In this document: positions 1-64,000 of the stretch, piece after piece
How the letters are laid out: each line of letters starts with the position of its first letter
Position numbering within the stretch: the first letter of the stretch is position 1
NCBI RefSeq assembly: GCF_002001125.1
Contig: NZ_MUNV01000005.1
Coordinates: forward strand, 248,001 to 312,000
Origin: Rhodanobacter sp. B04
GTDB lineage: Bacteria > Pseudomonadota > Gammaproteobacteria > Xanthomonadales > Rhodanobacteraceae
Direction: 5' to 3'
Length of the DNA: 64,000 nucleotides
The notes under the pieces: model-generated
Seen by the model: the letters and a program-made list of their open reading frames with translations, nothing else
The model's database searches: none
Told to the model about the DNA's origin: nothing
Position numbers and translations under genes: made by a program

Positions 1-860
1 GTCCACGTAGGCAACGGCGGCAGCGCGAAATCACGCGCCTGGATGCCCAGCGCCGCGCACAACTGGGTGGCGGCGATCGTGCCGAAAGTGAGCTTGAGCA
101 GGGTCGACATGGCGCCACCCATGCGGGCCATGCCGGAGACCAGGTGCTGGCTGGAAATCTCGCGAACCGCGGTGGTCAGCGACATGCCGGGGATCAGGAT
201 GATCAGGCTGGCCAGTACCACCGACTTGATCGCCAGCGGCACCACGAAGGCGCTCACCACGATCGTCATGGCGGTGGCCACCAGCGCGCAGATCGCATCG
301 CTGGCCACCGCCAGCCGCGGCCGGCTGCCCGCCAGCACGGAGATCCCGCCGATGATCACGCCGATCGCCCCGGCGACCAGCACATCGACCCACGCGCTGT
401 GCAGGAACAGCGCGGCGATGCTGGCGCCGGACAGGCCATAGCTGGCGATCAGCCCGGCCTTGTCACGCCGCGTATCCGGCAAGCCCAGCGCGCGCAACCG
501 GTGGAAGCCCTCGCGCAGATCCAGCTCGCCGGCAATCGCGCGGTCGGCGATCTCGTCGGCCTGGCACAGCCGGGCCAGATTCACCTCGCCCGGCGCCAGC
601 CGCATCACCTGGGTGGTCTGCGCCACGCCCTCCTCGCCCTGGGCCAGGTCGGCGAACGAGATGATCAGCGCGGTAGGGCTGGACCATACATCCGCGGCCA
701 GCCCCAGGCGCTGTGCCGCGCCGGCCACCGCCATCTCCAGTCGAGGCGCCGAGGTGCCGTACTGGTGCAGCCGGCGGGCCAGCTCCAGCAGGAAGGCGAT
801 GCGCGTGTTCAGCGCCGTGGTGGCGAACTGCTGCCGGCTGATGACGCTGTCCGCGCTCAT
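1..860 (-). CDS. Threonine/serine exporter family protein (ThrE/DUF1212), C-terminus cut by window edge
   Basis: Minus-strand frame open from the ATG at 860 to the window edge, about 286 codons, so the 3' end is missing. The soluble N-terminal part (about residues 1-125) carries the family's typical start, with LELARRLHQYGTSAPRLE and a YGLSG turn before the first membrane segment. Several hydrophobic segments follow from about residue 135. Family members are inner-membrane exporters of threonine/serine or related small molecules; the substrate here is not known. The start codon overlaps the NfeD-like stop as ATGA, so it is the third gene of an SPFH-NfeD-exporter operon. Family assignment rests on my recognition of the sequence. 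Confidence 0.82.
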   Translation of the reverse strand, partial: MSADSVISRQQFATTALNTRIAFLLELARRLHQYGTSAPRLEMAVAGAAQRLGLAADVWSSPTALIISFADLAQGEEGVAQTTQVMRLAPGEVNLARLCQADEIADRAIAGELDLREGFHRLRALGLPDTRRDKAGLIASYGLSGASIAALFLHSAWVDVLVAGAIGVIIGGISVLAGSRPRLAVASDAICALVATAMTIVVSAFVVPLAIKSVVLASLIILIPGMSLTTAVREISSQHLVSGMARMGGAMSTLLKLTFGTIAATQLCAALGIQARDFALPPLPTW

Positions 861-1303
861 GCTGCCGGGCGCACCTTCAACGTGGTGCCTTCGACAGCCA
901 CCACTTCCACCGTGCTGCCCAGCGGCAGGTCTGGTCCGCTGACCAGCCATTGGCCATCGCCCACGCCAGCCTTGCCGCGGCCGTTGACGATCGGCTCGAC
1001 CAGTTCATAGCGCTGGCCGATCATCTGCTCGGCGCGCCGGTTGAGCCGTTCGCTGCCCGGTTCGCTGCGCTCCAGCCGCGGTCGCAGCAAGCGCGCATAG
1101 GCCATGCATGAGGCAAACGCCAAGACGGCGAACAGCACCGCCTGCGCCAGCAGGCCAAGCGTCGGCATCAGCCACAGCAACGCTCCCATCGCCGCCGCGG
1201 CCAGGCCGATCCACAGCATGAAATAACCCGGCACCAGCAGCTCGCCGGCAATCAGCAGCAACGCAAGGATCCACCACAGGTAATGCGCGGAAAGCTCCCA
1301 CAT
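857..1303 (-). CDS. NfeD-like membrane protein
   Basis: 148 aa if started at ATG 1303, which has a good ribosome site (GAGGTGG) six bases upstream; a GTG at 1312 would add three residues. Two or three membrane helices occupy about residues 9-75. A small C-terminal OB-fold-like domain follows, with the ligand pattern G-x-ARV-like '...LPLGSTVEVVAVEGTTLKV' typical of NfeD. Short NfeD proteins act with SPFH/stomatin partners in membrane microdomains. The partner gene lies immediately upstream (10 bp gap), and the exporter gene downstream overlaps by 4 bp. Length suits the short, protease-less NfeD class. Confidence 0.85.
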   Translation of the reverse strand: MWELSAHYLWWILALLLIAGELLVPGYFMLWIGLAAAAMGALLWLMPTLGLLAQAVLFAVLAFASCMAYARLLRPRLERSEPGSERLNRRAEQMIGQRYELVEPIVNGRGKAGVGDGQWLVSGPDLPLGSTVEVVAVEGTTLKVRPAA

Positions 1304-1313
1304 GGCGGCCACC

Positions 1314-2258
1314 TCAGCGCAGCGGCGGCTGGATCGCCACCGCCTTCTGCTGCTGGCCCAGCGACTCCTTGGCCAGCTCGGCGATGCCGGCCAACGAGCC
1401 GAGGATGCCGGTGGCCTCGATCGGCAGCAGCAGCATCTTCTGGTTCGGCGACTTCGCCATTTCCTTCAGCGCCTCGACGTAGTTGTTGGCGACGAAGTAG
1501 TTCAGCGCGTTGACGTTGCCGCCGGAGATCGCCTCGGAGACCATCGTGGTCGCCTTCGCCTCCGCCTCGGCCGAACGCTCGCGCGCCTCGGCGGCGCGGA
1601 ACGCGGCTTCCTTCTCGCCTTCGGCGGCCAGGATCACCGACTGTTTCTCGCCCTCGGCCTTGAGGATCGCCGCCTGGCGGAAACCCTCGGCGTCGAGGAT
1701 GTTGGCGCGCTTCTCGCGCTCGGCCTTCATCTGCCGCGCCATCGCGTCGACCAGGTCGCGCGGCGGCGCGATGTCCTTGATCTCGATGCGGTTGACCTTG
1801 ACGCCCCACGGATGGGTCGCCTCGTCCACCACCTTGAGCAGCTTTGCGTTGATCGCATCGCGCTGGCTCAACGACTCGTCCAGGTCCATCGAACCGAGCA
1901 CGGTGCGGATGTTGGTCATGATCAGCGCCAGCGAGGCCTGCTCCAGGTTGGACACCTCGTAGGCCGCCTTGGACGCGTCCAGCACCTGGTAGAACACCAC
2001 GCCGTCCACGCGCACCACGGCGTTGTCCTTGGTGATCACGTCCTGCGACGGCACGTCGAGCACCTGTTCCATCATGTTGATCTTGCGTCCGACCGCCTGG
2101 TAGATCGGGATCAGGAAGTGCAGCCCCGGACTCAGGGTGCGGGTGTACTTGCCGAACGTCTCCACCGTCCATTCGAAGCCTTGCGGCACGATGCGCACCA
2201 GCTTGGCCACACCGACCACGACGACGAAGACGATGACCAACGCAAGAAGCTGCCCCAT
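1314..2258 (-). CDS. SPFH/stomatin-like membrane protein (QmcA-type)
   Basis: 314 aa. One N-terminal membrane segment (about residues 3-21) is followed directly by an SPFH/Band-7 domain ([17 protein letters not shown], then the [20 protein letters not shown] core). A long alanine/glutamate-rich coiled coil follows (about 185-245), then a short tail. This is the usual architecture and length of QmcA/YbbK-type stomatins, which form large membrane-anchored oligomers and scaffold or protect membrane proteins. The ribosome site GGGAG lies 7 bases before the ATG. It sits just upstream of the NfeD-like gene, the classic pair. The sensor kinase gene ends 49 bp upstream on the same strand, so co-transcription with the two-component genes is possible. 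Confidence 0.9.
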
Positions 2259-2288
2259 GATTTACTCCCTATCTATGGTTAAGACTGG

Positions 2289-2294
2289 AGTATA
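2289..2294 (-). promoter_or_regulatory. Possible -10 element before the SPFH gene
   Basis: TATACT on the minus strand, about 30 bp before the SPFH start codon, in an otherwise GC-rich gap. No convincing -35 box was found at 16-18 bp, so this is weak. Confidence 0.25.
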
Positions 2295-2307
2295 GGCGAG
2301 CCAGCCG

Positions 2308-3693
2308 CTATCTCGATGTCACCTGCGGCAACAGCAGACTTACCCGCAAGCCACCGCCCTCGCGATTGGCCAGCAGCACCCTGCCGCCATGCGCTTCGGT
2401 GATTTCACGCGCCAGCGCCAGGCCCAGGCCGGTGCCGGAACGCTTGGTCGAATAGAACGGCAGCAACGCCTGCGAAAGCACGGTTTCGCTCATGCCGGGG
2501 CCGCGGTCCGCCACATCGATGCGCAGCTCGCGCCCCAGGTCGTGGATGGACAGCGTTACCTCGTCGTCCGCGCTGCCCGACTCGTGCGCATTCTTGATCA
2601 GGTTGATCAGCACCTGTTCGACCTGCACCGGATCGAAACGACCCGGCTGCGATGGTGCCGGCACTTCCAGCCGGTAATGACAATGCAGGGCTAGCCCGTC
2701 GAGGAACGGCGTCCACGCCACCGCCACCGGCTGCGGTGTCGGCAGCTTGGCGAAGCTGGCGTAACCGGCGATGAAACCGTGCAGGTGCAGCGCGCGTTCG
2801 CTGATGGTGGCGAACACGCTCGGCAGGCGATCGACATGGCCACGCCGGGCCAGCTCCGCACCGGAATGCGCCAGCGAGGAAATCGGCGCCAGCGAATTGT
2901 TGAGCTCGTGGCTGATCACCCGGATCACCCGCTTCCAGGTGGCCACTTCCTGTCGCGACAGCTCGCGCGTCATGCGCCGGAACAGCTGCAACCGATGCGG
3001 TCGCCCCTGCAGGCGGAAGGCCCGTTGCGACAGGTGGAAGGTTTCCTCGCTGCCGTCCATCTCCACGCTGAGCAGGGCATCCTCGCCGCTTTCGACGGCC
3101 TTGCGCAGCGCCTCCGGCGCATCGACGAGCAGCTCGGCAAAATCCAGCCCGTTCAGGCTGCGCCCTTCGTTGAACAGATGCCGCGAGGCGATGTTCGAAT
3201 AAGCGACACGGCCAGACGCATCGGTCAGCACCAGCGCCACCGGCGTGTTCTGCACCACCGTGTCCAGCAGCAACTCACGCTGCACCAGGTGTTGGCGCTG
3301 CTCGCGCAGGGTCTGTCCCAGCGCGTTGTGCATGCGGATCAGTTCGCCCAGTTCGTCACGCCGGTTCACCGCGATCGAAAAGCTGAAATCGCCATCGCGA
3401 TAACTGGCCACCGCGCCTTCCAGTGCACGCAGCATCCGACTCACCGGCGCCATCACCAGGCCCGCCAGCCAGGACGCCAGCGGCAGCAGCACGACCACGC
3501 TGACCAACAGGCCGCCGTAGATACCCAGCTGCATCGGTGCACGTATCGTCACCGCGAGATCCTTGCGCAACCACAGCAGCAACTGCGGCAACGGCCATTG
3601 CGTGACGCCGGCATAGACCAGCGCGCCGGCCACGCTGGCCGCCAGCAACAACACGGTAAGCCGCACGCGCAGGGAGTTCAGATGACGCCACAT
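2308..3693 (-). CDS. Sensor histidine kinase (NtrY-like), partner of the sigma-54 regulator
   Basis: 461 aa from ATG 3693, chosen for its GGAGAG ribosome site; an upstream in-frame ATG would add 17 unlikely residues. Two membrane helices (about 9-29 and 52-75) enclose a short periplasmic loop. A HAMP-like linker and a PAS-like domain (about 145-255) follow, then the kinase core. The core has the H-box VISHELNNSLAPI, N-box NLIKNAHES, and G-boxes DRGPGM and GTGLGLALA. The protein should autophosphorylate on the H-box histidine and pass phosphate to the response regulator encoded 208 bp upstream on the same strand. The periplasmic loop is only about 20 residues, as in kinases that sense signals within or at the membrane. 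The likely target is the exporter cluster (see the sigma-54 promoters near 32000). Confidence 0.92.
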   Translation of the reverse strand: MWRHLNSLRVRLTVLLLAASVAGALVYAGVTQWPLPQLLLWLRKDLAVTIRAPMQLGIYGGLLVSVVVLLPLASWLAGLVMAPVSRMLRALEGAVASYRDGDFSFSIAVNRRDELGELIRMHNALGQTLREQRQHLVQRELLLDTVVQNTPVALVLTDASGRVAYSNIASRHLFNEGRSLNGLDFAELLVDAPEALRKAVESGEDALLSVEMDGSEETFHLSQRAFRLQGRPHRLQLFRRMTRELSRQEVATWKRVIRVISHELNNSLAPISSLAHSGAELARRGHVDRLPSVFATISERALHLHGFIAGYASFAKLPTPQPVAVAWTPFLDGLALHCHYRLEVPAPSQPGRFDPVQVEQVLINLIKNAHESGSADDEVTLSIHDLGRELRIDVADRGPGMSETVLSQALLPFYSTKRSGTGLGLALAREITEAHGGRVLLANREGGGLRVSLLLPQVTSR

Positions 3694-3901
3694 CAAGCGC
3701 TCTCCAGGATGGACGGGCCACGCATCAAGCGCATCCCGCACCATCGGACATCGGTTGTCGATGCCTGCCGCGCGTCGGCATGCTCACTCATGCCGGAACA
3801 AACACGGGAATGCGGAAATGCACGGCGCCGCTCCTGCTGGATGCCGGCATCTTTGTACGCCGCGCCGTCCACGGCAAGCACGGATGAGCTGTCCGCACGA
3901 T

Positions 3902-5242
<1,341 letters not shown>

Positions 5243-5372
5243 TTTTCTTCTGCACATGCGGACATGGATGCCGCTCCAGCCGCAAAGGTTGCCATGACTA
5301 TTGGACTATTCAAGGGCAACCTGCCTCGGCGAGTCACTGCGCCCATGCCAACTGACCGCCTCCGGCCGTCAA

Positions 5373-5406
5373 GGGAGCGGTTTCAATCGCGACTGAAACC
5401 GCTCCC
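5373..5406. repeat. Perfect hairpin repeat between the regulator and DUF885 genes
   Basis: A 13-bp arm beginning GGGAGCGG and its exact reverse complement flank an 8-base loop. It resembles the GGGAGCG-type palindromic repeats also seen at 17850 and 60795 in this window. It could stop or attenuate transcription between the exporter operon and the regulator genes. No T tract follows. Confidence 0.7.
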
Positions 5407-5456
5407 GTCCAGGCATGTCCAGCCATGGCACAGACTAGCCGACCGGCTCCGCCACC

Positions 5457-7286
5457 TTACCCTGCCGCTGCCACCGGATGTGCCGGCGCCTTGCCGGCCT
5501 TCACCGCGGCAATCCAGTCGTTGACACGGCTGTCCAGCACGTCCAGCGGCAGCGCGCCACCGCCGAGGATCTCGTCGTGGAAGGCACGGATGTCGAACTG
5601 ATCGCCCAGTTCCTTCTTCGCGCGCTCGCGCAGCTCCAGTATCTTCAATTCACCGGTCTTGTAGGCCAGCGCCTGACCGGGCCAGGAGATGTAGCGATCG
5701 GTCTCGGCCTGCACGTCCGGCTCGTCCTCGCCGGAATGCGTGTGGAAGAAATCGACCATCTGCTGGCGCGTCCAGTGCTTGTAGTGCACGCCGGTGTCGA
5801 GCACCAGGCGATCCGCGCGCAGCAGCTCGTCGCTGAGGTGACCGTAGTAGGACAGCGGATCCTTGTAGAAGCCGACCTCCTTGCCCAACTGTTCGGCGTA
5901 CAGCGCCCAACCCTCGATGTAGGCGGTGTAACCGGCCTGCTGGCGGAACGGCGGCAGCGCCGGCAGCGTCTGTGCGATCGAGATCTGCAGGTGATGGCCC
6001 GGGATTCCCTCGTGGTAGGCCGTCGTCTCGATGGTCAGCACACTGCGTTGCGCGTAGTCGCCGGTATTGACGAAGATCTGGCCCGGCCGCGAACCATCCG
6101 GCGTGCCCTGGTGGTATTCGGCCGCCGGCGCTTCCTTCTCGCGGAACGCCTCGACCGGCATCACCACCACCTTCGTCTTCGGCAGCAGGCCAAACAGCTT
6201 GGGCAGCTCCGGCTGCATCTGCGCCAGGTAGCCGCGGTAGCGATTGAGGATGTCGTCGCGCGAGGTGGCGAAGGTCTTCGGGTCCTTCTTCAGCGCCGCG
6301 CGGAAGCTGGCTAGGTCGGGATGACCCTGCGCCTTGGCGATCTTCGTCATCTCCCCCTCGATGCGCTTGACCTCGGCCAGACCCAGCTCATGGATCTGCT
6401 CGGGGGTCTTGTCGGTGGTGGTCATCTGCTCCACGTCGAAGCGATAGATCGCGTCACCGTTCGGCAGTGCCCATACGCCAGGCTGGGTGCGTCCGTTCGG
6501 CGCGTAATCCTTCGCCACGAATTCGCCCAGCTTGCGATAGGCCGGGCGCACGTCATCGTCGATCGCGGCAAGGATCTCGTCATGCAGGCGTTTCTGGTCG
6601 GCCGCCGACACCGACTTCGGGAAATGCTTCAGCGGCTCGGCGAACAGGCTGTCCATGCCGGCCGGCTTGTCGATGCTGCCGATCTGCTTGACCACTTTCT
6701 CCAGCAGGTACTTCGGCGGCATCATCTTGTCGCGCATGCCCTGCTGCGCCACTGCGGTCACCTGCTCAAACAGCTTCGGCACCGCCTTGAGGCGCGCGAG
6801 GTAATCCTCGTACTCCCTGGTGTTGTCGAACGGAATCGAACTGACGAAACCGGCCAGCGCGATGTGCGCGCCGCTCATCTGGTCCAGCGGCATCTCGTAC
6901 AGCTTCAAGTCGTAACTTTTCAGGCCGTCCTTGAGCTGGCGCACCATCAATTGCTGGTTGAGCTTGTCCGAGTCGGCAAAACCGGTGGTATCGATCGCCT
7001 CGAAGCGCTTCAGGAAATCCGCGGTCACCTGGCGCTCGGCCGCCGCATGGGCCAGCGACGCGTCGCTCCAGTGGTCGTTGTAACGCAGGTCGCCGAGAAT
7101 GGTGGCGAACTCCGGCGAACTCTGCAGGGTGTGCTGCCATTGCTCGGCCAGCAGCGCATTGAGCGCCGCCGTCCGGGTCGCCACATCCGTCGATGCGGCC
7201 TGCGCAGCCGGCACGGCCTGCACCGATGAAACCATGGACACCGAGCCCAGCAGGCTCGCACAGATCAGCAACGGCAAGGTCTTCAT
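5457..7286 (-). CDS. Secreted DUF885-family protein, predicted zinc metallopeptidase
   Basis: 609 aa from ATG 7286 (GGAG nine bases upstream); the ATG at 7295 has the ribosome site too close. A signal peptide (MKTLPLLICASLLGS...VQA, cut near residue 24) sends it to the periplasm or beyond. The C-terminal half holds the DUF885 zinc-site motif TAYHEGIPGHHLQ, followed by EGWALYAEQLG with the likely third ligand. Length of about 600 residues is normal for DUF885. The family is predicted to be peptidase-like; no substrate is established. It lies 91 bp downstream of the last permease gene on the same strand, so it may be the distal gene of the exporter operon. A peptidase here, with another divergent at the other end, hints at peptide substrates. 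Confidence 0.85.
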   Translation of the reverse strand: MKTLPLLICASLLGSVSMVSSVQAVPAAQAASTDVATRTAALNALLAEQWQHTLQSSPEFATILGDLRYNDHWSDASLAHAAAERQVTADFLKRFEAIDTTGFADSDKLNQQLMVRQLKDGLKSYDLKLYEMPLDQMSGAHIALAGFVSSIPFDNTREYEDYLARLKAVPKLFEQVTAVAQQGMRDKMMPPKYLLEKVVKQIGSIDKPAGMDSLFAEPLKHFPKSVSAADQKRLHDEILAAIDDDVRPAYRKLGEFVAKDYAPNGRTQPGVWALPNGDAIYRFDVEQMTTTDKTPEQIHELGLAEVKRIEGEMTKIAKAQGHPDLASFRAALKKDPKTFATSRDDILNRYRGYLAQMQPELPKLFGLLPKTKVVVMPVEAFREKEAPAAEYHQGTPDGSRPGQIFVNTGDYAQRSVLTIETTAYHEGIPGHHLQISIAQTLPALPPFRQQAGYTAYIEGWALYAEQLGKEVGFYKDPLSYYGHLSDELLRADRLVLDTGVHYKHWTRQQMVDFFHTHSGEDEPDVQAETDRYISWPGQALAYKTGELKILELRERAKKELGDQFDIRAFHDEILGGGALPLDVLDSRVNDWIAAVKAGKAPAHPVAAAG

Positions 7287-7377
7287 CAGGCTCATCTCCG
7301 GGATCGTCTTAATGGGGCTATGAAGGTTCATTGTGACTGCCGCGGGATGCATCTTCCCGTGCCAGATTGCATGGTAC

Positions 7378-8634
7378 TTATACCGATCGCGTCGCCACCA
7401 CCGGCGGCACCGCCGCCGCGCGCAGTGCCGGGCCGAGCACGGCCAGCTGGCCAAGCAGCCACAACGCAAGTGCGCCGATCGGCAGGTAGTACAGCGGCAG
7501 CCGCGGCAGCTCATAGTGTTTCATCAGCACCAGATTCAACATGATCGCCAGCAGCAGGCCAAGCGCGATACCGCCACTGACAATCAGGAAGTTCTCGGTC
7601 TGGAAGTAACGCAGAATGTCGCCGCGGGAGGCACCGATCGCGCGGCGGATGCCGATGCTGCGGCGGCGCTGCTGCACCCAGAAATTGGCCAGTCCGGTGA
7701 TGCCCAGGGCAGTGACAAACAGCAGGCCGAGACCGGAGGCCAGCAGCAGGCCGATCATGGTGGTGTCGCGCTGGAAGTACGCCTCGCGCATCTGGGTGTA
7801 GGTACGCATACCGCCTGCTGGAATGATCCGTTCGGGACTGAGCTGTTCGAGCTTCGCCGCGGCCATCCGCAATACGCGTTCGCGATCCTGCGGCGCACTG
7901 CGCAGCAGGTATGTCACCTCGCCATCGTTCGGCAGCATGGGAAACAGCATGGCGTACTGGTTGACCCCCGCTTCGCGCAACTGCGGGCGCAACAGCGTAT
8001 CCACGATGCCGATGACGCGGATCGGCTTGCTTCCGCCGGTATAAATGCTCTGACCCAACGCGTTCTTGCCGGGATAGAGTCTTTCAGCAAGAGCGCGACT
8101 GAGGATGGCGACAGGCACGTCCGCGCCGGCCACGTGTTCATCCGCGCCGGCCACGTATTCATCCGTACGGAAGTCGCGCCCGGCAGCCAGATGCAGCCCA
8201 AGAACTCCAAGTTCACCGGGCGTCCCACCATAGACCGCCGGCTGAACGCACAAGCCGCCACGCATCATCGAATGGGCAGCGATGGCCGTGGCCATGTCTT
8301 CGGCACTGGCGCAGGTGCCGTAGGACGACTCATCCCGCCCCAGCGGCAGCGTATCGACCGCCACCGCAGCCGTGACACCGGGTATCTTGCTCAGTCCTGC
8401 CAGGTCGGCAGCATGGCGCGCCCGCTTGTTTTCATGCTTGTCGATGGTTTCGCTGACCAGCATCGACAGCCCGGCTTCATCGACGCCGCTGGGCAAGCTG
8501 ACCTGCTCCACCCGATTGACGATCATGAACACCACATTGCAGACGATCGCGCAGGTCAGCGCCACCTGCAGCATCAACAGCAGTGCGGTGAGCTTGTGAT
8601 GGCGCAGGCTGGAAAGAATCGGTCGCCATTGCAT
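7378..8634 (-). CDS. ABC permease, B type, class II (pair 8, last of the array)
   Basis: 418 aa, the longest B protein. The start at 8634 is preceded by GAGGAG. N-terminal helix about 20-42; periplasmic MacB-like domain; FtsX domain with three helices from about 290 to the end (GLLFVTALGITGLANFWVQQRRR is the conserved first helix and basic loop). C-terminus ALRAAAVPPVVATRSV is shared with pairs 4, 5 and 7. The periplasmic domain has an insertion carrying two cysteines (GTCASAED... and GGLCVQP), shared only with the pair-7 B protein. It also holds a small duplicated stretch, EYVAGADEHVAGAD. Predicted inner-membrane half-transporter, acting with the A protein encoded just upstream and the shared ATPase. 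Confidence 0.9.
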   Translation of the reverse strand: MQWRPILSSLRHHKLTALLLMLQVALTCAIVCNVVFMIVNRVEQVSLPSGVDEAGLSMLVSETIDKHENKRARHAADLAGLSKIPGVTAAVAVDTLPLGRDESSYGTCASAEDMATAIAAHSMMRGGLCVQPAVYGGTPGELGVLGLHLAAGRDFRTDEYVAGADEHVAGADVPVAILSRALAERLYPGKNALGQSIYTGGSKPIRVIGIVDTLLRPQLREAGVNQYAMLFPMLPNDGEVTYLLRSAPQDRERVLRMAAAKLEQLSPERIIPAGGMRTYTQMREAYFQRDTTMIGLLLASGLGLLFVTALGITGLANFWVQQRRRSIGIRRAIGASRGDILRYFQTENFLIVSGGIALGLLLAIMLNLVLMKHYELPRLPLYYLPIGALALWLLGQLAVLGPALRAAAVPPVVATRSV

Positions 8635-8642
8635 GTCGAAAC

Positions 8643-8669
8643 TCCTCACAACGTCAGTCCTCACAACGT
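8643..8669. repeat. 15-bp tandem duplication spanning a stop codon and ribosome site
   Basis: TCCTCACAACGT occurs twice with a 15-bp period at the junction of the pair-8 genes. It duplicates the last codons, the stop and the AGGA of the A gene. The effect is to widen the intra-pair gap to 26 bp, the largest among intact pairs. Confidence 0.8.
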
Positions 8670-9971
8670 CTTCAGCTGCAGCGCTGGAGCCACACGACAG
8701 GCACGCCAAGCCGGCAACAGACCGGCCAAGACGCTGGCAACCACGGCCAGCACGAACGTGCCGACCAGCATGGAGAAATCCATCTGCGCCAGATGGGCAT
8801 AGTCGTCGGGACGATGTCGCACACTCCACAGGCCCAGCTGCGCGATGCCCAGCCCCAGTACGCCGCCGGCCAACCCGATCACGGCCGACTCGATGCCGAA
8901 CTGCAGGAAGATGTCACGCCGCCGCGCGCCCAGCGCACGGCGCACGCTGACCTCGCCGCTGCGGCGCAGGAATTTGGCCAGCAGCAATGCCACGATGTTG
9001 GTCATGCACACCAGCAAAAACCCGAGCGCCAGCCACAATTGCAGACGCACGTCCGCAGACACCAGGTTCTGCCGGCCCAGCCAGTCCATCAACCCATACA
9101 GGCGAGCGTGGCTCGGTGGTCGCTCGAAGCGACCCAGCGCCTTCTGCTGTGCCGAGTAGTCGCTCAGGAACTGCCGGTATGCGGCAATCTGCGCCGGGTC
9201 CTTCAACTGCACCCATACCTGCAGCCAGGTCAGGTTCGGACTCTTCATGATGTCACCCTCGATCGACGCCCAGCTCGACTGGTTGCTATTGGCGTCGAAT
9301 TTGAGGTCCATTGCCGTGGCAAGCGGCAGGAAGAACTGGTCTGCCTCACCAAACGCCTTGGAGGAGGCATCTGCATAGAACATCGGTTGCGGATGCCAGT
9401 CGGCAGTGACGCCGATGACACGCAGATCGGCGTCGCCGAACCGCACCATGCGACCGACACTGTCGCTCGTACCGAACAACTTCCGGCTCAGCGTATCGCC
9501 CAGCACCACCACACGCGCCCGCCCGTCATCCTCAGCCGCCGACCAGCCCTGACCACGCAGGAACGGCACGCCGAACATCGCAAAAAAATCGGCGGTGGCA
9601 TAGCGTCCATCGACGTAGAACGGCCGCAGTCCCGTTCGTGCCGGTCGTACCAGCAGTGCCCCACCGGCCATTGCTGCTTGCCGCTCGGCGCGATGCGCCG
9701 CCACGAGTGCCATCGCATCGGGCCAGGTGAAATTCAGGCGCGGATCCGGACCGTATGCACTTTGCTGATACTTCAGCGGCAACGGGTCGAGCTGCGGGTA
9801 ATACAACTGGCCGCTGCGCCCCGGCAACGGGTCGCCCGACATCACATGCAACACGGTGACCATCGTCATGCTGGCGCCGATGCCCAGCCCGATCGCCAGC
9901 ACCATCAGCGCGGTCAGTACCGGATTGCGCTTCAGGCTGCGCAACGCCAGATCGAAGTAATAGCCAAACAT
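8661..9971 (-). CDS. ABC permease, A type, class II (pair 8)
   Basis: 436 aa from the ATG of MFGYYFDLALRSLKRN. Helix about 20-43 (LTALMVLAIGLGIGASMTMVTVL), large periplasmic domain, then three FtsX helices from about 315. C-terminus VAPALQLKTL is identical to that of the pair-5 A gene. It is the only A protein lacking the two periplasmic cysteines seen in the other seven: the positions read as serine and threonine in SNQSSWAS...SPNLTWLQVW. Joint loss is what one expects if they form a disulfide. The upstream gap is nearly identical to that before pair 7, pointing to a recent duplication. Confidence 0.9.
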   Translation of the reverse strand: MFGYYFDLALRSLKRNPVLTALMVLAIGLGIGASMTMVTVLHVMSGDPLPGRSGQLYYPQLDPLPLKYQQSAYGPDPRLNFTWPDAMALVAAHRAERQAAMAGGALLVRPARTGLRPFYVDGRYATADFFAMFGVPFLRGQGWSAAEDDGRARVVVLGDTLSRKLFGTSDSVGRMVRFGDADLRVIGVTADWHPQPMFYADASSKAFGEADQFFLPLATAMDLKFDANSNQSSWASIEGDIMKSPNLTWLQVWVQLKDPAQIAAYRQFLSDYSAQQKALGRFERPPSHARLYGLMDWLGRQNLVSADVRLQLWLALGFLLVCMTNIVALLLAKFLRRSGEVSVRRALGARRRDIFLQFGIESAVIGLAGGVLGLGIAQLGLWSVRHRPDDYAHLAQMDFSMLVGTFVLAVVASVLAGLLPAWRACRVAPALQLKTL

Positions 9972-10026
9972 TCCATGTACCCCTGCAACGATTGAAATCA
10001 CGAGGTGCCTTATCTGTTTTTTCCCA

Positions 10027-11256
10027 CTACACCGACCGCGTCGCCACCACCGGCGGCACCGCCGCCGCACGCAGTGCCGGGCCGAGCACAGCCAGCTGAC
10101 CAAGCAGCCATAGAACGATCGCGGCGATGGGCAGATAGGTCAGCGGCAGGCGTGGCAGCTCGTATTGCTTCATCAACAGCAGATTCAGCACCACGGCGAG
10201 CCCCAATCCAAGCACGATGCCAGCACTGACGATCAGAAAATTCTCGGTCTGGAAGTAACGGAGGATGTCGCCCCGGGTGGCACCGATCGCGCGGCGGATG
10301 CCGATCTGATGCGTGCGCTGCTGTACCCAGAAACTGGACAGCCCGATCACACCTAGCGCAGTAAGCGCCAGCAGGCTGCCGATCACCACCAGCAACAGCC
10401 AGATCAACGCGCGGTCGTCGTGGAAGTAGTCCGAGACGGTATCCGAGTAGCTGTGGTTTTCGGTGATGATGCGCTGTTCGTCCACGCCATCGAGTACCTT
10501 GGGCAGATTGCGCAACGTGGCGTCACGCACACCCGGCTGTGTGCGAAGCACGTACATGTTGCCCGTTGCCAACGTTACCGGAAGCAACATGTTGAGATCG
10601 GCGCCACTCTGCTTGTTGATGCTCGGGTTAAGCAAATGATCCGTCACACCCACGACATGGGTGACACCTGAATTCTTGTCACCCAGAAAAATGGGCTTGC
10701 CCAGCGGATCCTCTCCGGGCCACATTTTTTGCGCCAGCGATCGGGTGATGATCACCGATGGCGGGGGCGCCCTTTCGCCCTGGAACGGGTCGTAGTCCTG
10801 ATATTCCTGCGGCAGAAAATCACGCCCCTGCGACAGCCTGATCCCGAGCGTATTCACCACACCCGCGGTCCCGGCATAAATGACGACCGTGCAAACCGAT
10901 TCGGCATCTGCCCCGCCTGCCTTGCGCGCTATGCAGGTGCCCCACGAGCCGGTGGAGCTGAGCGGCAGCGAATTGGTGATGACCGCTGACTTCACCCCGG
11001 GCATGCCGCGCAGTGCGGCCAGATCGGCGGCGGCCCGACTGGCCTGGCTGGCTGACGTGCTGGCGTCACCAATGCCGCTGCTCTCGGCCCATACCAGCTC
11101 GTTGTCCGCCACCCCGGTTTGCATGCGCATGGTCGCCAGGTGGTTGCCGATGATGAAGATGCCATTACTGACGATCGCGCAGGTAAGCGCGATCTCAAGC
11201 ACCACCAGAATCACCACGGTCTTGTGGTGCTTCAGTGCGGAAATAATAGGATGCAT
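10027..11256 (-). CDS. ABC permease, B type, class II (pair 7)
   Basis: 409 aa, starting MHPIISALKHHKTVVILVVLEIALTCAIVSN, 13 bp after the A gene. Helix about 15-35; periplasmic domain; FtsX helices from about 280. It ends ALRAAAVPPVVATRSV, identical to pair 8. Two periplasmic cysteines (SWGTCIARK and ESVCTVV) are shared only with the pair-8 B protein, supporting a common recent origin for these two pairs. Confidence 0.9.
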   Translation of the reverse strand: MHPIISALKHHKTVVILVVLEIALTCAIVSNGIFIIGNHLATMRMQTGVADNELVWAESSGIGDASTSASQASRAAADLAALRGMPGVKSAVITNSLPLSSTGSWGTCIARKAGGADAESVCTVVIYAGTAGVVNTLGIRLSQGRDFLPQEYQDYDPFQGERAPPPSVIITRSLAQKMWPGEDPLGKPIFLGDKNSGVTHVVGVTDHLLNPSINKQSGADLNMLLPVTLATGNMYVLRTQPGVRDATLRNLPKVLDGVDEQRIITENHSYSDTVSDYFHDDRALIWLLLVVIGSLLALTALGVIGLSSFWVQQRTHQIGIRRAIGATRGDILRYFQTENFLIVSAGIVLGLGLAVVLNLLLMKQYELPRLPLTYLPIAAIVLWLLGQLAVLGPALRAAAVPPVVATRSV

Positions 11257-11269
11257 GACGTGCGTCTCC

Positions 11270-12577
11270 TCACTGGATCTTCAGGACACGAGCAGGCTGC
11301 ACGCGACACGCGCGCCAGGCGGGGAACATCGCCGCGAGTACGGTGGCGCACAGCGCGAGCACCAGCGTCGCGCCCAGCATCGCCATATCCAGGTGCGCAT
11401 ACGGCGCGTACTCCACCGGCTGATGACGAACGATCCACAAGCCGCCAAACGCCAGCAATAATCCTGCAATACCGCCTGCGATGCCGATCAAGGACGCCTC
11501 CGTCAGCAACTGCGCGAAGATCGACTGCTTCGACGCACCCATGGCACGCCGCACGCCCAGTTCGCTGCTGCGCCGCAGGAACTTCACCAGCAGCAACGCC
11601 ACCGTGTTGACCAGACAAACCAGCATAAAGCCCAGCGCCAGCAAGGCTTGCAGTTGCACGCTGCCCGGCACGACATGGTTGTAGTCCAGCCAGCCCATCA
11701 GGTCATGCAGCCGCGTATTCGGCGGCCGCTGGAAACGCCCCAGCATCTTCTGCTGCTCAGAGTAGTGCACCAGAAACTCGCGATACGCCTGCACCTGTGC
11801 CGGCGTATCCAGTTGCACCCAGAACTGCATCCATACGCAGTTAGCATTTTTCATGTTGCGCGGATCGGGAAAGCCACCGTGGCCCCAGCAACTCATGTTG
11901 CCGGAAGTACCCTGGCCGAGTGCCATCGCCGTTTCCAGCGGCAGAAACACATCCTCGGTCTTGTGGTAGCTACCTTGTGTCAAATCGTAGAAATGCGGCA
12001 CTGGATCCCAGTGATCGACCACACCTATGACGCGAAACACATCCTTGCCCAGCCGCAGCGACTGGCCCACCGCATGATCGGCGCCGAAGAGCTTGTCAGC
12101 CAGTGTGCGCGAGATTACCGCCACGCGCGCCTGCCTGTCGTCGTCATCGGCCGTCCAGCCGCCGCCGTACAGAAACGGAACGTCGAACATGCTGAAGAAA
12201 TCGGATGAGGTGTAACGCGCATCGGCGAAGAAGGCACGGCTTTCGCCCTGTGGTGGGCGCACCGTGACGCGCCCACCGGTCATCGCCACCTGATGACTAC
12301 CCTTGCGCGCATGCAGCAGGTTCATTGCATCGATCCATGAAAACTGATCCATCGGCTCCTTGCCCGGTGTGTAGCCTTCCATGTCTTGTGGATCGATCTG
12401 CGGATAGAACAACCGCGCACTCTTGTCCGGCAACGGATCGGCAGTCATCACGTGCAGTACCGTGATCATCGTCATGCTGGCGCCAATGCCCAGCCCGATC
12501 GCCAGCACCATCAGCGCCGTGAGCACCTTGTTGCGCTTCAGACTGCGCCATGCCAGATCGAAGTAATAGCCAAACAT
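11270..12577 (-). CDS. ABC permease, A type, class II (pair 7)
   Basis: 435 aa from the ATG of MFGYYFDLAWRSLKRNKVL; an in-frame GTG at 12607 would add 10 residues. Typical A layout. The periplasmic cysteine pair is present (MSCWGHGG...NANCVWMQFW) with a loop of about 17 residues between. The C-terminus VQPARVLKIQ departs from the QLKSN/QLKTL ending of the other A proteins. The AMGASKQSIFAQLLTEASLIG segment before the middle FtsX helix is well conserved with the other A genes. Confidence 0.9.
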   Translation of the reverse strand: MFGYYFDLAWRSLKRNKVLTALMVLAIGLGIGASMTMITVLHVMTADPLPDKSARLFYPQIDPQDMEGYTPGKEPMDQFSWIDAMNLLHARKGSHQVAMTGGRVTVRPPQGESRAFFADARYTSSDFFSMFDVPFLYGGGWTADDDDRQARVAVISRTLADKLFGADHAVGQSLRLGKDVFRVIGVVDHWDPVPHFYDLTQGSYHKTEDVFLPLETAMALGQGTSGNMSCWGHGGFPDPRNMKNANCVWMQFWVQLDTPAQVQAYREFLVHYSEQQKMLGRFQRPPNTRLHDLMGWLDYNHVVPGSVQLQALLALGFMLVCLVNTVALLLVKFLRRSSELGVRRAMGASKQSIFAQLLTEASLIGIAGGIAGLLLAFGGLWIVRHQPVEYAPYAHLDMAMLGATLVLALCATVLAAMFPAWRACRVQPARVLKIQ

Positions 12578-12633
12578 TCCATGTACCCCGTCAATCGTTG
12601 AAATCACGTGGTGCTTTTATCCATTCCCGATCA

Positions 12634-13872
12634 TCAAGCCGCCCTCGTCGCCACCACCGGCGGCACCAGGGACGCACGGCGCGCCGGTACGAACACCGCG
12701 ACCTGTCCGATCGCCAGCATCGCGAGTACGCCGGTCACCATGTATGTCACGGGCAGGCGCGCCATCTCGTACTGAGTCATCAGCCACACGTTCAGACCTC
12801 GTGCCAGCATCGCGCCCACGACTACGCCGACACCGGCGATCAACAGGTTCTCGGCGTGGAAGTAATGCAGGATGTCGATGCGGCGGGCCCCCAGTGCGCG
12901 ACGAATGCCGATCTGGCGATGCCGCTGGCCGACCCAGAAGCTGGTCAGGCCGACAATGCCGGCGGCGGTGACGCCAAGAAGGATCAGGCAGATGAGGCCC
13001 ATCAACAACGCCATGCCACGATCGGCGCGATAAGCCTTGTCGCGAATTTCCGTCAGGGACTGAATGCCCCAGCTATCCGGCATCACGCGCATCCGGTTGG
13101 CGGCAAACAGTGCCTTGCGCGCCGCCTGCATCGCTGGCAGAAGCCGACCGGGTTTGGCGCGCACCACATAGTTGGCGTTGACGCCGTCGAGCCGGACCGG
13201 CGCCATCACCGACATGTAGACCCACGGCCGGGTCGAGGCATTGGCAACCTGCAGACGATCAACGATGCCAATGATCACGGTCGGCTTGCTGTCGAGGTAC
13301 ACCGTCTTGCCCAGCGCATCGCCGTGCGGATACAGCTTGTCCGCCAACGCCTGGCTGACGATGATCACCGGCGAGGGCACGGTGCTGTTGATGGTGTGGT
13401 GCAGTATCTCGCCGGCATTGAAATCACGACCGGCGACCAGGCGCGCGCCGAGGGTCGAACGCATGTGTTCGTCGCCGTAGTACAAGCCCGCGGCGCTGGT
13501 CGGCGTCTTCTGATCCGCGGTAAGCGCGAGGCCACCCACCCAGATGCTTCCCTGCAGCGGCATGCCGTCGGAAGCGGCTACCGACTGCACATCCGGTAGC
13601 TGACGCAAGATGCCCAGATCGGCCAACTGCAGCGCGTCCAGCTTGTCGAGCGAGGCAGGATCATCCCCACTCGGTGCGCCCACGAAAGATTGCGAGACCC
13701 GGAACAAGTCGCGCTCGACCACGCCGGTCGGCCGCTGGATCACACTGATCCGCTGACTGATGATGAAGATCGCATTGCTGACAATCGCCAGGGTCAGCGC
13801 GATCTGCAGCACGATCAGCAACACGCCGGCCTTGTGCCATTTCAGCGCCGCGATGATGGGGTGCACGGTCAT
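12634..13872 (-). CDS. ABC permease, B type, class I (pair 6)
   Basis: 412 aa, starting MTVHPIIAALKWHKAGVLLIVLQIALTLAIVSN, 9 bp after the A gene. The class I B signature is LQIALTLAIV (class II has LEIALTCAIV), and the C-terminus is ARRASLVPPVVATRAA. The FtsX basic loop VGQRHRQIGIRRALGARRIDILHYF is intact. It is the only class I pair lying among class II pairs, so the array order was shuffled or pairs inserted singly. Confidence 0.9.
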   Translation of the reverse strand: MTVHPIIAALKWHKAGVLLIVLQIALTLAIVSNAIFIISQRISVIQRPTGVVERDLFRVSQSFVGAPSGDDPASLDKLDALQLADLGILRQLPDVQSVAASDGMPLQGSIWVGGLALTADQKTPTSAAGLYYGDEHMRSTLGARLVAGRDFNAGEILHHTINSTVPSPVIIVSQALADKLYPHGDALGKTVYLDSKPTVIIGIVDRLQVANASTRPWVYMSVMAPVRLDGVNANYVVRAKPGRLLPAMQAARKALFAANRMRVMPDSWGIQSLTEIRDKAYRADRGMALLMGLICLILLGVTAAGIVGLTSFWVGQRHRQIGIRRALGARRIDILHYFHAENLLIAGVGVVVGAMLARGLNVWLMTQYEMARLPVTYMVTGVLAMLAIGQVAVFVPARRASLVPPVVATRAA

Positions 13873-13881
13873 GGCAACGCC

Positions 13882-15198
13882 TCAGTTCGACTTCAGTTGC
13901 CACGCGGGTTGTACCCGCGAGGCCCGGAACGTGGGATACAGCCCCGCCAGCAGGGTCGCCAGGATCGCCACCAGCATGGTCAGCGCCAGCAAGGAGAGGT
14001 CGATGTGCGCCAGATCGGCAATGCGCTTGGGCAACACCAGGCCGACGCCAGCCACACCCACGCCGGTCAGCAGCAAGCCCAGCACGCCACCGGCGGCACC
14101 GACCACACCTGCCTCGCAGAGGAATTGTTGATAGATCGCCGCACGCGGCGCACCCAAGGCACGACGCACACCGATCTCGCCGCTGCGACGCAGGAACTTG
14201 GCCAGCAGCAGGCCCACCGTGTTGATCAGGCAGACGATCAGCAGGCCCAGCGCCACCAGCAGCGAGACCTTGGTATCGCGCGGTACGACATGCTCGAACG
14301 TCAGGAAGGCCGGCAGGTCGCGCAGCCGGTTGTTCGGCGTCCACGCAAAGCGTCCGGCATGCTGCTGCTCGGCGGCATAGCCATCCAGAAACTGCCGGTA
14401 GCCGGTCACCGCCGCCGCATCATCCAACTCGACCATGAGGGCGATCCAGATGCAGCTGGACTGTTGCAGGCCAACGAAGCCTTCGGCAGCCGGCATCACG
14501 GAGCAGTTGGTGCTGCCGTCGTTCGGCATGCCGACCGCGATCGCCCGGTCGAACGGCAAGAAGACATCGGGACCGTCGCCACTGAAGCCGCCGGTGTCGC
14601 GTACATCGAAGAAGATCGGCTGCGGATTCCAGTCCGCCAGCACCCCGACCACGCGGTAGTCCCGGCCTTCGATGTCGATCGTCTTGCCGACGCTGTTGCC
14701 GTCACCGAATGCCTGCTGACTCAACGTATGGCTGATCACCGCCACGGCCGCCCGGCTGGCATCGTCGGCGGCACTCCAGCCGCTGCCATACAGGAACGGC
14801 ACGTCGAGCATGGGAAAGAATTCGTTGTAGACGCCATAGCCCGACACATTCAGCGGAAACGCCCCCGTGGCCGCCGGCACCACCGACGGCGACACTGCGT
14901 AGATCGCCGATTGCCGGCTGGCCCGATGGGCCTTCATCAAGGCCATGGCGTCAGCGAAATCCAGCGCATCCGGTGGCTCACCGTCACTGCCCCGAGCGCT
15001 CGGCCCCCACATGTCGATCTGTGGCACGAACAACTTCGACGACTTCCACGGAATCGGATCACCCGATACCGCACGAAAGACCGACCACGTCGTCATCGAC
15101 GACGCCACGCCGAAGCCGATCGCCAGCACCATCAGCGCGGTGAGACCGGGACTGCGCCTCAGGCTGCGCAGAGCCAGTTCAAGGTAATAGCCGAACAT
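13882..15198 (-). CDS. ABC permease, A type, class I (pair 6)
   Basis: 438 aa, starting MFGYYLELALRSLRRSPGLTALMVLAIGFGVASSMTTWSVF. Class I features: RRSPGLTALM, GDPIPWKSSKLFVPQID, and the C-terminal VQPAWQLKSN. The periplasmic cysteine pair is present (STNCSVMPAAEG...QSSCIWIALM). At the point matching the stop in pair 2, this gene reads IEGRDYRVVGVLADWNPQP, giving the reference for that lesion. Confidence 0.9.
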   Translation of the reverse strand: MFGYYLELALRSLRRSPGLTALMVLAIGFGVASSMTTWSVFRAVSGDPIPWKSSKLFVPQIDMWGPSARGSDGEPPDALDFADAMALMKAHRASRQSAIYAVSPSVVPAATGAFPLNVSGYGVYNEFFPMLDVPFLYGSGWSAADDASRAAVAVISHTLSQQAFGDGNSVGKTIDIEGRDYRVVGVLADWNPQPIFFDVRDTGGFSGDGPDVFLPFDRAIAVGMPNDGSTNCSVMPAAEGFVGLQQSSCIWIALMVELDDAAAVTGYRQFLDGYAAEQQHAGRFAWTPNNRLRDLPAFLTFEHVVPRDTKVSLLVALGLLIVCLINTVGLLLAKFLRRSGEIGVRRALGAPRAAIYQQFLCEAGVVGAAGGVLGLLLTGVGVAGVGLVLPKRIADLAHIDLSLLALTMLVAILATLLAGLYPTFRASRVQPAWQLKSN

Positions 15199-15276
15199 GC
15201 CGCCCTCTCCCCTTTTGACTGGCGCCGGCCCTGCTCCCGGCGACCGAATGACATCCCATCGTGAAATTCCTTTTCA

Positions 15277-16491
15277 TCACACCGACCTCGTCGCCACCAC
15301 CGGTGGCACGGCCGCCGCGCGCAGCGCTGGGCCGAGCACGGCCAGCTGGCCGAGTCCCCACAGCACTAGCGCACCGATCGGCAGGTAATACAGCGGCAGC
15401 CGCGGCAATTCGTAATGCGTCATCAGCAGCAGGTTCAATGCAAACGCCAGCAGCATGCCCAGCACGATGCCGAACGAAACAATGAGGAAATTCTCGGTCT
15501 GGAAGTAGCGCAGGATGTCACCGCGCGTGGCACCGATCGCGCGGCGAATGCCGATCTGCCGGCGCCGCTGCGCCACCCAGAAGCTGGCCAGGCCAACGAT
15601 GCCCAGGGCAGTGACCAGCAGCATGGCGGTGATCACGCCGACCAGCATGCCCGCCATGGCGCGGTCGTTCTTGAAGACGTCGCGGCGCAGATCTGTCAGG
15701 GCATGACTGTTTTCCCGATCAATCACCACTTCCGGCACGGCTTTGGCAACGGCCGCGAGGGCATCGCGCAGCACGCGCGGCAAATCCCCGGAATTGGCCC
15801 GCAACAGGTAGCTGCCAGTCAGATACGGACCCGGCTGCGCGGGCAGGAATACTGACCACTGGCGCTGTTCTGGCGTCCATCCGGTCGGATCGGGCCGCAC
15901 CAGGTTCTTCAACACGCCGACAACGCGGTAGTGCGACTTCAGCATCCAGAACTCCTTGCCGAGCGGATCGGCGCCCGGCCACAAATGCTCGGCCAGAGCC
16001 TGCGTGATCTGGACGCTGCCCTCGTCAGGCATGAAGCTGGTGAACGCATGAAAGTCATCGGTCTGCGGTGCGCGTCCGGCAATGACCTTGGTGCCGAGCG
16101 TCTGCAGGCTGCCCGGACCACCCACGTAGAATTCGATCACGCCACCAAAATGCTGGCCGGCCGCATCGGTCGAGATCCCGGCGGTACCGCGGCGGCTGCC
16201 AAATGGGATGGAATTGAGTAACGACACCGACTCCACGCCGGGAACGGCGCGCAAGGCAGCGAGCGCCCGTGCATCCACGTCGGCCGCTTGCGCGGAGTCG
16301 TAGCCGGTCAGTTGCACCGATGCGAGCGCAGCTTCATCCACTCCGCTGACAATCTGCATGGCCGTGATGCGCTGGGAAATGATGAAACACGCATTGCACA
16401 GCACCGCGCAGGCCAGCGCGATTTCCAGCGCTATCAGGATCGTGGACAGACGATGCTTGCGCAGCGCGGAAAGAATGGGCCTGATCTGCAT
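15277..16491 (-). CDS. ABC permease, B type, class II (pair 5)
   Basis: 404 aa from ATG 16491 (GAGGAA about 8 bases upstream); the frame is open further upstream but that stretch overlaps the A gene. Starts MQIRPILSALRKHRLSTILIALEIALACAV and ends ALRAAAVPPVVATRSV. No periplasmic cysteine insertion. It lies 11 bp after a frameshifted A gene, so its cognate partner may be absent while this gene stays intact. Confidence 0.9.
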   Translation of the reverse strand: MQIRPILSALRKHRLSTILIALEIALACAVLCNACFIISQRITAMQIVSGVDEAALASVQLTGYDSAQAADVDARALAALRAVPGVESVSLLNSIPFGSRRGTAGISTDAAGQHFGGVIEFYVGGPGSLQTLGTKVIAGRAPQTDDFHAFTSFMPDEGSVQITQALAEHLWPGADPLGKEFWMLKSHYRVVGVLKNLVRPDPTGWTPEQRQWSVFLPAQPGPYLTGSYLLRANSGDLPRVLRDALAAVAKAVPEVVIDRENSHALTDLRRDVFKNDRAMAGMLVGVITAMLLVTALGIVGLASFWVAQRRRQIGIRRAIGATRGDILRYFQTENFLIVSFGIVLGMLLAFALNLLLMTHYELPRLPLYYLPIGALVLWGLGQLAVLGPALRAAAVPPVVATRSV

Positions 16492-16502
16492 CGTTCCGTT
16501 CC

Positions 16503-17821
16503 TCACAACGTTTTCAACTGCAGCGCCGGTGCCACCCGGCTGGCCCGCAAAGCGGGCAACAGACCAGCCGCCAGACTGGCCGCAACGGCGAGCGCGAGCG
16601 TCAAGCCGAACATGCCGATGTCCAGGTGCGCGAGGTCGGCGTATTCGACCGGTTGCCGTCGCACCAGCCACAGACCCAGCAGGGTCAGCAACCAACCACC
16701 GATGCCGCCGACCACGCCGACCATTCCGGCCTCGACCAGGCATTGCGCGAATATCGCGCCACGACTGGCACCCAGTGCGCGACGCACGCCGATTTCGCTG
16801 CTGCGACGCAGGAATTTGGCCAGCAGCAGGCCGATCATGTTGAACAGGCAGATCGCAAGGAACGCAAACGCCAGCCACGTCTGCAGCTTGACGTCACTGG
16901 GCACCACATGGTTGAACACCAGCCACTGCATCAGGCTAGGCATGCGGGTATCGGTATTGGCAAAGCGCCCCAGCAGCTTTTGCTGCTGCGCATAGTTCGC
17001 AATGAAGGTGCGGTAGTCCGCCACCTTGGTTGCGCTGTCCAACTGCACCCACAAGCCGACCCAGACACACGGCGCATCCTGCAGATGCCCCGGGGTGGCA
17101 ACCTTGCCCCAGCAGGTGAACTGCCAGAAATTGCCTTCGTTGACCTCCAGCCCACTGAAAAACGGCATGAACACGCCTTCGGGCTTGACGTAGAACGACG
17201 AGGTCTGGCCTTCGGCGAAGCGCCCACCACGCACGTCGTAGAAGAGCGGCGACGGCCGCCACCTTTTCATCACGCCGACGATCCGCACGTCGCTGTCTTT
17301 CAGGCGCAGGGTCTTGCCCACGCTGTTGGCACCTCCGAACAACTTGTCGTTGAGGTCGGAAGAAATCACCGCCACGCGCGCACGGCTGGAGCCGTCGGCA
17401 GCCGTCCAGGCGCTGCCGTACTGGAACGGCACCTTGAACATCGCAAAGAACTCGGAGGTCGTGGCAAGCATCGGCACCATCAAAGGGGCAAGGTAGTATC
17501 CGGCGCGCGAACCTTGACATCGCTTCCGGCAATCAGCGCCTGACGGTCGGCACGATGCGCGCTCCAGAGATCCACCGCCGAGTGGTAGTCGAGCATGTCC
17601 AGCGGGCCGCCTTTGCTGTAGCCGGCTGGCGAGGCGTCCACCTGGGCGTAGAAGATGTGCTGACTGCGACCCGGCAGCGGATCGCCCGATAGCAGGTGCA
17701 TCACCGTAAGCGTCGTCATGCTGGCACCGATGCCGACTGCGATCGCGACGATCATCAACGCGGTGAGCATCTTGTTGCGCTTGAGGCTGCGCAGGGCCAA
17801 GTCGAGGTAATAGGCAAACAT
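16503..17821 (-). pseudogene. ABC permease, A type, class II (pair 5), broken by a frameshift
   Basis: The N-terminal frame (MFAYYLDLALRSLKRNKML...) runs from 17821 and ends in TGA at 17480-17482, after about 113 codons. The rest of the A protein (MVPMLATTSEFFAMFKVPFQYG to VAPALQLKTL) continues at once in another frame to 16503. The region is 440 codons minus one base, consistent with a single-base deletion near the homopolymer CAAAGGGGC at 17481-17489. Without it the protein would be about 439 aa, normal for the type. The cysteine pair is present (FTCWGKV...DAPCVW). This may be a true pseudogene, programmed frameshifting (no evidence) or a sequencing error in a homopolymer. Confidence 0.85.
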
Positions 17822-17849
17822 CACATCACTCCATCATGTCGTTCTTTGT

Positions 17850-17910
17850 GGGAGCGCACCCGGCCCGGCGCATTGGCCTGCGCGTGGCCATCGCGCAAGG
17901 GTGCGCTCCC
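17850..17910. repeat. Inverted repeat GGGAGCGCACCC in an inter-pair gap
   Basis: Twelve-base arms, GGGAGCGCACCC and GGGTGCGCTCCC, lie 37 bases apart in the 96-bp gap between pair 4 and pair 5. It is a REP-like palindromic element of the same style as those at 5373 and 60751. Its insertion explains why this gap is the widest in the array. Confidence 0.75.
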
Positions 17911-17917
17911 GCGGACA

Positions 17918-19150
17918 TCACACTGACCGTGTCGCGACCACCGGCGGCACCGCTGCCGCGCGCAACGCGGGGCCGAGCACGGCCACCTGCCCGATCAGCC
18001 ACAGCAACACAGCCCCCACCGGGAAATAGGCGCCCGGCAGCCGCGGCAATTCGTAGTGGCTCATCAGGAACAGGTTGATGCCGTAGGCCAGCACCATGCC
18101 GAGTGCGATGCCGAACGTGGCCAGCACGAAGTTCTCGGTCTGGAAGTAGTGCAGGATGTTGCCGCGGGTGGCGCCCAGCGCGCGGCGCACGCCGATGGTA
18201 CGGCGGCGCTGCGCCACCCAGAAGCTGGCCAGTCCGACGATGCCCAGCGCGGTGACGATCAGCAGCGCCGCGATCACGCCGACCAGCATGCCGGCCATCG
18301 CACGGTCGTCCTGGAAAAACCTCCGGCGCACTTCGTCGAAACTGCGCTGGGTGGTCACCACGCGCTGCGGGTCGGCCTTCTTCAGCGCGGCCAGCGCCGC
18401 GGCCAGCACGCTTGCGCGATCTTCCGGCCGGGTGCGGATCAGGTAACTCTGGTCCTTGCTCGCGCCCATGCGCAGCGGCACGATCATGGTGTACTGCGCC
18501 TTGGCCGTGTCGTAGGCATTCGGCCGCACCAGGCTGTCCACCACGCCGACCACGCGCAGACCCACCACGGGCGTGAGGTAGATGATGCGACCCAGCGGGT
18601 TCTGCCCCGGCCACAGGCGCTCGGCAAGGGTCCGGGTGATCAGGGTCACATGCGGCAGGCTCTTGCTGTCGCCGTTGCCGAGCCCCTTCATCGCCGTCTC
18701 CACGTCGACGAAATCGTCCGACTGCAGGTCGCGCCCCGAGACCAGCCGCGTGCCCAGCGTCGGCACCAGGTTCTCGCCGAAGTAGGTGGTGGCGTTGAGC
18801 GTGCGCTCGGGCTGCGCCGGATCGAGCCGGATGTTGCCGTTCGACGATGAGTTGCCGAATGGCACCTGGTTGGAGGAAGCCACCGAGAGCACGCCGGGCA
18901 CATGCCTGAGCACCGCGACATCCTCCGCGAGGCGGGCATACGGATTGGACGGCGTCGTCACGTCGGCGACCTGGATCTGCAGCAGCTCGTGCTCGGCCAC
19001 GCCGCTGGGCATGTCCATCCGTTGCAGGCGCTGGCCGATCAGGAATACCGCGTTGCAGACGATGGCGCAGGTCAGCGCGATTTCCAGGACCAGCAGCCAC
19101 GACGTGAGCTTGTGCCGGCGCAGCGTGGAAAGGATCGGAAGAATGTCCAT
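17918..19150 (-). CDS. ABC permease, B type, class II (pair 4)
   Basis: 410 aa from ATG 19150, with GAGG five bases before it; a GTG at 19156 would add two residues. Starts MDILPILSTLRRHKLTSWLLVLEIALTCAIVCN and ends ALRAAAVPPVVATRSV. The basic loop of the FtsX domain, AQRRRTIGVRRALGATRGNILHYFQTENF, is intact. The ribosome site lies at the stop codon of the preceding A gene (7 bp gap), suggesting translational coupling. Confidence 0.9.
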   Translation of the reverse strand: MDILPILSTLRRHKLTSWLLVLEIALTCAIVCNAVFLIGQRLQRMDMPSGVAEHELLQIQVADVTTPSNPYARLAEDVAVLRHVPGVLSVASSNQVPFGNSSSNGNIRLDPAQPERTLNATTYFGENLVPTLGTRLVSGRDLQSDDFVDVETAMKGLGNGDSKSLPHVTLITRTLAERLWPGQNPLGRIIYLTPVVGLRVVGVVDSLVRPNAYDTAKAQYTMIVPLRMGASKDQSYLIRTRPEDRASVLAAALAALKKADPQRVVTTQRSFDEVRRRFFQDDRAMAGMLVGVIAALLIVTALGIVGLASFWVAQRRRTIGVRRALGATRGNILHYFQTENFVLATFGIALGMVLAYGINLFLMSHYELPRLPGAYFPVGAVLLWLIGQVAVLGPALRAAAVPPVVATRSV

Positions 19151-19157
19151 GCTCACC

Positions 19158-20465
19158 TCAGTTGCTCTTCAATTGCAGGGCGGGCGCGATCTGGCAGGCG
19201 CGCCAGGCCGGCAGCAGGCCGGCCAGCAGGGTCGCGCACACCGCCAGCACGAAAGTGGTGAACAGCATGCTCAGGTCCAGGTGTGCCAGCGCGGCGTAAT
19301 CCGAAGGCCGCTGCCGCACCAGCCACAGACCGAACATCGCCAGCAGCAGGCCACCGATGCCGCCGACCAGGCCGACCACGCCGGACTCGATCAGCAGCTG
19401 CGCGAACAGCGCGCGCCGCGACGCGCCCAGCGCGCGGCGCACGCCGAGCTCGGCCGCGCGGCGCATGAACTTGGCCAGCATCAGCCCCACCGTGTTGACC
19501 AGGCAGACCAGCAGGAAGCCGAACGCCAGACCGTTCTGCAGGCGCACGTCGTCGGGCACCACCATCTGGTAGTCGAGCCACTGCATCACGCTGCGCAGGC
19601 GCACGTTCGGCGCACGCTGGAAGCGGCCCAGCGCCTTCTGGTCCTGCGAGTAGTGCGCCAGAAACTCCTTGTACGCCGCTGCTTTCGCGGGGCTGTCCAG
19701 CTGCACCCAGAACTGCAGCCACACGCAGTCATCCGAAGGCAGGATGCTGCCGACGCCACCGCCGCCATTGCCCCAGCAATCGGTCGATCCGCCGCGATCC
19801 AACCGCAGCTCCAGCATGGTCTGCAGCGGCAGGAACACCTGCTCGCCATAGGCGTAGGAGCCCGTGTTGAGATCATAGAAATGCGGGTTCGGCTGCCAGC
19901 TGTCCAGCACGCCCACCACGCGGAACGAGGTGCCGGCCATGCGCAGCGTGCGGCCCACGCTGTTGGCCCCGGCAAACAGCTTGTCGTTGAGCGATTTCGC
20001 GATCACCACCTCGCGCGCCTTGGCCTCGCCGTCCGCCTCGGTCCAACCGTGGCCGTACAGGAACGGCGCGTCGAACATGCTGAAGAAATCCGCCGTGGTG
20101 TAGCGTGCTTCGACATAGAACGGATCGAGCGAGGACTGCTCCGGCTGCAGCGGCACCGAGCCGCCGGTCATCAGCGCCTGGTGATCCGCACGCGCGGCAT
20201 GGAGCAGGTTCAGGCCATCGATCAACGTGAGCTGATCCGGCGGCTCCTTGCTCGGGTACATGCCCTTGATGTCCTGCGGGTCGACCTGCGGGTAATACAG
20301 CTGCGCGCTCTTGCCCGGCAGCGGATCGCCCGAAAGCACATGCAGTACGGTCAATGTGGTCATGCTGGCGCCGATACCGAGCGCGATCGCCAGCACCATC
20401 AGCATGGTGAGTGCCCGGTTGCGCCGCAGGCTGCGCAAGGCCAGATCAAGGTAGTAGGCGAACAT
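19158..20465 (-). CDS. ABC permease, A type, class II (pair 4)
   Basis: 435 aa from the ATG of MFAYYLDLALRSLRRNRAL (GGAG about 9 bases upstream); an in-frame ATG at 20489 would add 8 residues. Helix LTMLMVLAIALGIGASMTTLTVL. Periplasmic cysteine pair with a glycine-rich loop (STDCWGNGGGG...SDDCVWLQFW). C-terminus IAPALQLKSN. First class II pair in transcription order. Confidence 0.9.
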   Translation of the reverse strand: MFAYYLDLALRSLRRNRALTMLMVLAIALGIGASMTTLTVLHVLSGDPLPGKSAQLYYPQVDPQDIKGMYPSKEPPDQLTLIDGLNLLHAARADHQALMTGGSVPLQPEQSSLDPFYVEARYTTADFFSMFDAPFLYGHGWTEADGEAKAREVVIAKSLNDKLFAGANSVGRTLRMAGTSFRVVGVLDSWQPNPHFYDLNTGSYAYGEQVFLPLQTMLELRLDRGGSTDCWGNGGGGVGSILPSDDCVWLQFWVQLDSPAKAAAYKEFLAHYSQDQKALGRFQRAPNVRLRSVMQWLDYQMVVPDDVRLQNGLAFGFLLVCLVNTVGLMLAKFMRRAAELGVRRALGASRRALFAQLLIESGVVGLVGGIGGLLLAMFGLWLVRQRPSDYAALAHLDLSMLFTTFVLAVCATLLAGLLPAWRACQIAPALQLKSN

Positions 20466-20520
20466 CTTCAGTTGCTCCGTTGCGTTCATGCACCCCATCT
20501 CCCGGGGCAAGGCAAAGCCG

Positions 20521-21765
20521 TCAAACCGCCCGCGTCGCCACCACCGGCGGCACTTTGGAAGCGCGCCGCGCCGGCACGAACACCGATGCCTGTCCGATCG
20601 CCAGCATCACCAGCACGCCGGCAAACACATACGGTGGTGGAATGCGCGGCATCTCGTAGTGCGCCATCAGCCACAGGTTGAGAGCCACCGCGAGCAGCAC
20701 GCCCAGCACCGCGCCGATGCCGGCGATAAATAGGTTCTCTGTCTGGAAATGACGCAGGATGTCGAGCCGTCGCGCTCCCAGCGCGCGACGGATGCCGATC
20801 TGCCGCCGTCGCTGGCCGACCCAGAAGCTGGTCAACCCGACGATCCCGGCGGCGGTGACCATCAGCAGGATCAGGCAGACGATGCCCAGCACGATCACGG
20901 TGCCACGATCTCCGCGGTAGGCCTTGAAGCGGATCTCGCGCATCGTTTGCAGGCCCCAGGTGTCCGGCATGTCGCGCAGCGGGTCGATCGCGAACAGCGC
21001 ATCTCGCGCAGCGCGCATCACGGCTTGCTCGCGCCCGGGCCGCACGCGAAGCGCGTAGCTGGCTGAGGCGCCATCGAGACGTACCGGCATCAGGATCGAA
21101 TCGTAGGCCCAGTCGCGCCCCCATTCGGCCAGGGTGGGCGTCTGCAGCAGCGCTACGATGCCGATGATGGTGATGGGGTGCCGGTTGACGTAGATCGTCT
21201 TGCCCAGCGCGCCGCCTGCCGGAAACAACTGGTCGGCCACCGCGCGACTGACGATACAGACCGCGGGTGTCTGGACACTGCGCAGCATGTGGTGGTCGAT
21301 TTCTTCCGGGTTGAAATTGCGCCCGGCCACCAGCCGCAGGCCCAGCGTCGGCAGCATATGGTCGTCGCCGTAATACAGCGCGGCCTGGCCCATTGCCCGC
21401 TTCTGGTTGGCGTCGCGCCGTAGGTCGCCGCTCCAGATCGCTCCCTGCAACGGCATGCTGTCGCTGGCCGCCACGTCGATCACCCCGGGCAGGCGACGCA
21501 GGGCTTCGAGGTCGGCGCGCTGCATGGCGTCGAGCTTGTCCACGCCGGCGGGCGTGCCGGCATCGGGTGCGTCCAGCCAGGTCTGCGAAATGCGGATCAG
21601 CCCTTGCTCTTGCACGCCGCTCGGGCGCCGCATCCGTTCGATGCGCTGGCCGACGATGAATAGCGCGTTGCACACGATGGCCAGCGTCAGGGCGATCTGC
21701 ACGACGATCAGCACGATGCCGGCCATGTGCCGTTTCCAGGTCCGGAAAATGGGATGCATGGTCAT
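20521..21765 (-). CDS. ABC permease, B type, class I (pair 3)
   Basis: 414 aa from the ATG of MTMHPIFRTWKRHMAGIVLIVVQIALTLAIVCN, 5 bp after the A gene, the tightest pair in the array. C-terminus ARRASKVPPVVATRAV. Periplasmic domain and three FtsX helices as in the other B proteins, with the basic loop VGQRRRQIGIRRALGARRLDILRHFQTEN. Confidence 0.9.
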   Translation of the reverse strand: MTMHPIFRTWKRHMAGIVLIVVQIALTLAIVCNALFIVGQRIERMRRPSGVQEQGLIRISQTWLDAPDAGTPAGVDKLDAMQRADLEALRRLPGVIDVAASDSMPLQGAIWSGDLRRDANQKRAMGQAALYYGDDHMLPTLGLRLVAGRNFNPEEIDHHMLRSVQTPAVCIVSRAVADQLFPAGGALGKTIYVNRHPITIIGIVALLQTPTLAEWGRDWAYDSILMPVRLDGASASYALRVRPGREQAVMRAARDALFAIDPLRDMPDTWGLQTMREIRFKAYRGDRGTVIVLGIVCLILLMVTAAGIVGLTSFWVGQRRRQIGIRRALGARRLDILRHFQTENLFIAGIGAVLGVLLAVALNLWLMAHYEMPRIPPPYVFAGVLVMLAIGQASVFVPARRASKVPPVVATRAV

Positions 21766-21770
21766 GGCGG

Positions 21771-23090
21771 TCAGTCCGACTTGAGTTGCCAGGCAGGCTG
21801 CACCCTTGCCGCGCGGAACGACGGGTACAGGCCGGCCAACACCGTGCAAAGCACGGCCACCACCACAGTGGTCACCAGCAGGCGCACGTCCAGCGTGGCA
21901 AGCGCGGCAAGACGAGGCTGCAGCACTGCGCCGATGCCCAGCACACCCAGGCCTGTCAGCAACAAGCCAAGCGCGCCGCCGGCCAGGCCCACTATGGCCG
22001 CTTCGGTAAGGAACTGGGCGTAGATCGCGCCGCGCCCGGCGCCCAGCGCGCGGCGCACGCCGATCTCACCGCTGCGTCGGAGAAACTTGGCCAGCAGCAG
22101 CCCAACCGTGTTGAACAAGCAGACGACCAGCAGGCCGACAGCCACCAGAAACGATACGCGCGTGTCGCCAGGCACCACCTGCTCGGCCGCCAGAAAGGCC
22201 GGAAGATCGCGCAGCCGGTTGTTTGGCGCGCCCAGGAAGCGGCCCGCGCGGCGTTGCATAGCCGCGTAATCGTCGAGGTATTGCCGGTAGGCGCGTACCC
22301 GGGCCGGCGTATCCAGCTCGGCAAGAAAAGTGATCCACACGCACTCGGAACGCTGCAACCCGGCGAAACCCGGCGAGGACGGTTCGGCGTCGCAGGCGGT
22401 ACGCCCGTTCTCGAGATCGCCCGCGATCGCTCGCGTGAAAGGCACGAACAGCGCGGGCCCTTCGCGGGTGTAACCGCCTGTGCCGAACACGTCGTAGTAC
22501 GCCGGCTGCGGATTCCAGTCGTCGATGACACCGACCACACGGTAATCATGGCCGGCAATGTCCAGGCTGCGCCCGACGCTGTTGGCGCCGCCAAAAGCCT
22601 TGTCGTTGAGCGCGCGGCTGATTACCACTACCGGCGCGGCGGCCGCGTCCTCTGCAGCGCTCCAGCCTTGCCCGTAGAGGAACGGCAAGTCGAGCATCGG
22701 GAAAAACTCTGCATAGACAGCGTAACCGCCCAAGGTGAGTGGATGCTGCCCGGCGCGCGCCGGAAACACCGCCGGCGCAATCTCGTAGATCGCTGACTGG
22801 CGCAACGCGCGATGATCGCGCATCAGCGCGAGCGCATCGGTATAGGTGAGCGCATCCGGTGGCTCGCCGTCGCCGCTGCGGGCCGAGCTGGACCAGATGT
22901 CCATCTGCGGCACGAACAGTTGCGACGACTTCCACGGAATCGGGTCGCCCGAGGCGGCCCGGAACACCGACCATGTCGTCATGCATGCCGACACACCAAA
23001 TCCGACGGCCAGCACCATCAGCGCCGTCAGGCCGGGACTTCGCTTCAGGCTGCGGAACGCCAGTTCGAGGTAATAGGCGAACAATTCCAT
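21771..23090 (-). CDS. ABC permease, A type, class I (pair 3)
   Basis: 439 aa from ATG 23090, but AAGGGG abuts that ATG. A TTG two codons on (23084), matching the M-F-A-Y-Y start of the other A genes, is an alternative with better ribosome-site spacing. Class I helix SPGLTALMVLAVGFGVSACMTTWSVF, with an extra cysteine in the helix. Periplasmic cysteine pair present (RTACDAEPSSPG...RSECVWITFL). C-terminus VQPAWQLKSD. Confidence 0.9.
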   Translation of the reverse strand: MELFAYYLELAFRSLKRSPGLTALMVLAVGFGVSACMTTWSVFRAASGDPIPWKSSQLFVPQMDIWSSSARSGDGEPPDALTYTDALALMRDHRALRQSAIYEIAPAVFPARAGQHPLTLGGYAVYAEFFPMLDLPFLYGQGWSAAEDAAAAPVVVISRALNDKAFGGANSVGRSLDIAGHDYRVVGVIDDWNPQPAYYDVFGTGGYTREGPALFVPFTRAIAGDLENGRTACDAEPSSPGFAGLQRSECVWITFLAELDTPARVRAYRQYLDDYAAMQRRAGRFLGAPNNRLRDLPAFLAAEQVVPGDTRVSFLVAVGLLVVCLFNTVGLLLAKFLRRSGEIGVRRALGAGRGAIYAQFLTEAAIVGLAGGALGLLLTGLGVLGIGAVLQPRLAALATLDVRLLVTTVVVAVLCTVLAGLYPSFRAARVQPAWQLKSD

Positions 23091-23103
23091 CCCCTTGGTT
23101 GTC

Positions 23104-23141
23104 CTCCCCTCCCCTCCCCTGCACGCAGGGAAGGGGAGGAA
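23104..23141. repeat. C-rich hairpin between pairs 2 and 3
   Basis: A run of CCTCCCCT-type units is followed by a CACG loop and a near-perfect G-rich complement (one mismatch over 14 bp). It occupies most of the 54-bp gap between pairs 2 and 3. It could pause polymerase or protect mRNA ends. There is no U tract, so it is not a standard terminator. Confidence 0.6.
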
Positions 23142-23144
23142 ACA

Positions 23145-24404
23145 TCACACTGCCCGCGTCGCCGTCACCGGCGGCACATTCGACGCACGCCGCGCCGGCA
23201 CGAACACCGCGAGCTGCCCGAGCACGAGCATCGCCAGCACACCCGTCATCACGTACGGCAGCGGGATGCGCGTCATCTCGTAGTGCGTCATCAGCCAGGT
23301 GTTGAGGCCCACCGCCAGCAGCACGCCCAGCACCACGCCCGCGCCGGCAATCAGCAGGTTCTCGATCTGGAAGTAATGCAGGATGTCGACCTTGCGGGCG
23401 CCGAGCGCGCGGCGTACGCCGATCTGCCGATGCCGCTGGCCGACCCAGAAACTGGTGAGGCCGACGATGCCCGCCGCCGTGACGCAGAGCAGGATCAGGC
23501 AGACCACGCCCATCAGGATCGCCATGCCGACGTCGGCGCGATAGGCACTGGCACGGATGTCGGCGAACGACTTGACGCTTTCATCGTCGTCCAGCACGCG
23601 CATCGGATTGACCGCATACAGCGCCGCGGGTACGGCGCGCATCGCTGCATCTCGCCGGCCCGGTTTGGCGCGTACCACATAGCGTGCATAGCTCGAATCC
23701 AGCCGGGTCGGCACCAGGGTCGAGTACCAGGTAAAGGCATTGCCCCAGCTTCCGGTGCTTGGAATCTGCAGGCGTTCGACCACGCCTATGATGGTGCTCG
23801 GCGCAGTGCTGCCATCCGAATAAATCACCTTGCCGACCGCATTGCCCTGCGGGAACAGCTTGTCGGCCAGCGCCTTGGTCACGATCACGACCGGACGGTC
23901 ACGCTGGTCGCGTGCACCCTGATGCTGCACATCGCCGGCATTGAAAGCGCGGCCCGTCACCAGGTGCAAACCCAGCGTGGTCAGTGCCTGCTCGTCGGTA
24001 AAGTAGTACGCCGTGCGCGTGCCACCTTTGCTGCCCAACTGGGCTCCGGGCTTGAGCGACAGCGAGCCGGTCCATGAGGAATTGAGCAGGGGCACGGAAT
24101 TGCTTGGCGCCACCGAGGCCACGTCGGGCAGGTTGCGCAGCGCGGCCAGATCTTCCCGCTGCATCACGTCGAGTTTTTCCACCCCGGCCGGGTCGTCTCC
24201 GCTGGGCGCACCCACCCATTGCTGGGTGACCAGGAAAAGATCGTTCTCGTCCAGTCCGGTGGGCCGGTTCACCCGCTCGACACGCTGGCCGATGATGAAC
24301 ACCGCATTGCAGACGATCGCCAGGGTCAGCGCGATCTGCAATGAGATCAATACCACGCCGGCCTTGTGTTTGCGCAATGCCGCAAGAATGGGATGCATTG
24401 TCAT
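23145..24404 (-). CDS. ABC permease, B type, class I (pair 2)
   Basis: 419 aa from ATG 24404 (AGGA about 8 bases upstream). Starts MTMHPILAALRKHKAGVVLISLQIALTLAIVCN and ends ARRASNVPPVTATRAV. It is separated from its A gene by 87 bp, against 5-26 bp in every other pair, and that A gene carries an internal stop. The pair has thus diverged both in spacing and integrity, though this B gene is intact. Confidence 0.9.
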   Translation of the reverse strand: MTMHPILAALRKHKAGVVLISLQIALTLAIVCNAVFIIGQRVERVNRPTGLDENDLFLVTQQWVGAPSGDDPAGVEKLDVMQREDLAALRNLPDVASVAPSNSVPLLNSSWTGSLSLKPGAQLGSKGGTRTAYYFTDEQALTTLGLHLVTGRAFNAGDVQHQGARDQRDRPVVIVTKALADKLFPQGNAVGKVIYSDGSTAPSTIIGVVERLQIPSTGSWGNAFTWYSTLVPTRLDSSYARYVVRAKPGRRDAAMRAVPAALYAVNPMRVLDDDESVKSFADIRASAYRADVGMAILMGVVCLILLCVTAAGIVGLTSFWVGQRHRQIGVRRALGARKVDILHYFQIENLLIAGAGVVLGVLLAVGLNTWLMTHYEMTRIPLPYVMTGVLAMLVLGQLAVFVPARRASNVPPVTATRAV

Positions 24405-24491
24405 GAGGGTTTTCCTTTCGCTGCCCTATGAAACCGGCTTTTATTGGGAGTACGGCCACGGATGGCCGCTTTCGTGCGCATGCAGAACGTG

Positions 24492-25808
24492 TCAATTACT
24501 CTTGAGCTGCCACGCGGGTTGCACGCGTGAAGCACGGAAGGTGGGATAGAGTCCGGCCAGGGTGGTCGCGATGACGGCCACCAGCAGGGTCAACGCGAGC
24601 AGGGAGAAGTCGATCCGTGCCAGCGCGGCGATGTCCTTCGGCAACACCCAACTCACGCTGACCACGCCAACACCAGTCAACAGCAGACCCAGCACGCCAC
24701 CGGCCAGACCGATGATGCCGGCCTCGGTAAGGAACTGCGCATAGATCGCCAGGCGCGGCGCCCCCAGCGCACGCCGCACGCCGATCTCGCTGCTGCGGCG
24801 CAGGAATTTCGCCAGCAGCAGGCCTGCCGTGTTGACCAGGCAGGCGAGCAGCAGGCCGAGCGCGACCAGCAGCGACACCTTGGTATCGCTGGGCACCACG
24901 TGCTGGTTGTCCAGCCATGCCGGGAGGTCGCGCAGACGGTTGTTCGGCGCCCAGCCAAAGCGGCCTGACTGCTGCGCGTCGTGCGCATAGCCATCGAGAT
25001 ATTGCTTGTAGGCCGTTACTGCCGTTGCGTCGTCCAGCTCGGCCATGTAGGCGATCCACACGCAGGCCGAATGCTGCAGGCCGACGAAACCCGATTCGGT
25101 CGGCACCGCGTTGCAATTGGTGTTGCCGTCGTTCGGCAAGCCCACGGCGATGGCCCGCTGGAACGGCAGGAACACGTCCTCGACACCGGTGGAGAAGCCG
25201 CCGCTGTTGACCACATCGAAGAAGCGCGGCTGCGGGTTCCAGTCGTTCAACACACCCACCACGCGTTAGTCCTTGCCCTCGATGTTCACCGTCTTGCCCA
25301 CGCTGTTGTCGCCGCCGAACAGCTTCTGGTTGAGCTTGCTGCTGATCACCGCCACCGCGGCGCGTTGCGTGTCGTCGTCGGCGCTCCAGCCGCTGCCGTA
25401 CAGGAACGGCACGTCCAGCATCGGGAAGAACTCGCTATACACCGCGTGACCGCTGACGTTGATCGGGTGCTTGCTGGCATCCGCCGGCACGATCGACGGG
25501 GAGATCTGGTACATCGCCGACTGCAGCTTGGCGCGGTGATCGCGCATCAAGGTGATCGCGTCGTTGTAGTCCATCGCATTCGGCGGCTCGCCGTCGCTGC
25601 CGCGTCCGTTCGGGCCCCAGTTGTCGATCTGCGGCACGAACAGCTTCGACGACTTCCACGGAATCGGATCGCCGGACACCGCACGGAACACCGACCACGT
25701 GGTCATCGAGGCGGCCACGCCGAAGCCGATTGCCAGCACCATCAGTGCAGTGAGGCCGGGGCTGCGCCGGAGGCTGCGAACAGCCAGTTCAAGGTAATAA
25801 GCAAACAT
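24492..25808 (-). pseudogene. ABC permease, A type, class I (pair 2), interrupted by an in-frame TAA
   Basis: The frame is open over 439 codons except for one TAA at 25266-25268. Upstream: 180 codons from MFAYYLELAVRSLRRSPGL to VNIEGKD. Downstream, in the same frame: RVVGVLNDWNPQP to VQPAWQLKSN. The pair-6 A gene has IEGRDYRVVG at this point, so a tyrosine codon (TAC) became TAA by one substitution. The cysteine pair is retained (NTNCNAVP...HSACVWIAYM). The downstream part starts with a possible GTG (25262) but would lack the N-terminal helix. A recent nonsense mutation or a base error fits best, since the remainder shows no decay. Confidence 0.88.
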
Positions 25809-25859
25809 GTGTCCACCCTCCGTTGACCCCTTCCTGCACTCAGGCGGGGTGTAAAGTTT

Positions 25860-27092
25860 TCAAGTCGAACGCGTGGCTTCCACCGGCGAAACGCGCGAGG
25901 CACGCAAGGCCGGCCCCAGCACCGCACCCTGGCCTAGCAGCAGCAACACGATCACTCCGGCGCCGACATAGCCCATCGACAGCCGCGACATCTCGAACCG
26001 GGTCACCATCCACAGGTTGATGCCGACCGCCAGCACCGTGCCGGCGAGCACGCCGCCAACGCTGATCAGCAGGTTCTCGGTCAGGAAGTAATGGAGGATG
26101 TCGCTGCGCGTGGCACCCAGCGCGCGGCGCACGCCGATCTGCTTGCGGCGCTGGCCGACCCAGAAACTGGTGAGACCGACGATGCCCGCCGCCGTGATGG
26201 CCAGCAACACCACGCTGATGATGCCCATCAGGATCGCCATGCCGCGGTCGCTGTCGTAGGCACGCTGGCGTATCTGGGCGAAGCTCCCGCCATTCTTGGG
26301 ATCGAAGACGCGCATGCGGCTTTGCGCGTACAGCGCCTTGGGCACCTCGCGCATGGCATCGGCGAGCTGGCCCGGTTTGGAGCGCACGATGTAGTAGAGG
26401 CCATCGGTGTCTTCGCGTATCGGCCACAGCAGGGATTCGTACGCGTAGGGTTTGCTCCAGTTCGACACGTTTTGCCGCTGCAAGCGTTCGACGATGCCGA
26501 TGATGACGCTCGGCGTGGTGGTCATCGAGTAGATGGGCTTGCCCAGCGCCGAACCGTCCGGGTACACATGGTCGGCCAGCGCCTTGGTCACGATCACCAC
26601 GGGCGGGATCACCACCTGGCGCGATGCCATCTGCATGATTTCGGAGGCGTTGAAGTTGCGCCCGGCAATCAGCTTCACGCCCAGCGTATCGAGCATGTGC
26701 TCGTCGCCCATGTACACCGATGCGTCGGTGGTCGGCTTGAGCTGCTCGGGCGTGCGCATCACGAAGTTGTCCCAGTTGCCGCCACTGAGCGGATAGCCAT
26801 CGCTGGGCGAGGCATCGCGCACGCTGGGCAGCTGCCGCAAGGCAGCCAGGTCGGCCAGGATCTGCGCATCGACCTGTGCCGGCGACCAGTGACCCGCCCA
26901 CTGGTTGGCCACTACCAACAGGTTCGCTTCATCGATGCCGGTCGGCTCGGAGAGATGCGCCACCCGTTGCCGGATGATGAACAACGCATTGCAGACGATC
27001 GCCAGGGTCAGCGCGATCTGCAGGGCGATCAGCACGGTGCCGGCCTTGTGCTGGCGCAATGCGGCGAGGATGGGTTTGATCTGCATGCTCAT
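25860..27092 (-). CDS. ABC permease, B type, class I (pair 1)
   Basis: 410 aa from ATG 27092 (GAGG about 8 bases upstream), 10 bp after the A gene. Starts MSMQIKPILAALRQHKAGTVLIALQIALTLAIVCN. C-terminus ALRASRVSPVEATRST is the most divergent of the B set. The FtsX region LLAITAAGIVGLTSFWVGQRRKQIGVRRALGATRSDILHYF is intact. The long periplasmic domain differs strongly in sequence from the other B proteins, whereas the membrane ends are well conserved. Confidence 0.9.
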   Translation of the reverse strand: MSMQIKPILAALRQHKAGTVLIALQIALTLAIVCNALFIIRQRVAHLSEPTGIDEANLLVVANQWAGHWSPAQVDAQILADLAALRQLPSVRDASPSDGYPLSGGNWDNFVMRTPEQLKPTTDASVYMGDEHMLDTLGVKLIAGRNFNASEIMQMASRQVVIPPVVIVTKALADHVYPDGSALGKPIYSMTTTPSVIIGIVERLQRQNVSNWSKPYAYESLLWPIREDTDGLYYIVRSKPGQLADAMREVPKALYAQSRMRVFDPKNGGSFAQIRQRAYDSDRGMAILMGIISVVLLAITAAGIVGLTSFWVGQRRKQIGVRRALGATRSDILHYFLTENLLISVGGVLAGTVLAVGINLWMVTRFEMSRLSMGYVGAGVIVLLLLGQGAVLGPALRASRVSPVEATRST

Positions 27093-27102
27093 CGGCGTCG
27101 CC

Positions 27103-28410
27103 TCAATTGGCCTTGAGCTGCCAGGCCGGCTGTACCTGCGCCGCGCGCCAGGCCGGGTAGAACGCCGCCGCCATCGTGGCGAACACCGCAACCGTCAGGG
27201 TCAGCCCCACCAGCGAAAGGTCCAGGTGCGCCAGGCGTGCGATCTCCGGATTGAACAGCAGGCTTACTCCGCAAATGCCCACGGCCGTCAGCAGCAGGCC
27301 GAACACGCCGCCGGCCAGGCCCACCGTGGCTGCCTCGATCAGGTATTGCGCATAGATCTCCCGGCGCGAGGCACCCAGCGCACGGCGCACGCCGATCTCG
27401 CCGGCACGGCGCAGGAACTTGGCCAGCAGCAGGCCGATCGTGTTGATCAGGCAGATCGCGAAGAAGCCCAACGCCACGATCAGCGAGATGCGGCTCTCCG
27501 CCGGCACCACCTGCTGGTAGTCGAGCCACTGCGCCACATCGCGCAAGCGCACATTGGGGGCCCAGGCGAAGCGTCCGGCACGCTGCTGGTCGGCTGCGTA
27601 GTCCTCCAGGAAACGGCGATAGGCCGATACGTCCGACGCACTGTCCAGCTCCACCCACGGCGTGACCCACACGCAGTTGCTTTGCAACCAGTCGTTCCAG
27701 CCCGCAAAGTTCATATGTCCCCGGCAGCTGTTGCCGCTCGGGTTGACCTGCACATCCATCGCGCGGGTGAACGGCAGGTAGAAATCCGTGGGATCCTGGA
27801 AACCGCTGCCATTGAACAGCGCAAAAAAGCGCGGTTTGGGGTCCCAATGCCGGGCAACGCCGACGACGCGATAGTCATGTCCGTCCAGCGTGATTTCGCG
27901 GCCTACGCTATTGGCGCCGCCGAACAGCTTCTGGTTGAACTCCTCACTCAACACCACCACGGCCGCGCGGCTGTCGTCCTCCGCCGCGCCCCAACTCCTG
28001 CCGTAGAGGAACGGCACCTCGAACATCGGAAAGAAATCGCCGTATACCGCATAGCCATTCGCGGCGACCGGCAGGCTCTGGCTGCCTTCCGGCAGCACCG
28101 ACATGCTCACGCCATACAGGAACGTCTGCCGCGTAGCCCGATGCGCACGCATCAATGCCATGGCATCGATGTAATTCAACGCGTCGGCGGGCTCGCCCTT
28201 GCTGTTCTGCTGCGGTCCCCAGCCATCGATCTGCGGGATGTAAAGTCGTGCGGACTTGTCCGGTATCGGGTTGCCCGACACGGCACGAAACACCGAGTAC
28301 GTGATCATCGACGCCGCCACGCCAAAGCCGATCGCCATCACCATCAGCGCGGTGAGTGCCGGATTGCGCCTGAGGCTGCGCAGGCCGAGGTCAAAATAGT
28401 ACGCGAACAT
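27103..28410 (-). CDS. ABC permease, A type, class I (pair 1, first of the array)
   Basis: 435 aa, starting MFAYYFDLGLRSLRRNPALTALMVMAIGFGVAASMITYSVF, 63 bp after the TolC-type gene. It mixes class I features (GNPIPDKSARLYIPQIDGWGP, VQPAWQLKAN) with the RRN motif of class II. The periplasmic cysteine pair is present (GNSCRGHMNF...QSNCVWVTPW). It sits next to the outer membrane factor gene, so pair 1 may be the founding pair of the array. Confidence 0.9.
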   Translation of the reverse strand: MFAYYFDLGLRSLRRNPALTALMVMAIGFGVAASMITYSVFRAVSGNPIPDKSARLYIPQIDGWGPQQNSKGEPADALNYIDAMALMRAHRATRQTFLYGVSMSVLPEGSQSLPVAANGYAVYGDFFPMFEVPFLYGRSWGAAEDDSRAAVVVLSEEFNQKLFGGANSVGREITLDGHDYRVVGVARHWDPKPRFFALFNGSGFQDPTDFYLPFTRAMDVQVNPSGNSCRGHMNFAGWNDWLQSNCVWVTPWVELDSASDVSAYRRFLEDYAADQQRAGRFAWAPNVRLRDVAQWLDYQQVVPAESRISLIVALGFFAICLINTIGLLLAKFLRRAGEIGVRRALGASRREIYAQYLIEAATVGLAGGVFGLLLTAVGICGVSLLFNPEIARLAHLDLSLVGLTLTVAVFATMAAAFYPAWRAAQVQPAWQLKAN

Positions 28411-28473
28411 GGTCCAGGCCTTCGCGTCGATACCCGTGCTCCCGGCGCAGCGCAGGATGCGGATGAATGCAGT

Positions 28474-29817
28474 TCATTGCAGCAGCCTGTTGACGTCTTC
28501 CAGGTCGTCCACGCCGATGCTGCCGGCAGCCTGCTTGAGCAGCAGCTTGTTGAGGATGAACTGGTGGCGCACGACGATGTACTCACTCTGCACGTTGGCC
28601 AGCTGCTCGATGGCGAACACCACGTTGGTCAGGCTCTGCGTGCCGATCTCGTAGCCGGCGCGCATCGATGCCAGCGACTTGCGCGCGGCATCGACCGAGG
28701 TGCGTGCGGCGTCGACCTGCTCGATGCCATCCACCACCAGGTTGTAGTAGTTGTCGGCGTTCCGCGCGGCCTGGCGTCGTTGGGTTTCCAGCACGCCCTG
28801 GTCCTCGTCACGCTGCGCGATCGCCTGACGCACCTGCGACTGAGTGAGCCCACCGCTGAAGATCGGCACGCTGAGGGTCAAGCCGACGGTGGTCACGCCG
28901 GGACCGTACGCGGCGGCACCGGGCACCGCGCGGGACCAGCTGCCGAACTTGCCGTACTGCACGCTGGCATTGAGCGTGGGCAGATGCCCGGCGCGCGCGG
29001 CTGACACGCGATGTTCGTCCGCCGTCACCGCGTAGCGCGCAGCCAGGATGACCGGGTTGCTCTCCATCGCCGCGTCCACCCATGCCTTGGCATCGGCCGG
29101 CGCGGGTGCCTGCATCGGCAGATCCTCGCGCAGCTTCTTCAGCGTCTCGGTCGGCTTGCCGGTGATCTGCTCCAGCCCGCGCTGCGCGTCCTTCAGGTTG
29201 ACCTGCGCACTGATCCGCTGCGACTTGATGTAGAGGTAATAGGCCTCCGACTGGCTCACGTCCGACGCCGTGGCCAGCCCGTTCTTCATGCGCACGCTGG
29301 ACTGGTTGAACTCCTGCTTGTACGCGTCCTCGTACGAGCGATAGACGTCCAGGGTGTCCTGCGCCACCAGCACGTTGAAGTAGGCGTTGCAGACACGTAC
29401 GTAAAGGTTCTGCAGTGCGGCACGATACGTTTCGTCACCCGAGTCGCGGCTGGCCCGCGCGGCCTTCAGGTTGGCGATCGCGGACAGATTGATGATCGGC
29501 TGGCTGAGCGTCGTGCTCAGATCGCGTTCGCGCGTGTAGCCACTCGAACCGGTGGACACGATGTTGCCACCGGAACTGGTGACCGAACCGTTGCCGCCGC
29601 GGATCTGCTCCAGCCCCAACCCCACCGACAACTGCGGCAGCAGTGCCGAGCGCGCCTGCGGCACGCCCTCGGCAACCACCAGGCGCGCTGAATCGGCCGT
29701 ACTCAGCACCGGGTCGTTGGCGATGGCCTGACGGTAGGCATCCATCAGATCCTCGCCGTGACCCGGTATCGGCATCAGGCCAAGACAAAGCAGCAGGGGC
29801 AAAAGCTTGACGCGCAT
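28474..29817 (-). CDS. TolC-family outer membrane efflux protein
   Basis: 447 aa from the ATG of MRVKLLPLLLCLGLMP, with a signal peptide cut near residue 21 (PGHGEDLMDAYRQA). Two repeats of the TolC fold are visible: long amphipathic helical stretches, and paired strand regions such as ERDLSTTLSQPIINLSAIANLKAAR and VGLTLSVPIFSGGLTQSQVRQA. The protein should form the trimeric outer-membrane and periplasmic tunnel for the exporter. It lies 47 bp after the ATPase gene and 63 bp before the first permease, within one operon. The ribosome site is weak, so the exact start is less sure. Confidence 0.92.
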   Translation of the reverse strand: MRVKLLPLLLCLGLMPIPGHGEDLMDAYRQAIANDPVLSTADSARLVVAEGVPQARSALLPQLSVGLGLEQIRGGNGSVTSSGGNIVSTGSSGYTRERDLSTTLSQPIINLSAIANLKAARASRDSGDETYRAALQNLYVRVCNAYFNVLVAQDTLDVYRSYEDAYKQEFNQSSVRMKNGLATASDVSQSEAYYLYIKSQRISAQVNLKDAQRGLEQITGKPTETLKKLREDLPMQAPAPADAKAWVDAAMESNPVILAARYAVTADEHRVSAARAGHLPTLNASVQYGKFGSWSRAVPGAAAYGPGVTTVGLTLSVPIFSGGLTQSQVRQAIAQRDEDQGVLETQRRQAARNADNYYNLVVDGIEQVDAARTSVDAARKSLASMRAGYEIGTQSLTNVVFAIEQLANVQSEYIVVRHQFILNKLLLKQAAGSIGVDDLEDVNRLLQ

Positions 29818-29864
29818 GGAGGGTTCTCGCCTTCGGGGTTGGATCGGCATGAATGAACGGAACA

Positions 29865-30587
29865 TCAGCCCGAATGGGCTTCGCTGCGCACATGCCCGGT
29901 GGCGTGGAAGCGCGGATCCTCGGACAGATCCACCACCTGGCCGTCGATGATGTGCACGTTGCGCTGCGCACGCGCGGCCAGTTCGGGATCGTGCGTCACC
30001 ATCACGATGGTGGCGCCCTCGCGGTGGATCTCCTCCAGCAGCTCCAGCACGCCACGCGCCATCTGCGTATCCAGGTTGCCGGTCGGCTCATCCGCCAGCA
30101 GCAGGCGCGGCGAGCCGGCCAGTGCACGCGCGATCGCCACACGCTGCTGCTGACCGCCGGACAGTTCGGCCGGGTAGTGCTTGGCCCGCGAGGCCAGGCC
30201 CACCCGCTCGAGCGATTCCATGATGCGCTGCTTGCGTTCGGCCGACTTCATGCCGCGGTAGCGCAGCGGCACCTCGATGTTGTCGAACACGTTGAGGTCG
30301 GGGATCAGGTTGAAGGCCTGGAAGATGAAGCCGATCTTCTCGTTGCGGATCTTCGAGCGGGCATTGTCGTTGAGGTTGCTCACCTCGATGCCGTCAAGGT
30401 GGTACTCGCCGCCGCTGAAGGTCTCTAGCAGGCCCGCGATGGTCAGGAAGGTGGTCTTGCCGGAGCCGGACGGACCGGTCACGGCGACGAACTCGCCCTC
30501 TTTCACGTCGATGTTGAAATCGCGCAGCGCATAGGTCTCCACCACTTCGGTGCGGTAGACCTTGGACAGGTGGGTCATCTTCAGCAT
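29865..30587 (-). CDS. ABC transporter ATP-binding protein (MacB/LolD type), sole ATPase of the cluster
   Basis: 240 aa from ATG 30587 (AGGA six to seven bases upstream). Walker A GPSGSGKTTF, Q-loop FIFQAFNL, signature LSGGQQQRVAIARAL, Walker B RLLLADEPTGNLD and the switch histidine in MVTHDPE are all present. It belongs to the small ATPase group that drives FtsX-fold permeases by mechanotransmission (MacB, LolCDE, BceAB, FtsEX). No other ABC ATPase accompanies the sixteen permeases, so this one presumably powers all pairs. It lies between the adaptor (64 bp) and TolC-type genes in the operon. Confidence 0.95.
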   Translation of the reverse strand: MLKMTHLSKVYRTEVVETYALRDFNIDVKEGEFVAVTGPSGSGKTTFLTIAGLLETFSGGEYHLDGIEVSNLNDNARSKIRNEKIGFIFQAFNLIPDLNVFDNIEVPLRYRGMKSAERKQRIMESLERVGLASRAKHYPAELSGGQQQRVAIARALAGSPRLLLADEPTGNLDTQMARGVLELLEEIHREGATIVMVTHDPELAARAQRNVHIIDGQVVDLSEDPRFHATGHVRSEAHSG

Positions 30588-30651
30588 GGTTGTTCCTCGG
30601 TGGTTGGAATCGGAAATCGGGAAAAGCGTCGATCTGGTGTCACTGCACAAA

Positions 30652-31926
30652 TCAGTTGCTGATCGCAACCGTCTGGGCGCTCTTGAAGCTGTCGGTACCC
30701 GAGATGACGATGCGGTCGCCTTCCTTCAGGCCATCGAGAATCTCCACCTTGTCGATGCTGCTGGCACCGACGCGGATCGGGGTCTTGGTGGCGATGCCGT
30801 TGCGCACCACGTAGGCGTAGCTGCCGCCGGATTCGTCGACGAACGAGCCGCGCTGCACGGTCAGCACGTTGTCGCGCTTGTCCAGCAGCACACGCACGGA
30901 CAGGCGCTGGTTCTGGCGCAACTGCTTCGGGGTCTGGCCGTCGAAGCGCAGCCGCGCCGCCACTTCGCCATTGACCACTTCGGGCGAGATCGCGCTGACC
31001 AGGCCCTTCCAGACATTGCCGTTGCCGCTGATCTCGCCGGACATGCCGATACCGAGATCGCGCGCGAAGCTTTCCGGCACCTGCATCTCGACCTGCAATG
31101 CCGACAAGTCGATCACGCTGAGCAGTTGCGCGTCTTTCGCTACCGTGGCGCGTTCGGCGATGAACAACTGGCCGACCTGACCATCGACCGGCGATTTCAC
31201 ATTCAAGTCGTCGACCTGGCGCTGCAGGTCCTGCACCACCAGCAGCTGGTTGTCGTGGGCGAGCTTCTTGGACTGGATGTTGAGATTCAGGCTGTCGTTG
31301 TTCATGCCCAGATCGGACTTGGCATGGGCCAGCGTGATGCGCGCCTTTTCCAGCAGGTCCTTGGCTTGATCGACCTCCACGCCTTTGGCGGCACCGGCGG
31401 CGAACGCCTTCTGCGTGCGGTCCAGTGTGGTTTCCGCGCTCTTGTCGTCGATCTGCGCGTTGTCGAAGGCCTTCTGAAGGTCGCTGCGCTTGCTGCGCGC
31501 GTCGACCTGCGCCTGCAGATAGTCGACCTGCATGGCAGCGGCCTTGGACTGCTCCTGCGCCAGCTTGTTGCGCAGCTCCGGGCTGTCGACCACGGCCAGC
31601 ACCTGCCCCTTCTTCACCGTGTCGCCCGCATGCACCTGCAGCGTCACCGCACCACCGTAGGTGGCATACAAGGTGGGGCTGACCGCGGCAACCACCTTGC
31701 CCTCGGCGGCGATGTCGCGCACGAACGGCCCGCGTTCGACCGTTGCGAATGCCAGTCGCGAACTGCTGACCGAGGCCGACGCCGAAAACAGGCGACCGAT
31801 GCCTGGCGCCAGCCATGCCAGCAGCCCAAGCACCAGCACGCCAGCACCAAGCAGCACGAACTGGCGCTTGCGGTTGGGTTTGACTTCGACCATGCGGTCT
31901 TGTGCGGAAGTATCGCGAATCATCAT
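30652..31926 (-). CDS. Periplasmic adaptor (HlyD/MacA-type membrane fusion protein), first gene of the exporter operon
   Basis: 424 aa from ATG 31926, chosen because AGGA lies five bases before it; the ATG at 31893 lacks a ribosome site. One N-terminal membrane anchor (RKRQFVLLGAGVLVLGLLAWLAP region, about residues 23-42) is followed by a lipoyl/barrel-sandwich half motif and a long coiled-coil hairpin (about 120-260). The second lipoyl half (VKSPVDGQVGQLF) and beta-barrel and membrane-proximal domains complete it. It should bridge the inner-membrane permease complex to the TolC-type channel. A sigma-54 promoter candidate lies 42-57 bp upstream of the start codon. Confidence 0.93.
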   Translation of the reverse strand: MMIRDTSAQDRMVEVKPNRKRQFVLLGAGVLVLGLLAWLAPGIGRLFSASASVSSSRLAFATVERGPFVRDIAAEGKVVAAVSPTLYATYGGAVTLQVHAGDTVKKGQVLAVVDSPELRNKLAQEQSKAAAMQVDYLQAQVDARSKRSDLQKAFDNAQIDDKSAETTLDRTQKAFAAGAAKGVEVDQAKDLLEKARITLAHAKSDLGMNNDSLNLNIQSKKLAHDNQLLVVQDLQRQVDDLNVKSPVDGQVGQLFIAERATVAKDAQLLSVIDLSALQVEMQVPESFARDLGIGMSGEISGNGNVWKGLVSAISPEVVNGEVAARLRFDGQTPKQLRQNQRLSVRVLLDKRDNVLTVQRGSFVDESGGSYAYVVRNGIATKTPIRVGASSIDKVEILDGLKEGDRIVISGTDSFKSAQTVAISN

Positions 31927-31967
31927 GCCGTTCCTGGCCGCGGACAGCGCGGTTGCACTGGGGTTGT

Positions 31968-31983
31968 AGCAATCCGTATGCCA
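31968..31983 (-). promoter_or_regulatory. Sigma-54 (-24/-12) promoter for the exporter operon
   Basis: Minus strand TGGCATACGGATTGCT against consensus TGGCAC-N5-TTGCW: five of six -24 bases and the full -12 TTGCT, with exactly ten bases between GG and GC. The expected transcription start near 31957 gives a leader of about 30 bases to the adaptor ATG. The cluster encodes a sigma-54 activator. Confidence 0.75.
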
Positions 31984-32050
31984 GTCATCAGATGTTGCAT
32001 ATATATAAGCTTTTTCAATTACTTGACGTGTGTCACCGATGCAAATTGAG

Positions 32051-32081
32051 TGTCCGCGGACAATCCACGGACAAACGGACA
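32051..32081. promoter_or_regulatory. Likely activator binding sites: 12-bp palindrome plus CGGACA repeats
   Basis: A perfect palindrome TGTCCGCGGACA (32051-32062) is followed by direct CGGACA copies at 32068 and 32076. It lies almost exactly midway between two divergent sigma-54 promoters: about 95-125 bp upstream of one predicted start and 70-100 bp upstream of the other. These are normal distances for an enhancer-binding protein. Confidence 0.6.
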
Positions 32082-32124
32082 GGACGCTGCAGACGGTCAC
32101 GGCAGCTGGTCCGGAAGCGCCGCA

Positions 32125-32139
32125 TGGCAAGCCCCTTGC
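32125..32139 (+). promoter_or_regulatory. Sigma-54 (-24/-12) promoter for the C13 peptidase gene
   Basis: Plus strand TGGCAAGCCCCTTGC: -24 TGGCA and -12 TTGC with ten bases between GG and GC. The expected start near 32151 gives a short leader to the ATG at 32178. It mirrors the exporter promoter around the shared palindrome. Confidence 0.65.
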
Positions 32140-32177
32140 CAGCCACACAGATCCGCGCTTAACGTTCCGCAAGTTCA

Positions 32178-34100
32178 ATGACTGGACGCTCCATCGTGCG
32201 CAACTCATGGATTACCCGCCGCCGCTCGCCGATGCTGCTTTTGATGACCTTGTCGCTGCTGCTCGGCGGCGCGTGCAGCGCACAGGCCACGGATGCCTTC
32301 GTGGTGATTTCCGGGGGAGGCAATCCGGCCAGCAACCACTATTCGCAGTATCTGCAGGCACGCGCCTATGTGACTTATCTGCGCGCGCACTATCCGCACA
32401 AGTCGATCTGGACGTTCTTTGGTGCGGGCAACCAGAGCGGGCAGCCACCTGTGCTGTTTGATGTCGAGCAGACCGGCAAGGACGAGAAAGGCCACGACAT
32501 CACTACCTGGATTGCCGGCGCGCTACCGGACAACCGACCTGCCCGACACGATGAGATCGCACGCGCCTTCCGCGACGAGATTCTTCCCGCGGTCAAGCAG
32601 GGCGGCACGCTTTATCTGTTCGTCGGCGACCACGGCGGCCCCTCGGCAGACTCGCCCGGCGAAAGCATCATCAGCCTGTGGGGCTGGAACCGTGATCCGA
32701 CCATTCCCTACGGCTGGCGCGACTACCGCTACTCGGAAACCCTGGGCGTCGCCGAACTCCGCCGCTGGCTGTCTGCGGGCCTCGGCCGCGGACGGGTGGT
32801 ATTCGTCATGAGCCAGTGCTTCTCGGGTGGCTTCCACTACCTGGGTCTGCCACGCGAAGAAGCCGCCGACCCGGCGTGGTTCGCCAAGCCGCCCGCCTGG
32901 GCCCGTCCGGTCAGCCATCCCTCCAGGTTGCCACCCGCCGCAGGCTTCACCGCGACCGACGATCAATCCTTCGCCTCGGGCTGTACGTCCGATGTGTCGG
33001 CGGATCGATGGGCAGGCTATGAGCGTTACATGCCGGAAAACCTGACCGGGCTGGACGTATTCACCCTCAAGCCCGGCAAGTTGCCGATGCGTGCATCGTT
33101 TTACGACGCTCACGTACAGGCCGTCCAGGTGGATCAGACGATCGACAAACCGCGCTCGACTTCGGAGCAATACCTTGTGGACTGGGCGCAGACGATCGCA
33201 CGCATGGAACATGCGCCCGACCTTGCCGCCACGGTCAAACCCGCGCTGGCGCATTTCCGACAGGCGATGGACGGTGCGGCTCCGCAGATCGCCGATGCGG
33301 CGCTGCAGGCGCGTGCCGAGGAATTTCGCCACTACGCGGAACGCATGGTACAGGCCAATCCGAACCTGAAAGATCTGCTCCATGCCCCGCAGAGTGAACT
33401 CGAATCAGCGATACGACCGCAGCCGACGCGCTCACCCAGTAGTCGTGCGCGCAGATATCCCGACGGCGATACCAACGCGGCGATGAACGATCAGATGCTG
33501 TTTGGCAGTCTCTGGGGCAAGACCATCGAGCCGGCATGGCAGCACGCGCTCAACACAGGCGAGTTGTCGAAACTGCCCGCGCCGGTGCTGGCGTACGAGC
33601 GCGACCTGGCGAATTTCCGCGAAGCAGCCACAGCAGCGCAGAGCATGGGCAATGAGTCCGCGACCAACCCGGCCAGCGCGATCGATCCGGACTTGTTCGC
33701 CTACTACGAAAGCGGCTATGCCGATCCGGCGACCTTCGATCCAGCGCGTGCAAGAGTCATCGCCAGTTGGGACGGCCGTCGTTATCAGGCGATCCTGGCC
33801 TGGGCGAAAAAATCCGCCGACGAAAAAGTCAAAGCCGCCGCTATCGTCATGCTGGGCTTGATGCCAGATCTCTCATCCGATCGCGATGACGGTGAAACAG
33901 CACCCGCGCAGGCAGGCAAGCCGCGACCGTCGAAACCGCCGAGACCCGACCGCGACATTGCGGCGGCACGCCTGCTGCTGTATCGGCGGGTATTGGCAAG
34001 CTGGCAGTTTTTGCTGGAAATGAAGCACAAGCCTGCACTGGAGCAACTTGCCGCCCTCATCGAACTCGAGCGCACGCCATTGCCTGCCCCCACCCGATAA
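32178..34100 (+). CDS. Secreted clan-CD cysteine peptidase (C13/legumain-like), divergent from the exporter operon
   Basis: 640 aa with an N-terminal signal sequence: basic stretch RRR at 14-16, then hydrophobic LLLMTLSLLLGG, cleavage near residue 37. A lipoprotein cysteine at 33 is possible but the lipobox is poor. The peptidase core is recognised by GGGNPASNHYSQYLQARAY at the start, YLFVGDHGG with catalytic His152, and VVFVMSQCFSGG with catalytic Cys214. This His-Gly / Ser-x-Cys arrangement is the clan-CD signature of C13-like enzymes. The C-terminal 400 residues are mostly helical and unassigned. It is predicted periplasmic or extracellular, with shared sigma-54 control with the exporter. 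No convincing ribosome site; the start could also be ATG 32232. Confidence 0.8.
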   Translation: MTGRSIVRNSWITRRRSPMLLLMTLSLLLGGACSAQATDAFVVISGGGNPASNHYSQYLQARAYVTYLRAHYPHKSIWTFFGAGNQSGQPPVLFDVEQTGKDEKGHDITTWIAGALPDNRPARHDEIARAFRDEILPAVKQGGTLYLFVGDHGGPSADSPGESIISLWGWNRDPTIPYGWRDYRYSETLGVAELRRWLSAGLGRGRVVFVMSQCFSGGFHYLGLPREEAADPAWFAKPPAWARPVSHPSRLPPAAGFTATDDQSFASGCTSDVSADRWAGYERYMPENLTGLDVFTLKPGKLPMRASFYDAHVQAVQVDQTIDKPRSTSEQYLVDWAQTIARMEHAPDLAATVKPALAHFRQAMDGAAPQIADAALQARAEEFRHYAERMVQANPNLKDLLHAPQSELESAIRPQPTRSPSSRARRYPDGDTNAAMNDQMLFGSLWGKTIEPAWQHALNTGELSKLPAPVLAYERDLANFREAATAAQSMGNESATNPASAIDPDLFAYYESGYADPATFDPARARVIASWDGRRYQAILAWAKKSADEKVKAAAIVMLGLMPDLSSDRDDGETAPAQAGKPRPSKPPRPDRDIAAARLLLYRRVLASWQFLLEMKHKPALEQLAALIELERTPLPAPTR

Positions 34101-34132
34101 CACGCGGCATGCCGATGGCCGCTGGCTCGCCC

Positions 34133-34153
34133 GATCCGGCGCCATGCCGGATC
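34133..34153. terminator. Hairpin between convergent genes
   Basis: GATCCGGC and GCCGGATC flank a 5-base loop in the 68-bp gap between the convergent C13 peptidase and hemP-operon genes. No T tract, so it may act as a weak bidirectional stop. Confidence 0.45.
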
Positions 34154-34168
34154 AGGCAGGGGCCATCA

Positions 34169-34837
34169 TTACGCCGCCCCTTGCAACACGATGGCTTCGG
34201 CCTGAGTAATCCTTTTCGCCAGCTGCCGTCCCAGATTCGAAATTGCCTGCGGTTGCGCTGCCTCCAGCACGTTCAAGCCGGCCAATTGGCGATGACTGAA
34301 AGAAACCAGACGTGCCTCGCCCGGTTGGAAGCTGCGATACCCATGCAGCAGCCTGGTCGGCGCTTCCATGTCGGCCAATTGCAGCAGGGCGTCCCAAGCC
34401 AGGTAGTCCGTGTCGGGCAGCAAATGCAGGCGCGCATGCAGTTGCCCTTCATCGTCCAGACATTCCAGCCATTCGCGCGGGCCATCCCCGGTGATCGCGC
34501 TGGCCGCGACAAGCGAGCGGATCAACAGCAAGGGCGCCAGCTCACGATGGGCCAGCAGAACACCGCCGACGCAGGACTCCGCTGCCAGTGCGGTCGGTCG
34601 CCCGGGCACGTAAAGCACGCAACCAAGCAAGGGCAGCTGGCGCACGAACCGCTCTGGCGACATGCGCAACCACCGGCGCTGTGCTGGCACAGCGCGGCAG
34701 GAATGGCAGATCAGCGACGACGTTGAAGTGGACCAACCAAACACAGGCACCTCCGAGACGGAGCCCGGCTGGCGCCCGTCAGGCGGCGCTGGCGAAAGGC
34801 AGTGGGGAACGCGCAGGCAAGACAGACATCTGCGCAT
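34169..34837 (-). CDS. Hypothetical protein downstream of hemP, possible heme/iron role
   Basis: 222 aa from ATG 34837, supported by AGAGG before it; a shorter form from ATG 34663 is possible. Soluble, no signal peptide. The N-terminal 60 residues are cysteine-rich (MRRCLSCLRVPHC, ICHSC). The body is leucine-rich with SPERFVRQLPLLGCVLYVPGR and LHLLPDTDYLAWDALLQL, and it ends with an amphipathic alpha-helical tail. I do not recognise the family. It follows hemP by 31 bp behind a Fur box, so an iron- or heme-linked function is inferred from context only. Confidence 0.65.
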   Translation of the reverse strand: MRRCLSCLRVPHCLSPAPPDGRQPGSVSEVPVFGWSTSTSSLICHSCRAVPAQRRWLRMSPERFVRQLPLLGCVLYVPGRPTALAAESCVGGVLLAHRELAPLLLIRSLVAASAITGDGPREWLECLDDEGQLHARLHLLPDTDYLAWDALLQLADMEAPTRLLHGYRSFQPGEARLVSFSHRQLAGLNVLEAAQPQAISNLGRQLAKRITQAEAIVLQGAA

Positions 34838-34868
34838 GCGACCTCTTCAGGCCGCCCGCAGGGTGCGT

Positions 34869-35078
34869 TTACTTGGTCAGGATCAGCTTGTCGTTGCGGG
34901 TCAGCCGCAGGTGGTACTCGCCACCCTGATGCTGGATCACCAGCTCGCGGCCACCAGCCAGCAGCGACTGGCTGGTGACATGCCGCGTGGCTGCCGCGAT
35001 GCCCGGCGCGGGTGCGGACCGGCGCCGTGCTGCCAGAGCTTGCGATGATGGGGTCAGCGAGAGAACAGACGTCGACAT
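34869..35078 (-). CDS. hemP: Hemin uptake protein HemP/HmuP
   Basis: 69 aa. The C-terminal 35 residues carry the diagnostic HemP block: SQSLLAGGRELVIQHQGG, then YHLRLTRNDKLILTK. The N-terminal half is low-complexity and variable, as usual. HmuP-type proteins are small cytoplasmic factors needed for expression of heme-uptake genes in several proteobacteria. A strong Fur box lies about 33 bp upstream of the start, implying iron-repressed expression. No heme receptor gene is nearby; the next gene in the operon is of unknown function. Confidence 0.88.
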   Translation of the reverse strand: MSTSVLSLTPSSQALAARRRSAPAPGIAAATRHVTSQSLLAGGRELVIQHQGGEYHLRLTRNDKLILTK

Positions 35079-35108
35079 GGCGGATTCCGCAGGAAGTGGG
35101 CGACGTTC

Positions 35109-35130
35109 AAATAATAATGATTCTCATTTA
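35109..35130 (-). promoter_or_regulatory. Fur box upstream of hemP
   Basis: AAATAATAATGATTCTCATT on the plus strand, closely matching the GATAATGATAATCATTATC Fur consensus in an AT-rich island of a GC-rich region. It lies just upstream of hemP. Confidence 0.8.
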
Positions 35131-35168
35131 ACTGTCAACCATCCCTTGTCCATGCCTACCCCAGCCGC

Positions 35169-36146
35169 TCAATCCGCAGCGCCGACCGCCTGCAGGATGC
35201 GTCGCGCGATGCCGGCGTCCAGCCGTGGCAGAAGATCCAGCGCCGCCAGGTTCTGCTCCAGTTGTTCGCGCCGGCTGGCCCCGAGCATCACCGTCGAAAC
35301 ATGCTCGTTGAGCAGGCACCAGGCAATCGCCAGTTGCGCCAGGCTGACGCCGAGCTCGCCGGCGATCGGCTGCAGGGCACGCACCTTGTCGATGCGTTCG
35401 CTGCCATGACCCAGCACACTTTCGCGCAGCCATTCGTAGCCCGGCTGGGTCAACCGCGAATCGGCCGGCACGCCGTCGTTGTACTTGCCGCTGAGCAAGC
35501 CCGACGCCAGCGGCGACCAGATCGTGGTGCCCATGCCATAGGCGGCATACAGCGGTGCATATTCCACTTCGACCCGCGAGCGATGCAGCAGGTTGTACTG
35601 CGGCTGTTCCATCACCGGCGCGTACAGGTGATTCTCCCGGGCGACCCGATGCGCCTCGTGGATTGCCTCGGCCGGCCATTCGCTGGTGCCCCAGTACAGC
35701 ACCTTGCCCTGACGGATCAGCGTATCCATCGCCGCCACGGTTTCCTCGATCGGCGTATCCGGATCGGGACGATGACAGAAATACAGATCCAGATAGTCGA
35801 CACGCAAACGTTGCAATGCCTGCGTACAAGCCTCCATCACGTGCTTGCGCGACAGCCCGCGCTGGGTCGGCAGCGGTTTGTCGTACGCGCCGAAGAACAC
35901 CTTGCTGGAGACACAGTAACTGTCGCGCGGAAAACGCAGATCGGCCAGCACATCGCCCATCACCTGTTCGGCCACGCCGTTGTTGTAGGTCTCGGCATTG
36001 TCGAAGAAGTTCACCCCGCGATCATGCGCCAGCGCGAGCAGGTCGCGTGCCTGGCTGCGTCCCACCTGCTTGCCGAAGGTGACCCAGGCGCCGAACGACA
36101 ACGCGGAAAGTTGCAGGCCGCTACGGCCAAGACGACGGTAAAGCAT
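35169..36146 (-). CDS. Aldo/keto reductase (Kv-beta-like subfamily)
   Basis: 325 aa from ATG 36146 (GGAG seven bases upstream). It starts MLYRRLGRSGLQLSALSFGAW. The AKR catalytic set is present: NFFDNAETYNNG (Asp and Tyr), VSSKVF (Lys) and YFCHRPDP (His). The WSPLASGLLSGKYN segment and C-terminal cofactor loop (VMLGASRREQLEQNLAAL) match NADPH-dependent reductases of the voltage-gated potassium-channel beta/YghZ type. It should reduce aldehydes or methylglyoxal-like carbonyls; the physiological substrate is unknown. It is divergent from the zinc alcohol dehydrogenase with about 136 bp between the starts, so the two may share control. Confidence 0.9.
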   Translation of the reverse strand: MLYRRLGRSGLQLSALSFGAWVTFGKQVGRSQARDLLALAHDRGVNFFDNAETYNNGVAEQVMGDVLADLRFPRDSYCVSSKVFFGAYDKPLPTQRGLSRKHVMEACTQALQRLRVDYLDLYFCHRPDPDTPIEETVAAMDTLIRQGKVLYWGTSEWPAEAIHEAHRVARENHLYAPVMEQPQYNLLHRSRVEVEYAPLYAAYGMGTTIWSPLASGLLSGKYNDGVPADSRLTQPGYEWLRESVLGHGSERIDKVRALQPIAGELGVSLAQLAIAWCLLNEHVSTVMLGASRREQLEQNLAALDLLPRLDAGIARRILQAVGAAD

Positions 36147-36282
36147 GGGGATGCTCCGATGACGGGGAAGACGGCCAGCATGCCAACAGTTGCGCCGCCG
36201 CGTCCATTCCTTGCGCTGAAGGCAGCTGTCACTGCCGACACATCGGCGTAGTCTTGGGCTTTCTCTCGCAGCGGAGTCCGTC

Positions 36283-37290
36283 ATGTCCTCGATCAAAGGC
36301 TGGGCCGTCAGCGCCGCCGGTCAACCCCTCGCACTGACCACGTTCGACGTGGGCCCGCTCGGTGCCGAGGAAGTCGAAGTGGCGGTGGACTACTGCGGCA
36401 TCTGTCATTCCGACCTGTCGATGATCCACAACGAATGGGGCAATGCACGCTACCCGTTCATCCCCGGCCATGAGGCGATCGGCCGGGTCACCGCGCTGGG
36501 CGCACAGGCGAAAGGGTTGAGCATCGGCCAGCGCGTCGGCATCGGCTGGACTGCCGAGAGCTGCATGCACTGTCGCCAGTGCCTGTCCGGCGACCAGAAC
36601 CTGTGCGCATCGTCGGTCGCCACGATCGGCGGCCACCATGGCGGTTTCGCCGACAAGATGCGTGCGCACTGGGCGTGGACGATTCCGCTCCCCGACGGCA
36701 TCGACCTGGCCAGCGCCGGTCCGTTGCTGTGCGGCGGCATCACCGTGTTCAAGCCCTTCCTTGCCTACGACATCAAGCCCACGGCGCGGGTCGGCGTGGT
36801 CGGCATCGGCGGCCTCGGCCACATGGCGATCAAGTTCGCCGCGGCATGGGGTTGCGAGGTCACCGCATTCACTTCCACCGCCGCCAAGGCCGACGAGGCA
36901 CGCGGCTTCGGTGCGCATCACGTGGTGGCCAGCCGCGACTCCGGTGCGATCAAGGCGATCGCCGGCACGCTCGACCTGTTGCTGGTCACGGTGAACGTAC
37001 CGATGGACTGGAACGCGCTGCTCGCCACGCTGGCGCCGAAGGGCCGCATGCACGTGGTCGGCGCCGTGCTGGAACCGATCCCGGTGCCCGCGTTCTCGCT
37101 GATCGTCGGCCAGCGCGACATCTCCGGCTCTCCCACCGGCTCACCGGTCGACATCGCCCGCATGCTGGATTTCGCCGCCCGCCACGACATCCGCCCGCAG
37201 GTGGAAATGTTCCCGATGGCCAAGGTCAACGAGGCACTGGCCCATCTGGAAGCAGGCAAGGCGCGTTACAGGATCGTGCTCGAAGCCTGA
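36283..37290 (+). CDS. Zinc-dependent NADP(H) alcohol dehydrogenase (cinnamyl-alcohol/YahK type)
   Basis: 335 aa. Catalytic zinc site CGICHSD and GHEAIGRV; structural zinc site C-x2-C-x2-C-x7-C within ESCMHCRQCLSGDQNLC; Rossmann motif GVVGIGGLGHMAIKFA. The GHHGGFADKMR segment is typical of the cinnamyl-alcohol-dehydrogenase group, which reduces a range of aldehydes with NADPH. The C-terminus (VNEALAHLEAGKARYRIVL) is complete. It is convergent with the lipoprotein gene downstream and divergent from the aldo/keto reductase. Confidence 0.92.
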   Translation: MSSIKGWAVSAAGQPLALTTFDVGPLGAEEVEVAVDYCGICHSDLSMIHNEWGNARYPFIPGHEAIGRVTALGAQAKGLSIGQRVGIGWTAESCMHCRQCLSGDQNLCASSVATIGGHHGGFADKMRAHWAWTIPLPDGIDLASAGPLLCGGITVFKPFLAYDIKPTARVGVVGIGGLGHMAIKFAAAWGCEVTAFTSTAAKADEARGFGAHHVVASRDSGAIKAIAGTLDLLLVTVNVPMDWNALLATLAPKGRMHVVGAVLEPIPVPAFSLIVGQRDISGSPTGSPVDIARMLDFAARHDIRPQVEMFPMAKVNEALAHLEAGKARYRIVLEA

Positions 37291-37305
37291 TTCGTGCCGT
37301 CAACC

Positions 37306-37334
37306 GTGCCGCTGTACAACTGTACTTGCGGCAC
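37306..37334. terminator. Hairpin between convergent genes
   Basis: GTGCCGC and GCGGCAC arms surround an inner GTACA...TGTAC stem in the gap between the convergent alcohol dehydrogenase and lipoprotein genes. It is a plausible bidirectional terminator though it lacks a clear T run. Confidence 0.5.
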
Positions 37335-37403
37335 GACCTGACCTCCCCGCCACAACACATGGCGGACATGCATCGGCATGAAGATTTAAATCCGCCGCAA
37401 TAC

Positions 37404-38195
37404 TTACTCGACTTTGAAATCAGCTACCGTGAAAGCGATATTCGCCGCGGAGTTTTCGCGCCCAAGCACGATGGCAAACCCATACTTGTCGAGATAGACC
37501 TTGTGGTCTTTGCTGATCACGACACCGTTCAGATTGCTGTATTGACAGTCAAGCTCACGCGCCGTACCCAGTATTTTCGGGTTTATTTCCGACGCCTCGA
37601 AACTGCGGCCAAATACACAGCTCGTTTCATTGTGAATGAAATTTCTGGTCTGCCCCACATACCCGGCATCGTATGAAAAATGCAATTCATGGCCGGCTGC
37701 AGGCGTGTCGAAATGCGAAATCACCTGAGACTCGCTGATCCGGTTTGCATTGGCCGCAGTCAAGCTCAGACTCTGCCCTCGTACGTAATAAATATTTCTG
37801 TAAGTCAGATCCAGCTCCACCATGGTCTGTATGCCATTGCTGGAGAGCGTCGTAACGCCTCGCACGAAACCGTTACCCTCATTCTGGTATACGCCATGGC
37901 TCGTGTAGTGAGACACGCCCGTGCCTCCATTCTGTGTGCTGCTGGTAGTCATATCCAGCACCAGGCGGTGAAAGCCGACGGCCTGACTATCCGCATTGAC
38001 GACGGTTTTTTGAACCTGGTCCGGCAGCGTTGCAGGGGTGAATTCGCGACTCGCATAGCCATCGAGATCCTGCATGATCGTTTTGACTGGAACCAAGCTC
38101 TGATTGACCGGCCTCGCTGCATTTTGCACGCACCCATTGAGCAGGCCGACCACTGCCACGACCATTACACAACCCGTAGTCTTTCCCATGTGCAT
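37404..38195 (-). CDS. Hypothetical lipoprotein
   Basis: 263 aa from ATG 38195 (AGGGG seven bases upstream). Signal peptide MHMGKTTGCVMVVAVVGLLNGC ends in the lipobox LLNGC, so Cys22 should be lipidated. The mature part is predicted beta-rich: many alternating strands such as FHRLVLDMTTSSTQNGGTGVSHYTSHGVY and GHELHFSYDAGYVGQTRNFIHN. There are two further cysteines (TSCVFG, LDCQYS) that may pair. No family recognised. Its base composition is lower in GC than its neighbours, suggesting acquisition. Confidence 0.8.
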   Translation of the reverse strand: MHMGKTTGCVMVVAVVGLLNGCVQNAARPVNQSLVPVKTIMQDLDGYASREFTPATLPDQVQKTVVNADSQAVGFHRLVLDMTTSSTQNGGTGVSHYTSHGVYQNEGNGFVRGVTTLSSNGIQTMVELDLTYRNIYYVRGQSLSLTAANANRISESQVISHFDTPAAGHELHFSYDAGYVGQTRNFIHNETSCVFGRSFEASEINPKILGTARELDCQYSNLNGVVISKDHKVYLDKYGFAIVLGRENSAANIAFTVADFKVE

Positions 38196-38432
38196 CGTGG
38201 ATCCCCTGTGAACTCGATGAAAGAGCAAAGTCGAAACAACTTTGCAACACACAACCATTCGACGAATCGATAATCTCTGCCAAGCCTTTCAAAGATTGCC
38301 GTCATCAAAATTCGTCGCGCAATTTATTGCGCCTGCAAGCCTGGATCGGCCAGCCGGGCTGGATTATACGGAAACCGCGATGAGTCCGATGCGCTCATCT
38401 CAACACTGCCTATTCCGAAAATGGACGGCGCT

Positions 38433-38996
38433 CTATATCAGTGCGTGCAACAGCCAACCAAGCAGGATCGCAGCAAACACACCAGCAACCACATCGTCGA
38501 CCATCACGCCCATGCCGCCCTTCAGATGCCGGTCCAGCCAGCTGATAGGCCACGGCTTCCACACATCGAACAGCCGGAACAGCACGAAACCGGCCAGCAG
38601 CATCCACCATGCGAATCCGCTGGCTGGCAGCAGCGCGGGCAGCAACAGCGGGATCAGCGCGACCCACTGTCCGATGAATTCGTCCCACACCAAGCTGCGA
38701 TGATCGTCGACGCCAAGTGCACGGCCGGCCACATTGCATGCCCACACGCCGACGGCAAAGCCGATCAGCAGCACAGCCAGATAGATCGGCAACGGCAGCT
38801 CACGCAGCAACAGCCATGGCAACAACGCCGCCAGCGAGCCGAACGTGCCTTGCGCCACCGGCGTCAATCCCGAACCGAAACCGCACGCCAGCCAACCCGC
38901 TGGCGTGGCCAGCAAGGCCCGACGTTGTTCGGCGCCGAGGGTCTTCCTGGCACTCAAGCGAAATGCTCCCAGCCGGATCGGCCCATGTTCAACCAT
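38433..38996 (-). CDS. pgpA: Phosphatidylglycerophosphatase A
   Basis: 187 aa. PgpA hallmarks: FGSGLTPVAQGTFGSL near the N-terminus, HRSLVWDEFIGQWVAL in the middle, FRLFDVWKPWPISWLDR and the C-terminal GGMGVMVDDVVAGVFA acid cluster. Four membrane helices. It dephosphorylates phosphatidylglycerophosphate to phosphatidylglycerol in the inner membrane. The start at 38996 overlaps thiL by 43 bp; no later ATG precedes the conserved part. thiL-pgpA adjacency is common in gammaproteobacteria. Confidence 0.92.
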   Translation of the reverse strand: MVEHGPIRLGAFRLSARKTLGAEQRRALLATPAGWLACGFGSGLTPVAQGTFGSLAALLPWLLLRELPLPIYLAVLLIGFAVGVWACNVAGRALGVDDHRSLVWDEFIGQWVALIPLLLPALLPASGFAWWMLLAGFVLFRLFDVWKPWPISWLDRHLKGGMGVMVDDVVAGVFAAILLGWLLHALI

Positions 38997-39922
38997 TCAT
39001 CGTCCGAGCCGCGTACACGCACGCCACTGCCTTCCACGATGCGACCGATCCGCGTCACGCCACAGCCAAGCCGCGAGAGATCCGCCTGCACGTCGGCCAG
39101 CCGCTGCACCGGCACGGTGAAGCACAATTCGTAATCGTCGCCGCCGCTGAGCGCGAAATGCAGCGCGGTCGCCTCATCGTGCAGACCGAGCAAGGCCGAG
39201 GAACGCGGCAGCAATGCCGCCTCGATTTCGGCACCGACGCCACTGGCCGTGCAGATGTGCCCGAGATCGGCGAGCAGGCCATCGGAGATATCGGCGCAGG
39301 CACTCGCCTGCCCACGCAAGGCGGCGCCTGCAGCCAGCCGCGGCACGGGGCGATTGAGCCGTTCGATCAGGAATTCGCGCAGACTGCTGCGCGGGTCGTC
39401 GTCGCGCCACGGATGCTGCAGGGCGTGCAGCCCGGCGGCAGCATCGCCCAGCGTACCGGTGACCAGCACCGCATCGCCGACGTGCGCGCCGGCGCGCGTG
39501 AGCGCCTTGCCCGGCGGCACGAAGCCGTGCACCGCCACACTGATGCAAAGTGGTCCGCGGGTGGTGTCGCCACCGACCAGAGCAAGCCGGTGCGGTTGTG
39601 CCAGCTCGGCGAAGCCTTCGGCAAAGCCTTCCACGAAGGCGGCATCGGGCGTGGGCAGCGTCAGCGCCAGCAATGCCCAGGCCGGACTCGCGCCCATCGC
39701 CGCAAGATCGGACAGGTTCACCGCCAGCGCCTTCCAGCCGATGTCGGCCGCGGCCGTACCACGCGGGAAATGCACGCCATCGACCAGGCTGTCGATCGCC
39801 ACGGCCAGTTCCTGGCCGGCTGGCACGGCGAGCACGGCGGCGTCATCGCCGATACCCAACCGCACATCGTCGCGCGACTGCGCCGTGTGACGACGGATCA
39901 GTTCAATCAGATCGAATTCCAT
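38954..39922 (-). CDS. thiL: Thiamine-monophosphate kinase
   Basis: 322 aa. Starts MEFDLIELIRR; the ATP/Mg motifs RLGIGDDAAVL, DSLVDGVHFPRGTAAADIGWKALAVNLSDLAAMGA and LVGGDTTRGP are intact, as are DISDGLLADLGHI and LSGGDDYELCFTVP. It phosphorylates thiamine monophosphate to the diphosphate cofactor. Normal length. It follows the GNAT gene by 26 bp and overlaps pgpA. Confidence 0.95.
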   Translation of the reverse strand: MEFDLIELIRRHTAQSRDDVRLGIGDDAAVLAVPAGQELAVAIDSLVDGVHFPRGTAAADIGWKALAVNLSDLAAMGASPAWALLALTLPTPDAAFVEGFAEGFAELAQPHRLALVGGDTTRGPLCISVAVHGFVPPGKALTRAGAHVGDAVLVTGTLGDAAAGLHALQHPWRDDDPRSSLREFLIERLNRPVPRLAAGAALRGQASACADISDGLLADLGHICTASGVGAEIEAALLPRSSALLGLHDEATALHFALSGGDDYELCFTVPVQRLADVQADLSRLGCGVTRIGRIVEGSGVRVRGSDDEWLNMGRSGWEHFA

Positions 39923-39948
39923 CAACGGATCGCCCGGCGGGAAACTGG

Positions 39949-40497
39949 CTAGCGGGTAAAAACGAGGGTGGGACTGTCGTGGTAGACGGTCTGCTGCCAC
40001 AACCGGAACCCGGCTTTTTCGGCCACCCGGATCGACGGCAGGTTCCCGGGCGAGATGATGCACACCACGCGCAGCTCGGGGCGATGCGCCTGGCCCCAGG
40101 CGGCGATCGCCGCCACTGCCTCGCTCGCATAGCCGTTGCCATGCGCGTGCGGCGCCAGCACCCAGCCGAATTCCAGCATGCCCTGCAGCGACGGCTGCAT
40201 GTCGCGCCTGAAATCGGCAAAGCCTATATCGCCGATGTAACGGCCACTGCACTTCTCCTCGACCGCCCAGTAGCCGTAACCGAGCAGACTCCACAGGCCG
40301 ACGTACTGCAGCAGGCGCTTCCACACTTCCTCGGCCGTGGACGGGCGGCCACCGATGTAACGGACCACCTCGGGATCGGACCAGATCGCCGTACACGCAG
40401 CATGATCTTCCGCGCGATGCGCACGCAGCCGCAGCCGTTCGGTCTCGATCACCGGCACCAGTTCGACCGACGGCCAACCTGCCCCGGCGGCGGACAT
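39949..40497 (-). CDS. GNAT-family N-acetyltransferase (RimJ/RimL-like)
   Basis: 182 aa. N-terminal ETERLRLRAHRAEDHAACTAIWSDPEVVRYIGG and the acetyl-CoA-binding region EFGWVLAPHAHGNGYASEAVAAIAAWGQ are typical of the GNAT RimJ/RimL-like group. Later, SIRVAEKAGF is the usual C-terminal motif. Substrate unknown. Its start codon touches the nusB stop, so it is part of the nusB-thiL-pgpA operon. Confidence 0.85.
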   Translation of the reverse strand: MSAAGAGWPSVELVPVIETERLRLRAHRAEDHAACTAIWSDPEVVRYIGGRPSTAEEVWKRLLQYVGLWSLLGYGYWAVEEKCSGRYIGDIGFADFRRDMQPSLQGMLEFGWVLAPHAHGNGYASEAVAAIAAWGQAHRPELRVVCIISPGNLPSIRVAEKAGFRLWQQTVYHDSPTLVFTR

Positions 40498-40943
40498 CAG
40501 CCCCGCTTCTCGACGACACGCAGCTCGGCGGCCAGCTTGTCCAACACCCCGTTGACGTAGCTGTGGCCGTGGTCGGCGCCGAATCGCTTGGTGACCTCGA
40601 TCGCCTCGTTGATGATCACGCGATACGGCACGTCCGGGCGGAACTTCAGCTCATACGCGGCCAGGCGCAGTGCGGCGCGTTCGATCGGATCGATCTGTGC
40701 CACTTCGCGATCGATGTGCGGGCGCAGGCTGGCGTCGAGTGCATCGACGTTGTGCTCCACGCCGTGCAACAGATCCTCGAAGTATTCGAGGTCGGCCACT
40801 TCCATGTCCTGCTCGTGGCGGAACTGGTCGATCACCGCGTTCATGTGGCTGCCGCTCAGCTGCCACGCGTACAGCGCCTGCAGCGCGCGGCGCCGTGCGC
40901 GCGAGCGTGCAGCGAGATCGATACCTTGCGGACGCTGGTTCAT
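40497..40943 (-). CDS. nusB: Transcription antitermination protein NusB
   Basis: 148 aa from ATG 40943, which overlaps the ribH stop as TGATG; a GTG one codon earlier is also possible. RSRARRRALQALYAWQLSG, DPIERAALRLAAYEL, VPYRVIINEAIEVTKRFG and SYVNGVLDKLA are all standard. NusB binds boxA RNA with S10 and aids rRNA transcription antitermination. The ribH-nusB order is conserved across many bacteria. Confidence 0.95.
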   Translation of the reverse strand: MNQRPQGIDLAARSRARRRALQALYAWQLSGSHMNAVIDQFRHEQDMEVADLEYFEDLLHGVEHNVDALDASLRPHIDREVAQIDPIERAALRLAAYELKFRPDVPYRVIINEAIEVTKRFGADHGHSYVNGVLDKLAAELRVVEKRG

Positions 40944-41404
40944 CACAGCTTCCCGTACAGGTTGACCATCTCGAGTGCGGCGATCGCCGCATCGGCACCC
41001 TTGTTGCCGGCCTTGGTGCCCGAGCGCTCGATCGCCTGCTCGATGCTGTCGGTGGTCAGCACACCGAACGCCACCGGCACGCCGGAGCTATAGGCTGCCT
41101 GGGCCAGGCCCTTGGCGCATTCGCCGGCGACATAGTCGAAATGCGGGGTGGAGCCGCGGATCACCGCGCCGAGCCCGATCACCGCGGCGTACTTGCCGGA
41201 GTTCGCCAGCTTGTGCGCGGCCAGCGCGATCTCCCACGCGCCCGGCACGCGGATCAGATCGATAGCGTCGTCCTTCACGCCATGACGCACCAGGGCGTCG
41301 CGGGCGCCGGCCACCAGCGGCTCGACGACGAAGCCGTTGAAGCGGCCGGCGACGATGGCAAAACGGCCTTTCGGCGTGGCGAAATCGCCTTCGATGATCT
41401 TCAT
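40943..41404 (-). CDS. ribH: 6,7-dimethyl-8-ribityllumazine synthase
   Basis: 153 aa from the ATG of [50 protein letters not shown] (including the catalytic-loop histidine region) and [12 protein letters not shown] are present. It condenses the ribityl-pyrimidinedione with 3,4-dihydroxybutanone phosphate to lumazine, forming an icosahedral or pentameric shell. It is part of the FMN-riboswitch-led operon, after ribE, ribBA and the carboxypeptidase gene. Confidence 0.95.
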
Positions 41405-41448
41405 GGATTGCAGTTCCTGTGGGCGCAAGCCCATGCGGGCCAGCTATT

Positions 41449-42402
41449 TTACGGGTTTTCGAGCGGGCTGGCCGGCACCGGTCGGGCGAGATGGGGATAA
41501 CCGTGGAAATCAAGCCGCGCCTGACCACCGGATACACGCAGCCGCGCGGGGACCCCGAACGGCAAGGTGAACTTGTCCGGCTCGTGGCCAAACGGCAGGT
41601 TGGCGATCACCGGTACCCGGGTCAGCTTGCTGATCTGGGCAAACCCGGCGGCGAGGTCGTAACCGTTGTCGTAGGCACTGGGCCGGCACGCGCTGAAGTC
41701 GCCCAGCAGCAGGGCGCGCTGCCGATCCAGCACGCCGGACAGGTGCAACTGGTACAGCAGTCGCTCAATGCGGAATGGCGGTTCGCCGATGTCTTCGACG
41801 AACAGGATGCCGCCGTCGATCTTCGGAAAATATGACGTGCCCAGCAGGCTGCACAGCATCGCGAGGTTGCCGCCCCACAGCGGCCCTTCGACATCCAGCT
41901 CGGTCTCGCCAGCCGCGTTCCAGCTGGCTGTGGCCTGCGGCGCGGTGACCGTTTGCCAGAAGTGCTGCCAGGTGAAATTGCTGAAGGCCGCAGCACCGAA
42001 ATCCGGCCCCAGCATCGGGCCGCCGAAGGTGACCAACCCGCTCCGTGCGTGCAATGCCATCTGCAGCGCCGTGAAATCGCTGTGGCCGACCAGCACGGTG
42101 TTCATGCCGCCGAGACGCTCATGCAAGGCGTCGTAGTTGATGTACTCAAGCAGCCGTGTGGCGCCGTAACCACCGCGGATCGACAACGCGATATCCGGCA
42201 GCTGCTCGCAGGTCGCCAGCGCATGGAGGTCGGCGACACGCTGTGCGTCACCACCGGCATAACGCAGCTCGGTGCGTTCGAGCACATCCAGCCCACTCAC
42301 GGCACAACCCGCCGCCTGCAGCCGCTCGACGCCGCGCATCATCGCAGCGCGGTCGTGCGGGTAGCCGGAGGGAGCGATCAGGCGAATGGCGATATCGGAC
42401 AT
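41449..42402 (-). CDS. ldcA: LD-carboxypeptidase (peptidase family S66)
   Basis: 317 aa from ATG 42402. S66 features: IRLIAPSGYP start, IRGGYGATRLLEYI, nucleophile serine in VLVGHSDFTAL, glutamate region LWGGNLAMLCSLLGT and VEDIGE, and catalytic histidine in LPFGHEPDKFTLPFG. These enzymes cut the L,D bond of tetrapeptides during cytoplasmic murein recycling. Its placement between ribBA and ribH is unusual for the riboflavin operon. The 82-bp gap to ribBA could hold its own promoter. Confidence 0.9.
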   Translation of the reverse strand: MSDIAIRLIAPSGYPHDRAAMMRGVERLQAAGCAVSGLDVLERTELRYAGGDAQRVADLHALATCEQLPDIALSIRGGYGATRLLEYINYDALHERLGGMNTVLVGHSDFTALQMALHARSGLVTFGGPMLGPDFGAAAFSNFTWQHFWQTVTAPQATASWNAAGETELDVEGPLWGGNLAMLCSLLGTSYFPKIDGGILFVEDIGEPPFRIERLLYQLHLSGVLDRQRALLLGDFSACRPSAYDNGYDLAAGFAQISKLTRVPVIANLPFGHEPDKFTLPFGVPARLRVSGGQARLDFHGYPHLARPVPASPLENP

Positions 42403-42484
42403 GGCGCGTCGTCGGTGATGGGAAAGCCTGAGTATGGATGGCCGAACATAGTCTCGTCGTGGCAAAACCCTGTCCACCCCGAGG

Positions 42485-43576
42485 CTACACGTACTCGACC
42501 ACTTCCAGATCGAACCCGGCCAGGCCCACCAGCTTGCGCGGCGTACCCAGCACGCGCAGCTTGTGCACACCCAAGTCGGCCAGCATCTGTGCGCCGAGGC
42601 CGAGCTGGCGCCATTCCTGCTGCTGCGCCTCTTCCGGCGCCTGCGTGCTGGGCTGGCGATTCAACCGGGCCAGCAAGGCCTCCGGCGTATCCTCGCCAGA
42701 CAGCACCAGCAGCACGCCGCGATCCTCGTCGGCGATGCGGCGCAGCGCCGAAGTCACGGTGAGGCCGAGGTCATCGCGCTTGAGATGCAGCACGTCCGAC
42801 AACGTGTTCCGTACATGCACGCGCGACAGCACCGGTGCGCCGTCATTCACCTTGCCGCGCACCAGCGCGTAGTGCAGGCCATGACGGATCGCGTCGCGAT
42901 AGGCGATCAGGCGGAACGGGCCGAACTCGGTTTCCACCTGTTCCTCGTGGACGCGCTGCACGGTCTTCTCGGTTTCCAGCCGGTAGCGGATCAGGTCGGC
43001 GATCGAGCCGATCTTCAGGCCATGTTTCGCCGCGAAAATTTCCAGCTCGGGGCGGCGTGCCATCGAGCCATCCTCATGCAGCACCTCGATCAGCACCGCC
43101 GCCGGCTCCAGTCCGGCCAGCGCAGCCAGGTCGCAACCGGCCTCGGTATGGCCGGCGCGAGTCAACACGCCACCCGGTTGCGCGGTGAGCGGGAAGATAT
43201 GGCCGGGTTGGGACAGGTCCTGCGGCTTCGCATCGGCCTTCACCGCCACCTGGATCGTGCGTGCACGGTCGTGCGCCGAGATGCCGGTGGTGACGCCCTC
43301 GGCGGCCTCGATCGAGACGGTGAAGTTGGTGTGGTAGGCCGAAGTGTTGTCGCTGACCATCGGGCGCAGGCCGAGCTGGCGCGTGCGCTGCTCGGTCAGC
43401 GTGAGGCAGACCAGCCCGCGCGCCTCGCGCACCATGAAGTTGATGTCTTCCGGTCGCACCATCTGTGCGGCCATGATCAGATCGCCCTCGTTCTCGCGGT
43501 CCTCGTCGTCGAGGATCACCACCATGCGACCGGCGCGGATGTCTTCGAGAATTTCGGGAATGGTGTTGAAGCTCAT
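42485..43576 (-). CDS. ribB: 3,4-dihydroxy-2-butanone 4-phosphate synthase with a degenerate GTP cyclohydrolase II domain
   Basis: 363 aa. The N-terminal domain (1-205) has the full RibB active site: [31 protein letters not shown] and [11 protein letters not shown]. The C-terminal 155 residues resemble RibA but lack the three zinc cysteines and the catalytic CDC segment (they read [19 protein letters not shown], with no cysteine). This domain therefore should not open GTP. It matches the RibBA-like or RibBX pattern, with true RibA expected elsewhere in the genome. It makes the four-carbon precursor for ribH. Confidence 0.92.
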
Positions 43577-43611
43577 GGGCAAGGTCCAGGAAACGGGGGA
43601 ATAGGGGAAAT

Positions 43612-43692
43612 CGTCATTCCGGCGAAAGCCGGAATCCAGTGACTCCGGCACATCGACCAAGGCACTGGATTCCAGCTTTCGCTGGAATGACG
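43612..43692. repeat. Pair of inverted palindromic repeats (REP-like)
   Basis: Two copies of a CGTCATTCC(G/A)GCGAAAGC(C/T)GG unit, one at 43612 and one inverted ending at 43692, lie between ribE and ribBA. Each unit is itself a hairpin. This is the common 'GTCATTCC...GGAATCCAG' proteobacterial repeat. It could modulate downstream mRNA stability within the riboflavin operon. Confidence 0.8.
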
Positions 43693-43702
43693 GTAGAGGA
43701 GT

Positions 43703-44344
43703 TCACGCGAAGCCGTGCTGCTTCAAAAACGCCTCGTCCAGCCGCGGCGTCTCGCCGCTGGACAGCAGCCGTTCGATATAGCGCGCCACCACGTCCACTT
43801 CGATATTCACCGCATCGCCGACGCGACGCACATGGAAAGCGGTGTGCTCGACCGTATGCGGAATCAGGTTGACGCCGAAACGATGACCCGAAACTTGGTT
43901 GACGGTGAGGCTGGTACCGTCGATGCAGACCGAGCCCTTCGCGGCGATGTAGCGCGAGATCGCAGCCGGCACCTCGAACGTCCAGCGCTGCGAGCGGCCG
44001 TCCGGCGTGATCGACACCACCTTGCCGAGACCGTCGACATGACCCGATACCAGATGGCCGCCGAGCCGATCGGCCAGGCGCAGCGCCTTCTCCAGGTTCA
44101 CCGGGTCGCCGGCCTTCAGCTTGCCCAGCGAGGTCAGCGACAGCGTCTCGTTGGAGACGTCCGCACTGAAGCCGCGCGGCTGCAGCCCCACCGCGGTGAG
44201 GCAGACGCCGGACACGGCGATCGAATCGCCCAGTTGCACATCGGCGAGATCAAGCTCGGCCGTATCGACGGCCAGACGCACGTCGCCGCTGCGCGGCTCG
44301 ATCCGCGCGATGCGGCCAACGGATTGGATGATGCCGGTAAACAT
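43703..44344 (-). CDS. ribE: Riboflavin synthase alpha chain
   Basis: 213 aa. Starts MFTGIIQSVGRI. Internal duplication typical of the trimeric enzyme: GDSIAVSGVCLTAV / SADVSNETLSLT in the first half, and GSVCIDGTSLTVNQV / NLIPHTVEHTAF in the second, with GHLVSGHVDGLG between. It dismutates two lumazines to riboflavin. It is the first gene after the FMN riboswitch. Confidence 0.95.
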   Translation of the reverse strand: MFTGIIQSVGRIARIEPRSGDVRLAVDTAELDLADVQLGDSIAVSGVCLTAVGLQPRGFSADVSNETLSLTSLGKLKAGDPVNLEKALRLADRLGGHLVSGHVDGLGKVVSITPDGRSQRWTFEVPAAISRYIAAKGSVCIDGTSLTVNQVSGHRFGVNLIPHTVEHTAFHVRRVGDAVNIEVDVVARYIERLLSSGETPRLDEAFLKQHGFA

Positions 44345-44478
44345 CAGCGCAGCTCCGGCAGGAGGGCGATGAACCGCATGGATGCAATGGCTTTCATGAA
44401 ACGTTTCCCGCGTCGAAAAGCTGCGAAAAACGCCCCAAGGCATGAGGTCGACGCACAGCCGCTAGGCCACGCGTCCGA
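44345..44478 (-). other. Leader segment between riboswitch and ribE
   Basis: About 130 bases between the riboswitch aptamer and the ribE start, where the expression platform (terminator or ribosome-site sequester) should lie. I did not resolve a unique alternative pairing. Confidence 0.5.
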
Positions 44479-44659
44479 CCGTCTTCTCTTTATCCGGACT
44501 GTGAGGAAACTGTCGCCAGCTTCCAACCGTCGGCTCCGGTATCTGACCGGATCTGCTGACCCCTGGCCCGCTCCGGACCAAGGCGCTCGCGGGCTCGTTG
44601 CCGGGGATGAACCCTTCAACCTACCGCCGGTGGGGAATTTCGCCCCGCCCTGAAGACGC
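44479..44659 (-). ncRNA. FMN riboswitch (RFN element)
   Basis: Minus strand holds the RFN core in order: P1 GCGTCTTC, then GGGCGGGGCGAAATTCCCC, ACCGGCGGTA, GAGCCCGCGAGCGC, GTCAGCAGATCCGGT, CCGGAGCCGACGG and ACAGTCCGGAT, closed by GAAGACGG pairing with P1. It lies between ribD (upstream) and ribE, controlling ribE, ribBA and the genes after it. Confidence 0.95.
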
Positions 44660-44767
44660 TATGTGGTGTTTGCCGGCTTGGCCGGCTGGCGCAGTCTAGC
44701 ACCGACGCAGGAACTGGCTGCGGATGCACGCCGAAATGCAGCGTTCACCGCAGCATACAGTCGGCGC

Positions 44768-45865
44768 TCAGAGCGGACGCAGGCGCAGGCGCCAGTCGTG
44801 GCCCAGCTGACGCTGCTCGATCGGCTGCAGCTGCCAGCGGCTCGCCATGTCACTGAGCGTGGGCAGCTGCAGCAAGGGGCGGGCGCTGTCGCCCAGCAGC
44901 AGCGGTGCCACATACAGCAGCAGCTCATCCGCCATACCGGCGGCAAACAAGGCACCGCAAAGCGTCGGGCCGGCCTCGACATGCACTTCGTTGCAGCCGC
45001 GTCCGGCCAGCAGCGCCAGTACGGCACGCAGATCGAGCACCTCGCCGGACGTGGCTACCGCCACGCACTCGACATGCTCGAAGTGCTTGCCCGGATAGAA
45101 CGACGCTGCATGCAGCACCAGCGTGGGCACCGAACCATCCAGCACGTGGTGACCGGCAGGGGTGCGCAGGCCACGGTCCAGAATCACGCGCAGTGGCGGC
45201 ATGAACTGCTCGTCGCCGGACGGGCGCACGGTGAGTCGGGGGTCGTCGGCCAGCACCGTGCCGCTTCCGCTGAGGATCGCCGAGCTGCGTGCACGCCAGC
45301 GCTGCACATCGGCACGCGCCGCTTCGCCGGTGATCCACTTCGACTCGCCGTTGGCCAGCGCCGTGCGGCCGTCCAGGCTCATCGCCAGTTTCAGCCGCAC
45401 CCACGGCCGTGCGCGCTCGATCCGGCTGAAGAATCCGATATTCAGCTCGCGCGCTGCTTCGCGCAGCAGGCCCACGTCGACCATGATGCCGGCCGCACGC
45501 AGCTTGCCGATGCCACGCCCCGCCACCTGGGGAAACGGATCCTCGGCGGCGACGACCACCCGCCTCACCCCAGCAGCGATCAGCGCATCGGCGCACGGCG
45601 GCGTGCGCCCCTGATGCGCGCACGGCTCCAGCGTCACGTAGGCGGTCGCGCCACGTGCGCGATCGCCCGCCGCACGCAGCGCGAACACTTCCGCATGCGG
45701 CTCGCCGGCACGCTGGTGCCAGCCTTCGCCGACGATTTCCGCGCCATGCGCGATCACACAGCCCACCCGCGGATTGGGTTGGGTGGTGAACAGGCCGCGC
45801 TCGGCCAGCCGCAGCGCCTGCGCCATATGCGTGTGATCGAGCGCCGAGAAGGCAGCCGCGTTCAT
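44768..45865 (-). CDS. ribD: Riboflavin biosynthesis deaminase/reductase
   Basis: 365 aa. Deaminase domain (1-150): zinc site HAEVFAL and PCAHQGRTPPC. Reductase domain (150-365): RPWVRLKLAMSLDGRTAL and the cofactor and substrate loops EAGPTLCGALF. It carries out the second and third steps of the pathway. It sits upstream of the FMN riboswitch, so it escapes riboswitch control unless transcribed through. It overlaps the MmcQ-like gene by 4 bp. Confidence 0.95.
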   Translation of the reverse strand: MNAAAFSALDHTHMAQALRLAERGLFTTQPNPRVGCVIAHGAEIVGEGWHQRAGEPHAEVFALRAAGDRARGATAYVTLEPCAHQGRTPPCADALIAAGVRRVVVAAEDPFPQVAGRGIGKLRAAGIMVDVGLLREAARELNIGFFSRIERARPWVRLKLAMSLDGRTALANGESKWITGEAARADVQRWRARSSAILSGSGTVLADDPRLTVRPSGDEQFMPPLRVILDRGLRTPAGHHVLDGSVPTLVLHAASFYPGKHFEHVECVAVATSGEVLDLRAVLALLAGRGCNEVHVEAGPTLCGALFAAGMADELLLYVAPLLLGDSARPLLQLPTLSDMASRWQLQPIEQRQLGHDWRLRLRPL

Positions 45866-46203
45866 GTGCCGGATTCCAGCTCAAGGTGAAGTTTCTTCGG
45901 CGTGACACGCCGCCATGCATCGCGCAGCAACTGATTCACCCAGACCTCTTCCATCGCGGCAATGCGCACATGCGTCCAGCCATGCTTGCCCCAGCTCGGG
46001 TCGGGCTCGAACAGATCGTCGGCCGACATGCGCAGCACGTCGAGTTCGTCGAGGGAAAACTTGAAAATGGCGCGATCGTCGCGACGGGAAAACTGCGCGA
46101 AGATCTTGCCGCGCACGCGGAACGATGGCGTGCCGAAGTGATCGACCTCCTCCGCCTGCGGCAGCTGCATGGCAAGTTCGCGGAAGCGATCCAGCGTCAC
46201 CAT
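45862..46203 (-). CDS. MmcQ/YjbR-family DNA-binding-fold protein
   Basis: 113 aa. FRELAMQLPQAEEVDHFGTPSFRVRGKIFAQF and DPSWGKHGWTHVRI are typical of the MmcQ/YjbR (CyaY-like fold) family. Biochemical role unknown. The stop overlaps the ribD start (ATGA), and it follows nrdR by 17 bp. Confidence 0.85.
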   Translation of the reverse strand: MVTLDRFRELAMQLPQAEEVDHFGTPSFRVRGKIFAQFSRRDDRAIFKFSLDELDVLRMSADDLFEPDPSWGKHGWTHVRIAAMEEVWVNQLLRDAWRRVTPKKLHLELESGT

Positions 46204-46220
46204 GCGCAGTCAGCCCGCGC

Positions 46221-46730
46221 TCATTTGTCGCGCCGACCGCCACCCAGCAGCGGCAACTGCATCTCGTCCAGCCCCGGCAGGTCGCGCTCCAGCTTCTCGA
46301 TCTCCTCGCGGAATGCGTGCACGTCCTCGAATTTGCGGTAGACCGAGGCGAAGCGCACGTAGGCGACCTGATCGAGGTTCTTCAGTTCGCGCATCACCAG
46401 CTCGCCGAGCTGGCGCGACGATATCTCGCGCTCGCCGCTGCGGCGCAGGTCGTTGATGATGGTGCGCACCGCACTGTCCACATCGTGGCTGGCCACCGGG
46501 CGTTTCTGCAGTGCGCGCTCGAAGCTCACCCGCAGCTTGCGCTCGTCGAACGTCTCGCGGCGTTCGCCGCTCTTTACGATCGTCGGCAGCTTGAGCTCCG
46601 CCGTCTCGAACGTGTTGAAACGCTCACCGCATTGCGGGCATTCGCGTCGACGACGCACCGTCGAGCCGTCCTCGGCCAGCCGGGAATCGATCACGCGGGT
46701 GTCTTCGTGCTGGCAGAAGGGGCAATGCAT
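46221..46730 (-). CDS. nrdR: Transcriptional repressor NrdR
   Basis: 169 aa. Zinc ribbon [17 protein letters not shown] with [13 protein letters not shown], then an ATP-cone ([18 protein letters not shown]). It represses ribonucleotide reductase genes in response to ATP/dATP. Position between glyA and ribD is a conserved gammaproteobacterial arrangement. Confidence 0.95.
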
Positions 46731-46732
46731 GC

Positions 46733-47431
46733 TCAGTAAGTGTCGATCATCGTCTGCACGAAAGCACGTACCGCCGGCGGCAACCGCCCCTGCAGCGCAC
46801 CGCGTTCGTGCTGGAACAGGGTGGCAACGAAGAAAGGATGACCGTCCAGCTCGATGCCACGCACGTCGCCGGCATCATCCACGGCATTGATATGCAGCGG
46901 GCCATTGACAAGCGCTTGACGAAAATCAGGGCCAAGGCCGTAGTTGCAGTGATAACCCTCGACAATCGAGGTCGCTCCATAGGCCCGCGCCAGCCGCGAA
47001 CCGGCGACGAGCTGCACCGCATCGGTGACCTCGACCAGCGAGCACAGCAGCGGCACGATCACCTGTCGTTGTGCCTGCGGCGCCGTTTCAGCATGTTCGG
47101 CATCGGTCCAGCCCAGCACATTGCGTGCGTATTCGATCACCGCATGCTGGAAACCGCCGCAGGTACCCAGGAACGGAATGTGGCGCTCGCGTGCCACGCG
47201 GATCGCGGTGAGCGCACCATCCATGCTGCGATAGGGGCTGGCCGGCACGCACCAGAGTCCATCGAACTCGGCCAACGCCGCACCGTCGCCGACCTGTTCG
47301 GTCGGCACCCAGATCGACTCGACCTCTGCACCGCAGGCATCCGCCGCCATCCCCAAGGCCAGCGGAATGGCGCGATGGGCGACCACATCATCGTTGCGGT
47401 CGCCGATCAGTCCGATCTGCAAGGCATGCAT
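46733..47431 (-). CDS. CTP-synthase C-terminal-like glutamine amidotransferase with degenerate triad
   Basis: 232 aa. Class I amidotransferase fold resembling the glutaminase half of CTP synthase: [21 protein letters not shown] start, [13 protein letters not shown], and nucleophile cysteine in [21 protein letters not shown]. The expected QFHPEF motif reads LFQHER, so the catalytic histidine appears shifted or lost while Glu remains. This matches the group annotated as CTP synthase C-terminal-region-related (seleno)proteins. No CTP-synthase domain is attached and no in-frame UGA is seen. Function unknown. Confidence 0.8.
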
Positions 47432-47441
47432 GCCGGTGGAC

Positions 47442-48695
47442 TCAGCCGTACACCGGGTACTTCTTGCACTGCGCCGTGACGTTCGCGCGCACCTTGGCGA
47501 TCACCGCCTCGTCGCCCGGCGCATCCAGCACGTCGCAGATCCAGTTCGTCAGCTCGATGCAGTCCGCTTCCTGGTAGCCGCGGGTGGTGACGGCCGGGGT
47601 ACCGACGCGCAGGCCGGAGGTCACGAAAGGCTTGCGCGGATCGTTCGGCACGGCGTTCTTGTTGACCGTGATATGCGCCTTGCCCAGCGCCTCTTCCGCA
47701 TCTTTGCCGGTGACGTCCTTGCCGATCATGTCGACCAGCATCAGGTGGTTCTCGGTGCCGCCGGAGACGATCTTGTAGCCGCGTTCGATGAAGGTTTTGG
47801 CCATCGCCTTGGCGTTCTTCACCACCTGGGTCTGGTAGGCCTTGAACTCGGGTTCCAGCGCTTCCTTGAACGCGACCGCCTTGGCCGCGATCACGTGCAT
47901 CAGCGGGCCACCCTGGATGCCGGGGAACACGATCGACTGCAGCTTCTTCTCGATCTCTTCGCCGGCGCCCTTGGCCACGATGATGCCGCCGCGCGGACCG
48001 CGCAGGGTCTTGTGCGTAGTGGATGTCACCACGTGCGCATGCGGCAGCGGGCTCGGGTACACGCCGGCGGCGATCAAGCCGGCGACGTGGGCCATGTCGA
48101 CGAAGAACAGCGCGCCGACCGAATCGGCGATCTGGCGCATGCGCGCCCAGTCGACCACCTGCGAGTAGGCGCTGAAGCCGCCGACCAGCATCTTCGGCTG
48201 GTGCTCGGTGGCGAGGCGCTGCACCTCGTCATAGTCGATCCGGCCATCGGCGTCGACGCCGTACTGCACCGCGTTGAACAGCTTGCCGGAGATGTTGACC
48301 TTGGCGCCGTGGGTGAGATGGCCGCCATGCGCCAGGCTCATGCCGAGGATCGTGTCGCCCGGATTGAGCAGCGCGAGGTACACCGCCTGATTGGCCTGCG
48401 AGCCCGAATGCGGCTGCACGTTGGCGTAGGTGGCGCCAAACAGCTGCTTCAGGCGCTCGATCGCCAGCTTCTCGGCGATGTCGACGTACTCGCAGCCACC
48501 GTAATAGCGCTTGCCCGGGTAACCCTCGGCGTACTTGTTGGTGAGCTTGGAGCCCTGCGCTTCCATCACCCGCGGACTGGCGTAGTTCTCCGAAGCGATC
48601 AGCTCGACGTGGTCTTCCTGGCGCTGACCCTCATCGGCGATGGCCTTGGCCAGTTCATCGTCATAACCGGCGATCGTGCAGTTCTTCGGAAACAT
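47442..48695 (-). CDS. glyA: Serine hydroxymethyltransferase
   Basis: 417 aa. PLP lysine in [67 protein letters not shown] and [13 protein letters not shown] are all standard. It converts serine and tetrahydrofolate to glycine and methylene-tetrahydrofolate. First gene of the glyA / amidotransferase / nrdR run. Confidence 0.96.
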
Positions 48696-48772
48696 TCTGG
48701 CCTCGGCAGATAGGGAGCGGGGAATAGCCGGAAAGTGTAGCGCTGCCGGGCGTTTGCGGCCACCGCCCGGCT

Positions 48773-49651
48773 TCAGCGACCATGCCGACCCTGCCGGTGC
48801 ACCGCCGCGACCAGCACGTAGCTGATGATCATCAGCAACAGCCACGCCCCCAGCTTGCCGGCCGGCACCATGCTCCAACCGTGCCGCTGGGCCGGATAAA
48901 GCCACGCCTTGGTGTATGTGCCGACGTTTTCCGCCAACCAGATGAACAGCGCCACCAGCACGAAACCCAGCAACAGCGGCATGCGCCGGTGCACGCGGCG
49001 GATGCGGTAATGCACCCAGCTGCGGCCGAACAGCAGCACCAGGGCCGCGAACAGCAGCGGACGCGCATCCGGCAGGAAGTGATGGGTGAAGAAGTTGAGG
49101 TAGATCGCCGCCGCCAGCGACACGGTCGCGCCAAACGGCGGATGCCGGCTGAAACGGAAGTCGAACAGCCGCCACGCACGGGCGATGTAGCTGCCGATCG
49201 ATGCGTACATGAAGCCGCTGAACAGCGGCACGCCGCCCAGGCGCAGCAGCGACGCCTCCGGATAGCTCCACGACCCCATCGCGGTCTTGAACAGTTCCAT
49301 CAGCGTGCCGACCACGTGGAACAGCAGGATCACCTTCGCCTCCTCCACGCTTTCCAGCCGCAGCGCGAGCAGGCTTAGCTGGATCGCAATGGCCGCCAGG
49401 GTGAGGAAGTCGTAGCGGGCCAATGGCGCCGTGGCCGGATACCAGCGCCACGTGGCCAGCAGCAAGGCCACCATCAAGCCGCCGAACAGGCAGGCCGAGG
49501 CCTGCTTCAGGCCGAAGCAGACCAGCTCGTGCATGCCCACGGCCCATCGCCCGCGGACCCGCAACTGCCGCGCTATGCGTTGGTCCAGCACCGCCAGGCG
49601 CCGCATCAGCATGGTCGCCGGCCATGTCGCTGGTTTCGTCATCCTCATCAT
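48773..49651 (-). CDS. DUF817-family integral membrane protein
   Basis: 292 aa with seven or eight membrane helices. Conserved acidic and polar residues inside helices ([45 protein letters not shown]) are typical of DUF817. Function unknown. The ATG at 49651 has an alternative at 49645 or 49612. It ends 77 bp before glyA. Confidence 0.85.
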
Positions 49652-49999
49652 GCATCCCGGCGAGCACTACAAGGCTGTGGAGCGTGAAGGCAGGTTCTGG
49701 CGCCGCACATGCAGCGATCTGGCCTGACGCGGGCATCCGCGGTGAAGTGCCGGGCGGGATCCGGCCTTCGCCGCAAGGCGGGCACCCAGGCGCGCCGCTT
49801 CGTCCCAGGTCGCCCCTTGAAGCAGCATGTGGCCGGCCGACAGGGCGTCGCTGCACAGTGAACGCAGCCGGCCGGGGACGGCGTCTTCGCAGCGTCGCCG
49901 GCATGGCATCACAAGCCGCTATAATGCGCGGTTTGATACCCACGCCCAACGCAGCGCCTGCCTTTCCGGGCCGGCGACGCGCATGCCTCCGGAGGCTCC
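49652..49999. other. Intergenic region between divergent DUF817 and ettA genes
   Basis: 348 bp with no convincing gene. It holds the ettA promoter candidate near 49920 and otherwise nothing recognisable; short frames here lack ribosome sites and family features. Confidence 0.6.
49920..49925 (+). promoter_or_regulatory. -10 box upstream of ettA
   Basis: Perfect TATAAT, 75 bp before the ettA start, in a GC-rich setting. No good -35 match at 16-18 bp. Confidence 0.5.
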
Positions 50000-51667
<1,668 letters not shown>

Positions 51668-51674
51668 GAGCAGG

Positions 51675-51860
51675 AGTGGGGGAAGAGGAGTGAGAAGCAA
51701 GAGAAGGCGACAGCTTGCAAGCCCTCTCACTCCTAACTCCCATTCCCTCGCTTCTCGAACAGCAGGAGTGAGCGGAGAGAAGTGAGAAAAGAGAGGACGG
51801 CATCGGCGAACCCGCTTTCTCTCACTCATCGCACCTCATCACTCACTTCTCAACCGGAGA
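51675..51860. repeat. GAGTGAG/CTCACTC purine-pyrimidine repeat between ettA and pyrF
   Basis: Nearly 190 bp composed of short GGAGTGAGAAG-type purine units and their CTCACTCC complements, arranged as two successive inverted structures (purine-rich arm, then pyrimidine-rich arm, twice). It codes for nothing recognisable. It could fold into long hairpins in RNA between the two genes. Confidence 0.75.
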
Positions 51861-51865
51861 CTCCG

Positions 51866-52681
51866 ATGCACTTCATGCAAGCCCTGCAACAGGCCTGGAC
51901 CCGCAACAACTCGCTGGTCTGCGTCGGCCTCGATCCGGAGCCGTCGAAGTTCCCCGCGCATCTGCGCGGCAACCCGGATGCAGTCTTCGAGTTCTGCCGC
52001 GCCATCGTCGATGCCACTGCCGACCTGGTCTGCACGTACAAGCCGCAGATCGCCCATTTCGCCGCACTGCGTGGCGAAGACGCGCTGGAACGGCTGATCG
52101 CGCATATCCACCAGAAGCACCCGGACGTGCCGGTGATCCTCGACGCCAAGCGCGGCGATATCGGCAGCACCGCACAGCATTACGTCAGCGAAGCGTTCGA
52201 CCGCTATAAGGCAGACGCGGTGACGCTCAACCCGTATCTCGGCCGTGACTCGGTGCAGCCGTTCCTCGATCGCGCCGACAAGGGCGTGATCCTGCTGTGC
52301 CACACCTCCAATCCCGGCGCCGCCGACCTGCAGGATCTCGACGTGGGCGGCAAGCCGCTGTACCAGCACGTGGCGCAGATCATCGCGCGCGACTGGAATA
52401 CGAACGGCAATTGCGCCCTGGTCACCGGCGCCACGTGGCCGGAACAACTGCGCGAAGTGCGCGCGCTGGTCGGCGACATGCCGCTGCTGGTGCCCGGCAT
52501 CGGTGCGCAGGGCGGCGACGTGGAAGCGGTGGTGCGCAACGGTCGCCGTGCCGATGGCCGCGGCCTGCTGATCAGCTCATCGCGCGCGATCCTCTACGCC
52601 GGCAATGGCGAGGATTACGCGCAGGCCGCGCGTATCGCGACGCAGGAACTGCGCGACAAGATCAATCGCTATCGCGGCTGA
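51866..52681 (+). CDS. pyrF: Orotidine-5'-phosphate decarboxylase (type 2)
   Basis: 271 aa from ATG 51866. [12 protein letters not shown], the catalytic [17 protein letters not shown] with the Lys-Asp charged network, [12 protein letters not shown], and [11 protein letters not shown] and SSSRAILYA for phosphate binding. It makes UMP in pyrimidine synthesis. The length fits the longer (type 2) class. Confidence 0.95.
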
Positions 52682-52744
52682 CGGCGGCTTTACTCACCCT
52701 GTCGATCGCGACATAGTCGACCCTCGGATCCCCGAGGGCGACGC

Positions 52745-53719
52745 ATGCGCACTCCCGTAAAAGGCGACAGCCCGATCGATCACGCGCGTCGCCGCTTGCT
52801 GCACGCAACGGGCGTGTCACTGGCAGCGTTCGCCTGCCCCTTCCCGTTGTTCGCACGCGCCAGCGCCCCCGCTGCGCGCTCGCGCCTGATCCTGCTTGGC
52901 ACGGCCGGTGGCCCAACGCCCAAAGCGGACCGCTCCGCGCCGGCGAATGCCATCGTGGTCGATGGCGTGATCTACGTGATCGACTGCGGCAACGGCGTTG
53001 CACGGCAGATGGTGAAAGCGGGGCTCGATCTCGGCGCGATCCGCAACGTGTTCATCACACACCAGCACTCCGACCACAACGCCGACTACGGCAACCTGTT
53101 GCTGCTGGCCTGGGCGGGACCGCTGCACAGCCGGGTCGACACGTGGGGACCACCGCCGCTCAAGGAGATGACGCGGTTGTTCCTGCAAATGAACCACTAC
53201 GACATCCGCATTCGAATGGCTGACGAGGGTCGACCATCCCTGGCGCGGTTGATCGTGCCGCATGAACTGACCACCCCGGGCATGGTGATGCAGGATGCGC
53301 GGGTGAAGGTCACCGCCGTACTGGTGCAGCATCCACCGGTCAGGCCTGCGTTCGCCTATCGCTTCGACTGCCCGGACCGCTCCATCGTGTTCTCCGGCGA
53401 CACGCGGCCGTCCGAAAACCTGGTGGCGCTCGCTCGTGGTGCCGATGTGCTGGTGCACGAGGTGATGTACCTGCCCGCGCTGGACAAGCTGATCGCCACC
53501 GAGCCGAACGCCAGCCGCCTGCGCGAACACCTGCTGGCCAGCCACACCACCACCGAACAGGTGGGTCGCATCGCTGCCGACGCCGGGGTGAAGACCCTGG
53601 TGCTGTCGCACTTCGTGCCCGGCGGTTATCCGCCGATTCCGGATGAGGTGTGGCGTGATGCCGTGACGCCCCACTTCAAGGGACGCCTGATCGTGGGGCA
53701 CGACCTGCTGGAAATCTGA
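52745..53719 (+). CDS. Exported metallo-beta-lactamase-fold hydrolase
   Basis: 324 aa. A Tat-like signal (ARRRLLHATGVSLAAFACPFPLFARA) suggests export of a folded metalloenzyme. The metal site is intact: THQHSDHNADYGN, the later VFSGDTRPSENL and LVLSHFVPG, plus HEVMY. The layout resembles RNase Z/arylsulfatase-type members. Substrate unknown. A start at the ATG 52745 gives a normal signal length. Confidence 0.85.
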   Translation: MRTPVKGDSPIDHARRRLLHATGVSLAAFACPFPLFARASAPAARSRLILLGTAGGPTPKADRSAPANAIVVDGVIYVIDCGNGVARQMVKAGLDLGAIRNVFITHQHSDHNADYGNLLLLAWAGPLHSRVDTWGPPPLKEMTRLFLQMNHYDIRIRMADEGRPSLARLIVPHELTTPGMVMQDARVKVTAVLVQHPPVRPAFAYRFDCPDRSIVFSGDTRPSENLVALARGADVLVHEVMYLPALDKLIATEPNASRLREHLLASHTTTEQVGRIAADAGVKTLVLSHFVPGGYPPIPDEVWRDAVTPHFKGRLIVGHDLLEI

Positions 53720-53791
53720 AGCTCCGCGATTGCAATCGCCGATCACTGCGCGAATGTGTTCTACCTCATATCAGGCATACGGGCATACCCG

Positions 53792-54049
53792 TCATCCAGT
53801 CGCGGTCTTGGCCGCCTGCAGCATCTTCGTCTTCAGATCCAGCGCATCGGCCGCATCCAGCAACGCACGTGCAAAGCTGCGCACCTCGGTAGGACGCAAG
53901 GCATACCAGTTCCCGGTCTTGCTGTCTTCGGCCACGTTGCGACCCGTGCGCGATACGCAATGCGGCCGGAAGATCACCATCCCGGTGAGCGATTCCGAAC
54001 TGATATCCGCAGAGACAATCTGCATGTGCGTTTCGTCTTCTTTCTTCAC
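53792..54049 (-). CDS. Small hypothetical protein
   Basis: 85 aa from GTG 54049 (GGGAG seven bases upstream), or 77 aa from ATG 54025. Soluble, no signal or membrane segment. Beta-like N-terminal half (MQIVSADISSESLTGMVIFRPH) and helical C-terminal half (EVRSFARALLDAADALDLKTKML). No family recognised. It lies 37 bp upstream of the acyltransferase stop region; same strand. Confidence 0.55.
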   Translation of the reverse strand: MKKEDETHMQIVSADISSESLTGMVIFRPHCVSRTGRNVAEDSKTGNWYALRPTEVRSFARALLDAADALDLKTKMLQAAKTATG

Positions 54050-54086
54050 CGAACTTCTCCCGGGCGGATATCCGCCCGTCTGCAGC

Positions 54087-55313
54087 TTACGCTACCGGGA
54101 GTTCCACTGTTGTTGGAGGCGTTGCCGGCGGCTCGGCGTATGGCTGTTTGGCCAACCGGCGACGCAGCCAACGCTCGCATGGCGTCGACAGCCAGCGTTC
54201 CACGGCCGCACCCAGCAGCCAGCACAGGGGCAACACCAGCAGATACCACAGCAAGCCATACCGGTAGTCCGCGCCGCTGAGCCTGAACAGCCACACCGCC
54301 GGCGTCACCACGAACATGTGGGTGAGATAGACCTCGTAGCTGAGCCGTCCCCAGGATCGCAGCCAGTCCAGCACCCGCCATGGCCGCCAGTCTCCGCGGC
54401 GCTGGCGTTGCTCGCAGGCCAGCAGCAGACACAGCGCGGAGAGCGCCAGCAGCAGCATGTAGCCGTCGCGCAGCAGATGCCACATCAGCGCCCCGTCGAT
54501 CGTCGTCGCCACCAGACCGATGGCGCCCAGCCATCCCAGCAAGGCGGCCGTGCGCGCTGGCAGCGTACCGGAGCGTGCTGCCAGCAACGCACCAAGCACG
54601 CCGATCGCAATCGCCGACATGCCCGGCAGGTAGGCCTTCTCCTGCCAGATCTCGTTGCCGCGCAAGGCGGCGTGCGTCCATGGCATCGACAGCGCGAGCA
54701 ACGCCAGCAGCGGCACCAGCACCCAGCGCCGGCGCGTCAGCAGACAGATCAACGGAAAGCCGATGTAGAACACTTCCTCGATCGACAGCGACCACAGCAC
54801 GTCCCAGTTGCCCGGCAGGTAGCCGGTGTGTCCTTCGTACCAGTTCAGATGCAGCCCGAGCGCTGCCCAGAGCGCACCCGGCAGCGACTGGCCCGGGCGA
54901 CTGATGATGTAGCCCGGTACCGCCAGCAGATGCAATACCGCGAGCACGGCAAGCAGCGCCAGCAGGCAGGGCACGATGCGGGCGAAGCGACGCGCATAGA
55001 ACGCACGCAGGTCGATCCGTTCCAGGCCACCCCAGCGTTGCAGCGCGTTGCCGGCGATCAGGAAACCGGAGACCACGAAGAACACGAACACGGCCTCGTA
55101 GCCGTTGTAGTTGAGCCGGCTCAGGAACCAGGGCGGCAGCACATCGGCCAGCGCGGTTTTCTTGAGCGGAATGCGCAGGCCGAGATGGTTGAGGATGACG
55201 AACAGGATGGACAGACCGCGCAGCAGGTCGATGCCGGGATTGCGGCGTGCCTGCATGGATGGCGCATCTGTCCCGACCATCATCGAAGGCTGCATGGATT
55301 CCATCGCTGACAT
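54087..55313 (-). CDS. Acyltransferase 3 family membrane protein (OafA/YrhL-like)
   Basis: 408 aa from ATG 55313 (AGGG six bases upstream); a TTG at 55331 would add six residues. About ten membrane helices. Family marks: RNPGIDLLRGLSILFVILNHLG with the catalytic His in the first helix, YNGYEAVFVFFVVSGFLI, FYARRFARIVPCL, and WSLSIEEVFYIGFPL. It likely transfers acyl groups onto a cell-surface glycan or periplasmic acceptor. Confidence 0.9.
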   Translation of the reverse strand: MSAMESMQPSMMVGTDAPSMQARRNPGIDLLRGLSILFVILNHLGLRIPLKKTALADVLPPWFLSRLNYNGYEAVFVFFVVSGFLIAGNALQRWGGLERIDLRAFYARRFARIVPCLLALLAVLAVLHLLAVPGYIISRPGQSLPGALWAALGLHLNWYEGHTGYLPGNWDVLWSLSIEEVFYIGFPLICLLTRRRWVLVPLLALLALSMPWTHAALRGNEIWQEKAYLPGMSAIAIGVLGALLAARSGTLPARTAALLGWLGAIGLVATTIDGALMWHLLRDGYMLLLALSALCLLLACEQRQRRGDWRPWRVLDWLRSWGRLSYEVYLTHMFVVTPAVWLFRLSGADYRYGLLWYLLVLPLCWLLGAAVERWLSTPCERWLRRRLAKQPYAEPPATPPTTVELPVA

Positions 55314-55385
55314 CGGCCGCCCTGTCGTCAAAGAGCAGCATCATCCATGCACAGGTGGCATCGCATCAATGCCGTCGCCCGGGAA

Positions 55386-55667
55386 TCACCCGGTGACTTC
55401 CACCCCACGCCAGAAGGCCACGCGGCCCTTGATCTCGCGGGCGGCCTCTTTCGGTGTCGGGTAATACCACGCGGCATGGGCATTGACGTCGCCATCCACG
55501 ATCACGTCGTAATAGCTGGCCGTGCCTTTCCACGGGCAGACGCTCTGATGATCGGTGGCACGAAAGTGCTCCTGGCTCAACGCATCGGCAGGAAAATAGT
55601 GATTGCCTTCGACGACGACGGTGTCATCGCTTTCAGCCAGCACGGCGCCTTTCCAGATCGCTCGCAT
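55386..55667 (-). CDS. DUF427 domain protein
   Basis: 93 aa. MRAIWKGAVLAESDDTVVVEGNHYFPAD and the CPWKGTASYYDV motif with VAWFYP-like AAWYYPTPKEAA are the DUF427 hallmarks. Function unknown. It directly follows def (1 bp gap). Confidence 0.92.
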   Translation of the reverse strand: MRAIWKGAVLAESDDTVVVEGNHYFPADALSQEHFRATDHQSVCPWKGTASYYDVIVDGDVNAHAAWYYPTPKEAAREIKGRVAFWRGVEVTG

Positions 55668-55668
55668 G

Positions 55669-56205
55669 TCAGTCGTCTCCGATGTCCTGGCCAGGAAACA
55701 GCACGTCGGTGTAGCCGAACTTGCCGAAGTCGGTGATGCGCGAGGGGTACAGCCGGCCGATCAGGTGATCGCATTCGTGCTGCACCACGCGGGCATGGAA
55801 ACCTTCGGCAGTGCGCTCGATGCGCTGGCCTTGCGGGTCGACGCCTTCGTAGCGAATCAGCGAGTAGCGACTCACCGCACCACGCAGGCCAGGCACCGAG
55901 AGACAGCCTTCCCAGCCCTCTTCCATGTCCTGCGACAGCGGCGTGATCACCGGATTGAGCAGGATTGTGCGCGGCACCGCCGGCGCATCGGGATAACGCT
56001 CGTTGCTGTCGAAGCCGAAGATCACCAGCTGCAGGTCGATGCCGATCTGCGGTGCGGCGAGACCGACGCCATCGGCGGCATGCATGGTGTCGAACATGTC
56101 GGCGATCAGCGCGTCGAGCTCTGCGCTACCCAGCATCGCGTCGGGCACTGGCGGCGCAATGCGCAGCAGGCGCGGATCGCCCATTTTCAGGATGTCGCGG
56201 ATCAT
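55669..56205 (-). CDS. def: Peptide deformylase
   Basis: 178 aa. Three motifs: [18 protein letters not shown] and QHECDHL (metal ligands Cys and two His). It removes the formyl group from nascent chains. The C-terminal extension [21 protein letters not shown] is longer than in E. coli Def and resembles second copies in other proteobacteria. It is not next to fmt, so this is likely one of two or more deformylases. Confidence 0.94.
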
Positions 56206-56282
56206 GGAAACCTCACAATCAATTAGCGCCTACCCATTGATTGTGGCTTTCGCAGCGTGAATACAAGCCCCAACCTGGTTTT

Positions 56283-56312
56283 CCATCACTCCGGCGCTGG
56301 CCGGAATGATGG
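56283..56312. repeat. REP-like hairpin
   Basis: CCATCACTCCGGC / GCTG / GCCGGAATGATGG, with one mismatch in 13 bp. It lies in the gap between def and the decayed DUF4197 gene. Same core style as the 43612 repeat. Confidence 0.7.
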
Positions 56313-56332
56313 AAGCAGCGACAGTCCGACGC

Positions 56333-56810
56333 TCAGCCGCCGAACACCTTCTTCAGCAGGTCGCTGCTGCGCGCAGCCGGATTGTGGCGGATCGACTGCT
56401 CCTCCTCGCCGATCATGGTGAACAGGCCATATCGCCAGCCACACGGCGGAAGAAATCGGTGGCCGCATGGTCGCCGCCGGCAAGGATGCTGCGTGCGTCG
56501 CTCAGCGTCATCTTGCGCGCGAGATTGCCGGCCTGCTCGAGTTTGCCCGGCAGCGGAATGCGCACCTTGGCGTTCTTCCAGAAACCGTCCTTGCGTCCGA
56601 GACTGTTGATCGCATCGGTGGTGCCCTTGGCCAGTGCCTGCTTGAGGCCGGAAGCGATGTCGCTGTTGGGCAAGCCGCTGCCAAGCTGCGAGGAGCTTGA
56701 CGTCGACTGCTTGGCCTTGTTCAACAGATCCTTGAACTGGCCGCCCCCGGTGGCACTGACCGGCAAGCTGGCGACGACGAGAGCGGACCCTAGCGTACCG
56801 TGATGCGCAT
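56333..56810 (-). pseudogene. DUF4197 gene, decayed by internal deletion and frameshifts
   Basis: DUF4197 N-terminal part is readable (FKDLLNKAKQSTSSS... IRIPLPGKL-like VRIPLPGKL, DARSILAGGDHAATDFFRR) but stops soon after at 56413. The family's C-terminus (GLFTMIGEEEQSIRHNP... LLKKVFGG) follows in another frame to 56333. About 60-70 residues expected between them are missing. The natural start, ATG 56810, also leads to a stop after six codons, and the signal sequence (GSALVVASLPVSA) is in a different frame. So at least two lesions. Intact members are exported or periplasmic proteins of unknown function. Confidence 0.8.
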
Positions 56811-56984
56811 ACTGGGTTCCTTGCACCCGACAGGAAGACCAGTGTACCCGGCGCACCTGACCGCGGAGGTGGCTGCCCGGTCGCAGCCATTCGACCAATG
56901 GCTAATGCCTGCAGCGCCGTTTTGGCATTGACCCCCGTCGCGGACGGGACGACCCTTGGACATCAGCCCGAGGAGAAGCCGCCG

Positions 56985-59057
56985 ATGCACCCTGCCATCC
57001 CCAAGCCGAGCCCGGCCAGCAAGATCCTGTGGGTCGCCATCGCCATCGTCGGCGCGTTCTGCCTGGGCGTGGTCGCGCTGCGCCGCGGCGAGCCGATCAA
57101 CGCGATCTGGCTGGTCGCCGCCTCGATCGCGATCTTCGTGATCGGCTATCGCTTCTACGGCAAGCTCATCGAACACTCGGTGCTGCAGCTGGACCCCACC
57201 CGCGCACCGCCTTCGGTGCTGCGCAACGACGGCCTCGACTACGTGCCGACGGACAAATGGGTGGTGTTCGGCCATCACTTCGCCGCGATCGCCGGCGCCG
57301 GTCCGCTGGTGGGCCCGGTGCTGGCCGCGCAGATGGGCTACCTGCCCGGCACGCTGTGGATCCTGTTCGGCGTGGTGTTCGCCGGCGCGGTGCAGGACTT
57401 CATGATCCTGGGCCTGTCGTTGCGGCGCGATGGCCGCTCGCTGGGCCACATGCTGCGCGAGGAGCTGGGGCCGATCGCCGGCGTGGTGGCGATGTTCGGC
57501 GTGCTGGTGCTGATGATGATCGTGCTGGCGGTGCTGGCGCTGGTAGTGGTCAAGGCGCTCACGCACAGCCCTTGGGGCACCTTTACCGTAGCCGCCACGA
57601 TCCCGATCGCGCTGCTGATGGGCATGTATCTGCGCTGGTTCCGCCCAGGCAGGATCCTGGAGGTGTCGATCATCGGCCTCGTGCTTCTGTTGGCCTCGAT
57701 CTGGTTCGGCAAGACCGTAGCCGACTCGGCCATGCTGGCGCCGCTGTTCGACTTCGACGCGAGGGGCCTGGCGTGGCTGCTGATCGCCTACGGCTTCTGC
57801 GCCTCGGTGCTGCCGGTGTGGCTGCTGCTGGCACCGCGCGACTACCTGTCCACCTTCCTCAAGATCGGCACCATCGCGCTGCTGGCGCTGGCGATCTTTC
57901 TCTCCGCACCGACCCTGCAGATGCCGGCGGTGACCAAGTTCATCGACGGCACAGGCCCGGTGTTCCAGGGCGGCCTGTTCCCGTTCCTGTTCATCACCAT
58001 CGCCTGCGGCGCAGTATCGGGCTGGCATTCGATCATCGCCTCCGGCACCACGCCCAAGCTGCTCGCCAACGAAGGTCAGGCACGCCTCGTCGGCTACGGC
58101 GGCATGCTGATGGAGGCGTTCGTGGCGATCATGGCGTTGATCGCCGCCTCCTCGCTGCACCCGGGCGTGTACTTCGCGATGAATTCGCCGGCCGCGATCG
58201 TCGGCAGCACCGTGCAGGATGCCGCCACCACGATCAGCCAGTGGGGCTTCGTGGTAACTCCGGACGAGTTGCTGCGGACCGCGAAGAACATCGGCGAATC
58301 CAGCATCCTTGGTCGCGCCGGCGGGGCGCCGACCCTGGCCGTGGGCATGGCGCAGTTGCTGCACAACATCATCCCAGGCGGCAGCATGATGGCGTTCTGG
58401 TACCACTACGCGATCCTGTTCGAGGCGCTGTTCATCCTCACCACGGTCGATGCCGGCACCCGCGTCGGCCGTTTCATGATCCAGGAGATCGCCGGGCTGA
58501 TCCACAAGCCGCTGCAGGAAACCGAATCGTGGACCGGCAACCTGCTCGCCACCGCGATCTGCGTGGGCCTGTGGGGCTACTTCCTGTACCAGGGCGCGGT
58601 CGATCCGCTCGGCGGCATCAACACGTTGTGGCCGCTGTTCGGCATCGCCAACCAGATGCTCGCCGCGATCGCGCTGATGCTATGCACCGTGGTGGTGGTG
58701 AAACTGAAACGCGAGCGCTACGTGCTGGTGCCGGGCATCCCGGCGATCTGGCTGATCGTGTGCACGCTCACCGCCGGTTGGCAGAAACTCAGCGGCCCGA
58801 TCAGCTTCACCGCCGCCGCACGGAAATACGCGCAGGCGATGCAGGACGGCAAGCTGCTGGCGCCGGCGAAGAGTGCCGCCGAAATGCAGCGCATCGTCAC
58901 CAACAACTACGTCGACATGGCGCTCACCGGACTGTTCATGCTGCTGATCGTGGCGATGCTCGGCTTCTCGCTGCGCGCGCTTATCCGCGCATGGAAAACC
59001 AATCACCCCACCGCGCACGAAGAACCGTATGTGGCATTGAGCAGCATCGCGCACTGA
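56985..59057 (+). CDS. cstA: Carbon starvation protein CstA (peptide/pyruvate transporter)
   Basis: 690 aa from ATG 56985 (GAGGAG about ten bases upstream). Around 16 membrane helices. Signatures: RFYGKLIEHSVLQLDPTRAPPSVLRNDGLDYVPTDKWVVFGHHFAAIAGAGPLVGPVLAAQMGYLPGTLWILFGVVFAGAVQDFMIL, and later AVSGWHSIIASGTTPK and DAGTRVGRFMIQE. Proton-driven uptake of pyruvate or peptides under carbon limitation. Followed by its usual small partner. Confidence 0.95.
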   Translation: MHPAIPKPSPASKILWVAIAIVGAFCLGVVALRRGEPINAIWLVAASIAIFVIGYRFYGKLIEHSVLQLDPTRAPPSVLRNDGLDYVPTDKWVVFGHHFAAIAGAGPLVGPVLAAQMGYLPGTLWILFGVVFAGAVQDFMILGLSLRRDGRSLGHMLREELGPIAGVVAMFGVLVLMMIVLAVLALVVVKALTHSPWGTFTVAATIPIALLMGMYLRWFRPGRILEVSIIGLVLLLASIWFGKTVADSAMLAPLFDFDARGLAWLLIAYGFCASVLPVWLLLAPRDYLSTFLKIGTIALLALAIFLSAPTLQMPAVTKFIDGTGPVFQGGLFPFLFITIACGAVSGWHSIIASGTTPKLLANEGQARLVGYGGMLMEAFVAIMALIAASSLHPGVYFAMNSPAAIVGSTVQDAATTISQWGFVVTPDELLRTAKNIGESSILGRAGGAPTLAVGMAQLLHNIIPGGSMMAFWYHYAILFEALFILTTVDAGTRVGRFMIQEIAGLIHKPLQETESWTGNLLATAICVGLWGYFLYQGAVDPLGGINTLWPLFGIANQMLAAIALMLCTVVVVKLKRERYVLVPGIPAIWLIVCTLTAGWQKLSGPISFTAAARKYAQAMQDGKLLAPAKSAAEMQRIVTNNYVDMALTGLFMLLIVAMLGFSLRALIRAWKTNHPTAHEEPYVALSSIAH

Positions 59058-59067
59058 GGGCACCGTC

Positions 59068-59271
59068 ATGAACAGGTCGATGCAGATGCTTGGGTCAAGC
59101 TGGAAGTGGGCGGTGCAGACCGCCCGCCTCTGCTGCGGCGTGCCCGACTACGATGCCTACGTGAAACATCTGCGCGAGCATCATCCCGAACGCGAAGTGC
59201 CCAGCTACAAGGAGTTCTTCCGCGAGCGGCAAGTGGCACGTTACAAGGGAGGTGGCGGACGGTGCTGCTAA
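59068..59271 (+). CDS. YbdD/YjiX-family small protein (DUF466)
   Basis: 67 aa, 10 bp after cstA. GVPDYDAYVKHLREHHPE and the PSYKEFFRERQVARYKGGGGRCC end are family-typical. It works with CstA-type transporters, probably as a regulatory or assembly subunit. Confidence 0.92.
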   Translation: MNRSMQMLGSSWKWAVQTARLCCGVPDYDAYVKHLREHHPEREVPSYKEFFRERQVARYKGGGGRCC

Positions 59272-59492
59272 GCGCGTGAAGGACACCTCACGCCGTAAGG
59301 ACCGGAGTTTCGTAACGAAACAAGACGTCACCAGCACCATCCAAAATTGTCCCCGACACCGTTTCGGCTCCAGCAAGCCAACGTATAGGTGCCGGCGGCA
59401 AGCGACGTGCGTTAATTGCCTCCGCCGCCTTTAGCTCCAGACTTGCCGAGCATGAATACCCGGCAAGAGCCATACGGGGTGGCCTTATCTGC

Positions 59493-60278
59493 TTATTCCT
59501 CTCTTGGCTTAGGCCTGAACAAGCTGCGGACGAAGCCGATTCCAACCAGCCCCCACAGTGTGGAAAGAAACAGCACGAATCCAGCGCCGGTGATGTTGTC
59601 CGCGTATGGGTTACCTACCACGTCATACGGCGTATTTGCGGCAGGGTTTTGTGGAAGGTACTTCACCTTGATCACGCGACTTCCTTGATTAATCCCATCC
59701 TCGTCGCGCTGGCTTAGATGCGACCAAAGATCACTACGGCCAAAGGAGTCCGTACAAGTAAACCATCCAGGATGTGATGGGACTTGGAACCTATACCTAG
59801 CCTCAAATCCCCCGCGCGTCCCGGGCGCTACTTGTGTCTCCACAACTTCCGCTGATGTCGTCTGAAATTTTTGGGCATCGCGGAGCGCACTCTGATCCTT
59901 GACTCCCCGGATCGTTGGCGAAATGGCTAGAAAAATTGGTGATGTAAGGAGCAATGCCACCAAGACTTTGAATCTGTTCTTTGGCAGGAAGAGAGAGACA
60001 TCCGTTTTGCCTGCGCGTCGACTCGGTTGATCAGGCGAGGCCGCTTCATTGCGGCGCTTGTAGAGCCAGATATTGGAGACGACGAGCAATAAGCCAAGAC
60101 CCGCAACACTCCGTGCAGTCCAAAGATTTGCAAGATCAGGAAAAATGGTCGACACCCGTGACTCAAACCTAGGTACGTGGCTCGCCAAACCCAAAAACAA
60201 CAGAATCAATCCAAAAATATGCAAGACATAAAAGTGCAGAGGCAACCCTACCCTCGAACCCGGTGTTACTTTTTGCAT
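59493..60278 (-). CDS. DUF3592-like membrane protein
   Basis: 261 aa from ATG 60278. Membrane helices near residues 16-34, 58-76 and 103-123, and a C-terminal helix (GAGFVLFLSTLWGLVGIGF). Between them is a beta-rich extracytoplasmic domain (VVETQVAPGTRGGFEARYRFQVPSH...VIKVKYLPQNPAANTPYD) with the DUF3592 'YxP.NP' feature. Base composition is markedly lower in GC than neighbours, and no homologous neighbour links it; likely acquired. Function unknown. Confidence 0.7.
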   Translation of the reverse strand: MQKVTPGSRVGLPLHFYVLHIFGLILLFLGLASHVPRFESRVSTIFPDLANLWTARSVAGLGLLLVVSNIWLYKRRNEAASPDQPSRRAGKTDVSLFLPKNRFKVLVALLLTSPIFLAISPTIRGVKDQSALRDAQKFQTTSAEVVETQVAPGTRGGFEARYRFQVPSHPGWFTCTDSFGRSDLWSHLSQRDEDGINQGSRVIKVKYLPQNPAANTPYDVVGNPYADNITGAGFVLFLSTLWGLVGIGFVRSLFRPKPREE

Positions 60279-60850
60279 GATCGGCACCTGACGAATTCGT
60301 AGCCAACGATTCCATTAGCGCTGACCTCAGCAAACTTCAGCGATGGATGGGATTCCGCGCCACACGATAATAGTGCTGAATTCATCACGCGACGAATTTC
60401 AAAAGGCCGAACCGGGCCAGATTTTCCGTCTTCGCTACCGCGTAGCGGTGGCGCACCGAGTGCGGGCCAGGATGGGCCGCCGCTCTACCCGGGGCCCCTG
60501 TCCGGCGGTGAGGTGGGGACGACAGGCCGCGTAGCGGGAGTCGACAGGAGGTCGACTCCTTTTCGCCAGGGCAGGATGCCCTGTCGAAAAGCCCGGCCAC
60601 AGCTCACGGACTTGCCAGGCATGGATGCCTGGCAAGCGCCAAGCGGGGTGTCGTTTTCTCTTAGGTACTTCTCTTTTGGACAAGCAAAAGAGAAGTACCT
60701 CGCCCTCCGCAGGAGGGTGAAAGCTCTTGGTTTTCTACCTCAAGAGCATCGCGCACAAGGTGCGCTCCTACACGGGCGCAAGAGCAAGAGCATCGCGACT
60801 GAAGTCGCTCCCACAGGCAGATTGTTGCTCTCGCGCGCACCCGGCTTGGA
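60279..60850. other. Gene-free repeat-rich region
   Basis: 572 bp without a credible gene. It holds at least six hairpins between 60537 and 60810 (see that entry). Short open frames here (for instance 60343-60534) are repeat shadows of low-complexity Arg-rich sequence. Confidence 0.7.
60537..60810. repeat. Cluster of palindromic hairpin repeats
   Basis: Successive hairpins: GGAGTCGAC/GTCGACTCC (60537-60559), TTTTCGCCAGGGCA with its complement (60556-60588), CTTGCCAGGCAT/ATGCCTGGCAAG (60611-60636), AGGTACTTCTCTTTTG with a perfect 16-bp partner (60663-60700), GCTCTTG/CAAGAGC (60723-60747), GCGCACAAGGTGCGC (60751-60765) and GCGACTGAAGTCGC (60795-60808). The 60663 unit matches a widespread Xanthomonad/Pseudomonas intergenic repeat type. 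Confidence 0.85.
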
Positions 60851-62629
60851 TCAATTCTCAGGCAGCGCGGCACCTGCAGACCAGCCCATGGCCTGCAACC
60901 CATGCAGCAATTCGACGACGGCCTGCCGCGCCTGCACTCCATGCGTGGGCAACACCAGCACATCCCCATCGCGCGCCCACGCAAGTAACCCACGCACCGC
61001 ATCGAGCTCGTCGAGGCATTCAACAATCGCCTCCACGGGCACCGCGTTGTGAACCAGCCCATCGCGCAAAATACCCGCGACCTCGCCGGCTACGCGGCCA
61101 CGCATGAAGCCCTCGATGTCCTTCAGCACCACGCGCTGCGGATGAAAGCTGGCGGCGACTGTGGCGAGCTCGCGGATATCGGCGTCCTCACGATTGCCGG
61201 CCTGACCAAGCACCAGGCCAAGACGTCCGTTACCCAGCGATGTCGTCGCGACACCAAGCAGGCCGCGCAGGCCCTCCGGGTTATGCGCGTAGTCGACGAA
61301 CACCTGCAGCATGCCGAAGCGCCAGTGCTGCAGGCGGCCGGGATTGTCGGCATGCGCGCTGCCGAAGCGGGCCAGCACGTCGGCGATGATCCCGGCAGGA
61401 ATGCCGAGCGCCGCGGCAGCCAGCGCAGCCGCCGCTATATTCGCGATGTTGTAGCTGGCGTTGCCGGCGAAGCTCAGTGGCATCTGCGCGACAACGCCCA
61501 GGTCGTGATCGACGCCTTGATGGAACAGGTGCAGATGACCATCACGCACACCGCAGGTGCTGCCATCCTGTTCGCGCCGGGCGCGCAGCAACGGATGCGC
61601 ATCATCGAACGCGAACCAGCCAAGCGGCACCGACAACGCAGCGGCCTGCGTGGCCAGCACCGGGTCGTCCGCATTCGCGACCAAGAGGCCATCGGTACCG
61701 AGCACACGCGCGACGGTGAGTTTCACCGCCGTCAGGTCATCCAGATCGTGGATGCCGTATTCACCGAAATGATCGTCGCTGACATTGGTGACCACAGCCA
61801 CGTTCGCACGCTGCACGGCGAGACCGCGACGCAGGATGCCGCCGCGCGCGGTCTCCAGCACCGCAGCCTCGACCTGCGGCTGGCGCAGCACTTCGCGCGC
61901 GCCGGCCGGCCCGGAGAAGTCACCGGAGTCAATCGCGCGGCCATCGACGAACACGCCATCGGTGCAGCTATGCCCGGCATGCCAGCCATGCGCCTGCGCC
62001 ATCGCGGCGAGTAGTCGCACGGTGGTGGTCTTGCCATTGGAGCCAGTCACCAGCGCCACCGGAATATCGTGCAACGCGGCCCACGGCACGGCATCGATGG
62101 CAGGAAGATTTTTCAGCGGCCAGCTGCGGACACCCGTTCCCTCGCCGATCGAGAACACCTCGTCGTCGATCAACACGGCAAGCCCATGCGCCTCGGCGGC
62201 TCGCACCAGAGCAGGCAGTTCGGGCTGTCGTTCGGCAGCCGCGAACGCGCGCAGCGTGTGCAGTGCGGAAGCTTCGTCCCATGCAGCGGGGTGAGCCGGC
62301 GCATGCAGGCCCACATCCACGCCATGCACGATGGCCAGCGTCGCCAGCCACGCCCATTCGTTCACTTCCGTCGCGCTGAACAACTGGTCGATTGGCGCTT
62401 CGAAGGCGAGCGCTGCGCCACCGGCATGGCGACGCACCACAAGCAGCACGTCACCCCAGTCGAGTGCGCGACAGGCAAGCTCCGTGCGCACGCGCCAGCC
62501 ATCCAGCAACGCGTCGTCGATGGCAACACCGACGGTTTCCAGCACCGCGCCGGTGCCGTCGAAGTACAGGTTGGAACCGGTAAGGCGGCGCGAATCGTCG
62601 AACGGCAACGCGGTAGGCAGAATGCTCAA
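60851..62629 (-). CDS. Mur ligase family protein (cyanophycin-synthetase-like paralogue)
   Basis: 592 aa. A Mur-ligase half begins near residue 195 with the P-loop VTGSNGKTTTVRLLA, then TDGVFVDGR, VLETARGGILRRGL and NVSDDHFGEYGIHDLDDL, and ends with VFVDYAHNPEGL. The N-terminal 190 residues are not an ATP-grasp domain I recognise. It overlaps the cphA stop by 4 bp. Such paired Mur-ligase genes next to cphA suggest a role in cyanophycin or related polyamide ligation. Confidence 0.85.
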   Translation of the reverse strand: MSILPTALPFDDSRRLTGSNLYFDGTGAVLETVGVAIDDALLDGWRVRTELACRALDWGDVLLVVRRHAGGAALAFEAPIDQLFSATEVNEWAWLATLAIVHGVDVGLHAPAHPAAWDEASALHTLRAFAAAERQPELPALVRAAEAHGLAVLIDDEVFSIGEGTGVRSWPLKNLPAIDAVPWAALHDIPVALVTGSNGKTTTVRLLAAMAQAHGWHAGHSCTDGVFVDGRAIDSGDFSGPAGAREVLRQPQVEAAVLETARGGILRRGLAVQRANVAVVTNVSDDHFGEYGIHDLDDLTAVKLTVARVLGTDGLLVANADDPVLATQAAALSVPLGWFAFDDAHPLLRARREQDGSTCGVRDGHLHLFHQGVDHDLGVVAQMPLSFAGNASYNIANIAAAALAAAALGIPAGIIADVLARFGSAHADNPGRLQHWRFGMLQVFVDYAHNPEGLRGLLGVATTSLGNGRLGLVLGQAGNREDADIRELATVAASFHPQRVVLKDIEGFMRGRVAGEVAGILRDGLVHNAVPVEAIVECLDELDAVRGLLAWARDGDVLVLPTHGVQARQAVVELLHGLQAMGWSAGAALPEN

Positions 62630-64000
62630 TCGTCACTCTCGCGGGAGAAACGCACGCCGCGTTCGTCGCGCACTACGTCGCCCAGATCGGCAAAACTGGC
62701 CTCGTCGAAGGAAGCCTCAGTCACTGGCGGGGTGATCGGCGCCGCACCAGATTCCGCGCGGACTTCGGGCGCACCTTCAGGACGGAACTTGATGATCTGC
62801 TTCCACGAACGCACCAGCGCATCGGCGAACACCAGCAGCAGGTCGCCGGAGCGGCCCATGCCCAGCGCGGCATCGATCGCCTTCTGCTCGTCCGGGATGA
62901 TCGAGATTGCCGCATCCGGCACGCCGGCCGCGCGCAGCGCGCGCGCCAGGATACCCGGTACCTCGTCGCCATCCCGTCCGCGCAAGGCATCGTCACGGCG
63001 GCAGATGTAGTGATCGAATCGCCCGGCCACCGCATCGGCGATCGCCACCAGGTCCTCGTCGCGGCGATCGCCGGGACCGGCCAGCACCACGATGCGCCGG
63101 CCGGTCACGTCGAGACGCCCGGCCAGGTCGGCCATCACCGCCACCGCGTTCGCGTTGTGGCCGTAGTCGAACAGCACCTTGAACGGGTGCTCGCTGTACA
63201 CGTTCATGCGCCCCGGCGCCTGAAAGAACGTGGTGTCGAACGTGCGCAGGCCCTGGCGGATCGCGTCGAGCTTGATGCCGAGCGAGAACGCCATCGAGGC
63301 GGCGACCATCGCGTTCTGCACGTTGTGCAGCGCGCGCCCTTCCAGCGTGGCCGGGATCAGGTGCGTCCACAACAGCGGGATATGGCTGCCCTTGTCGTAC
63401 AGCGTGATCATCGCGCCGTTGACGCCGGCTTCCAGCGCACAGGCCCGGCCGCCCGCGCGCACATGCTCGCGCACCAGCGCGTGCGACGGGTTCATGGTGA
63501 CATAGCAGATCACCTTGGCGTCGGTGTAGCCGGACATCTTCAGCACCAGCGGATCGTCGGCATTCAACACCGCGCAATCGGTGGCCACCTCGACCACGAT
63601 GCGCTTGACCTCGGCGAGCTGCTCCAGCGTGTCGATGCCCTTGAGTCCGAGATGATCGGACTGCACGTTGAGCACTGCGCCGACGTTGACCTTGGTCACG
63701 CCCATGCCGGCGCGCAGCAGGCCGCCGCGGGCGGTCTCCAGCACCGCGATGTCGATCTGCGGATCGGACAGCACCATGCGCGCCGACACCGGCCCGGTCA
63801 TGTCGCCCTCGACCGTGCGCTGGCCATCGATGTAGACGCCATCGGTGGTGGTGAGCCCCGGCGTGTAGCCGGCCATCTTGGTGATGTGCGCCAGCATGCG
63901 CGCGGTGGTGGTCTTGCCGTTGGTGCCGGTGAGCGCCGCGATCGGCACCCGCGCCGGCGAGCCGGGCGGAAACAGCATGTCGATCACCGGACCGGCCGCA
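62626..64000 (-). CDS. cphA: Cyanophycin synthetase, C-terminal Mur-ligase part (gene continues past window edge)
   Basis: At least 457 codons, open to the window edge; the ATP-grasp half lies beyond 64000. AGPVIDMLFP, P-loop LTGTNGKTTTARML, TTDGVYIDGQ, ETARGGLLRAGMG and FDYGHNANAVAVMADL are the CphA markers. CphA polymerises aspartate and arginine into cyanophycin granules. The C-terminal tail (EVRAESGAAPITPP...) is low-complexity. Confidence 0.88.
   Translation of the reverse strand, partial: AAGPVIDMLFPPGSPARVPIAALTGTNGKTTTARMLAHITKMAGYTPGLTTTDGVYIDGQRTVEGDMTGPVSARMVLSDPQIDIAVLETARGGLLRAGMGVTKVNVGAVLNVQSDHLGLKGIDTLEQLAEVKRIVVEVATDCAVLNADDPLVLKMSGYTDAKVICYVTMNPSHALVREHVRAGGRACALEAGVNGAMITLYDKGSHIPLLWTHLIPATLEGRALHNVQNAMVAASMAFSLGIKLDAIRQGLRTFDTTFFQAPGRMNVYSEHPFKVLFDYGHNANAVAVMADLAGRLDVTGRRIVVLAGPGDRRDEDLVAIADAVAGRFDHYICRRDDALRGRDGDEVPGILARALRAAGVPDAAISIIPDEQKAIDAALGMGRSGDLLLVFADALVRSWKQIIKFRPEGAPEVRAESGAAPITPPVTEASFDEASFADLGDVVRDERGVRFSRESDD

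Follow-up and report, generated by a model that had tools for sequence, protein, structure and literature searches.

Rhodanobacter is a soil bacterium, and the locus described here lies on the minus strand of a 64,000-nucleotide stretch of the Rhodanobacter sp. B04 genome (the window). A single adaptor, a single ATPase and a single TolC are followed by eight tandem MacB-fold permease pairs, whose 16 FtsX/MacB_PCD genes fill positions 7378-28410, all downstream of the core genes (Table 1). The operon unit is larger than this interval, with the core genes and conserved regulators outside it; a sigma-54 promoter lies at the upstream end, and a DUF885 gene, a sigma-54 response regulator and a kinase at the downstream end. 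No Rfam families were found in the array. Gene content and profiles bore out the original prediction of sixteen permeases with one adaptor, one ATPase and one TolC. The strict alternation that it described also held, but not the A-B order, as in every pair the B gene (ADOP-type N-half) comes first and the A gene (C-half) second, and 14 of the 16 permease genes are intact in this assembly.

Table 1. Positions of the operon genes, the neighbouring genes and the promoter in the window
Feature	Position	Strand	Basis or remark
Periplasmic adaptor (HlyD/RND_mfp; DarC/MacA-like)	30652..31926	-	PF16576, TIGR01730
ABC ATPase (DarD/LolD/MacB-NBD type)	29865..30593	-	PF00005; best model NF038007 DarD
TolC-family outer-membrane channel	28474..29865	-	PF02321; TIGR01844 above cut-off
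B1 permease, pair type D	27103..28410	-	profile match and structure model
A1 permease, pair type D	25860..27086	-	profile match and structure model
B2 permease, type A, broken by in-frame TAA	24492..25808	-	
A2 permease, type A	23145..24398	-	
B3 permease, type W	21771..23090	-	
A3 permease, type W	20521..21759	-	
B4 permease, type B	19158..20465	-	
A4 permease, type B	17918..19150	-	
B5 permease, type C, frameshifted	16503..17821	-	
A5 permease, type C	15277..16491	-	
B6 permease, type G	13882..15198	-	
A6 permease, type G	12634..13872	-	
B7 permease, type K	11270..12577	-	
A7 permease, type K	10027..11256	-	
B8 permease, type H	8661..9971	-	
A8 permease, type H	7378..8634	-	
DUF885 protein, HEGxxGHH motif	5457..7295	-	PF05960
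NtrC-type sigma-54 response regulator	3902..5257	-	PF00072+PF00158+PF02954
Membrane sensor histidine kinase (HAMP, HATPase_c)	2308..3744	-	adjoins response regulator
Sigma-54 (-24/-12) promoter TGGCATACGGATTGCT	31968..31983	-	~41 nt upstream of adaptor start codon

The tested B and A proteins matched PF12704 and PF02687 above cut-off, which places them among the MacB_PCD/FtsX permeases. Against TIGR03434 (ADOP, an 803-residue model), B aligned to the N-half and A to the C-half, both falling far short of the fused-protein cut-off; the duplication that the model places in one polypeptide is here divided between two genes, one half each. MacB was the top fold match for the structure models of B1 (pLDDT 85) and A1 (pLDDT 90), as well as the best PDB sequence match of the permeases, and the fold matches include LolCDE and YbbAP. 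Two genes are damaged in this assembly: B2 carries its in-frame TAA at codon 181, with an intact orthologue in the nearest relative (G017), and the frameshift of B5 falls inside the N-terminal part. In relatives, an A without its B was found in two cases and a truncated A in one. With two of the eight B genes broken and incomplete pairs in relatives, some permease modules are decaying or dispensable.

The operon ATPase is the sole motor gene of the operon, and its Walker A, signature and Walker B motifs are all intact. The best exporter-specific models for the adaptor and the ATPase came from the darobactin exporter DarBCD; however, both proteins scored under the curated cut-offs (adaptor, 79.7 bits against 450 for NF038010, DarC; ATPase, 258 bits against 375 for NF038007, DarD), the permeases here form a tandem array, and no match of the array permeases to the NCBIfam DarB model was reported. 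The MacB_PCD and FtsX fold, the MacA-like adaptor and the TolC recall MacAB-TolC (type VII), and the operon has the adaptor and TolC-family channel of such a tripartite exporter. MacAB-TolC contains one MacB with a fused ATPase, whereas here the ATPase is separate (all tested proteins were far below the NF007826 cut-off), the permease is a B-A pair, and many pairs occur per motor. The parts are already known (MacAB-TolC, DarBCD-like, ADOP-like), and a literature search for papers on such permease arrays yielded no description of the arrangement.

The promoter TGGCATACGGATTGCT agrees with the sigma-54 consensus at 11 of 11 positions. Of 92 homologous upstream regions, 85 carry an 11/11 motif at nearly constant distance; in random 220-nt stretches the frequency of such a match is 0.6%. 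At 33 loci examined, an orthologue of the response regulator (64-94% identity) lies 3' of the array or single pair, adjoined by orthologues of the histidine kinase. The NtrC-type response regulator is likely to activate the operon, and gene adjacency makes the histidine kinase its predicted partner. In gammaproteobacteria, sigma-54 control of COG0577 permeases is reported to be enriched (PMC12316311).

Related genomes were then compared. Other families of the order have this operon with just one pair (n = 1 in the outgroups). Within Rhodanobacteraceae, amplification is confined to the B-A pair, of which there are up to 12, with adaptor, ATPase and regulator remaining single. The search for similar arrays that the original prediction had proposed was successful: the layout recurs in 12 relatives and in others, and the arrangement is therefore not a product of chance. 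Arrays are always adaptor-ATPase-(TolC)-(B-A)n with one ATPase and n = 4 to 12; in several relatives the TolC lies outside the operon. The adaptor is single-copy in nearly all genomes (104 of 108), with permeases reaching at least nine. Of 200 genomes examined in the order, 105 have both the A-type permease and the adaptor, and the presence of pairs follows that of the core throughout the order. Beyond the order, a class-wide search detected the A-type permease in no more than three of the sampled genomes, each with a single copy. Turnover is faster for the pair types than for the core; close relatives whose cores are 98-99% identical have few orthologous pairs in common, and one pair type is much less diverged than the core.

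Instead of exporting foreign compounds, the system could be a periplasm-to-surface trafficking or envelope-maintenance machine of the LolCDE or YbbAP kind, with its pairs devoted to different endogenous lipids, lipoproteins or peptides. Both systems appear among the fold matches, regulation through sigma-54 and a membrane kinase would suit an envelope-stress response, and the DUF885 protein, a putative peptidase by its motif, often adjoins. LolCDE also combines two different MacB-fold permeases with one LolD-type ATPase; however, it has one permease pair and a lipoprotein substrate and works without adaptor or TolC, whereas the RND/HlyD-type adaptor and TolC of this operon indicate a trans-envelope duct. 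Moreover, a LolC/LolD-like pair and a YbbAP-like pair are encoded separately in the genome, and the fast pair turnover is unlike housekeeping trafficking. We regard a trafficking role as unlikely.

Outside the array, this genome contains five further B-A pairs, 13 in total, and the relatives contain 20 dispersed pairs; none of these has an ATPase within about 6-8 kb. They resemble ADOP, whose halves B and A match, in being pairs without an ATPase. ADOP genes are not adjacent to an ABC ATPase, according to the model description, which is true of the dispersed pairs and false of the array; ADOP is, in addition, a fused protein, whereas here two genes are used and the array is tied to adaptor, ATPase and TolC. 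Dedicated ATPases for individual pairs were sought near the pairs and among the MacB/LolD-type ATPases examined, and none was found, in agreement with what had been predicted. Gene content is thus that of a multitask ATPase, with one ATPase, several permease sets and no dedicated ATPases. No sigma-54 promoter was found before the orphan pairs apart from a 10/11 match at locus L146 of G017, and chance alone would give about 0.3 matches of this quality in a set of 25; orphans are therefore not obviously co-regulated with the core, and a single regulon of array and orphans was not supported. An NtrC-type regulator beside orphan type E was rejected as the regulator of the array, being a different protein (~34% identity).

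Some or all pairs might use other ATPases, or act ATP-free as signalling or receptor proteins. The distance of the orphans from any ATPase and their mostly missing operon promoter would fit, other ABC ATPases with 32-48% identity to the operon ATPase exist in the genome, and the orphans could depend on an ATPase from another subfamily encoded far away. Nevertheless, the other MacB/LolD-type ATPases examined are each accompanied by a permease of their own, and pairs and core co-occur across the order. Coupling loops, 66-75% identical between paralogues compared with 31-43% for the periplasmic domain, are as conserved in orphans as in array members, although FtsX-family permeases in general share this conservation to some extent. 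Separate or absent motors appear quite improbable.

Array paralogues are 38-58% identical to the first copy. Most pair types are present in one copy per genome, with orthologues in other species; type W was found only in this genome, and types B, G and J are array members in some genomes and orphans in others. Trees of the A and the B permeases are congruent (r 0.85 vs 0.03 when shuffled, shuffles at most 0.15), showing co-inheritance of the A and B of a pair. Omega ranged from 0.05 to 0.4, mostly near 0.1, indicating purifying selection on pair types. The mostly non-redundant types and this selection lend indirect support to the predicted distinct function of each pair. That the pairs are redundant gene-dosage copies of one exporter, all pumping the same substrate, is very unlikely, since dosage copies would be near-identical and not single, orthologous and individually constrained types, even though one pair suffices in single-pair relatives, the array is kept with two broken B genes, and a type is duplicated in a few genomes.

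We consider it probable that the locus encodes a modular tripartite exporter, in which a sigma-54-controlled single core is combined with exchangeable B-A pairs. The original idea of one motor with exchangeable modules has strong comparative support (only B-A amplified, core single, orphans without ATPase), and the comparison with relatives suggests that a single motor drives all pairs; such a common motor is well supported but unproven, and its physical sharing is what we infer. If one motor serves all pairs, export specificities would be gained by adding permease pairs alone. We also favour, with moderate confidence, a combinatorial exporter whose one sigma-54-controlled core draws on a large, horizontally exchanged cassette library, in the array and scattered, with specificity evolving by cassette exchange alone.

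In the proposed mechanism, a sigma-54/NtrC-type two-component system would switch the operon on, yielding one membrane-fusion adaptor, one LolD/MacB-type ATPase, one TolC and several B-A pairs, each predicted to form a MacB-fold (type VII) heterodimer. The conserved cytoplasmic coupling loops would dock two copies of the same ATPase, and the divergent periplasmic domains would bind different cargo. The ATP stroke would pass through the membrane (mechanotransmission) and push periplasmic cargo out through an adaptor and TolC common to all pairs. Specificity would be varied by gain, loss, move or exchange of whole B-A cassettes, with motor and duct constant.

In group II ECF transporters, one energising component serves many substrate-specific membrane components. 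The multitask ATPase MsmX does the same for type I importers (PMC7658222). Both cases are importers with unrelated membrane domains, whereas here the candidate is a MacB-type exporter with a presumed shared motor. In Anabaena, HgdD (TolC) is common to at least seven DevBCA exporters (PMC8277102), so that one outer-membrane channel serves several MacB-like exporters; however, these keep their own adaptor and ATPase, whereas here both appear shared as well. If one ATPase and adaptor serve 8 to 13 pairs, the system would be to exporters what the ECF and MsmX-type shared-motor systems are to importers. It would then lend itself to finding out which component of a MacB-type pump determines specificity, and would explain how orphan ADOP-type permeases without ATPases could be powered. 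With one motor, many removable modules and one regulator, it would also offer a clean genetic system for finding the cargo of mechanotransmission exporters.

Two neighbouring genes were also considered. A C13-like gene divergent from the operon was discarded as a functional partner, being conserved only in the nearest relatives. The DUF885 gene is a frequent 3' neighbour of the array, with an orthologue at the array end in loci L111, L117, L124, L172, L038 and L107.

The operon lies on the minus strand of the window, in a 3.8-Mb genome (30 contigs, 99.98% complete), and an array of permease pairs with a single adaptor, ATPase and TolC was seen correctly in the original prediction. The adaptor is 91-95% identical to those of the closest named loci (Rhodanobacter sp. 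C01, C03 and R. panaciterrae). In each pair, the B protein matches the N-terminal half and the A protein the C-terminal half of the ADOP duplicated permease model. The gaps measure 7-26 nt inside pairs, except for 93 nt in pair 2, and 51-96 nt between neighbouring pairs. B2 is broken by an in-frame TAA and B5 by a frameshift; the A genes are open in 8 of 8 pairs. An inverted repeat, GGGAGCGCACCC...GGGTGCGCTCCC, lies between A4 and B5 and may be a REP-like element; its left arm is matched perfectly once in the window. The 640-aa secreted-looking protein encoded divergently from the operon had no match in Pfam or NCBIfam, its GDHGG motif resembles C13 peptidases, and its orthologues are confined to the nearest relatives.

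Features of the operon, its surroundings and related loci, in transcription order for the operon
Feature	Position	Strand	Remark
Sigma-54 promoter	31968-31983	-	first element
Adaptor, ATPase, TolC		-	between promoter and pairs
Eight B-A permease pairs	28410 to 7378	-	3' of TolC
A4-B5 gap	17822-17917	-	contains the inverted repeat
DUF885, NtrC-type response regulator, histidine kinase		-	after the pairs
SPFH/band-7 (stomatin-like) gene	1314-2258	-	adjoins kinase
640-aa protein	32178-34100	+	divergent
FMN riboswitch (RF00050, 81 bits)	44477-44661	-	sole Rfam match in window
ATPase homologue	contig C2		own permeases, two-permease cluster
ATPase homologues	contig C24		one-permease cluster; FtsE/FtsX
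ATPase homologues	contig C25		LolC/LolD-like pair; another cluster
ATPase homologue	contig C27		own permease, one cluster
ATPase homologue	contig C11		YbbAP-like pair
Second ATPase homologue	contig C11		adjoins binding-protein-dependent (MetNI-like) permease
BlaI-type repressor and BlaR1/M56 peptidase gene	locus L134, 4562-7562		directly upstream of orphan pair J
Second NtrC-type regulator gene	locus L132, 6184-7575		adjoins orphan type E; orthologues in L143, L147, L149, L151-L153, L156, L158, L160

The order adaptor-ATPase-(TolC)-(B-A)n was found in 12 of 12 relatives fetched around the adaptor, with n from 4 to 8, and additional genomes carried 12, 9, 7, 5 and 6 pairs. Members of other families in the order carry a single pair, with the operon order unchanged. 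A survey of 200 genomes from the order found the A-type permease in 106 (with copy counts reaching at least 9), the adaptor in 108 and both in 105; beyond the order, this permease turned up in just three of the genomes sampled from the class. The adaptor is single-copy in 104 of the 108 genomes that have it, and a response regulator orthologue (64-94% identical) lies 3' of the array or single pair in 33 fetched loci. From this architecture, the adaptor counts and the conserved regulator, the B-A pair is the sole multiplied operon component. Cassette decay is in progress in two arrays (G015, L113; G017, L111): each has one type A A gene lacking its B partner, and the last A of the G015 array is truncated. 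One contig labelled Candidatus Eremiobacteraeota (L067) has an adaptor like those of Rhodanobacteraceae (76% identity), which probably reflects a binning error.

The trees of the A and B permeases agree closely, with a distance correlation of 0.85 vs a mean of 0.03 (maximum 0.15) after shuffling partners within genomes. Clustering at about 64% identity gave pair types, and arrays are ordered strings of mostly unrepeated types. The array here reads D-A-W-B-C-G-K-H, with dispersed orphans G, E, I, J and V; a D-A-B-C skeleton is common to most relatives, and the remaining types vary. Paralogues within a genome share 66-75% identity in the cytoplasmic coupling loop vs 31-43% in the periplasmic domain, alike in orphans and array members, and purifying selection acts on orthologous pairs (omega 0.05-0.4, mostly near 0.1). 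Judged from these sequences, the pairs are units that probably have different jobs. Three relatives (G008, G021, G024) have cores 98-99% identical, yet few orthologous pairs in common, and G008 pair 5 is 98% identical to G020 pair 6, with a synonymous difference of 0.11 vs 0.28 for the core; these patterns indicate turnover of whole B-A cassettes, with probable exchange.

A search of the genome with the operon ATPase gave 17 homologues (E below 1e-20), and among the closer ones every MacB/LolD/FtsE-type homologue examined adjoins its own permeases. No ATPase was found within about 6-8 kb of five further B-A pairs of this genome (L131-L135) or of 20 pairs in relatives. Depending on the genome, types B, G and J are array members or orphans; in the trees, one orphan (G017, L146) is sister to a G003 array pair and another (L131) is nested within an array clade. 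Because a pair type beside the ATPase in one array also occurs alone, the ATPase may act in trans, and this is the best comparative argument for it. The proposal of one motor with exchangeable permease modules appears to have been guessed well. New here is evidence for a single conserved core alongside permease cassettes that have multiplied and spread, have probably been exchanged and stay distinct, together with a predicted sigma-54 switch of the operon.

In the AlphaFold models of B1 (pLDDT 85) and A1 (pLDDT 90), a single long N-terminal helix precedes the periplasmic domain, and three long helices lie at the C-terminal end. Foldseek placed MacB best, followed by LolCDE and other type VII proteins, and sequence profiles agree with the MacB-type match. 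In mechanotransmission, described for this fold, ATP binding shifts the periplasmic domains and drives cargo from the periplasm into the duct formed by adaptor and TolC (PMC8277102). We propose that a B-A heterodimer and two ATPases would assemble with the shared adaptor and TolC, and that the periplasmic domains would set the specificity of each pair.

A full match to the promoter motif TGGCA(C/T)-N5-TTGC(A/T), which has 11 scored positions, occurs in 85 of 92 homologous upstream regions, where its spacing hardly varies, and in 0.6% of random 220-nt stretches. Of ten more loci, most of them from other families, seven had a best match of 10-11 positions and three one of 7-9. RpoN is present in the genome, and the response regulator is single-copy. 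The operon is predicted to be under a sigma-54 switch. A statistical enrichment of FtsX-like permeases for sigma-54 control has been reported (PMC12316311). Most orphan pairs lack such a promoter. The BlaI/BlaR1 genes are a possible separate regulator of orphan pair J, and the second NtrC-type gene adjoins orphan type E in 10 of 10 genomes fetched.
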